A DNA stretch of 34,142 nt, from the NCBI RefSeq assembly GCF_025602895.1, contig NW_026516477.1, forward strand, positions 1-34,142. Reading direction: 5' to 3'. Source of the stretch: Polychytrium aggregatum (lineage: Eukaryota; Chytridiomycota; Chytridiomycetes; Polychytriales). The notes below the pieces were generated by a model that had not been told where the DNA came from, ran no database searches, and saw nothing but the letters and a program-made list of their open reading frames with translations. Below are positions 1 through 34,142 of the stretch, piece by piece. Made by a program: the position numbers and the translations under genes. Every line of letters begins with the position of its first letter. Within the stretch, counting starts at the first letter, position 1.

Positions 1-675
1 GAAAGGCCAGAAGGGGAAGCCATTGGTAAAAGAGATAGAGAAGGGGACGGGGCAAAGGCAGGGCAAGTGGGGGGTTGTTGAAGGTCTTGCCAAGTGTCAA
101 GACTGGACAACGGGGCAAGCAGGGAAGTGCGCAAGAGTCCTAATGCAAGACTCGAACGTAGGGAGAGGAGCGGGGACTGGACTGGGACACAGAGTGTCAA
201 GTGTGAAGCCAAAGTTTTATTCTAGATCCAAGGCTTAGGATACTAAAAATACAAAGTGGCAAGACGAAGGCAAAAGACAGAGGCTGGTCGGAGGGCTATT
301 TATGCGAGCGCCAAGGATCGACGCTGCAGAGCGAGGGGGCAGGAGCGAAGCAGCGGCGGGGAGGGCGAAGCAGCGAGCGAAGCAGGTGGCGGCCGTGACT
401 CGGGATCCGTGAGTCAGCGGGCGTCAGTGGCGGCGGCTTGGCGGCGCCAAGGCGTCAGGCGGCGTCGAGGCGGCGTCGTGGGCGTAACCCATGACCAACA
501 GCAAGGGAGCGGGAACGGAACACAGGCAGCGCGCGTGCTTGCGGTAAGACAACAAGGCAGCACAGCGCGGGAAACAAACAAACAGAAGGAAGGGAAAGCA
601 CTAAGACAGGCAAACAGAAAGGAAAGGGCAAGGGTAAAGGAAGGGAGTGGGCAAAGGCAGAGGGTGTTCATGACA
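1..675 (-). mobile_element. LTR-like end of a minus-strand LTR retroelement (element 4), nested in an element 1 copy
   Basis: No convincing protein is coded here. The segment ends in TGACA exactly where sequence identical to the element 1 pol gene resumes at 676, and TGTCA occurs at 95 and 195, so it has the inverted TG..CA ends of an LTR. On the minus strand a TATA-type signal (revcomp of GGGCTATTTATG near 293) lies in a purine-rich tract, the same arrangement as in the LTRs of elements 2 and 3. I infer that this is the 5' LTR of a minus-strand element whose body lies left of the window and which inserted into an older element 1 copy. The left LTR boundary (95 or 195) is uncertain. Confidence 0.5.
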
Positions 676-1128
676 GAAGCCCAGTCAAAGAAGTTGTTGC
701 CCAAGTACCGAGGACCGTTCAAGATAGCGGCCCGACCCAGTCCCCTCAACTACCTGTTGGACTTGCCACCTGGAAGCAAGCTCCATCCTGTCTTCCATGT
801 GTCCAAGCTGCGTCGCCACACGACCCGCAGTCCAGCACAGTTCCCCGACGCCGACGAAGGTGTCCCGGACGACGCACCACTGGAAGACGACCTCGGACAA
901 TACTATACTCAAGAATATGAAGTCGAAAGGATCGTGAGGCACAAGAAAGTGGCTGATGGGTCACTTCGGTTTTATGTCAAGTGGGTTGGTTACCCACACT
1001 CGGGCAACACATGGCAAACACTGGAGGACTTGTCCCATGCACCCGAGGAGCTGAGTAAATACGGTAAACACCTCGAGGAGCCCCAAATAAAGAGCACACG
1101 CAGGGCTCCTCGCAGGAAGCCTTCTTAA
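676..1128 (+). pseudogene. 3' remnant of element 1 pol (integrase C-terminus plus chromodomain)
   Basis: From residue [10 protein letters not shown] onward the protein is identical to the last ~150 residues of the complete pol gene ending at 19196. It covers the integrase C-terminal GPFKI region, the conserved LHPVFHVS motif, and a chromodomain starting at YEVERIV with the aromatic WVGYP core. The rest of pol is missing because another element's LTR abuts at 675/676. A longer open frame running in from position 256 is a chance fusion of LTR and pol sequence, not a gene. The remnant is followed 9 bp later by an element 1 LTR. Confidence 0.9.
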
Positions 1129-1137
1129 GTGTGGGAG

Positions 1138-1447
1138 TGTAGGAGATGGTATCTCCGACGCTGTGCTGCGCGTACTGCGCGTACTGCGCGGCGCAGTGGG
1201 TCGTGACCTGTGCTGCGCTTTGCGTTTTCACGCACCGCAGGCAGGCCACCGCAGGGTATACCTGCGGGTTGCCCCCGTTCCCCCCCGTTTGTCTGGAGTT
1301 CGGTTTTATCGTGAATAAACGTAAGTGCTCCCCGAGCTCACCCGTCCGCTAGAGTAGCCTAGCACCGCCCTGTTCTGCCCCGTCCTGTCTTGTCTTGTAC
1401 CCCCTCCCTCCCCGTCTTGCCCCAACGTCCCAGTAGTGGACGTTACA
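1138..1447 (+). repeat. 3' LTR of the truncated element 1 copy
   Basis: 310 bp, starting TGTAGGAG and ending GTTACA, nearly identical to the LTRs at 14048 and 19206. By eye it differs by one extra C in the C-run near 1280, and by single C/T differences near 1330 and 1380. It contains an AATAAA (GTGAATAAACG, near 1310). The right flank CCAGT (1448-1452) would be one copy of the 5-bp target duplication; the other copy lies outside the window. Confidence 0.93.
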
Positions 1448-1684
1448 CCAGTTCTTTTGCCGCAGGACAGCAACCAGCCTATTCAGAAAGTACTCGTTGA
1501 TCAGATCACCCCCGCCCAAGATGATACACCTGGGCGTGGTCAGAGGAAGTTGTTCTATGGGGTCTTCGAGGCTGCCAACGTAGACGTCGTCAGTGGTGAC
1601 TTGCTGCAAAAGCCATGGCCACATGCGGGCAAAGATGTCGTCGCCCAGGTTGCTTCGGTCGTAGTATCCCAGCACGATGATCAT
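1448..1684 (-). pseudogene. polysaccharide pyruvyl transferase-like N-terminus, truncated by element 1
   Basis: The minus-strand frame starts at ATG 1684 with MIIVLGYYDRSNLGDDIF and continues to CIILGGGDLINE. The GYYxxxNLGDD start and the later GGGDL motif are characteristic of the polysaccharide pyruvyl transferase (CsaB/WcaK-like) family, which adds pyruvate ketals to surface glycans. Such genes occur in bacteria and in some giant viruses, where glycan decoration of virions is common. Only about 79 codons remain: the frame runs straight into the LTR ending at 1447, so the C-terminal two thirds lies left of the insertion or is lost. An A-rich tract (minus GAAAAAAAATATC, near 1730) lies about 45 nt upstream of the start. 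The family call is moderately sure; the truncation is directly visible. Confidence 0.6.
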
Positions 1685-1783
1685 GAATGAGGAAAGGATG
1701 AAAATGACGCCACCGGCTGATCTCTATACTGATATTTTTTTTCAACCTGCTTGAGCTCCTGATGGATGGACATGTGAAGCAAA

Positions 1784-3713
1784 TCAAGCTCTCGCTGGTG
1801 TCAATTCACGAACTTTGATGATGATCTTTTTAATTGTCTCGGGATTGTGCCATTCTGATTTGTCTGCTCTGTCGCTGTAAACAACTCCACCAGAGCTCAA
1901 GGTCTCCATATCTTCATAGAGTTGGGTTTTCTTGATACCGATGAAGCGGGTAATATCGAGAGAACCGTCTCTCTTGCGCTGGGTAATCAGCTCATCGGCC
2001 TTCTCTTGGACCAAGGTATATGCGAGTAGGATGCCAGTCAACGCACACATCTGGAACATGAGGTTGGCATAGGTATCAATATGGTCCTTAAGATAGACAT
2101 CAGCATAGTAATCCAGATTATCCGTTTGACTTCTCTTAGTTTCATAGTCAACGGCCTTGCGAGTTGTAGCAGCCGCTTGGGCATCAGCATTTGCGTAGCT
2201 GTACATCAACTTTTGGCGGTCATCGGCGTTTGTAAAGGGTTCCATATCACCGGTTCTATGGATTTTACTGAGTGATTTATTGAATGCATTCATGACAGAG
2301 CTCACGATATTCGAGGAATTCATGGTGAATCCCCATGACATGAAAAACTCCTTAAGCGTGCGCTTAGCGCCTCCGGCAGCGTCTGCATTGATAATACCCA
2401 TACTGAGCAAACTTGGAATGACTTTATCGAAGGCAGTGCTCAGCGCCTTGACGACATCGTTGGCAAGTTGGAGGGTTTTGGCATTGTCGTTGTTGGCCCC
2501 TGAAATGCGGTTCTCCTTGGGGATCAGTCCGCCGGCAAACGCGTGGTATCCAATGACCTTTCTGTTGCCGACATCGGAAAGGAAATCCATCAGTGGTTGT
2601 TCGGCCTTCTTGAGCATAGTTTCCGAGACAAACTTGTAGATCTCCTGAACCTCGCTATCGTCCATGATGATCTGACCGGGCACCCATCCCTTTGGAGGAG
2701 GGGGAATACCGCGCTTCAGCCAACCCTCAGCAGTATCCCAGTGTGGGTATGTCATCTGGGCCCAGTCGTTCAGCTTGACCGAGTTCAATATCTTGCCTCG
2801 CAAATCGCCCGTAAAGGTTTGCTGGTCGGCAGTGAGCGAGTACCACGGATGGGCCATTGGAGTTCGATAGGCGGTGAATGGGTTCTTCTTCTGCACAACG
2901 ATATCAAAGTGCGTGTCGTAGGGAATGACCTTGTAATCCAAACCGGTCTTCTCGGAGAGGGCCTTCAGCTGGGCGTTGAACAACGGCTTCGGGCTCAATA
3001 CCAGTGCCGACAAAGTCGGACTTGCGGATGCGGACCGCAAAGACGTTGGGATCGGTGGCAGTCAAAGACGATGCTGTCGCGGTGAGCGGGTGTGCAGATG
3101 CAGATCCAAGCGGGTTCAAGGCACCGAGTGAGCCGAGCGACAGGTTCAGAGCATGGGTTGCATCGCTGATCGAGGAAATCGGGGTCACGGTCGACTTTGT
3201 CTCCTTCCACTCGAGCATGTTCTTGTTGAGCTTTTCGATGTTGCTATTCATCTTCTTGAGATATGTCTTCAGAGTATCCGCTTGCTTGCTTCCCTTCTTG
3301 GAGTCATCATCATCATCATCATCATCATCGTCGTCGGCATCAGCGTCATCGCTGGCACCTGCCCATTGATCGGGATAACCATAATCAGAGCGGATTGCCA
3401 TGTACGGGCGATTATCTTCGCCTCGTGCGATCTGGCCTTCGCACAAAGGATCTTCCTGTGGCTGGTGTTGCTTCTTCTTGCCAAACCAGCCGCTCAAGAA
3501 CCCGCCTCCAGACTTCTCCCTCCCAGACATGTCATATGCGCCATCAACCATCTCCTCATTGGGAACAGAGTCGACGGGCCGGATGATAATGATAGCGGCA
3601 CCGAATGACTTATGGGGGCGAGGTGTGCGATACTGGGCAACCTCTCGACTACTACTCGGTCGTCTGTGTGGGCGTTCGTCATCATACTGATACGAAGAGT
3701 ATTTATTGTCCAT
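1784..3713 (-). pseudogene. unknown viral protein of ~642 aa, split by a +1 frameshift
   Basis: Two overlapping minus frames make one protein. The upstream frame starts at ATG 3713 (MDNKYSSYQYDDERP) and is open to 2904. The downstream frame is open from about 3040 to the stop at 1784. ATG-to-stop length is 1930 nt, exactly one base more than 643 codons, so one extra base between about 3040 and 2990 explains it. Visible parts are a low-complexity N-terminus with an AAIIIIRPVD patch, an Asp run coded by an ATC/GTC microsatellite (about 3306-3335), a globular middle, and one hydrophobic segment near the C-terminus (FQMCALTGILLAYTLV, about 2015-2060) that could be a membrane anchor. I do not recognise the family. 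Its place beside SSB, SWIB and capsid genes suggests a virus gene. The shift could be decay, an assembly error or programmed. Confidence 0.55.
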
Positions 3714-3742
3714 CTGTGCACAGTACTGCTGATACAAACAGA

Positions 3743-3760
3743 GAATATTTTTTTCGCTCC
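3743..3760 (-). promoter_or_regulatory. A-tract promoter-like motif upstream of the 3713 gene
   Basis: On the minus strand the spacer reads GCGAAAAAAATATTCTC, about 30-45 nt before ATG 3713. A very similar GAAAAAAAATATC lies at the same distance before ATG 1684. In an otherwise GC-rich region these short A-tracts stand out and are candidate viral promoter elements. The tract also follows the SSB-like stop codon at 3764. Confidence 0.35.
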
Positions 3761-3763
3761 GCT

Positions 3764-4666
3764 CTACTCCTCAGTGGGCTGTTCCTCGGAGGAGGAAGTC
3801 TCTTGCTCCTGCTGCTCGGCATCGCCAGTCGTGCGCTTGCAAGGAAGCATAGAGGGGACGTCAGTGTTCACAAAGGCAGGTGCGTTCTCGGCGAAAAAGT
3901 CAATGTCGCCAATGTTGCTGTCGCCGCTGCTCAACACTCTGATCTGCCAGAGACGCAGAGTCAAGGACGAGTTGTTGTTCCTGCCAAGGAAGAGCTTGGT
4001 GATCTCGACGATGGGGATGACGCGGGCATTGGCACTGAGGACCTGCTCGACATTGCTGGGGTTGACGTCGATCAACTTATTGCCGGCCTCGGTGAACTTG
4101 ACGTCGTACTTGCCGGCACGGAAGGCGTTCGGGTTTTGAGGGTCGCGGTCGATGCTCACCTTGATGTTGGGAGGATAGGCGATTCCGGTCTGGCCGATCT
4201 TGGTGGTGACGGTACCCTTGTAGCGATCGGCGACCTGGTTGCGACTCAATTCACGGCGCTCGTTAGGGAACAAGGGAACGGCGAGGTTCTTGCTCTTCTG
4301 GACCTGGAGATCGATCATACGCTCGTCGAGTTCGACGAGTTTATGGTAGACCGCTTCGAGGATAGGATCGGTCTCATGGCCGTCGAGGCTGAGGCACATG
4401 GTGATCTTGCCATTGTCGCTGGGAGCGGTAGCGTTGGCGACAACCTTGTCGTTTTCTTTGTTGTCGGTCCAGAGCTTGGCTGCGAAGGGAAGGCTCATCT
4501 CGGGGAGCTTGAGCTTGATCGTGTCGCGGGAAGTGCCGTAGTTGACAAAAGCAAAGTTGCCATAGGAGTTAGAAAATGGTTTGGGATCAGTGATGGTGAT
4601 CTTACTGACGTCAAGGTCCTTGATGTCAACGATGCCGTGGTTCTGAGTGGCCTTGAAGGAAGACAT
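3764..4666 (-). CDS. candidate giant-virus ssDNA-binding protein (T7 gp2.5-like)
   Basis: 300 aa from ATG 4666. The N-terminal half has the pattern of the gp2.5-like SSB family of nucleocytoplasmic large DNA viruses: an opening 'D-ITDPKP..YGNFAFVNYG' strand, a 'LPEMSLPFAAKLW' segment, then an amphipathic helix (DPILEAVYHKLVELDERMID). The C-terminal half ends in a strand-rich VRVL-type segment (LTLRLWQIRVLS). The protein finishes in an acidic tail (about residues 284-300, rich in E, Q and S), as in SSBs that recruit polymerase through acidic C-termini. Expected role: coat single-stranded DNA during viral replication. The family assignment is from pattern memory and was not searched; a virion protein is the main alternative. 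The frame is intact, 134 bp from the SWIB gene upstream. Confidence 0.55.
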   Translation of the reverse strand: MSSFKATQNHGIVDIKDLDVSKITITDPKPFSNSYGNFAFVNYGTSRDTIKLKLPEMSLPFAAKLWTDNKENDKVVANATAPSDNGKITMCLSLDGHETDPILEAVYHKLVELDERMIDLQVQKSKNLAVPLFPNERRELSRNQVADRYKGTVTTKIGQTGIAYPPNIKVSIDRDPQNPNAFRAGKYDVKFTEAGNKLIDVNPSNVEQVLSANARVIPIVEITKLFLGRNNNSSLTLRLWQIRVLSSGDSNIGDIDFFAENAPAFVNTDVPSMLPCKRTTGDAEQQEQETSSSEEQPTEE

Positions 4667-4799
4667 GGCTAGGATAGTAGTAGGTGAAGAGAAGAAAACG
4701 CAGAAAAATGATGCGATAGAAGTGAGAGAGGGAAAGTCGATGGTGCGCTGCTTTTAAGCGTTGGTGGGAACGACTTTGCATCGAGCCTGGTCGTGATCA

Positions 4800-5519
4800 C
4801 TACTGCGCCACGATTTCGGCAGGGACGTTAACAGGGTCCGCGGCGGGGACGGGGTCTTCCGTTGTTGTCGCCGTGGCGGGCTCGTCCTGAGCTTCCAGCT
4901 TGGGCTTGCGTAGAAAGTGTGGGTTAAGATAAGTCTGCAGGTTAAAGTACGAGACCCCCAGGGAACCACTCTTGTCGATCGGGTGACGGATCGGGCCCAG
5001 CAGCTGAGCGAGCTTCTCGTCGGGGTGGATCACCCGGCGGTTCTCGGTGTCCTCGAGACTATGCTTTTTGACATAGTCGATAACAGACGAAGTGACGGTG
5101 GTGCGGGCAATCTCTTGGTCGGCGGGGATGCCCAAGAATTCGCACATGGCAGCGGAGACCTTTGTGGGCTTGGCGAAGCCGCTGGGCTTGCGCGGAGCTG
5201 TCAGCCTGGCAGCGGCGTCATCCGCGGTCGACGTGTCATCTCCGCCGGCTTGCGTCTTCCGCTTGCGGGACTGGGAGACCGCCGCCTTCTGGGCCAGGCG
5301 GTTGTAGCGGTCTTGGCTCTGCTGGGCGGTGCGCATCTCGCGCTGGTAGGTGGCCTTGGCCGACTTAATCAGCTCGATCGTCTTGCGCGCAGTGGACACG
5401 TCATCGCGGAGATTGCTGATCAGGCGTTCGGCGAGCGGCAGAAAGCTGGCGACCGGATCGGCAGCGACAGCAGGAGCAGCAGCAGGTGCGGGGGTGGGGG
5501 TGTCTGTGTTCTGGGACAT
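4800..5519 (-). CDS. SWIB/MDM2-domain protein
   Basis: 239 aa from ATG 5519. Residues 1-35 are Pro/Ala-rich and about 30-80 form a charged helical or coiled segment. A basic stretch (SRKRKTQ, about 84-90) could act as a nuclear signal. A SWIB domain spans about 113-203: SGFAKPTKVS..MCEFLG, then V..YVKKH.L.D..NRR.IHPDEKL..LLG, then L.YFNLQTYLNPHF. Residues 210-239 are a Pro/Ala/Asp-rich tail. SWIB domains occur in SWI/SNF BAF60 subunits and are repeatedly found in giant viruses, where a chromatin or transcription role is assumed. The upstream spacer contains TATAGTATATC on the minus strand just before the start. Reading frame intact; domain call confident, role inferred. Confidence 0.85.
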   Translation of the reverse strand: MSQNTDTPTPAPAAAPAVAADPVASFLPLAERLISNLRDDVSTARKTIELIKSAKATYQREMRTAQQSQDRYNRLAQKAAVSQSRKRKTQAGGDDTSTADDAAARLTAPRKPSGFAKPTKVSAAMCEFLGIPADQEIARTTVTSSVIDYVKKHSLEDTENRRVIHPDEKLAQLLGPIRHPIDKSGSLGVSYFNLQTYLNPHFLRKPKLEAQDEPATATTTEDPVPAADPVNVPAEIVAQ

Positions 5520-5553
5520 CTTGGCTCGATATACTATATGGGTGAGAAATTCT

Positions 5554-6976
5554 TTATTGCTCTTCAGCGCAGGGGAACAACATGAAAGGGGCGCGGATCA
5601 TGTCTACCATGATACGCAAGTATGCGATCTCAAATACATAAGTGCCAGTGCTATGAATCGTAATTTTGGTGTAGCTCTGTGGCGAGTCTGCGGGGGCTGT
5701 ATAACGGACCGGGTCGTCACAGCTGCCAATATCCTCCACTACCGCCTGCCAGTCCTTAAAGTTCAGCGCAGTAACACTTCCATCCTTGCCGACGGTGCTT
5801 ATGTGCGTTGTGTCCTTGTGACGACCGGTGTTGTAGATTTTTCGGGTAGACGAAAGGCTACCGGACTGATTGACTCGATTGACACCGTTGGTGAATGGGA
5901 TGTAGACGGACAGGGGCACTTCGTCGAACGGGACGTACAGACGGGCGTTGAAGGTGAAATCCATACCCATCGGTGTGAAGCCCGCTAATTCTTCGCAAAG
6001 GTAAGACTTGCTCTGGGGTGAGAGCTTTGTCTTCCTCTGAATGGACTCTTGTGTCTCGTCAGTATCGATTCCGAACAAACCAAGTACATTGTTGCGCTTG
6101 GTTGTGTAAATAGCCATGATACGCCTCTTTAGATCTTCGGTGATCTCGACTTCCGAGAGGACGATCACAAATCGAAGTAGATTGCGGACTCGATCCAGGA
6201 CATAGACTACCCAGGGGAGGTTGCATGGCAATGGCAAGCCATTGTACTAGGTCCGTCGTTTGTCGGTCGAGCGTCCCAGCCACCGTTGACATTGACAAAA
6301 CCTTGGCGCAAGCAATAATGGCTGGATGGTGACGTCGGACTTGGTCGGAGTATGGGTAGACGAGCTGGTAATCACCGCCCATGTTGTAGCCGATCCTATC
6401 CAGGTCAACGACATTATCGTCACCGTCGCGCAATTCTGGGATGGTGTACGAGAGCGCAAACAAGCGTGGGTTGCGCTTGGCTTCATGGAGGCACTCGAGC
6501 ACACACAGGAAGCTGACGTAGTTGAATAAGGCGGTGCTAACTCCAGCGAATTGAACTTCATCTACCAATGCTTCGTTCGCAATCCGTTCCGTGATGTACC
6601 GGGCTGCTATACTTGAGATCGACCAGGAGTGAATGATACCATCTTCATTGCTGAGTGTGGCAGCGGGCGTCTGATCGCTGATGATCGTGTGCCACAAGAG
6701 GGTACTCGGTGGCTTCGGTGGTGAAGTGAACATCGAGGCGAGCTTTAGGTACCCGGCTTTGCAGCGAGAAATTGTCGTTTTGCGACTCGATCCACGACCG
6801 ATGGATCCGGATTGCTTTTTCTTGACCGATCCTTGCTCCCTTCGGGCCGAACGGTTGCACTGAGCTTGTGGCGCCGGAAGCGCAATGGGTGTCTTGAGAC
6901 ACTCGATCGCCGGAGCGGGGGGCTGTTTTCGTTCTTCGAGTGGCGGTTCCTCAATCAGGATCGACGTCTGATTCAT
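5554..6976 (-). pseudogene. unknown viral protein of ~473 aa, split by a +1 frameshift
   Basis: The upstream frame begins at ATG 6976 (MNQTSILIEEPP) and makes good protein-like sequence to about 6230 (TTDLVQWLAIAM), then turns into Pro/Ser/Arg-rich out-of-frame sequence until 6059. The other minus frame takes over with LPWVVYVLDRVRNLL..VLSEVEITEDLKRRI and runs to the stop at 5554. Total length 1423 nt is one base more than 474 codons. The most economical site is the C-run of CCTCCCCTGGG (minus strand, about 6210-6220). The N-terminal ~90 residues are basic and low-complexity; the C-terminal half has beta-rich segments (MDFTFNARLYVPFDEVPLSVYIPF). No family recognised. The stop codon lies inside AATAAA (CAATAAAG). 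Confidence 0.55.
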
Positions 6977-6981
6977 CGGAT

Positions 6982-7140
6982 TCAAGGCCGTTGAACAAAT
7001 GATAAGTTGAAAAATCCGCTGCCGATATGGTCATAATAGTGCGCTGGCGAAGTTTGATCTGGGAGGATGATGGGGTCTGGGGAGACGACTCCGCTCTTGG
7101 GCGGAAGTTTCACGTCGGTGCTGCGCCACCCTTGCAACAT
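6982..7140 (-). CDS. small ORF, 52 aa, unknown
   Basis: ATG at 7140 (MLQGWRSTDVKLPPKSG) to TGA at 6982-6984. It sits between the 25-aa hydrophobic ORF (stop at 7146) and the next gene (ATG 6976), with only 5-6 nt on each side, which favours it being real or being part of the upstream frame. Pro-rich, with no signal peptide. It may be the soluble tail of a membrane-anchored small virion protein if the two frames were once one gene joined through an indel. No family recognised. Confidence 0.35.
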   Translation of the reverse strand: MLQGWRSTDVKLPPKSGVVSPDPIILPDQTSPAHYYDHIGSGFFNLSFVQRP

Positions 7141-7145
7141 CGGGA

Positions 7146-7223
7146 TCAGCTGAGGCCCACGAGAATCATATAGATCAGAACGAAGAGATAGACGAGCATG
7201 GTTGCGATGGTTGCGTACGACAT
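7146..7223 (-). CDS. small hydrophobic ORF, 25 aa, possible single-pass membrane peptide
   Basis: ATG at 7223 to TGA at 7146. The peptide MSYATIATMLVYLFVLIYMI is almost wholly a transmembrane segment. It is divergent from the penton-like gene (ATG 7296), with 72 bp between them. The stop is followed 5 nt later by the ATG of the 52-aa ORF in a different frame, so the two may be one small membrane protein broken by an indel. Short length makes this uncertain. Confidence 0.35.
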   Translation of the reverse strand: MSYATIATMLVYLFVLIYMILVGLS

Positions 7224-7295
7224 GCGTGCGGATGTGCTGCGTTTGCTGCGATCAGGCTCACATTTTTTCCCCAGCGCTTGCCATCGATCGTCCAA

Positions 7296-7850
7296 ATGAA
7301 TACCAAGATCCAGCCGAGCCGCCCCGTCCTGGGTATCCCGCCTCGAACGACATCCGAATGGATCGATACCCCGCCTCCAAAGCAGAGGGAACGCAATTAC
7401 TTTATTTGCGTCGAGTCCATCAAGCGTGCACCTGTCTATCCGTCTCCGGCAGAGTATCGCTTCCCGATCCTCCAGCCCTTGCGCGATGTCATTCGTGTCG
7501 AGCTCGTTGGAGGGACCTTGCCGTCGACACCGGCCACGACGCCGCCCTATGTCATCCTTGATGTTAATGAGCTGAACCACATGGATGTCGGCAGTGCAAA
7601 CGGTGCCTTCAATGTGCTCTTTACCGCCCCCGGAGCCGGCTCGTCCACCCACAGCATCGTGCAGACGCAAATGACCCAGACAACGACACTGATCTGCCAG
7701 CCGTCCATCCCCAGACTCAATTACCTGTCGATCGCCTTGCGTGCCCCCGACGGCACTCTCATGGACTATGGCACCGGCTTTGATCCGTCAAACCAGCACA
7801 TGCTCATGTTCAAGTTCACGGTCTTGGAGGCCTTTGGGCAGCTACCTTAA
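7296..7850 (+). CDS. capsid/penton-like beta-sandwich virion protein
   Basis: 184 aa, ATG at 7296. After a ~35-residue Pro/Thr-rich arm, the body reads as a chain of beta strands: YFICVESIKR, YPSPAEYRFPILQPL, RDVIRVELVGGTLP, YVILDVNEL, then LNYLSIALRAPDGTLMDYG and HMLMFKFTVLEAF. The order 'PS.Y...+ ...V..VELV.G.+P ... +L.I.+L' is the recurrent plan of small giant-virus structural proteins related to minor capsid or penton jelly rolls. It overlaps the convergent thioredoxin gene by 4 bp. A T-tract (CATTTTTTCC, about 7260-7270) lies ~30 nt upstream. Class call moderate; the exact capsid position cannot be told. Confidence 0.55.
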   Translation: MNTKIQPSRPVLGIPPRTTSEWIDTPPPKQRERNYFICVESIKRAPVYPSPAEYRFPILQPLRDVIRVELVGGTLPSTPATTPPYVILDVNELNHMDVGSANGAFNVLFTAPGAGSSTHSIVQTQMTQTTTLICQPSIPRLNYLSIALRAPDGTLMDYGTGFDPSNQHMLMFKFTVLEAFGQLP

Positions 7851-8257
7851 GGGAGAAGCGTGAGTGTCTGCTGAATGGCAGAAGCAGTGCGTGGGTTAGT
7901 GGGACTGTACGGATACAAGAGTCCCTTGGAATCGACCACAAAGAGCGTCGGGAACCCGTTGACACCCAGGATCTCTGAAATCTGCCGTTGCTTCACACCG
8001 TCAAAGTGAAAGACCGGGAAGGGTGCATTGCGAAGCTCCTTGGCAAGCCGGTGGCAGTGGCCGCATGTCGTCATATATGCGACCACCAGGGCCTTGCGAC
8101 CCAGAGCACGCCTGAATCGTACCGGAGTCCCTGGCTGCATTCCGAAATCAAGATCGACCCGCGGCTCGATCGGCTGTCCAAAGGTCGTGAATACGTCTTC
8201 ATTGTGCCGCTTGTGCTTCAGAGGCGGCAGTGGGCTGAATGGTGCAAACTCGATCAT
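7847..8257 (-). CDS. thioredoxin-fold oxidoreductase with CGHC active site
   Basis: 136 aa from ATG 8257. The first ~45 residues are a non-conserved arm. The fold begins at about residue 55 (KALVVAYMTTCGHCHRL), with the active-site pair C65/C68 in a PDI-like CGHC motif. The conserved cis-proline is P103 in NGFPTLFVVDSKG. There is no signal peptide, so it should act in the cytosol or viral factory. Giant viruses commonly encode thiol oxidoreductases and thioredoxins for forming virion disulfides; a role in capsid assembly is inferred from the neighbouring structural genes. Frame intact; shares 4 bp tail-to-tail with the penton-like gene. Confidence 0.85.
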   Translation of the reverse strand: MIEFAPFSPLPPLKHKRHNEDVFTTFGQPIEPRVDLDFGMQPGTPVRFRRALGRKALVVAYMTTCGHCHRLAKELRNAPFPVFHFDGVKQRQISEILGVNGFPTLFVVDSKGLLYPYSPTNPRTASAIQQTLTLLP

Positions 8258-8311
8258 TGCTGTCTTCTACATCAATAAAAATTTTTGTTGGACCCAGGTC
8301 ATGGGAACGGA
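8258..8311. promoter_or_regulatory. 54-bp divergent promoter region with an AT tract
   Basis: The only DNA between the divergent thioredoxin and fibre genes. It contains AATAAAAATTTTTG (about 8274-8287), a near-palindromic AT tract that could serve both directions. It is the same kind of A/T tract as in the other short intergenic gaps. Confidence 0.4.
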
Positions 8312-10039
8312 ATGAGCAACATCCGCGCAAACGTCATCGTCTCTGAGGCATCCACCCTCGAGATCTATAGCGACCGTGTGCTTTGCCAGGCCGTCTCGCT
8401 CTCAAGCACCGCAACCAATGCACTCTACACCATCGGCGGCATCCAGTGCGGGGCCAGCGTGTCCGTTGCCACCTCCGTTCAGACACCGGCTCTCTCGTCA
8501 CCTACCAGCGACTTGTCCTTGAACGGAACCACCCTCCAGGTCCTTTGCCCACAAACGAATCAACAGGGCCTCAGCGTCGAGGGGAACTTGGCATGTGGCT
8601 CTGAGCTCTCGGTTGGCTCGGTATTCTCGGTCTCGGCTGCAAACGGGCTGGCTTGCTCGGCTGATGCGGCTTTCACCGGAGCACTCTCGGCCGGTGACGT
8701 CTCAGCGTCGACCATAGACCTGTCCACTTCGCTATCTGCACCGAGCGTCACAGCCACTTCGTTGAGCGCTTCCTCGGCTACAGTGTCGTCCTTGAGCTGC
8801 ACCACCATCAGCGTCAGCAGCGGCATCACTATCGACACTCTCAGTCTCACCAATGCCAGCTTTGAAAACCTCACGACCACGGTGTCTACGAACCTGGTGG
8901 ACGTCTCGGTCGACACTCTTGCTGCTTCGTCGTCCGTATCGATCGGGTCCAGTGGCAGCTTCTCTTGTGCTGGCAGCACCAGCTTGGCAAGCGCATCGGT
9001 CTCGGGAACATTGACCGCTTCGGCCGTGAGCGTCTCTGGCACTCTCTCGGCGTCCACCGTCGATGCCGGGTCTGTTAGTTGCTCGGGTTCGGTCACGGCC
9101 ACATCGTCCGTCGGTGCACCGGTCTTGACCGCATCCACGTCCATCGGCGCTCCTTCGGCATCCATCACCTCGCTCTCTGCCTCGTCGGTCTCTGCGGCTG
9201 ACGTCACCGCCACCGACACCATCACGTGCCCGAGCCTCACTGTCAGCTCGGCGCTCTCGTCGACCGGGACGGCCGAGTTTGCGGGTCTCGGCGTGAGCAC
9301 CACTGCCACAATTGCGACCCTGTCGGCCACCAATCTCACTGCAACGGCTGCAACGATCACCAACGCCAGCGTCTCGTCCGTGCTGACGGCAAATACCTTG
9401 GACTACACCGCCCTCAGCTCGGCATCCACCCAGATCTCGGCCAGCACCTCAATCCTCTCGGCTGGATGCGATTCCCTTCGGCTCGTGTCGCTTGCCAGCC
9501 CATCCACCACGACAAGTCGCAACCTGGCCCTCTTCACCCTGGGGGCGTCCTATTCAGACAGCGACTTTGAGTGCTGCCAGCTGGCATCCGAGTCGACCGA
9601 CATGTACGTGCTGAGCTCGCGGGCGATGGGTGCCGGGCAGGTCCGCTCTGTCGGTGTGCGGGCAGGCACATCCGTGAGCCAGCCGCAGATCCTCGTCGAC
9701 CCCTCGCTCATCACTCTCTCCTGCGACGTCAACGTCATGGGCGAGCTCTCGACTTCGTCGGATATCCGTCTCAAGACCGACATTGTCGATTACAACGTCC
9801 AAATGTACAACACCGCCCACAAGCTGCTCGACCTCGACATGATCGAGTACGTCCACACCAGAGATCCCGATGGACCGCGCCGGGTGGGTCTTATTGCCCA
9901 GCAGGTGCAGGAGCACTTTCCGCAATTCGTGAAGCAGGACCGGGACGGCTTTCTCGCCGTGCAGTATGATCATATGGTGCTGCCGCTCATGGCGTTGCTC
10001 AAGCGGGTGTGCGCCCAGATCGGGCTCGAGAATATCTAG
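8312..10039 (+). CDS. fibre-like protein with C-terminal peptidase-S74 intramolecular chaperone
   Basis: 575 aa; ATG at 8312 (MSNIRANVIVSEA) is the first in-frame ATG. Residues ~15-410 are a Ser/Ala/Thr/Val-rich repetitive shaft with many SVSGTLSAS- and SATVSSL-like units, as expected for a beta-helical or triple-stranded fibre. About 410-475 is a less repetitive head. From ~482 the sequence is a classic intramolecular chaperone (S74) domain: SSDIRLKTDI, with the Ser and Lys typical of self-cleaving members, then YNTAHKLLDLDMIEYVHT, RRVGLIAQQVQEHFPQFV, and a C-terminal helix (MVLPLMALLKRVCAQIG). These domains trimerise phage tail spikes and also occur in giant-virus fibre proteins. Likely a virion surface or attachment fibre. 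20 bp before the kinase gene, same strand. Confidence 0.85.
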   Translation: MSNIRANVIVSEASTLEIYSDRVLCQAVSLSSTATNALYTIGGIQCGASVSVATSVQTPALSSPTSDLSLNGTTLQVLCPQTNQQGLSVEGNLACGSELSVGSVFSVSAANGLACSADAAFTGALSAGDVSASTIDLSTSLSAPSVTATSLSASSATVSSLSCTTISVSSGITIDTLSLTNASFENLTTTVSTNLVDVSVDTLAASSSVSIGSSGSFSCAGSTSLASASVSGTLTASAVSVSGTLSASTVDAGSVSCSGSVTATSSVGAPVLTASTSIGAPSASITSLSASSVSAADVTATDTITCPSLTVSSALSSTGTAEFAGLGVSTTATIATLSATNLTATAATITNASVSSVLTANTLDYTALSSASTQISASTSILSAGCDSLRLVSLASPSTTTSRNLALFTLGASYSDSDFECCQLASESTDMYVLSSRAMGAGQVRSVGVRAGTSVSQPQILVDPSLITLSCDVNVMGELSTSSDIRLKTDIVDYNVQMYNTAHKLLDLDMIEYVHTRDPDGPRRVGLIAQQVQEHFPQFVKQDRDGFLAVQYDHMVLPLMALLKRVCAQIGLENI

Positions 10040-10059
10040 GTCTCTGGGCGAGGTGAACC

Positions 10060-10980
10060 ATGGTCGTCGTTAAGGATTACACCGTCCATATCAACCAGAG
10101 GCTCGGCAAGGGGTCGTATGGGACCGTCTATCGCGGATCCAAGAACGGCAAGACGTATGCGCTCAAGAAGACCACGATGGAGAAACCCGGGGAGCTCTCT
10201 GCCACGCTCATCAGGGAGATTGCCATTCTCAAGCGCCTTGCGGGCCACCCTAACATTGTGCAGCTGGAGGAGTTCTTCTTTGCTGACAACCTCAAGTTCA
10301 CTTGGCTGGTCTTTGAGGAATACAAGACCACGCTGGACGCCCTCATCAAGAGCAAGGACGACGGGCTCTCCATGGACGAGACCTTCAAGTTCTCGTCCAA
10401 TCTTATCGACGGACTCGTTTATATGGAGGAACAAGGGTGTATTCACCGGGATCTGAAGCCGGGCAACATTCTCGTTCACGCGGACGGGCACTGTGTCATT
10501 GCCGACTTTGGACTCGCCCGCATGGATCGCACCCTCTACAACGTCAAGCAGGACACATCCGTCGTGACGCTCTGGTACCGCGCACCCGAGATTCTGCTGG
10601 GGTGTATCGATTATACTCTGCAGGCGGATATGTGGAGTCTGGGATGTATTGTCTTTGAAATGTTCTTTGGGCAGCCTCTCATATCCACCAAGACAGGCCA
10701 CGAACAACTCAGCGTCATCTTGACCATCATCGGCTCGGTCCCGCTCAAGACCTACAGTCTCAAGATCCCCACCAAGACCAGCGACCCGAACAGCGCAGCC
10801 TGGTATATGCACCTCGAGGGCAAACCCAATGGCATGTATCACCATCTGCGCAACGTCTTTGTCAAGGAGGAACAGCGGCACTGGGTCTGCAAGATGCTCG
10901 AGCTGGATCCAGCTCAGCGAGCAAGGCCAAGGGAATCAAAGGATGAATTGCTGGCCCTGATGCGCGCACAGCTCCTCTGA
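10060..10980 (+). CDS. CMGC-type (CDK-like) Ser/Thr protein kinase
   Basis: 306 aa, ATG at 10060 (ACCATGG context). All catalytic elements are present: glycine loop GKGSYG (16-21), the VAIK-type Lys at K36 (YALKK), an alpha-C helix (LIREIAILKRL) resembling the PSTAIRE region, HRDLKPGN (129-136), DFGLAR (149-154), and VVTLWYRAPE (to ~177), the CMGC activation-segment signature, followed by DMWSLGCI. It should phosphorylate Ser/Thr, and whether it needs a cyclin cannot be seen. The length equals a bare kinase domain. Its 3' end overlaps the convergent Nudix gene by 67 bp, which is typical of compact viral genomes. Viral or host-derived origin is not decided by sequence alone. Confidence 0.9.
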   Translation: MVVVKDYTVHINQRLGKGSYGTVYRGSKNGKTYALKKTTMEKPGELSATLIREIAILKRLAGHPNIVQLEEFFFADNLKFTWLVFEEYKTTLDALIKSKDDGLSMDETFKFSSNLIDGLVYMEEQGCIHRDLKPGNILVHADGHCVIADFGLARMDRTLYNVKQDTSVVTLWYRAPEILLGCIDYTLQADMWSLGCIVFEMFFGQPLISTKTGHEQLSVILTIIGSVPLKTYSLKIPTKTSDPNSAAWYMHLEGKPNGMYHHLRNVFVKEEQRHWVCKMLELDPAQRARPRESKDELLALMRAQLL

Positions 10981-11891
10981 TGGCGCACCAGCTTTTCATG
11001 GATCCGACCAAGCACCCGCTTCTTCTCAATGTCATATGGACGCAACAACCGCATGCACTGCTCAAAGGTGTACCAGCCCACCTGCTTGACTTCTCCAGCT
11101 TGGTGCAAATTGGAGAAATTCATTTCCCAGTCCGCCTCCCCTTTCATCTCGGCGAGGTAGTATACGTGCTTGTATTGGATGTCGTTGGTGCCCTTGAACT
11201 CTTCAATATACGTGTCTCTGTTGTTCAATCGCAGCTGGCTGTGCGGATACCCAGTCTCCTCCGTATATTCGCGCAATGCGGCATTCAGTGTGCTCTCGCG
11301 GACATTGCGCCGTCCCTTGGGGAAGCCAAACTCGGTGTGCGGCCATGTGCAGTGCGTGTGCTTGATGTAGTAGTGCTTGTCGACGCTGGTGTACTTGGCC
11401 TTGGCTTCGTCGTAGTCCATGGTATAGCATGGATTCTTGTGGTTCACCCAGAGCCGGTTCCAGATCTCGTCAAAGGACTCGTGGAGCAGCCGGTGTCTCT
11501 CTTGACAGGTCATCTCGCCAAAGAGCGTCATGAGCTGGGGTGTGCTGTAGATGCCGCGGATAAAGTCGATGTAGGCGTGCGTGTCCTTCCGCTGGATCAT
11601 GCAGTAGACGAGATCGCCGTCGCGCGGGGCAATCAGCGTCTGGGATCGTGTGTTGATGAAGCTGTTGTGGACGTCGCAGTCATACGGTGTCCCGGGTACT
11701 GTCGATATCTGGTCGCCGGCGCGGAACCGCCGGTATGCAATGATCCCGTAGCTCGTCACCGGGAGCGTGCAGTCCCGGTACATGTGCCCGATCATCCCGC
11801 AATTCACACATCTGAAGTTGGCATAACCTCCGTTTCGTCGTCGGATTCTCCTGGTCGTCATTCTGCGACAAACGCGCACAAAGCTTTCCAT
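10914..11891 (-). CDS. zinc-knuckle Nudix hydrolase, giant-virus decapping (D9/D10/L375-like) type
   Basis: 325 aa, ATG at 11891 (a second ATG, 30 nt in, is possible). A CCHC knuckle at C28-C31-H36-C41 (CVNCGMIGHMYRDC) leads directly into PVTSYGIIAYRRF. Then comes RKDTHAYIDFIRGIY..LMTLFGEMT..E...L....FDEIWNRLW, the segment shared by mimivirus- and asfarvirus-type mRNA-decapping Nudix proteins. The Nudix box at about 187-213 (GFPKGRRNVRESTLNAALRE followed by YTEETGY) has the full GX5EX7REUXEEXGU set, including both catalytic glutamates. Expected role: removing m7G caps to shut down host mRNA and turn over viral mRNA. The combination of knuckle and this insert is diagnostic of nucleocytoplasmic large DNA viruses. 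Intact frame; divergent from the 622-aa gene. Confidence 0.88.
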   Translation of the reverse strand: MESFVRVCRRMTTRRIRRRNGGYANFRCVNCGMIGHMYRDCTLPVTSYGIIAYRRFRAGDQISTVPGTPYDCDVHNSFINTRSQTLIAPRDGDLVYCMIQRKDTHAYIDFIRGIYSTPQLMTLFGEMTCQERHRLLHESFDEIWNRLWVNHKNPCYTMDYDEAKAKYTSVDKHYYIKHTHCTWPHTEFGFPKGRRNVRESTLNAALREYTEETGYPHSQLRLNNRDTYIEEFKGTNDIQYKHVYYLAEMKGEADWEMNFSNLHQAGEVKQVGWYTFEQCMRLLRPYDIEKKRVLGRIHEKLVRHQRSCARIRASNSSFDSLGLAR

Positions 11892-11971
11892 ATCCCCAGG
11901 ATTTTTTGTTATGATTCGAGCACACTGGGTTTTTTTCTTGATAACAACCAGAACGAGACTAACCCGTCATC
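11892..11971. promoter_or_regulatory. 80-bp divergent promoter region with two T/A tracts
   Basis: Between ATG 11891 (minus) and ATG 11972 (plus). It holds GGATTTTTTGTTATG (minus AACAAAAAATCC) ~15 nt from the Nudix start, and GGGTTTTTTTCTTG ~40 nt from the 622-aa start. One tract lies near each gene, matching the A-tract motif seen upstream of other viral genes here. Confidence 0.4.
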
Positions 11972-13840
11972 ATGGAAACATCGGAATCCGAGACCACCGG
12001 AAACATGGGTGCGATCATCAATCTTCCTCAGCGCGTTTTGCAAATCCCAGAGCTCTCCATCGAGATCCTCTCCAATTTTGCAGACAATCCCGCGTCAATC
12101 AGACGAACCATTCAATCGAGCTCGGTTTTGTATCGCTTCTTCAGTAGCGATAATGGCTCCAATATGCTGGCGCGGAGGTTGTTTGCAAAGAGGTATCCTA
12201 CAATTCAGTTTCCAACCCAGGTGTACGACATGGCCCAAAGACTCACACTCAAGGATTACGAAGACTTTCATTGCCTGTTTGATACGCTGTTGACCGAGAT
12301 CGGTGACCTCAAAGCACCTCACGAGCGATTCCCTAGAACAATGAACGCAGCTGGGAAGCTGGTTGATGTATTCTGCTTCAGACTGAAGGAATTTATCGAC
12401 TACGAACATACACTTACCAATCTGTTGGCTACTAAGGCCATATATAACAACTCTCATTATCTTAGATGGGAGAGCATCGAACACATTCTGAGATACGTTT
12501 ATACAGTCCACTTTCCATGGAGAGTGAAACTCAACTCACCATTGGAGCCCCAAATTGTTCTTCCAGACGAAATAATTGATGAGGGTACTGATGAAGAATT
12601 CGACGACTACCCACCAGCTCGCGGTTATATCACCCCTCGTATCGCAGATAATGCAGCATGTCATTTTGCAAAATTATTTAACACAAATGGTGCGTATTCG
12701 AACAATTTCATCATGGCCCTATTCCAATACAACCATTTCATTCGATACACATGGCCTCTTCGCATACTTTACATTGCCTGTCAAATCAGAAGAATTCTAC
12801 AACGACCCATCGAGACTCCTGGAAGACAAACCATTCTGGAGTTATTTGAAAGAAATGGAATTGACCACCGCAGGACGGGCCTCAGTGCGTATGATTACTT
12901 CCGAATAACTCTTCCACTCGAATACCAAAGGATCAAACTCGTCAATGGACGTATGGTAAGCACCACTGACTCACCAGTGGAATATTGGCTGGCTATGCGA
13001 GAGAAGATCTTTTGGGGCTCACGTATCTACCATAGCAGAGTGGAAACCACATTGGACAAAGACATAGATTCATCGTTCATCGCAGGTGTTCAACTGGACA
13101 ATGAAATGTCCGCCAAAAGTTTTTTGTTCAGACTATTCGACACGCGTGTGGTGAGTTCGATCAATGATCCCATAAATCTTGACGTCATCAATACCTTTTT
13201 CCATACACAGCCCTATTCATCACTTGGTTCTATGTTCAAATCGCCGTGGGGGTTATGGATGTCACCTTCCAACGGAACCATCTCCGGCAATCAACCAACT
13301 GAAGAAAGTGCATCGCGGCTGCGAGAGGACCGGAGAGACTTCTTATCGAGGATCCCTGACACAATGCTGAAAACCTATCACACATATGCACCTTACATCA
13401 TCCTCACAATGGTAGAACGCCGGAATGTTTACGAAAATTTGACATTGAAAGCAAGGGAACGGTCGTATATTGACTTGGAGGAGTTTCGGGCCACTCTGGA
13501 CAATAAATTGGTAATGAGTTCAAACCGCCAACCACTTCAATTGACAGAGCTACTTCGTAAAGAGCCCTTGTATTCTGTTGCTGCGCCGTTCAATGCTTTG
13601 TGGTATTGTAAGGACCCTACGCTTCGTAATCAATACACCGAAATGTTTTGCGAAAATATGAAACGGCTAAAAGTGTTCTGGAACAGTACACATCCGTCCA
13701 TGGGGTTTCCTGATTTTGACCAAGAGCATTGGAAGCTTGATCCCGAATACCACACTTACCAATCTGACGATGACGATTCCCAAACTGAAACCTCAAACTC
13801 AGACACAGACGATATCCAGAATACCACATACACACAATGA
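11972..13840 (+). CDS. unknown 622-aa protein, possible F-box-like N-terminus
   Basis: ATG at 11972, ending TGA 13838-13840, 7 bp from the convergent MCP stop. No catalytic motif is recognisable. Residues ~18-70 (LPQRVLQIPELSIEILSNFA, then SSVLYRFF and ARRLFAKRYP) resemble the 'LPxEIL.EIL ... S+.. W+.LF...FP' layout of F-box-like modules frequent in giant viruses, but the match is weak. The rest is helical and charged, with an acidic SDDDDSQTE-type tail. It is noticeably more AT-rich than its neighbours, which may indicate a different origin. Intact, and its position between Nudix and MCP supports a viral gene. Confidence 0.6.
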   Translation: METSESETTGNMGAIINLPQRVLQIPELSIEILSNFADNPASIRRTIQSSSVLYRFFSSDNGSNMLARRLFAKRYPTIQFPTQVYDMAQRLTLKDYEDFHCLFDTLLTEIGDLKAPHERFPRTMNAAGKLVDVFCFRLKEFIDYEHTLTNLLATKAIYNNSHYLRWESIEHILRYVYTVHFPWRVKLNSPLEPQIVLPDEIIDEGTDEEFDDYPPARGYITPRIADNAACHFAKLFNTNGAYSNNFIMALFQYNHFIRYTWPLRILYIACQIRRILQRPIETPGRQTILELFERNGIDHRRTGLSAYDYFRITLPLEYQRIKLVNGRMVSTTDSPVEYWLAMREKIFWGSRIYHSRVETTLDKDIDSSFIAGVQLDNEMSAKSFLFRLFDTRVVSSINDPINLDVINTFFHTQPYSSLGSMFKSPWGLWMSPSNGTISGNQPTEESASRLREDRRDFLSRIPDTMLKTYHTYAPYIILTMVERRNVYENLTLKARERSYIDLEEFRATLDNKLVMSSNRQPLQLTELLRKEPLYSVAAPFNALWYCKDPTLRNQYTEMFCENMKRLKVFWNSTHPSMGFPDFDQEHWKLDPEYHTYQSDDDDSQTETSNSDTDDIQNTTYTQ

Positions 13841-13847
13841 AACCCCT

Positions 13848-14047
13848 TCAGCTCATGAAATCCAACCAGCTGATTCCATCGGCACTCTGCAGAAGAGTGG
13901 CCTCGATGCCCATAAAGTAGAGCTGGTACAGCCCGTTCGTGGCGGTATTGGTGATGTTGAAGAGCAGTGCGACTTCGTCAAAGGCCCCGCAATCCAAGGC
14001 ATCTTCTGCTCCGAAATCGAAGCAGTAGATTCCGCGTGTGCCGTCAA
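13848..14047 (-). pseudogene. major capsid protein, C-terminal piece (3' half of a split gene)
   Basis: Minus frame ending TGA at 13848-13850 and running upstream to the element 1 LTR at 14048. It encodes GTRGIYCFDFGAEDALDCGA, then LLFNITN and a final strand (YQLYFMGIEATLLQ). The 'G.Y.F.F...' strand is the conserved last part of the second jelly roll of NCLDV capsid proteins. Together with 19515-20411, after removal of the element and one GTCAA copy, the frame is continuous at 364 codons including stop. The two halves lie 5.5 kb apart with no promoter or splice arrangement suggesting expression of the full protein. Confidence 0.85.
14043..14047. repeat. target-site duplication GTCAA (left copy, element 1)
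   Basis: The five bases immediately before the LTR TGTAGGAG are GTCAA and are repeated exactly after the 3' LTR at 19515-19519. A 5-bp duplication is usual for Ty3/Gypsy integrases. Confidence 0.95.
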
Positions 14048-14356
14048 TGTAGGAGATGGTATCTCCGACGCTGTGCTGCGCGTACTGCGCGTACTGCGCG
14101 GCGCAGTGGGTCGTGACCTGTGCTGCGCTTTGCGTTTTCACGCACCGCAGGCAGGCCACCGCAGGGTATACCTGCGGGTTGCCCCCGTTCCCCCCGTTTG
14201 TCTGGAGTTCGGTTTTATCGTGAATAAACGTAAGTGCTTCCCGAGCTCACCCGTCCGCTAGAGTAGCCTAGCACCGCCCTGTTCTGCCCTGTCCTGTCTT
14301 GTCTTGTACCCCCTCCCTCCCCGTCTTGCCCCAACGTCCCAGTAGTGGACGTTACA
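14048..14356 (+). repeat. 5' LTR of element 1
   Basis: 309 bp, TGTAGGAG...GTTACA. It contains a short GCGCGTACT tandem duplication near 14078 and an AATAAA in GTGAATAAACG (near 14222). No clear TATA box is visible. Confidence 0.95.
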
Positions 14357-14374
14357 TGGTAGCATCGGAAATCC
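14357..14374 (+). other. primer binding site of element 1
   Basis: TGGTAGCATCGG directly follows the LTR. TGGTAGC is complementary to a tRNA 3' end GCTACCA, as in initiator-Met tRNAs of many eukaryotes. The exact tRNA cannot be proven without host tRNA sequences. Confidence 0.6.
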
Positions 14375-14478
14375 TCGTCTTGTTTTCGTCCTGTTTGTCC
14401 TCTTTCTAGATCCTCAAGCTGGATCCCGCCTCTCTTGCCGACCGACTCTCCTCTCTGTCCCTGGAGCCTGCCCCTGCC

Positions 14479-15300
14479 ATGAGCAACCCCCGCCCACTTC
14501 CGGAAGCCTTCCTCAAGACCTTCCGTGCCCCAGTGTTTACTGGGAAGAGCCGCTCCTCCTCGGTGGAGGACTGGCTGCAGCAACTCGAGGACTACCTCGA
14601 TGCTGCCCAAGTCGCCCCCACCCACCACATCGTCGCCGCCAAGCTCTGCTTAAAGGACCAGGCGTACCGTTGGTACCGCCGCCAAGGGTTCGACGAGCAG
14701 AGCGAAGGTGTGTTTGACGACTTCAAGGACCGCCTCCGTCGCCGCTTCGGCAGCCCCAATGCTGAACTCATTGCCCGTGACAAGCTATACTCTCTCGTGC
14801 AGCGTGGTTCTGTGACCCGCTACATCGAGGAGTTTGAAGACCTCTCCTCCCAGATTGAGGAGCTGGGCTCTGCTGATGCGATGTACCTCTTCCAGAAGGG
14901 CCTCAAGCCCAAGATCAGAGAGTACATCGCCAGCAACCCTGATGCCCGCAAGTCCCTGGACGTGATGATGGACGTTGCCGAGAACCTCGACAACGTCCAG
15001 TACCATGGCCGCCAGTTCTACCCGCAGCTGGCAGGCGGCCATCGGTCTCATCACGTCCCAGCCCGTCCGCCTCGCCCGGCCCCGCCCGCAAGACCCATGC
15101 CTGAGCCCATGGACGTTGACGTCAACGCCATGGAGGCTCGTGGCCCTCCCCGCTCCCGGTTCCAGCAAGCTGCCACTGTCTCCCCCAAGGACAGACAGAA
15201 GCAGGAGGACCTCCGCCATGGTTCCTGCTTCTTCTGTCACCGACCGGGACACCAGGCCAAGGAGTGCCCCATGAAGTCGGGAAACGGCCGACCCTACTAG
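14479..15300 (+). CDS. gag: element 1 gag (nucleocapsid-type polyprotein)
   Basis: 273 aa from ATG 14479. The central part (about 20-190: FRAPVFTGK, then [13 protein letters not shown], the AYRWYRR region and [10 protein letters not shown]) is a typical retrotransposon gag capsid domain. It is followed by a Pro-rich linker with PMPEPMDVD and a CCHC zinc knuckle ([14 protein letters not shown]) near residue 250. It should assemble the cytoplasmic particle and bind RNA. The last codons overlap pol, and a GGGAAAC slippery heptamer sits 12 nt before the TAG stop. Intact. Confidence 0.93.
15279..15285 (+). promoter_or_regulatory. gag-pol -1 ribosomal frameshift slippery site GGGAAAC
   Basis: In the gag frame the codons are TCG GGA AAC, so the heptamer is positioned as X XXY YYZ. 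Slipping back one base gives GGG AAA CGG, which is exactly the pol frame (GKRP). The gag stop is at 15298-15300. GGGAAAC is an established -1 signal in simian type D retroviruses (gag-pro). Confidence 0.85.
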
Positions 15301-18300
15301 GTGGCTCTGGAGCCCTAGTAGGAGACCAACGCCGTGGATTGCTCAATGCAGTCCACGCGTCTCCAGAGGAAGTTCACCTCGCCCCCTCCCCCGAAGGAGA
15401 AACAAACCAAGTGTTGTGCGTCGTGCGAGAGGTGCATGGTGGCGCAAGCCGCCTGCCTCTCCACGAACGTGAAGAGAAAACCAAAATTGAAAACCAAAAC
15501 AAAAAAGAAAATCAAGAACCCTTGAGGGACAGGACCGCCTGTGCCCTCACCCCTGTCAAGTCGTGTGTGTCGGATGCTTCCGACATGTGTCCGCAAGCCG
15601 TGGACGTCGTGTGCAATGGCGTGCTGACGCCGCAGGCCCCCGCAATGGCCGAACCCTATCCAAAATGTCCGAGTGGCCGTGATGAAGCCAACCAAGACCA
15701 AGTGTCGCCCGTTCCCCCAAGTCAAGTCATGGTGCAGGAGGCTGTGCAGGAGGACCATGAAGAGTCCCTGCTGTACCTCCCTGCCACCGTCCAAGGTCAC
15801 ACCGTCCGAATGATGGTGGACTCTGGAGCAAGCTGCAACTTTGTCAGCAGACGCTTGCTCCAGGAGCTCAACATACATGCAACCAAGAAGAAGTCGCCGA
15901 TGAGTGTGGCGCTTGCAGACGATCGTGTGCAGCAGTGCACACACCAAGTGGTCCTGCGAGTGGCCCTCCATCCCAAGTACCATCCTGTCCTGTTGTTCCA
16001 AGTGATCGACACCAAGTTCGATGCCATCCTCGGCATGAGCTGGCTTGCTCGTGCCGAGCCGACTCCAGTCGTCGACTGGAAAGGCCGCACTGTCCGTGTT
16101 GGCCCTGACATTGTCCTGCAGGGCATGGCCTCACCCAACATGCCACCTCTCCTCTCAGCCATGCAATTCAAGAGGCTGATCAAGAAGGACACGTCGTTCC
16201 TCTGTGTCGTGCGTGAGGTCGACGACACCGACCAAGCCGGTCCCGGTCCCCCGCCTGTGGTGACCAAGCTGCTCGACGAGTACAAGGACGTATTCCCCGA
16301 CCAGTTGCCACAATGCCTGCCACCCCAACGCACCGTCGATCATCGCATCGACATCGAACCAGGCTCGTCGCCTCCGTCAAGACCGACGTACCAACTGTCG
16401 CTGACGGAGATGGACGAACTCAAGCGCCAGTTGGATGACCTCCTCGCCCATGGGTTCATCCGCCCGAGCCAGTCACCGTATGGTGCACCAGTGCTCTTTG
16501 TCAAGAAGAAAGAAGGTGATCTCAGGATGTGCGTCGACTATCGCGCACTAAACAAACAGACCATCAAGAACACCTACCCGTTGCCCAGGATCGACGAGTT
16601 GATGGATCGTCTGAGTGGAGCAAAGGTCTTTAGCAAGATAGACCTCCGCTCAGGCTACCATCAGATCCGCATCCACGAGGATGATGTCCACAAGACCGCC
16701 TTCAGGACTCGCTACGGACTGTACGAGTTCCTAGTGCTGCCGTTCGGATTGACGAACGCACCTGCCACGTTCATGCAGCTGATGAACGATGTGTTCCGCC
16801 AAGAGCTCGACAACTCTGTCATCGTGTACCTGGATGATATCCTTGTGTACAGCAAGGATGAAGCGACCCATGAAGGTCATGTCGCCCGCGTGCTGGCCAA
16901 GCTACGCGAGCACAAGTTGTATGCCAAACTGTCCAAGTGTGAGTTCTTCAAGAATCAAGTCCCGTTCCTGGGACACGTTGTCTCAGGAAGAGGAATCGAA
17001 GTCGACCCCGCCAAGGTCAAGTCTGTGGTCGAGTGGCCGCCGCTCGCATGCGTCTCTGACGTGCAGTCGTTTCTCGGTCTCGTCAACTACTACCGCCGAT
17101 TCATCCCCGATCTGGCGCGCACTGCCGGTCCACTCACAGACCTACTCCGCAAAGAGTGCCCCTTCGTGTGGGACCACCCACAACGCCAAGCGTTCGAGAC
17201 CCTCAAGCACGCCTTGACGAACGCTCCTGTCCTCGCTGTGTTCGACCCGAACACGGATGTCTCCGTGCACACCGACGCCTCCGACTTTGCGGTGGGAGCT
17301 GTTTTGATGCAGGAGGGAAGGCCCGTTGCCTTCGAGTCGCGCAAACTGTCCCAACACGAGATCAACTATCCCGTGCACGAGAAGGAGCAGCTTGCGATCA
17401 TCTACGCGCTGCAGAAGTTCCGAGTGTACCTCCACGGTACCGCCAAGCCCTTCAAGATTGTGACGGACCACCAGTCACTGCGTTACCTCGACACCAAGAA
17501 GAACCTGAGCCGACGCCAAGCGCGATGGATGGAGTTCCTCGCCGAGTACAACTACGAGGTTGTATACCAGAAAGGCAAACTCAATGTGGTGCCTGACGCA
17601 CTGTCCCGACGCCCCGACTACCAATTGGCGTCACTGTACGAGTCGACTGTCAGTGTCGACAACACGATGCTGGATGTTGTCCGAGACAACATCGCCAACG
17701 ACAAACAGTTCGGAGAACTGTTCCGAAAGGTGTCTAAGCTCCCCAAGGACGACGAATCATCCGAGTACACAGTGCGTGATGGCCTGCTCCTCCTGAAGAA
17801 GGACAGCCGTGTCTGTGTGCCGGACATTCCGTCGTTGAAGACCAAGTTGCTCCAAGAGGTCCACGACTCGCCCCTCGCTGGACACTTTGGAGTCGAGAAG
17901 ACATACGACCGACTGGCCAAAGTCGCATACTGGCCTGGAATGAAGCGCACCGTCGAGAAGTACATCGAGTCCTGCCATACCTGCAAGATGGTCAAGTCAC
18001 GCACGACCCGAGAGCAAGGATTGCTGCAACCCCTGCCTGTTCCCGACCGCCCCTGGACCAGCATGTCCATGGATCTCATCACGCATCTACCGACGACCAA
18101 GTTGGACCACGATGCAATCGCTGTCTTTGTCGACAGGTTCAGCAAGATGGCACACTTTGTGCCGTGCCAGACGACATGCTCCGCGCCTGACCTTGCACTG
18201 CTGTTCTTCAAGCATGTGTTCAAGCACCACGGCCTCCCAAAGTCCATCGTCAGTGATCGAGACCCCCGATTCACCTCCTTGTTTTGGACAAGTCTGTTCG

Positions 18301-19196
18301 ACCATCTCGGCACCAAGCTGAACATGTCAACCTCGCACCACCAACAAACGGATGGACAGTCCGAGCGGACGATCCGCACCCTCGAGCAATACCTGAGGAC
18401 ATACGCCTCGACCAGCCAAGACGACTGGGACATACAGCTGAGTCATGCAGAGTTTGCATACAACACCGCCAAGTCGAGCACAACTGGCTTGAGCCCCTTT
18501 GAGGCGCTCTACGGATTCCAGCCTGATGTTCCCACCTCCTTGACACTGACCGAGTCCACGGCTGGATTGCCTCCCAAACCAAGTGCCTTTGTCAAAGATC
18601 ATCAAGTCCGACACAAGATGATCGCCGACGCGCTCACGGATGCGCAACAAGTGATGGCGAAGTACTACGACCGCCGACACCAGGATGTCTCCTTTGAAGT
18701 TGGAGACCTTGTCTACCTGGACGCCGACAACATCAAGGTCCCCGAAGCCCAGTCAAAGAAGTTGTTGCCCAAGTACCGAGGACCGTTCAAGATAGCGGCC
18801 CGACCCAGTCCCCTCAACTACCTGTTGGACTTGCCACCTGGAAGCAAGCTCCATCCTGTCTTCCATGTGTCCAAGCTGCGTCGCCACACGACCCGCAGTC
18901 CAGCACAGTTCCCCGACGCCGACGAAGGTGTCCCGGACGACGCACCACTGGAAGACGACCTCGGACAATACTATACTCAAGAATATGAAGTCGAAAGGAT
19001 CGTGAGGCACAAGAAAGTGGCTGATGGGTCACTTCGGTTTTATGTCAAGTGGGTTGGTTACCCACACTCGGGCAACACATGGCAAACACTGGAGGACTTG
19101 TCCCATGCACCCGAGGAGCTGAGTAAATACGGTAAACACCTCGAGGAGCCCCAAATAAAGAGCACACGCAGGGCTCCTCGCAGGAAGCCTTCTTAA
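15281..19196 (+). CDS. pol: element 1 pol (protease-RT-RNase H-integrase-chromodomain)
   Basis: Open frame of ~1300 aa in the -1 frame relative to gag. Protease: [10 protein letters not shown] with catalytic DSGA (near 15816). [36 protein letters not shown] and catalytic YLDD (16827). RNase [15 protein letters not shown] (near 17270). Integrase: an H2C2 finger ([17 protein letters not shown]), then the D,D35E core at [16 protein letters not shown] and [12 protein letters not shown]. The C-terminal [13 protein letters not shown] part leads to a chromodomain ([20 protein letters not shown]), stop at 19194-19196. All catalytic residues are present and the frame has no breaks. The chromodomain is expected to direct integration to methylated histone H3. 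Confidence 0.95.
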
Positions 19197-19205
19197 GTGT
19201 GGGAG

Positions 19206-19514
19206 TGTAGGAGATGGTATCTCCGACGCTGTGCTGCGCGTACTGCGCGTACTGCGCGGCGCAGTGGGTCGTGACCTGTGCTGCGCTTTGCGTTTTCACG
19301 CACCGCAGGCAGGCCACCGCAGGGTATACCTGCGGGTTGCCCCCGTTCCCCCCGTTTGTCTGGAGTTCGGTTTTATCGTGAATAAACGTAAGTGCTTCCC
19401 GAGCTCACCCGTCCGCTAGAGTAGCCTAGCACCGCCCTGTTCTGCCCTGTCCTGTCTTGTCTTGTACCCCCTCCCTCCCCGTCTTGCCCCAACGTCCCAG
19501 TAGTGGACGTTACA
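19206..19514 (+). repeat. 3' LTR of element 1
   Basis: 309 bp, no differences from the 5' LTR found by eye. A short purine-rich AAGTGTGGGAG precedes it and may act as polypurine tract. Followed by GTCAA (19515-19519). Confidence 0.95.
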
Positions 19515-20411
19515 GTCAAAGTCTGCATAGCCCGTCTTGATGCGGGGGAAGATCTCTGGCAGCTGGTAGAATCGGGGCTTGCCGTCCAGGGTCAGTGTGA
19601 CGCTGGTGAAGAGACCCGTTGCCTCTGGATTAAACTTCCAGAGCAGCTTGTGGATCACCGACCGGAACGGGAGTACCACCTTGAATGACCCCGGTGAGAC
19701 CGGTACGTCATAGTAGACCCAGGTGTTGAGCAGCTGAGTCTTTTGCACATCCGGGTCATTCACTGGTGCCGTCGGCCACATGCGATACTTGAAGAAGACG
19801 GCGGCATCCTGGAAGACTGCGGTTTGTGCGGGAATCGGTGGGTCTGTCGATGTGTGTGGAGTCGGTGCCGGTCCCAGCACTCCAGATGCGGCGGTTGCCC
19901 ATATCACCCGGAACTTGAGCTGCATCGCCTGTACATCCGCAAAGAGGAACGGTGCATGGGGTGCTCTGATGAGAAAGCTTTGGGTGGTGGCTTGCGGGAG
20001 ACTGAAATCACACAGTGGCTGGTAAAGCGTGAATCCGTCGGGAACTCGCCCGGCTGCAAGCTCATCCGCATAGTTCGTCGGCTCCAATGCCGAAACCGCT
20101 TCGAGCCACATGCCCGTCCACTGGTACAGGCGCATCGAGCCGACCCACATCTCGATCGAGTCGATTGCCCCGAACCCAGCTGCATTGGCAAAGCCACCGA
20201 CGTTAACTTCGATCGTGAAATACAGCCACGTCTCCTCGAGCTGATCACCCAGCCAGGGAACGACCGCGGTCGTTGTCTTGCCAAAGTCGGTCACTTCCTG
20301 GAACTCGACTCGTGAGATGTTAATGCCGCTCTTGGGCTGCCCCTGGAAGAGCGCTCGCTCTTGCGGGCCGTATGTCGTGAGCTGCGTGAGTGCGGTTGCA
20401 TTCGTCGACAT
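19515..20411 (-). pseudogene. NCLDV-type major capsid protein (double jelly roll), N-terminal piece of a split gene
   Basis: ATG at 20411 (MSTNATALTQLTTYGPQERA). The opening 'ALTQL.TYG.Q...F.G.P...' matches the start of giant-virus MCPs, where the hallmark is an L-AYG-QD-YLTG-P element. Further landmarks are FGAIDSIEMWVGSMRLYQWT (equivalent of the 'I..IE..IGG..I....GEW' helix/strand region), a short DFSLPQATTQSFL loop, FFKYRMWP, and KPRFYQLPEIFPRI, corresponding to the 'L.LNGHDRF' segment. The frame is then cut by element 1 after GYADFD and continues at 13848-14047. The restored length of 363 aa is shorter than the ~440-650 aa usual for the family, so it is a compact member with reduced loops. 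Without the insertion the frame is open. Confidence 0.85.
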
Positions 20412-20508
20412 TGTGGGTTCTTGGTGAGGGGTAGATAGAATATTCGGGCTGGGTCTCGTGCGTCTGATGGAGGCAAGAAATGTTCTTGGCCTAGAGAAGA
20501 TCACAGCC

Positions 20509-20880
20509 ATGCCCCCGCTCCACAACGTCGACATCACCAACGATAATGCCTTCCAGCTCATTGCTCAGTATATTGAGATTGCTCAGTCCAAGGGTGCTTA
20601 CAAGCTGAACGATGCATTCCAGCTCAAGAAGGCCCTCGATGCCTGTGTCAGCGCCAAGTACGAGCCATTCGGAGAGAACGACCGCAACCCACGAGAGACG
20701 GCCAAGCGTATCCTGCTTCAGGGCATCTTTGTCGGACAGAACAAGGGTGCCTTTACGATCTCGGACTCGGTGCTCCTCGCCGATCTCATCCAGTTTACCG
20801 AGCTGGACGGTGGAGAGCTATTCGGTTCAACCAGCCATGGTCACGGAAAGCAAGTCTCGAAGCACAAGGAGAGGGAGTAG
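20509..20880 (+). CDS. small viral protein with two internal 'AQSKGAY..' type repeats
   Basis: 123 aa from ATG 20509; an in-frame ATG at 20467 would add 14 residues, but the later ATG has the better -3 purine context. Two related units are visible: AFQLIAQYIEIAQSKGAYKL with DAFQLKKALDA, and RILLQGIFVGQNKGAFTI with SVLLADLIQF. Each is a helix, 'Q.KGA+.+', then a helix. Such paired helical units occur in short uncharacterised proteins of giant viruses; the function is unknown. A His/Lys-rich tail (TSHGHGKQVSKHKERE) ends the protein. It is divergent from the MCP gene across ~97 bp. Confidence 0.6.
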   Translation: MPPLHNVDITNDNAFQLIAQYIEIAQSKGAYKLNDAFQLKKALDACVSAKYEPFGENDRNPRETAKRILLQGIFVGQNKGAFTISDSVLLADLIQFTELDGGELFGSTSHGHGKQVSKHKERE

Positions 20881-21230
20881 CTCCACCATCAAGAGAAAAC
20901 GAGACCGATCCTTTCTGTTTTGCCTCGACATGATCAAGTCCAAGAGCGAAATGAGGACTTGGTGCATTGGGCTGGGAGGTCGACGCGATCACATGACCAA
21001 GGGGGTCAGGGTGGAGATGGCATGTTTCCTCCGCCCGCCGTGCCGCCGTGCGCGGCGATCCCAAGTCCAGCGGGGGATGAAGAGCAGAGATCGCCGCACC
21101 AGGGCGGCCCTGGCGAGGGACAACCATGTCTCCCAGGATGCCGAGACTGGTGGTATAAATGGTCGCCCTCGGGGCAGAGGAGCGAGATCAGCATCGACCC
21201 AGCTCCAGCCTCAGCTTCCTGCGTTCGACC
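20881..21230 (+). promoter_or_regulatory. 350-bp spacer with a TATA box at 21154-21160
   Basis: No coding signal is convincing here. TATAAAT lies 71 bp before ATG 21231, with a pyrimidine-rich CAGCTTCCTGCGTTCGACC leader. This looks like a standard polymerase II promoter with a short leader, and differs from the A-tract gaps of the viral block. Confidence 0.5.
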
Positions 21231-22530
21231 ATGGCTACTCCCTTTGCTCCCCCCGGTATCCAAGCTACCCCTACTGCGCCTGCTGCCCTTCCAGGTGTAG
21301 TTGTCCCAGCTGCCAGGCCTCCCGACTCTCCAATCCCCGACGTTTCCCTCAGCGACGTTCCCTTTGGTAGAAACAGCGTCACGATCGTGAAGACGCATCA
21401 GCGCTCTACTCACTGGGCGATGACGTTCGAAATGATCAATTCCGATTTTCGCCGGTCTGCCCTCAAGCAGATCACCTTTCCAGTGTTCACTGGATTTATT
21501 TGGTGTACCGAGTACATCCAGATCGCCCGTGTTTATATTTTTTTGATTCTGAAGTGCTTCCAGCACTATTTTGCCCCGATTGTTGCCGTTTTCCCCAATC
21601 TTTCTTATCTTCGCACCTTCGTTGCTACCCTCTTGAAGAAGAACAAGAAAATCCATGGCGCTGGTGACATCACTCCTTCCAATTGCCACAGGTTTGATCT
21701 TTTTGCCAATGTCTCTGACTTTGAAGGTTTTTATTCGATCTATTGCGCTGTTGTTCACCCCTTGAACCCAGCTGAACACAATCGCATTCACCAGTCCTTC
21801 GTGAACCACACTGTTGGCAAATATCGCGCTGTTGGGCCCTTCTGTTCTGCTATAGGATTGGGGTTTCGCCTGAGATTGCAGAATCTGACTACCCCCCTAT
21901 CCAACACCCCCGTTTCACCTTTGATCAATCGCCCTGTAACTTGGTTTGTCCCCACCTTTTCTGCGTTTGTATCCATCTTTGTGGATGTCCCCAATGGGTT
22001 CAGGGTGCTGTGCAGCGTCAATTCTTTGTTATATCGCTTCGCAATCCCCCCTGCTGTTGCTCAAACCACCTCACAGCCCATCCTCACCACCAACGACGCG
22101 TACGACAGCGACTCTGAGTACGTTCCCTCGGACACCGATTCAGCAAGATCCTTCTGCTCTTCCGAGTCCGCCGAGTCCTCCAGCTCCACCGAGGTCGATG
22201 AACCCGCCGATTCGGTCGCTTCTGCCGAGTCCATGCAGCTGATCGACGACGAATACACCGTCGTCGACGAAGGCGTTGTTCCAGTTCAAGCCAGCATGCC
22301 CTCCAAGAATGCGGCGGCCTTTGAACACCCCAAGACCCCGACTCCTGCTGGCATCAGCGGTCCTCGCTTGATGCTCGTCGATGGCTTGGCTACTCCAATC
22401 ACGCCAGCGGCCAAGAGCAACGACAAGATCAATGCCGCCCCGGTTCTCGCGACTCCCGATCCCCAGCCTGTGCCTGTGGTCGCGGCCGTTGTCGAGACAG
22501 TGATCGCTACTCCAAAGCCCGTTGTCCCTG
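21231..22530 (+). pseudogene. exon 1 of an unknown intron-containing gene, split by element 2
   Basis: ATG at 21231 in a CGACCATGG context. The N-terminal ~45 residues are Pro/Ala-rich. A following region (about 60-290) is aromatic- and hydrophobic-rich (e.g. VYIFLILKCFQHYFAPIV) and more AT-rich than the rest. A Ser/Asp/Glu-rich acidic stretch (about 295-345) and a Pro/Ala/Val linker come next. The exon ends at a GTGAGT donor (22531). Joined to 28682-29535 the frame is continuous: 1300 + 854 nt = 718 codons. I do not recognise the family; there are no catalytic motifs. It may be host or viral, and the intron and TATA box favour a host-type gene. It is open but interrupted by element 2, unless splicing removes that element. 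Confidence 0.55.
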
Positions 22531-22599
22531 GTGAGTGCTGCACGAACATAGCTGTTTTTCGCTCGACTGAGGACTGACGCTGATTCTTCTTTGCCACAG
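22531..22599 (+). other. 69-bp spliceosomal intron
   Basis: Donor GTGAGTGC, candidate branch sites ACTGAC and GCTGAT, a pyrimidine run (TTCTTCTTTGCC) and acceptor ACAG at 22596-22599. The intron carries an in-frame stop (TGA at 22575-22577), so splicing is needed to read on. Size and signals fit fungal introns. Confidence 0.75.
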
Positions 22600-22602
22600 C
22601 AC
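22598..22602. repeat. target-site duplication AGCAC (left copy, element 2)
   Basis: AGCAC precedes the left LTR and is repeated at 28680-28684 after the right LTR. It straddles the intron/exon junction: AG is the acceptor and CAC the first exon bases. Confidence 0.95.
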
Positions 22603-23021
22603 TGTAAGGAGTGAACAAGCGCAAGGACGAAGACCAAGTGCTTGGTATGAGCTTTATTAGCTTTTAGCCCCGAACACCAAAGAACAAGTTTTGTTCGAAC
22701 TGGTGTTCAACATAGGCTCAGACATGCAGGGCTATTTATAGACCGGGAGAAGGTCGAGGGGCAAAAGTGGGCGAGAAGGGTGGAGCATCACAGAGAAGCG
22801 AGAAGGGGGTGCGAGAGTGGCTGGTGTGCAAGCGAGAGAGGCTTGGCACAGCCCGGGGACATGTGCCGAGCGGTGGGGGAGGCAGGAAACCAGTAGACGC
22901 GGGTGGCAACGGCGCGTGCTCATGCATGGGGGCAAACAAACACGTGGGGACTCATGATTGGTGCGGAGGGCGAGAGCATGCGGGACAATCTCATTGGTCC
23001 GTTGTGATGCTGGTCATCACA
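22603..23021 (-). repeat. 3' LTR of element 2
   Basis: 419 bp. In element sense it begins TGTGATGACC and ends CTCCTTACA. Contains TATAAATA (plus-strand TATTTATA near 22733) and AATAAA (plus-strand TTTATT near 22652). No difference from 28261-28679 was seen. Confidence 0.95.
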
Positions 23022-23035
23022 CTATCTCCTCCTTA
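23022..23035 (-). other. polypurine tract of element 2
   Basis: In element sense AAGGAGGAGATAG directly precedes the LTR TGTGATG; it doubles as the end of the pol reading frame. Confidence 0.75.
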
Positions 23036-26000
23036 AACTACGGCGTGTTCCATCTTGAGTTCTCCTGGGGCCAGGCTTGTCTGGGTAGCGTCGGTGGTAC
23101 TCCGCGGCCACCGTTGGGGCAAAGACAATGTCGGCGGGCTCCCAACTTCGATCGGTGACCGGGTAGCCTTTCCAATCGATGAGATAGTGCAGCTTTCCGC
23201 GCACGAACTTGGAGTCTAAGATCTCTTCGACCTCCCACTCCAAGTTCCCATCGATGACCACCGCAGGGGGCGGCGCTTGCACCCGACCCGGAAGCGAGTT
23301 CTTCTTGTAGGGCTCAAGAAGAGACACATGGAACACCGGGTGCACCTTTATGTCCTTTGGCAAGTCCAGGCGGAAAGCCAATGTCCCGACGGCCTCGAGG
23401 ATGGTGAATGGTCCAATCCTCTGGTAATCCAGCTTCTTGCTTGGGCGAGTGGTGCTGATGTTACGAGTCAGCACCCAGACTTGATCGCCCGGACGCAAGT
23501 CGGGAGCCTGGGACCTCCGGAGATCTGAGAAGTGCTTGTAGTCAGACTTTGCCTTCTCAAGATTCTCCTTCAACAGTGCCAGGTTCCGCTGGAGATGTTC
23601 AACCCTCTCCGTGGCAGAGGGAACATCAGGGCCGCCAGCGACAACGGGGACTTCGAACCTTGGGTGGAACCCATAGGTTGCCAAGAATGGCGAGGCATGT
23701 GTTGACGAGTTCTCGAGGTTATTGTAAGAGAACTCGGCCAACGGCAGCAGCTCGGCCCAGTCATCTTGCTGATACGACGTGTAACAGCGCAGGTATTGGT
23801 TGATGACCTGGTTGACCCTCTCAGTCTGTCCATCGGTCTGGGGATGGAAGGCCGTGGACAGACTGGTTTGGATCCCGAGCTGCGTGCAGAGTGCCTTCCA
23901 GAACCGAGAGGTGAACTGACTTCCTCGGTCTGAAACCACTGTGTCGGGGAGGCCATGGAGACGAAAGACATTGTCGAGGAACAGTGACGCAGTCTCCTCC
24001 GCCGACGGCAGTGAACGCCAGGACATAAAGTGTGCCATCTTTGTGAGGCTGCATACCACCACAAAGATGCAGGTGTGACCCTTGGACTTTGGCAGATCAG
24101 TGATAAAGTCCATGGTCAGTGTCCCCCAGGGTCGATCGGCTGTCTGGAGTGGCAACAGGAACCCAAACGGCTTGTGTCGCGGAGCTTTCGAGCGTGCACA
24201 GGTGTCGCACGTCGAGACGTACTCTTTGACATCTTTCCGATAGGTTTGCCACCAAAACTGTCGCGATACCAGAGCCAGAGTCCGTCGGATGCCTGGATGA
24301 CCCACAGCGACTGGGTCATGGCACGACTTGAGCGCCGGAACTCGGCACGACTCTGGGACCACAATCCTGTTCTGGAAGGTGAGGTACTGGCCATTCCAGA
24401 CGAACTTCGGGTCACGACGGTATTTGTCTAGACCGGGATCCCGAGCCTGCTCTTCGGCTATGAGCTGCAGCAAATCCACAGGGTCACTGCGACTTGCAAC
24501 CGAAGAGCGGGCGTCTCTGCTTCGGAGCACGCGTATCACCGCGGCAGGATCGAGAAGCAGAGGCGGATCCCTCGACACGGAGGCCGACGAAGGGATGTAG
24601 TCCGAGCGACGAGACAGGGCATCGGCCTTGCCGTTCCTCGCACCAGGACGGTACTGGATGCGGATGTCGAACCGAGACAAGAACTGGGACCACCGTGCAT
24701 GACGCTGGTTTAGGATGCGAGCCGTTGCCAGGTACTCCAAGTTCTTGTGATCGGTCAGAACGGCAACGGGATGCTGGGCGCCTTCGAGGTAGTGTCGCCA
24801 CGCCTCGAAAGCCTCCTTGATCGCCAACAGCTCTTTCTCGTATATGCTGTAGTTACGTTCAGCATTCGAGAGTGTCCGCGAATGGAACGAGCAAGGATGA
24901 AGGCGATCATCAGCACCCCGCTGGGAGAGCACGCATCCAAGCGCAAAGTCCGACGCATCTGACTCTACGACGAACGGCTTGGATGGGTCCGGATGCACCA
25001 GAACGGGCTCCGAAACGAAGGCATCCTTCAAGGATCTGAATGCTTTATCGGCTTCGCGGGACCACTGGAAGCCATGCGTCTTCCGGAAGAGCCGAGTCAT
25101 GGGCCCCGCGATCTTTGCGTATCCATCGATGAAGCGTCGATAGAAGTTCGCAAACCCGACAAAGGATCGAAGATCCGAGATGTTGCGCGGTATGGGCCAA
25201 TCCAAGATCGCAGAGAGCTTGGATCGCTCCATACCGATGCCCTCGGGCGAGACCATGAAACCAAGGAACGAGACCGAGGTTTTGGAGAACTCGCACTTCT
25301 CCAGCTTGCAATACAGCTTTGCAGCTCGGAGCTTCGAGAGGACCTGCTTGACGTGCTCTACATGCTGCGACGGATCAGCACTGTAGATCAAGATATCGTC
25401 AAGATACGCAATTGCGAACTGGTCCAACTCGGTGCGCAGGACGTCGTTGATGAAGTGCTGGAACGTCGCTGGCGCGTTGGTGAGCCCAAAGGGCATCACC
25501 AAGTACTCGAAGTGCCCATATCGAGTACGGAAAGCTGTCTTCCACTCGTCCCCGGAGCGGATGCGCAGCAGATTGTAGGCTCCACGAAGGTCCAGCTTAG
25601 TGAACACCTTCGCGCCTCGAAGTCGGTCCAGCAGCTCGCCGATCAGCGGTAAAGGGTAACGGTTCTTTACCGTGATACCGTTCAGTGCGCGGTAGTCAAC
25701 GCAAAGACGAAGTGAGCCGTCCTTCTTCTTGACGAAGAGGATTGGTGAGCCTGCTGGGGACGACGAAGGACGAACGAATCCCTTGGCAAGATTCTCGTCG
25801 AGATAGTCACGCAGAGCGTGAAGTTCGGGCTCGGACAGTGAGTACAGAGGCCCGAACTTTGGCGACTTGCCCGGCTCCAAGTCAATGGGGCAGTCATAAG
25901 GGCGATGCGGAGGCAAGGAGTCAGCTTCCTGTTTAGAGAAAACAGACAGGAAGTCCTTGTACTCCGCAGGCACTTCGACAGTCGCAGTGCTCGGCTCGTC

Positions 26001-27128
26001 AGTGGGCAGGACATGGACCTGAAAGATGGTCAGGGGTTGCGTTCCATGCCTGCATGCATCCAAAGACTCGCGCATCGAGCGGTAATCAATGCTGCAGACG
26101 CGGAGAGGAGCGTCCGAGCTGAGAGGAGGGGCGTGGACAAGGTCAGAATAATGTTCGACGGTTACTTTATTCTGAACAATGTCCGAAGAACAAACAACAG
26201 GAGGAGGTACATCAAGGAGGGAAAGAGAACTGACAACAGAAGAAGGGGTTTGGGAAGAGCGAAGGGGTTCGGGAGGAACAAGACAAGAAGGGGAAGACGA
26301 AGGTGGGAGCGTAGGAGAGGAGCTTAGATCAATCAAAGGAGTGGAATCATCAAGAAGGGGAGTGACATTGGAGGAAGTGGAGCAAGACGAAAGAGAAGTA
26401 GTGCATGGAGAGGGGTCGGAATCAACAGAAGGAGGGAGACAAAGAAGACCGCGAGACCAGACAATCTTGGGCTCGGCGGTGCGCAACCAAGGAAAGCCAA
26501 GGATAAGTGGTTGATGTGGAGACCTGATCACATCGAACCGAAGGCGTTGCGAGACGTCCCCGAGAATCACCTCGAGTGGAGCAGTCTCGCGGAGGATGGG
26601 GCCAGACGACAGCGGCTTACCATCCACGCCTTCCACTGCCAAGGGCGAAGCCTTGGAGCAGGTGGGGACAGAGTGTCGAGCAACAAAGTCCTCGTCGATA
26701 AAGTTGCCAGAGGCACCAGAATCGACAAGTCCTTCGCACGACAGAGAATCACCAGAAGGAAGACGAACAGCGACGGGAACAACCAACGAGCAACGACGAA
26801 CAGACGAAACACAAGACTTTGGTTCGGTACCAGCTTCGGCACCAGGGTTGCGGCTAGCACAGACAGTTAACTTTGCCGAGGGTTGGCAGGACAGCTCAGG
26901 TATTTGCACCTGTGGATGAGGTGCAGTTCCCAGTGACACCAGAGGTGCCACGGGTACTATGCCAGAGCTGAGAGTGTCCGCCGGTCCAGAGGCAAGGCGA
27001 AGCTGTCCGCACATCACTGCTTCCCCAGTACTTACCAAAGGCACCTTACCAATGTCTTCACTTTCGGAAGGCGGTGGGCACGGCTCCGGTTCAAGGCCTT
27101 CACTTAGAACCGGGCCTGGTCGTTTCCC
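23022..27128 (-). CDS. pol: element 2 pol (protease-RT-RNase H-integrase-chromodomain)
   Basis: Open -1 frame entered from gag at the slippery site. Protease: GLVDSGASGNFID (about 26690-26730). A long Ser/Pro-rich spacer follows. [36 protein letters not shown] and catalytic YLDD (about 25396-25410). RNase H: VVESDASDFALGCVLSQRGA. Integrase finger: HPGIRRTLALVSRQFWW..CDTCARSK. Core D,D35E: TMDFITDLPKSK, VVSDRGSQFTSRFW, HPQTDGQTERVNQ. Chromodomain: EVEEILDSKFVRGKLHYLID with WKGYPVTDRSWEP. The last codons (LRRR, TAG) are also the polypurine tract, and the stop at 23022-23024 touches the LTR. No broken catalytic residues, ~1369 codons. Confidence 0.95.
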   Translation of the reverse strand, partial: GKRPGPVLSEGLEPEPCPPPSESEDIGKVPLVSTGEAVMCGQLRLASGPADTLSSGIVPVAPLVSLGTAPHPQVQIPELSCQPSAKLTVCASRNPGAEAGTEPKSCVSSVRRCSLVVPVAVRLPSGDSLSCEGLVDSGASGNFIDEDFVARHSVPTCSKASPLAVEGVDGKPLSSGPILRETAPLEVILGDVSQRLRFDVIRSPHQPLILGFPWLRTAEPKIVWSRGLLCLPPSVDSDPSPCTTSLSSCSTSSNVTPLLDDSTPLIDLSSSPTLPPSSSPSCLVPPEPLRSSQTPSSVVSSLSLLDVPPPVVCSSDIVQNKVTVEHYSDLVHAPPLSSDAPLRVCSIDYRSMRESLDACRHGTQPLTIFQVHVLPTDEPSTATVEVPAEYKDFLSVFSKQEADSLPPHRPYDCPIDLEPGKSPKFGPLYSLSEPELHALRDYLDENLAKGFVRPSSSPAGSPILFVKKKDGSLRLCVDYRALNGITVKNRYPLPLIGELLDRLRGAKVFTKLDLRGAYNLLRIRSGDEWKTAFRTRYGHFEYLVMPFGLTNAPATFQHFINDVLRTELDQFAIAYLDDILIYSADPSQHVEHVKQVLSKLRAAKLYCKLEKCEFSKTSVSFLGFMVSPEGIGMERSKLSAILDWPIPRNISDLRSFVGFANFYRRFIDGYAKIAGPMTRLFRKTHGFQWSREADKAFRSLKDAFVSEPVLVHPDPSKPFVVESDASDFALGCVLSQRGADDRLHPCSFHSRTLSNAERNYSIYEKELLAIKEAFEAWRHYLEGAQHPVAVLTDHKNLEYLATARILNQRHARWSQFLSRFDIRIQYRPGARNGKADALSRRSDYIPSSASVSRDPPLLLDPAAVIRVLRSRDARSSVASRSDPVDLLQLIAEEQARDPGLDKYRRDPKFVWNGQYLTFQNRIVVPESCRVPALKSCHDPVAVGHPGIRRTLALVSRQFWWQTYRKDVKEYVSTCDTCARSKAPRHKPFGFLLPLQTADRPWGTLTMDFITDLPKSKGHTCIFVVVCSLTKMAHFMSWRSLPSAEETASLFLDNVFRLHGLPDTVVSDRGSQFTSRFWKALCTQLGIQTSLSTAFHPQTDGQTERVNQVINQYLRCYTSYQQDDWAELLPLAEFSYNNLENSSTHASPFLATYGFHPRFEVPVVAGGPDVPSATERVEHLQRNLALLKENLEKAKSDYKHFSDLRRSQAPDLRPGDQVWVLTRNISTTRPSKKLDYQRIGPFTILEAVGTLAFRLDLPKDIKVHPVFHVSLLEPYKKNSLPGRVQAPPPAVVIDGNLEWEVEEILDSKFVRGKLHYLIDWKGYPVTDRSWEPADIVFAPTVAAEYHRRYPDKPGPRRTQDGTRRSLRRR

Positions 27129-28081
27129 GAACTGAAGTCTTGCACTTCTCCATCTTCGTAAACGATGGTGCGGATGATCCTCGGGCCGGGAGGTCCAGGG
27201 GGCGGTCCGGTAGCTCTGGTAGATCCAAACTTGACGGGGCAGTTTCGTACCAAGTGGCCCTTCTTGCCACAGTACAGGCAGAGTCCAAAGCGGCGGCGGC
27301 GTTGTTTCTCCTCGGCGGTCAGGGGTCCAGAGACGGCAGAGTCCACTTGCATGGGCTCGGAAACAATGTAGGAGGGGTGCGGCGGAGCGAGGACGGGCGC
27401 GGGAGCGATGGCGGGAACGGCAGCGGAGGCGGAACCAAAGGCGAACTGGGAAGACCGGTAGCGGGCAGGCGTGCTTCGGCGCTCTTGACGGCGCTCGCGG
27501 ATTCGTGCATCGAGCTCGTTACAAAGCTCGATGTACTCCTCCAGATCTCGTGGCAGAGGGCGAACTCGCGAAAGTTCGTCTCTGACATCATCCGACAAGC
27601 CAAGTCGGAAGAACGAGATCTTTGCACCGTCGTTCCAAGTCGTATCGGCGGCAATACGAAGGAACTCGGATGCATAGACTGCGCACGGGCGGTTGCCCTG
27701 AGACAGTGTGGTGATCACTGACTCGGCAGTCCTGGCCCGATCAGGGTCGTCAAACACTTTGGAAAAGCGTTCTAGGAAATCGCCAAAAGAGTTGAGTCGG
27801 GGATCACCCATCTCAAGCATCGGAGTCGCCCACTGGAGAGCCGGTCCAGTGAGCAGACTAATGACGAATCCGACCTTAATCGGGTCAGCAGGGAACCGGT
27901 GGGGCTGCATTCGTATATACAGTTTGCACTGATTTACGAATGCCCGGAACCCTTGCCGGTTACCGTCGTAACGGTCCGGCATCTGCACGCTGTACCCAGC
28001 GGCAGGAGCATCGCGAGCTGTCCGGAGCTCGGCGAGCTCGGCCTCCAAGGCACGGAGGCGGTCCACGAGGGCAGGATCCAT
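27104..28081 (-). CDS. gag: element 2 gag
   Basis: ATG at 28081 (MDPALVDRLRALEAELAELR): a helical N-terminus, then a sushi/PEG10-like capsid region (PDRYDGNRQGFRAFVNQCKL, LTGPALQWATP, FGDFLERFSKVFDDPDRART). A single CCHC knuckle follows (CLYCGKKGHLVRNC), then a Pro/Gly tail. 325 aa. An open frame extends upstream of this ATG (to 28282) but has no other ATG-supported start and crosses into the LTR, so 28081 is preferred. The GGGAAAC slippery site is 12 nt before the TAA stop at 27104-27106. Confidence 0.92.
   Translation of the reverse strand: MDPALVDRLRALEAELAELRTARDAPAAGYSVQMPDRYDGNRQGFRAFVNQCKLYIRMQPHRFPADPIKVGFVISLLTGPALQWATPMLEMGDPRLNSFGDFLERFSKVFDDPDRARTAESVITTLSQGNRPCAVYASEFLRIAADTTWNDGAKISFFRLGLSDDVRDELSRVRPLPRDLEEYIELCNELDARIRERRQERRSTPARYRSSQFAFGSASAAVPAIAPAPVLAPPHPSYIVSEPMQVDSAVSGPLTAEEKQRRRRFGLCLYCGKKGHLVRNCPVKFGSTRATGPPPGPPGPRIIRTIVYEDGEVQDFSSGNDQARF
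27122..27128 (-). promoter_or_regulatory. gag-pol -1 slippery site GGGAAAC
   Basis: Minus-strand gag codons TCG GGA AAC place the heptamer in X XXY YYZ register. The -1 frame then reads GGG AAA CGA CCA (GKRP), continuing into pol. Both the site and its spacing to the gag stop match element 1. Confidence 0.85.
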
Positions 28082-28244
28082 GGCGGGACTGGGACTGGGA
28101 CTGGGAAAAAAAAAAAAAAAGCGAGGAGGTTCAAGAACAGGAGAGCGAAGAGGGCTCAGACACAAGTGTGCTTGAGGTTCGGACAGGACTAGGAAAGGGG
28201 CGGGGCTAGGAGCGGAAGATACCAAGCAGGTGGTATCAGTAGAA

Positions 28245-28260
28245 GAGAGTTCGAACAAAG
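28245..28260 (-). other. candidate self-primer binding site of element 2
   Basis: In element sense the sequence after the 5' LTR is CTTTGTTCGAACTC, which lacks the usual TGG of a tRNA site. Its TTTGTTCGAACT is the reverse complement of AGTTCGAACAAA in the LTR (plus-strand around 22695 and 28353), close to the expected transcript start. This is the arrangement used by self-priming Tf1/sushi elements. Confidence 0.6.
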
Positions 28261-28679
28261 TGTAAGGAGTGAACAAGCGCAAGGACGAAGACCAAGTGCT
28301 TGGTATGAGCTTTATTAGCTTTTAGCCCCGAACACCAAAGAACAAGTTTTGTTCGAACTGGTGTTCAACATAGGCTCAGACATGCAGGGCTATTTATAGA
28401 CCGGGAGAAGGTCGAGGGGCAAAAGTGGGCGAGAAGGGTGGAGCATCACAGAGAAGCGAGAAGGGGGTGCGAGAGTGGCTGGTGTGCAAGCGAGAGAGGC
28501 TTGGCACAGCCCGGGGACATGTGCCGAGCGGTGGGGGAGGCAGGAAACCAGTAGACGCGGGTGGCAACGGCGCGTGCTCATGCATGGGGGCAAACAAACA
28601 CGTGGGGACTCATGATTGGTGCGGAGGGCGAGAGCATGCGGGACAATCTCATTGGTCCGTTGTGATGCTGGTCATCACA
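28261..28679 (-). repeat. 5' LTR of element 2
   Basis: 419 bp, no differences from the 3' LTR by eye. It carries the TATAAATA promoter for gag-pol (plus-strand near 28391) and is followed by AGCAC at 28680-28684. Confidence 0.95.
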
Positions 28680-28681
28680 AG

Positions 28682-29535
28682 CACCTCCTGTTGAGCCCGC
28701 AACTCCCGATGGAGCGGCTGTCGTCTCGCTCAAGAGAGATTTCGCCGCGATGAAGGCTGTGCCAATGGGATGCTGCGAATTCATGACACCAATCAGGGAC
28801 GCTGTGCTTGCCTCGGGCAATGACATGGCTGTATTTATGGCATGGTCCAAGGACATGGCCACAATCGACAGCAAGAATCGAGAAATCGAGAGCCAGAAGA
28901 AGCAGCTCAGCCTGGATGCCTATAAGACTGCACTTGAGTGCATCAAGGGTGTCGAGGACAAGACCACCGCTTTTGGAATCCTGGACAGAGCTGAAGCCTT
29001 CATATACGGCACAAAGCGAACCAAGCTCAGCGACCCCGAGGACACCCAGCCAGGTCCTTCCGCTCGCCCCACCACTCCCACTCCTCAAGGCATGGCCGCT
29101 GGGGTCGAGGAGCTTCCAGATGAACGCTGGTCATTCCAGAAGCTCGATATCACCGGGTTCAAGCATGCTATCGCGAATCCCGTCGACAGAGACCCCACCA
29201 ACTTCAAGACTGTATTCAACTTGATTGACGAAGACCCCACTCTTCGTGAGTTTTTCGGATCGGATCGCTCCAACGATAGCAGCGCCATGATAATTGATGG
29301 AATCGTCAGTGTTTGGTTTGAAGGGTTGGAAAACACCTTTGCCGGCGATGGCTTGACTGTTATGGGATGGAGGAAAAACGTCTTTTTCACTGAGTCCCTT
29401 GGATTGGCTTCATACTATATCACCCTCCACCCTTTCATCCGTGTCATCATTAACTTGTACTTATTCAACAATGGTAACATTGGCAATTGGTATGGCCTTA
29501 AGACTTGCTACCATGATAGGCTGATCTTTGAATAA
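28682..29535 (+). pseudogene. exon 2 of the unknown intron-containing gene
   Basis: Resumes with CACCTCCTGTTGAG after the duplicated AG and reads in phase with exon 1. Pro/Ala linker, then a helical segment (EIESQKKQLSLDAYKTALEC), a Pro/Thr linker, and a globular C-terminus (FQKLDITGFKHAIANPVDRD, FNLIDEDPTLREFF, MIIDGIVSVWFEGLENTF) ending in aromatic- and Asn-rich sequence. The stop TAA (GAATAAAGC) is part of an AATAAA polyadenylation signal. Family not recognised. It would be read only if element 2 is removed from the transcript by splicing; otherwise it is a disconnected 3' half. Confidence 0.55.
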
Positions 29536-29545
29536 AGCAACGATG

Positions 29546-30452
29546 GTCTCCCGCAAAGGTGTCCTCGAGCGCAGACGCTTCGCGAGCCATCTACTAAGAC
29601 AACCACGGGCGATATACTGAGCGTCTCCCGCAAAGGTGTCCTCGGGCGCAGATGCTTCGCGAGCCATCTACTAAGACAACCACGGGCGATATACTGAGCG
29701 TCTCCCGCAAAGGTGTCCTCGGGCGCAGATGCTTCGCGAGCCATCTACTAAGACAACCACGGGCGATATACTGAGCGTCTCCCGCAAAGGTGTCCTCGAG
29801 CGCAGACGCTTCGCGAGCCATCTACTAAGACAACCACGGGCGATATACTGAGCGTCTCCCGCAAAGGTGTCCTCGGGCGCAGATGCTTCGCGAGCCATCT
29901 ACTAAGACAACCACGGGCGATATACTGAGCGTCTCCCGCAAAGGTGTCCTCGGGCGCAGATGCTTCGCGAGCCATCTACTAAGACAACCACGGGCGATAT
30001 ACTGAGCGTCTCCCGCAAAGGTGTCCTCGAGCGCAGATGCTTCGCGAGCCATCTACTAAGACAACCACGGGCGATATACTGAGCGTCTCCCGCAAAGGTG
30101 TCCTCGAGCGCAGACGCTTCGCGAGCCATCTACTAAGACAACCACGGGCGATATACTGAGCGTCTCCCGCAAAGGTGTCCTCGGGCGCAGATGCTTCGCG
30201 AGCCATCTACTAAGACAACCACGGGCGATATACTGAGCGTCTCCCGCAAAGGTGTCCTCGGGCGCAGATGCTTCGCGAGCCATCTACTAAGACAACCACG
30301 GGCGATATACTGAGCGTCTCCCGCAAAGGTGTCCTCGAGCGCAGACGCTTCGCGAGCCATCTACTAAGACAACCACGGGCGATATACTGAGCGTCTCCCG
30401 CAAAGGTGTCCTCGGGCGCAGATGCTTCGCGAGCCATCTACTAAGACAACCA
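29546..30452. repeat. 77-bp minisatellite, ~11.8 copies
   Basis: Direct tandem array with a strict 77-bp period. Each unit has GTCTCCCGCAAAGGTGTCCT, a GCTTCGCGAGCC core with the TCGCGA palindrome, and CTACTAAGACAACCACGGGC. Two linked sites vary (CTCGAGCGCAGACG or CTCGGGCGCAGATG), giving the order A B B A B B C A B B A B. Short open frames in it recur every 77 bp and are artefacts of the period. It lies between two converging genes. Confidence 0.97.
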
Positions 30453-30462
30453 AGGGTGTCAT

Positions 30463-31236
30463 TTATTCAGCTTTCTGAAACTTAACACCACTCTGAATAA
30501 CAAAATATCTGTTTTCGTTATCGCCATTTTTAAGATGCTGTTGAATTTCTCGCTTCGTCTTCTCAATCGCCTCATTGTCGACGCCAAAAATCGCCCTCAC
30601 AATATCATTACCTTTAGCTCGCCACTGCTCCGAAAGTGTACCCAACCCCTTTTGCATTATTTCCAACATACCAGCCTCGCTAACGTAGGGGACGTCGTGA
30701 TGACTGTGATCTGCAAAATTAATGTAAATCGCAGCCACGTAACTGAGCGTTGTGGACCACTTAGTTTGAATGGAATGTCTGGCTCTGGTGTTTTCCGATC
30801 GATCTTCGGGCTCGTCGTATGAGGTGAATATCCAACCGTCTGCTTTTGCGATAAGTTCACGGGCATCCATGAAGTAGCGTGGGACTCTCCCAGGAATCTT
30901 GATTGTACTGACTCGGCCAAGCCAGGTGGATTGCATGAAGCGATCACACTTGTCGAGGTAGATGACCGGCTTCTCGAACCACGTGGGTGATTTCATGATG
31001 TTCATTGGAAGCATATCCCTTGGGAAAGGGTCGACAATGGGATGCCCATTGTATAGTTTCTGTTTGGGATCTAGGGGAGGCTTTTTGTTCCAAGCACGGC
31101 GCTTCTTCTTTGGCTGAGACGGCTGAGTGTCGATACCAAGGCTGGTCGTGGAAGGATCGACCGGTGAAGGCAAAGCTCGCTTACGACTCTTCGATCTAGT
31201 GAGCGGAGGCGAAGAACAAGGGGCGTTGGATGACAT
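30463..31236 (-). CDS. unknown 257-aa protein with a basic nuclear-type signal
   Basis: ATG at 31236 (MSSNAPCSSPPLTRSKSRKR). Residues ~1-60 are Ser/Pro/Lys-rich with two basic clusters (SKSRKR and KKKRRAWNKK) that look like nuclear localisation signals. The rest is globular: PTWFEKPVIYLDKCDRFMQS, PRYFMDARELIAKADGWIFT, WSTTLSYVAAIYINFADH, and a charged C-terminal helix. I do not recognise the family. The stop TGA overlaps AATAAA (CTGAATAAATG). The longer open frame upstream of this ATG reads into the LRR gene in another frame and is not supported. Confidence 0.55.
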   Translation of the reverse strand: MSSNAPCSSPPLTRSKSRKRALPSPVDPSTTSLGIDTQPSQPKKKRRAWNKKPPLDPKQKLYNGHPIVDPFPRDMLPMNIMKSPTWFEKPVIYLDKCDRFMQSTWLGRVSTIKIPGRVPRYFMDARELIAKADGWIFTSYDEPEDRSENTRARHSIQTKWSTTLSYVAAIYINFADHSHHDVPYVSEAGMLEIMQKGLGTLSEQWRAKGNDIVRAIFGVDNEAIEKTKREIQQHLKNGDNENRYFVIQSGVKFQKAE

Positions 31237-31412
31237 GGTGGGTTGCTGGACGGCGTCGCCAGAGGGAGGAGAACGAGGGCGATAGGGGGCAACCAGAGGG
31301 CAGACGGGCGGCTGGCTGAAATAGCCCCGGTCGGACTCGAGAAATCGCCGCCTGTGGCGCTGCTGCGCACAGATCACCATGTCGCCCGCGGAGCACATGG
31401 CTTTGGCTGGAC

Positions 31413-32427
31413 TCACAATCTGAATGTGACAGAGGCCTTGATCTTCTTTTTCTTCTGCGAGTCCGTTGGGCTCCCGAGCACTGCAGCGATGCGTGCGATG
31501 CTGGACTGCCCATTCAATCGCCTGACGACACAGAGTTCGTCTTTGTTCAGGCACTGCATACGCTCGCTGGGTGGATAAGTGACATGTACATCTCGATACG
31601 CGAGCAATGGCTCGAGACTCTTAATAAACCAACAGTCGCTGATATCCACGTCACGGAGCATCGGTGGTGGGCGTGCTGGTAGGCCAGTCAGCGTTTCCAG
31701 TCGCTGATGACCACTGAGTTTGGAGAGCCACGGTGCGATCCTCTCGATTCCAACGAGACTCACGAGCCTCTGGCGGGCAATGGGTGGCTCGATGCGGGTG
31801 TCGCTGTAGATGGCGAGCCAGAGGGACTTGCACGAGAGCCGGCTCGGGAGCCAATCGAGGCTGACACACCCGTCGTGTATGGCGAGATACGAGAGCTTCT
31901 CCAGGCGGCCAAGAAATGCAGTGCCTGTGGGGGTGTACTCGACTGAAAAACAAAGCGAAAGCTCCAGGTGCTCCAGCGACTGACGGAGCGAGTCGACGGT
32001 ATCCCTCGGTATGTCGAGGCGCTTGAGCGATGGGGGCAGATGCAAGGTCTGGTTGAACATGCGAGCTGGCAAGCATGCCAGAGACTGGAGGCTGGTGCAC
32101 CTACGAATGTCGAGTTCGTGAAAGACAGGGCAGTCGGGTGCATTCCTCATCTCCAGCATCTCGTCGTCCGTGACATCGTCGGGCGGCATGTAGATGAGCC
32201 GGATGCCACCACCATGGTCAATCCTGTCCGTGGTGCCGAGGAACCGCACGATCTGGGCTGGGCGCCAATGGACGACCCGGATGGTACCCAGGTCGAGGCT
32301 GGGTAGGTTGTCGATGACGTATTCCTCGAGCGGATAGAGGCCACTTGAACATTGGGGTGGGCAGAGACCATTCCCGTGAATGAAAGTGACGTCTCTGACG
32401 ACACCCGGCTCGTCCAGTGTGCCCAGG
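31413..32427 (-). pseudogene. LRR-like protein, 5' end cut off by element 3
   Basis: The minus frame is open from the LTR boundary at 32427 to the stop at 31413, so the N-terminus must lie beyond element 3. Leucine-rich units are visible: CPVFHELDIRRCTSLQSLAC, LPPSLKRLDIPRDTV, LEHLELSLCF, LEKLSYLAIHDGCVSLDWLP, MLRDVDISDCWFIKSLEPLL. This pattern resembles LRR or F-box-associated repeat proteins, which are common in giant viruses and in eukaryotes. About 338 codons remain, with a Lys-rich C-terminus (SQKKKKIKAS). Probably a protein-interaction scaffold. The first in-frame GTG or TTG codons are not plausible starts. Confidence 0.6.
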
Positions 32428-33218
32428 TGTTAGAGTCCAAAGGGGACTCAACGGCAAAAGAAGAAGTGAGCTCGAAGTGAGCTCAGGGAAAGCAAGGGTA
32501 GAGTCCGAAGTGGACTCGGAGAGGGAGCGAGGGAAGCAAAGATCCGTTCAAGATAAGACTTGTCTCGAAATGAGACGTGAGGAACACTCAGAGAATAAAG
32601 TAGAAGGCACTTTATTTAGTCCTATTTTGAACGCTAAGGTTCGACTACACATCGCGGGGGTCAGGCTATTTATAGACAAGTCCGGACTTGGCAGCGAAGG
32701 GCGGCCAAGGGAGGGAAAAGTGGGCGATCGAGCAGGGCGAAGGGGGCGATGCACGAACGAGGGCCGAGAAGGACCACCGAGACAGGCAGAGAACCAAAGC
32801 GAGAGAGGCGCAAGCAAAAGCGAAGCACCTGGCAGGAGAAACGTGCAAAGGCGAAGCAATGTGACTCAACGTCCAAGAAGCGGATTGGTCAAGTATAAGG
32901 TTGGGGCAAATGCATGCGAGATGAACAAGAGATCGGGGCGGTCAGGCAGGTCATGAGTCACCGGTGGGGGGACACATGACCGGCAGCCGAATTGCAACCA
33001 ATCGCAGCAAGGCGCGTGCACAAACAAACCGGCGCGTGCGAAGAAGACAAAGGAAGCGGAGCAGCGCGGGAAAACGGAAGTGCGGAAGGAGCGGAAAAGA
33101 CAGGCAAAAGGCGGAAAATCGGAGGGGAACTGCAAGGCTACACACAAACAAACAGAAAGGCAAAAGAATAGCCAAGTGTGCAGTCAAAGTGGAGAACAAG
33201 CAGGAGCTATCCCTAACA
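32428..33218 (-). repeat. 3' LTR of element 3
   Basis: 791 bp. In element sense it begins TGTTAGGGATAGC and ends GGACTCTAACA. TATAAATAGCC (plus-strand GGCTATTTATAG near 32667) is the promoter, with AATAAA (plus-strand TTTATT near 32612) downstream. Contains purine-rich GAGCTCGAAGTGAGCTC-type short repeats near 32465. The left flank CCAGG (32423-32427) is one presumed target-duplication copy. Confidence 0.85.
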
Positions 33219-33230
33219 TCATCCCCTTCC

Positions 33231-34142
33231 TTAGCGACGAACTCCGGACGTCGCCTTCGGCTTTGAGGGATAGCGAAGGTGGAAGTCAGCAACAAGATCA
33301 GTGGCGTGGGAAACATTGGCAGCGGGCTCCCAAGACCGGTCAGTCTCGGAATAGCCCTTCCACTGAACCAAGTACTGTAAGCGACCACGGAAGAGCCGAG
33401 AATCGAGAACAGTCTCGACCTCAAACTCTTCCTGGGAGTTAACAAGAATGGGAGGTGGTTCTGGTTGGGTGAACTCGGGAACAATGTCCTTCGTTCGGGG
33501 TTCAAGGAGGGATACATGGAAAACGGGGTGAACTTTAAGTGTGGAAGGGAGTTTAAGCTCAAAGGCAACGGGGTTGATGCGGCGAAGAACTTTAAAGGGG
33601 CCAAGCTTTTTCTGGTCAAGCTTGTTGGAGGGACGAAGGGTGCGAATGTGGCGACGATCCAGAAAAACGAGGTCGCCAACGGAGATGTCGGGAGTGGGGA
33701 GACGGGATTTGTTGGCCTGCACAGTGTAGGACTCTTGGGCAACCCGGAGGTTGGCCTTGAGATCCTCGAGAACGGTCTGAAGTCGGTCGACACGTTCTTC
33801 GGCAGAGGGCACAACAGAGGGATCACGAATGATAGAGGGATCGAAAATGGGGTGATGGCCATGGACTGCAAAGAAGGGAGTCATGCCAGTGGAGGTGTTT
33901 TCCGAGTTGTTGTAAGTGAACTCGGCAAGGGGAAGGTGAAGGGTCCAGTCGTCTTGCAGGTAATTGCAATGGATACGCAAATACTGCTCGATGACCTGGT
34001 TGAGAACCTCGGTCGAACCGTCGGTCTCGGGGTGGAAGGCAGAAGAAAGGGAAATCTTCGTCTTCAGAAGCTCATTGAAGCGCCTCCAGAAGGCCGAAGT
34101 AAACTGAGTTCCTCGGTCCGAAACAATAGACCGGGGACAACC
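33231..34142 (-). CDS. pol: 3' end of element 3 pol (integrase core to chromodomain), partial
   Basis: The frame is open from the window edge to TAA 33231-33233. It includes the integrase second Asp region (SIVSDRGTQFTSAFW), HPETDGSTEVLNQVIEQY with the catalytic Glu, and EFTYNNSENTSTGMTPFFAV. The C-terminal part has LKVHPVFHVSLLEPR, and a chromodomain follows (EFEVETVLDSRLFRGRLQYL then VQWKGYSETDRSWEP). A purine-rich GGAAGGGGATGA precedes the LTR. It is a third chromovirus family, closer to element 2 than to element 1. The upstream part lies outside the window. Confidence 0.93.
   Translation of the reverse strand, partial: GCPRSIVSDRGTQFTSAFWRRFNELLKTKISLSSAFHPETDGSTEVLNQVIEQYLRIHCNYLQDDWTLHLPLAEFTYNNSENTSTGMTPFFAVHGHHPIFDPSIIRDPSVVPSAEERVDRLQTVLEDLKANLRVAQESYTVQANKSRLPTPDISVGDLVFLDRRHIRTLRPSNKLDQKKLGPFKVLRRINPVAFELKLPSTLKVHPVFHVSLLEPRTKDIVPEFTQPEPPPILVNSQEEFEVETVLDSRLFRGRLQYLVQWKGYSETDRSWEPAANVSHATDLVADFHLRYPSKPKATSGVRR

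Follow-up and report, generated by a model that had tools for sequence, protein, structure and literature searches.

Part of a probable giant endogenous viral element with a putative second major capsid protein gene in the chytrid fungus Polychytrium aggregatum

Introduction

The DNA analysed here, called the window, is a stretch of 34,142 nucleotides that makes up an entire contig (NW_026516477.1, assembly GCF_025602895.1) of the chytrid fungus Polychytrium aggregatum and contains viral genes and Ty3 chromoviruses. It very probably derives from a Nucleocytoviricota virus whose DNA lies in the nuclear genome of this fungus, as a giant endogenous viral element, in several near-identical, rearranged copies. 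The segment carries structural and accessory genes of that virus, one of which, MCP2, encodes a second major capsid protein (MCP) that is highly divergent. Research on giant DNA viruses of fungi is young, and the evidence considered here lies in genomes and not in cultures. In P. aggregatum, several copies, open hallmark genes, a second, orphan capsid protein and recent retroelement insertions are found in one chytrid. Because several copies have open genes, the capsid protein is an orphan and the recent insertions have identical long terminal repeats (LTRs), this chytrid allows direct tests of how many copies exist, whether they are silenced and in which order the events took place.

Organization of the Viral Block

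The initial annotation had placed an endogenous giant-virus block at 1.4-20.9 kb; a block is present there but extends further, to about 32.4 kb. Its description of intronless, closely packed genes holds, as each reads as a single open frame and neighbors overlap or are separated by 7 to 292 b. Of the eight genes it named, five were confirmed: SWIB, S74 fibre, kinase, Nudix and the MCP. Other contigs of the assembly are designated below by C numbers. At the left end lies the 5' part of a polysaccharide-pyruvyl-transferase-like gene (1448..1684, minus strand), interrupted by a chromovirus at 1447/1448; its copy on C5 is a 373-aa ORF that matches PF04230 (E 1.8e-8) and, far under the CsaB cut-off, CsaB (E 2.9e-10). 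Two overlapping minus-strand ORFs of unassigned function follow at 1784..3737 (418 aa, 1784-3040; 277 aa, 2904-3737), corresponding to a single 650-aa ORF in C189; a profile search found no family match above cut-off for them. The 300-aa ORF at 3764..4666 (minus strand), with copies on C5 and C189, had been proposed as a single-stranded DNA-binding protein (SSB), a label that was dropped because Pfam gives no match up to E 1. The neighboring SWIB-domain protein (4800..5519, minus strand) was confirmed (PF02201, E 6.7e-14), and the next two minus-strand ORFs, of 227 and 308 aa (5554..6985), are one 392-aa ORF on C5.

The protein at 7278..7850 (plus strand), previously described as penton-like, has only a sub-threshold match to DUF5901 (PF19254, E 2.1e-4; 20.8 bits, cut-off 26.4) and is retained as a candidate minor capsid or penton-type protein; a second DUF5901 protein, above the cut-off, is located on C5. 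The thioredoxin-like protein at 7847..8257 (minus strand) does match its family, although slightly under the cut-offs (PF13098, E 1.9e-5, 25.4 bits against 27). Pfam supports both the fibre-like protein with a C-terminal S74 chaperone domain (8285..10039, plus strand; PF13884, E 3.8e-9) and the Ser/Thr protein kinase (10060..10980, plus strand; PF00069, E 7.4e-52). The proposed zinc-knuckle Nudix hydrolase (10914..11891, minus strand) is sound as a Nudix protein (PF00293, E 7.1e-10), but its CCHC knuckle is weak and under the cut-off (zf-CCHC, E 0.01). A 622-aa protein (11972..13840, plus strand), to which some C5 ORFs are weakly paralogous, is missing from copy C350.

Beyond MCP2, the plus strand carries a 140-aa ORF (20458..20880) adjoining the capsid gene, with the same ORF in C287 and no Pfam match, and ORFs of 472 aa (21159..22577) and 261 aa (28750..29535), both of unassigned function. 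The 472-aa ORF has a dN/dS of 0.40 against C287 (300 codons), which points to a protein-coding mode of change between copies; the ratios 0.62 (C350) and 0.76 (6239-6985) are given no weight, since the comparisons behind them run across frame changes. Self-comparison revealed a tandem repeat of period 77 b and about 12 copies (29546..30456), followed on the minus strand by two ORFs (30463..32249) of 363 aa and of 278 aa, the latter with a weak, sub-threshold LRR/FNIP resemblance, which are copied at 99% on C265. An A-tract motif, AAAAAAAT, occurs in 9 of 77 upstream stretches against 0.61 expected, an enrichment too weak to call it a promoter.

A Second, Divergent Capsid Protein

The window's own capsid gene, MCP2, is encoded on the minus strand in two parts, a 5' (N-terminal) part at 19515..20411, in an ORF that opens at 20561 and has its likely start at 20411, and a 3' (C-terminal) part at 13848..14047, which is collinear with the end of an uninterrupted 413-aa ORF on C287. 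Together they encode about 363 aa. The earlier recognition of an NCLDV-pattern MCP in the window is borne out by profile alignment (hhalign) to canonical MCPs, with scores of 42-44 where the best of 200 shuffles reached 24.9. The alignment of MCP2 with the canonical MCP covers 325 columns (score 42.25), near full length and beyond chance; the top score among 18 other window ORFs was 19.5, and of 65 C5 ORFs between 250 and 600 aa long, a canonical MCP fragment (918.5) was the sole one to exceed MCP2, the next scoring 27.2. BLASTP against the canonical MCP of the same genome gives E 1e-4, and identity to canonical MCPs is 15-22%. These comparisons support the view that MCP2 is a second, very divergent MCP of NCLDV type.

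By other searches MCP2 stands apart. It has no Pfam match above cut-off (PF16903, 12.2 bits against 24), was missed by PF04451 and PF16903 in genome scans (PF16903 at E up to 10), matches PDB sequences only at E 0.14, and has no relative among 5.8 billion proteins by word-based search; no pattern was matched in a single-sequence IMG/VR scan. A single-sequence structure model was poor (pLDDT 37.8), whereas one with canonical MCPs in the alignment, an input that can impose a fold, reached pLDDT 65.4 and pTM 0.69. With the latter, Foldseek ranked the chlorovirus PBCV-1 first (E 1.2e-15, TM about 0.6), and the 50 matches listed were NCLDV or PRD1-type phage capsid chains. The predicted fold, modelled with canonical MCPs, resembles PBCV-1 Vp54 and the minor variants MCPv1-v5 (PDB 5tiq, 6ncl, 8h2i); in sequence, MCP2 differs from the PBCV-1 capsid proteins, with 13-15% identity among the PBCV-1 matches listed. 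By analogy with the PBCV-1 MCP variants, which may do so, MCP2 might have formed a minor capsomer type.

Hallmark Genes and Affinity

A profile scan of the same genome detected the canonical MCP above cut-off at three places and VLTF3 at one, where it adjoins an A32-type ATPase on another contig than C5. Viral DNA polymerase B (PolB) occurs as an uninterrupted frame at two places. The A32-type ATPase, PCNA, the ribonucleotide reductase (RNR) small chain, a C962R-type AEP primase and RNase III were above cut-off as well, and a DUF5906 helicase was slightly under it. C5, a 170-kb contig, carries PolB, the canonical MCP, PCNA, RNR, primase and RNase III; the hallmark genes are spread over several contigs, the window itself holding MCP2 alone of them. 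Because PolB, canonical MCP, PCNA, RNR, AEP primase, VLTF3 and the A32-type ATPase are found in the same genome, several of them on the collinear contig C5, the profile searches bear out a giant-virus origin. Database proteins identical to this PolB and to the canonical MCP bear the name P. aggregatum.

The lack of a Pfam match above cut-off for the window's own MCP would suit a smaller double-jelly-roll element, such as a polinton-like virus, virophage or mirusvirus. This reading is extremely improbable, since the genome also encodes a canonical NCLDV MCP, VLTF3, A32-type ATPase, PCNA, RNR, primase and RNase III, several of which lie on C5. MCP2 itself speaks against it as well, because most of the protein can be aligned with NCLDV MCPs and PBCV-1 is the top-ranked match of its model.

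In the canonical MCP tree, a starred clade of 38 rows, out of 88, takes in all eight named zoosporic-fungus rows, the Polychytrium row included. The PolB tree gives a starred clade of 12 rows, out of 48, with 5/5 zoosporic-fungus rows, counting the Polychytrium row and its partial database twin. The trees were quick, with SH-aLRT as the only support; 30/38 (MCP) and 7/12 (PolB) clade rows carry no species name, and the rows listed took in no named Nucleocytoviricota virus, those of the trees no named Imitervirales reference. The canonical MCP joins that of Quaeritorhiza at 94, unstarred, and the zoosporic rows do not form a clade of their own in either tree because three label changes are required. 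On these sequences, the MCP and PolB appear to cluster with their counterparts from other zoosporic fungi, as for the proposed Mycodnaviridae (Imitervirales). An IMG/VR scan with a PolB profile gave 12 loci at 20-27% identity, and a single-sequence PolB scan matched no pattern; IMG/VR scans with the canonical MCP and the Nudix protein matched one and three stretches, respectively, none of them a relative by tblastn.

Retroelements and Residence in the Host Genome

About 43% of the window is Ty3 chromovirus. A complete element (14048..19514, plus strand) splits MCP2, with gag (14479-15300), pol with a chromodomain (15264-19196), and LTRs (14048-14356, 19206-19514) that are identical over 309 b, flanked by a 5-bp target duplication (GTCAA). 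Its gag, protease, reverse transcriptase, RNase H, integrase, chromodomain and LTRs are those of a Ty3/gypsy chromovirus; the integrase core (rve) is under the cut-off and its zinc-binding part above. Two other copies of MCP2 lack the insertion, and C287 preserves the uninterrupted site. A second complete element (22603..28679, minus strand), with LTRs identical over 419 b and target duplication AGCAC, lies between ORFs. The remaining two are truncated where the contig stops. That on the left is a 3' end (1..1447, plus strand; chromodomain ORF 256-1128, PF00385 Chromo E 4.6e-14) whose LTR (1138-1447) matches the LTR at 14048-14356 at 99%; it sits in the pyruvyl-transferase-like gene, C5 collinearity beginning only at 1448. 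The right one (32428..34142, minus strand; PF00385 E 2e-13) has an LTR (about 32428-33219) with several copies on C5. The claim that complete chromoviruses lie nested inside viral genes therefore stands for one of the four, in the MCP gene, but not for the complete element between ORFs or the two truncated ones, of which the left is within a gene. Three further sites in other copies bear retroelement-sized inserts with 5-6 b overlaps.

Neither the window contig, whose recognised content is viral-block and retroelement sequence, nor the 144 C5 ORFs listed (16 of them Pfam-scanned) yielded a recognisable host gene. At one end of C112, a contig of 1,464,379 b with at least three tRNA genes, a retroelement is succeeded by 740 b of a viral gene at 98.8%. 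C374 (291 kb) combines a TFIIS zinc ribbon with repeated viral fragments; a non-viral-looking ORF on it has a sub-threshold match only. Because host-type retroelements with target-site duplications lie in the viral DNA, and because C112 ends in a join to it, the element is judged endogenous; on sequence evidence, the viral DNA appears to reside in a host chromosome, in agreement with the initial annotation.

If the culture that was sequenced instead harboured a free (episomal) virus, persistent or latent, into whose genome retroelements had jumped, this would fit the modest size of the contigs with the canonical MCP (15.6-170 kb, far below the megabase contigs) and the condition of the three MCP copies, all open 415-aa frames, of which C63 and C326 have the same sequence and the remaining one shows 4 differences. 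Such a virus is very improbable, however, since so much of the window is retroelement, insertions differ between copies, and the 1.46-Mb contig with tRNA genes terminates in viral DNA.

Copies of the Viral Block

C5 is collinear with window positions 1448-7965, with 55 substitutions, 47 of them in bins 6500 and 7000. C265 carries a 99% copy of the segment at 28690-32427, whose first 521 b are found also on C287 and C350 at 88%. Divergence sets in abruptly after about 21.6 kb, within the region of the 472-aa ORF. Several of the differences that separate the copies are indels of a single base, because of which sequencing error is indistinguishable from decay in the frame breaks of the window; on C374, two neighboring non-viral-looking ORFs appear to be split likewise.

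As a variant of the endogenous reading, and compatible with it, one or few integrations may underlie the copies, these being alternative haplotypes or assembly duplicates, which we hold to be somewhat less than evenly probable. Insertion sites common to C63 and C317, and to C58 and C277, accord with this variant, as do the identical canonical MCPs of two contigs and the fact that, apart from a single patch of roughly 1 kb, the window and C5 are separated by 8 substitutions. Against it, all, most or half of the C5 stretch at 50-58.5 kb is present at at least five places, and the copies show private insertions, a private deletion and abrupt patches of strong divergence. A genome scan with PF16903 yielded the three canonical MCP copies and no further paralogues.

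Under the preferred reading, that of a giant endogenous viral element, a Nucleocytoviricota virus would have entered P. aggregatum by infection and its DNA would have become part of the nuclear genome. Repeated integration and/or duplication may then have produced the copies, most of which would now be decaying under retroelement insertion. We also put forward, as a rather unlikely proposal, that MCP2 represents an MCP lineage orphan among known proteins that formed its own capsomer type, and thus an undescribed fungal giant-virus capsid architecture, and that silenced endogenous copies are a preferred landing ground for chromodomain retrotransposons.

Comparison With Known Systems

No papers on viruses of P. 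aggregatum were found among the titles listed in a search whose coverage excluded bioRxiv preprints and most subscription journals. Integrated giant viruses are a known kind in other fungi and in protists, and giant viruses of zoosporic fungi have already been announced by a preprint. In the parts of the sources available, giant viruses of zoosporic fungi, "Mycodnaviridae", are described whose integration is supported by genomic data (Myers et al., preprint 10.1101/2024.01.04.574182, cited in PMC12993054), and the Polychytrium element resembles them in both respects. Its MCP and PolB clades hold rows from Allomyces and Quaeritorhiza, and the MCP clade also from Catenaria and Blyttiomyces. Rhizophagus irregularis, as far as the accessible text goes, has a continuous 1.5-Mb endogenous Nucleocytoviricota region related to Asfarviridae, in which transposable-element signals are scarcer than elsewhere in the genome, and the paper devotes a section to missing MCP homologues (PMC10640383); the region is likewise endogenous in a fungus, whereas the Polychytrium element has MCPs and its region is full of retroelements. 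According to the portion consulted, Euglena gracilis contains several highly similar giant endogenous viral elements that have been duplicated and invaded by transposable elements (PMC12455990). The Polychytrium copies are like these in their number and similarity within one genome, in transposable-element invasion and, putatively, in duplication; they differ in that the Euglena host is a protist alga and in that the Polychytrium capsid gene is broken by a chromovirus with identical LTRs and a target duplication.

Viral gene content

The 64.7-Mb assembly (418 contigs, of which the window is the whole of C196) is that of Polychytrium aggregatum, a chytrid fungus of the order Polychytriales, so that the initial annotation was right to consider a fungal genome probable. 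Its labels for SWIB, S74, kinase and Nudix proteins were each upheld by Pfam matches above the cut-off. The zinc knuckle assigned to the Nudix protein was weak (E 0.01), the thioredoxin match fell just under the cut-off, and the penton-like 190-aa ORF on the plus strand matched DUF5901, but below the cut-off. The ORF proposed as an SSB had zero Pfam matches. Genes between 1.4 and 20.9 kb are indeed tightly spaced, overlapping or separated by 7 to 292 b, and the gene interrupted at the left edge (at 1447/1448) is pyruvyl-transferase-like, with a 373-aa counterpart on contig C5. The block does not end at 20,880, as had been proposed, because a second copy of the 21159 ORF adjoins the second capsid gene on contig C287, and 28,690-32,427 is copied on C265 at 99%, with copies of its first 521 b on C287 and C350 at 88%. 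A tandem repeat of approximately 12 copies with a period of 77 b (29546-30456) is flanked by two viral-block ORFs.

Profiles of NCLDV hallmark genes found matches elsewhere in the same genome. Contig C5 (170,351 b), whose end reaches window position 7965, matches window 1448-7614; over 6,177 columns the two differ by 55 substitutions, 47 of which lie in the 6500 and 7000 bins, and their lengths differ in 12 runs. It was read as 10-kb pieces, and 16 of the 144 ORFs listed were scanned with Pfam. PolB, PCNA, the RNR small chain, a C962R-type AEP primase, RNase III, a papain-like protease, a DUF5901 protein and the canonical major capsid protein (MCP) exceeded the cut-off, and a DUF5906 helicase was just under it. 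Erv1-like and TFIIB-like proteins are candidates from motifs read by eye, neither with a Pfam match. On contig C96, VLTF3 (E 4e-46) adjoins an A32-type ATPase (E 3.6e-6). The viral PolB is identical over 661 compared columns to a partial P. aggregatum database protein, and the canonical MCP is identical to the database protein 'major capsid protein [Polychytrium aggregatum]'.

Beside the viral primase-helicase, an 867-aa ORF (C5:144524-147124) carries a Cas12f1-like TNB domain (PF07282, E 1.2e-9) and reads as possibly Fanzor-like. The window kinase has matches in five kinase-like ORFs within C5:12616-99715, and these, with ORFs judged by eye to be Sel1-, WD40- and F-box-like, amount to an expanded accessory repertoire. 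A tRNA gene on the VLTF3 contig (C96:57899-57971) scores equally with copies on C112 and C13 and is either host flank or a viral tRNA.

A divergent second capsid protein

The window ORF at 19416-20561 and its continuation at 13848-14047 correspond to a single 413-aa ORF on C287, here called MCP2. When 5.8 billion proteins were searched by words at E 0.01, the window's own protein was the sole match, and exact peptide patterns found zero relatives in IMG/VR. Counting against capsid identity, MCP2 failed to reach the PF16903 cut-off, and among PDB sequences it gave only E 0.14, to a PBCV-1 MCP variant. In its favor, BLASTP with this genome's canonical MCP gave 30 bits (E 1e-4 for a single comparison). 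Aligned by hhalign with 27 canonical MCPs, MCP2 scored 42.25 over 325 columns (probability 66.6), compared with 24.9 for the best of 200 shuffles and 19.5 for the best of 18 other window ORFs; a canonical MCP fragment (918.5) was the one ORF to score higher in a set of 65 from C5 (250-600 aa), the next reaching 27.2. AlphaFold2, given 75 canonical MCPs in the alignment, produced a model (pLDDT 65.4, pTM 0.69) for which the top Foldseek match was PBCV-1 Vp54 (E 1.2e-15, TM approximately 0.6), and all of the 50 matches listed were chains from capsid entries of NCLDVs or PRD1-type phages. Because the model made without an alignment was poor (37.8), the predicted fold is supportive of capsid identity and not independent of the canonical MCP alignment. 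By analogy with the PBCV-1 MCP variants v1-v5 of PDB 8h2i, we infer that MCP2 might serve as a minor capsomer.

Retroelement insertion and nuclear residence

MCP2 is split in the window by a chromovirus (14048-19514) that encodes gag, protease, RT, RNase H, integrase and a chromodomain; its two LTRs are identical over 309 b and GTCAA is duplicated on both sides. C287 retains the uninterrupted site with a single GTCAA, and C350 likewise lacks the insertion. In a second complete chromovirus, the LTRs are identical over 419 b and the duplicated sequence is AGCAC. Other copies (C58 with C277; C174; C63 with C317) show three more interruptions of the viral DNA, by inserts of approximately 6.1-6.4 kb with 5-6 b overlaps, known by size and ends alone. 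The tail of the MCP2 ORF, which the LTR encodes, also has matches on megabase contigs, among them C1, C13 and C24. Contig C112 (1,464,379 b), with tRNA genes in at least three places, terminates in a stretch of retroelement and, beyond it, 740 b of a viral gene (98.8% identity). On C374 (291,279 b), a zinc ribbon of the TFIIS type is accompanied by viral fragments repeated from approximately 34.6 to 60.2 kb. Together, the insertions with their duplications, the C112 end, C374 and the LTR matches locate the viral DNA within the nuclear genome; none of them joins the window contig to a unique host gene. Four occurrences of a 1.65-kb viral fragment lie on C374 (36675-60206), three of which repeat at a period of approximately 5.18 kb.

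Copies and divergence

MCP2 and the canonical MCP are each present in at least three copies, PolB in at least two, and the C5 stretch at 50-58.5 kb in at least five, one of them about half. Each canonical MCP gene is an open 415-aa frame; two of these are identical, and 4 substitutions set the third apart. The 622-aa gene (window 11972..13840, plus strand) is missing from C350, where its two flanks overlap by 9 b, as in short-repeat deletion. Shared insertion sites suggest duplication after insertion, or haplotypes, and the copies may be haplotypes or separate loci. Between the window and C287 there are 2 substitutions over 12,507-14,047, but the final two bins, beyond 21,600, hold 75; an ORF there has a dN/dS of 0.40 (300 codons), and therefore this patch diverged as a working gene. 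Such patchiness suggests a contribution from related virus strains or from older copies. The abrupt, strong divergence of 21600-22064 and 6500-7500 between otherwise near-identical viral copies suggests that related strains recombined or that gene conversion took place.

The most likely course is that a virus infected a chytrid cell, an event that would have preceded integration of its DNA into the nucleus; that the copies, observed along with the viral content and the insertions, multiplied through repeated integration or duplication; and that presumed silencing and retroelement insertion came afterwards.

Relatives and known systems

A quick tree was made for the canonical MCP with 88 rows, taken from the 120 matches listed of at least 8,000. 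All eight named zoosporic-fungus rows (this Polychytrium, two each from Quaeritorhiza, Allomyces and Blyttiomyces, and Catenaria) belong to a single starred clade of 38 rows, of which the other 30 are unnamed. The PolB tree (48 rows out of 121 available) places all five zoosporic rows (this Polychytrium, its partial twin, Quaeritorhiza and two from Allomyces) in one starred 12-row clade with seven unnamed rows, Quaeritorhiza being nearest (starred). The zoosporic rows form no clade of their own in either tree (three label changes each). Both row sets are free of named reference giant viruses, and the trees' scope stops short of placement in a viral order.

Giant endogenous viral elements of Euglena are described as being, like those of Polychytrium, duplicated and accompanied by transposable elements (PMC12455990); Rhizophagus, likewise a fungus, harbors a known endogenous nucleocytovirus (PMC10640383); NCLDV core genes are mentioned for Allomyces macrogynus, Rhizophagus irregularis and Gonapodya prolifera (PMC9894930); and zoosporic fungi are the hosts of giant viruses announced in a preprint and assigned by a review to Imitervirales as Mycodnaviridae (PMC12993054). 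The Polychytrium element is therefore either a real addition to the known endogenous giant viruses or already within the zoosporic-fungus preprint.
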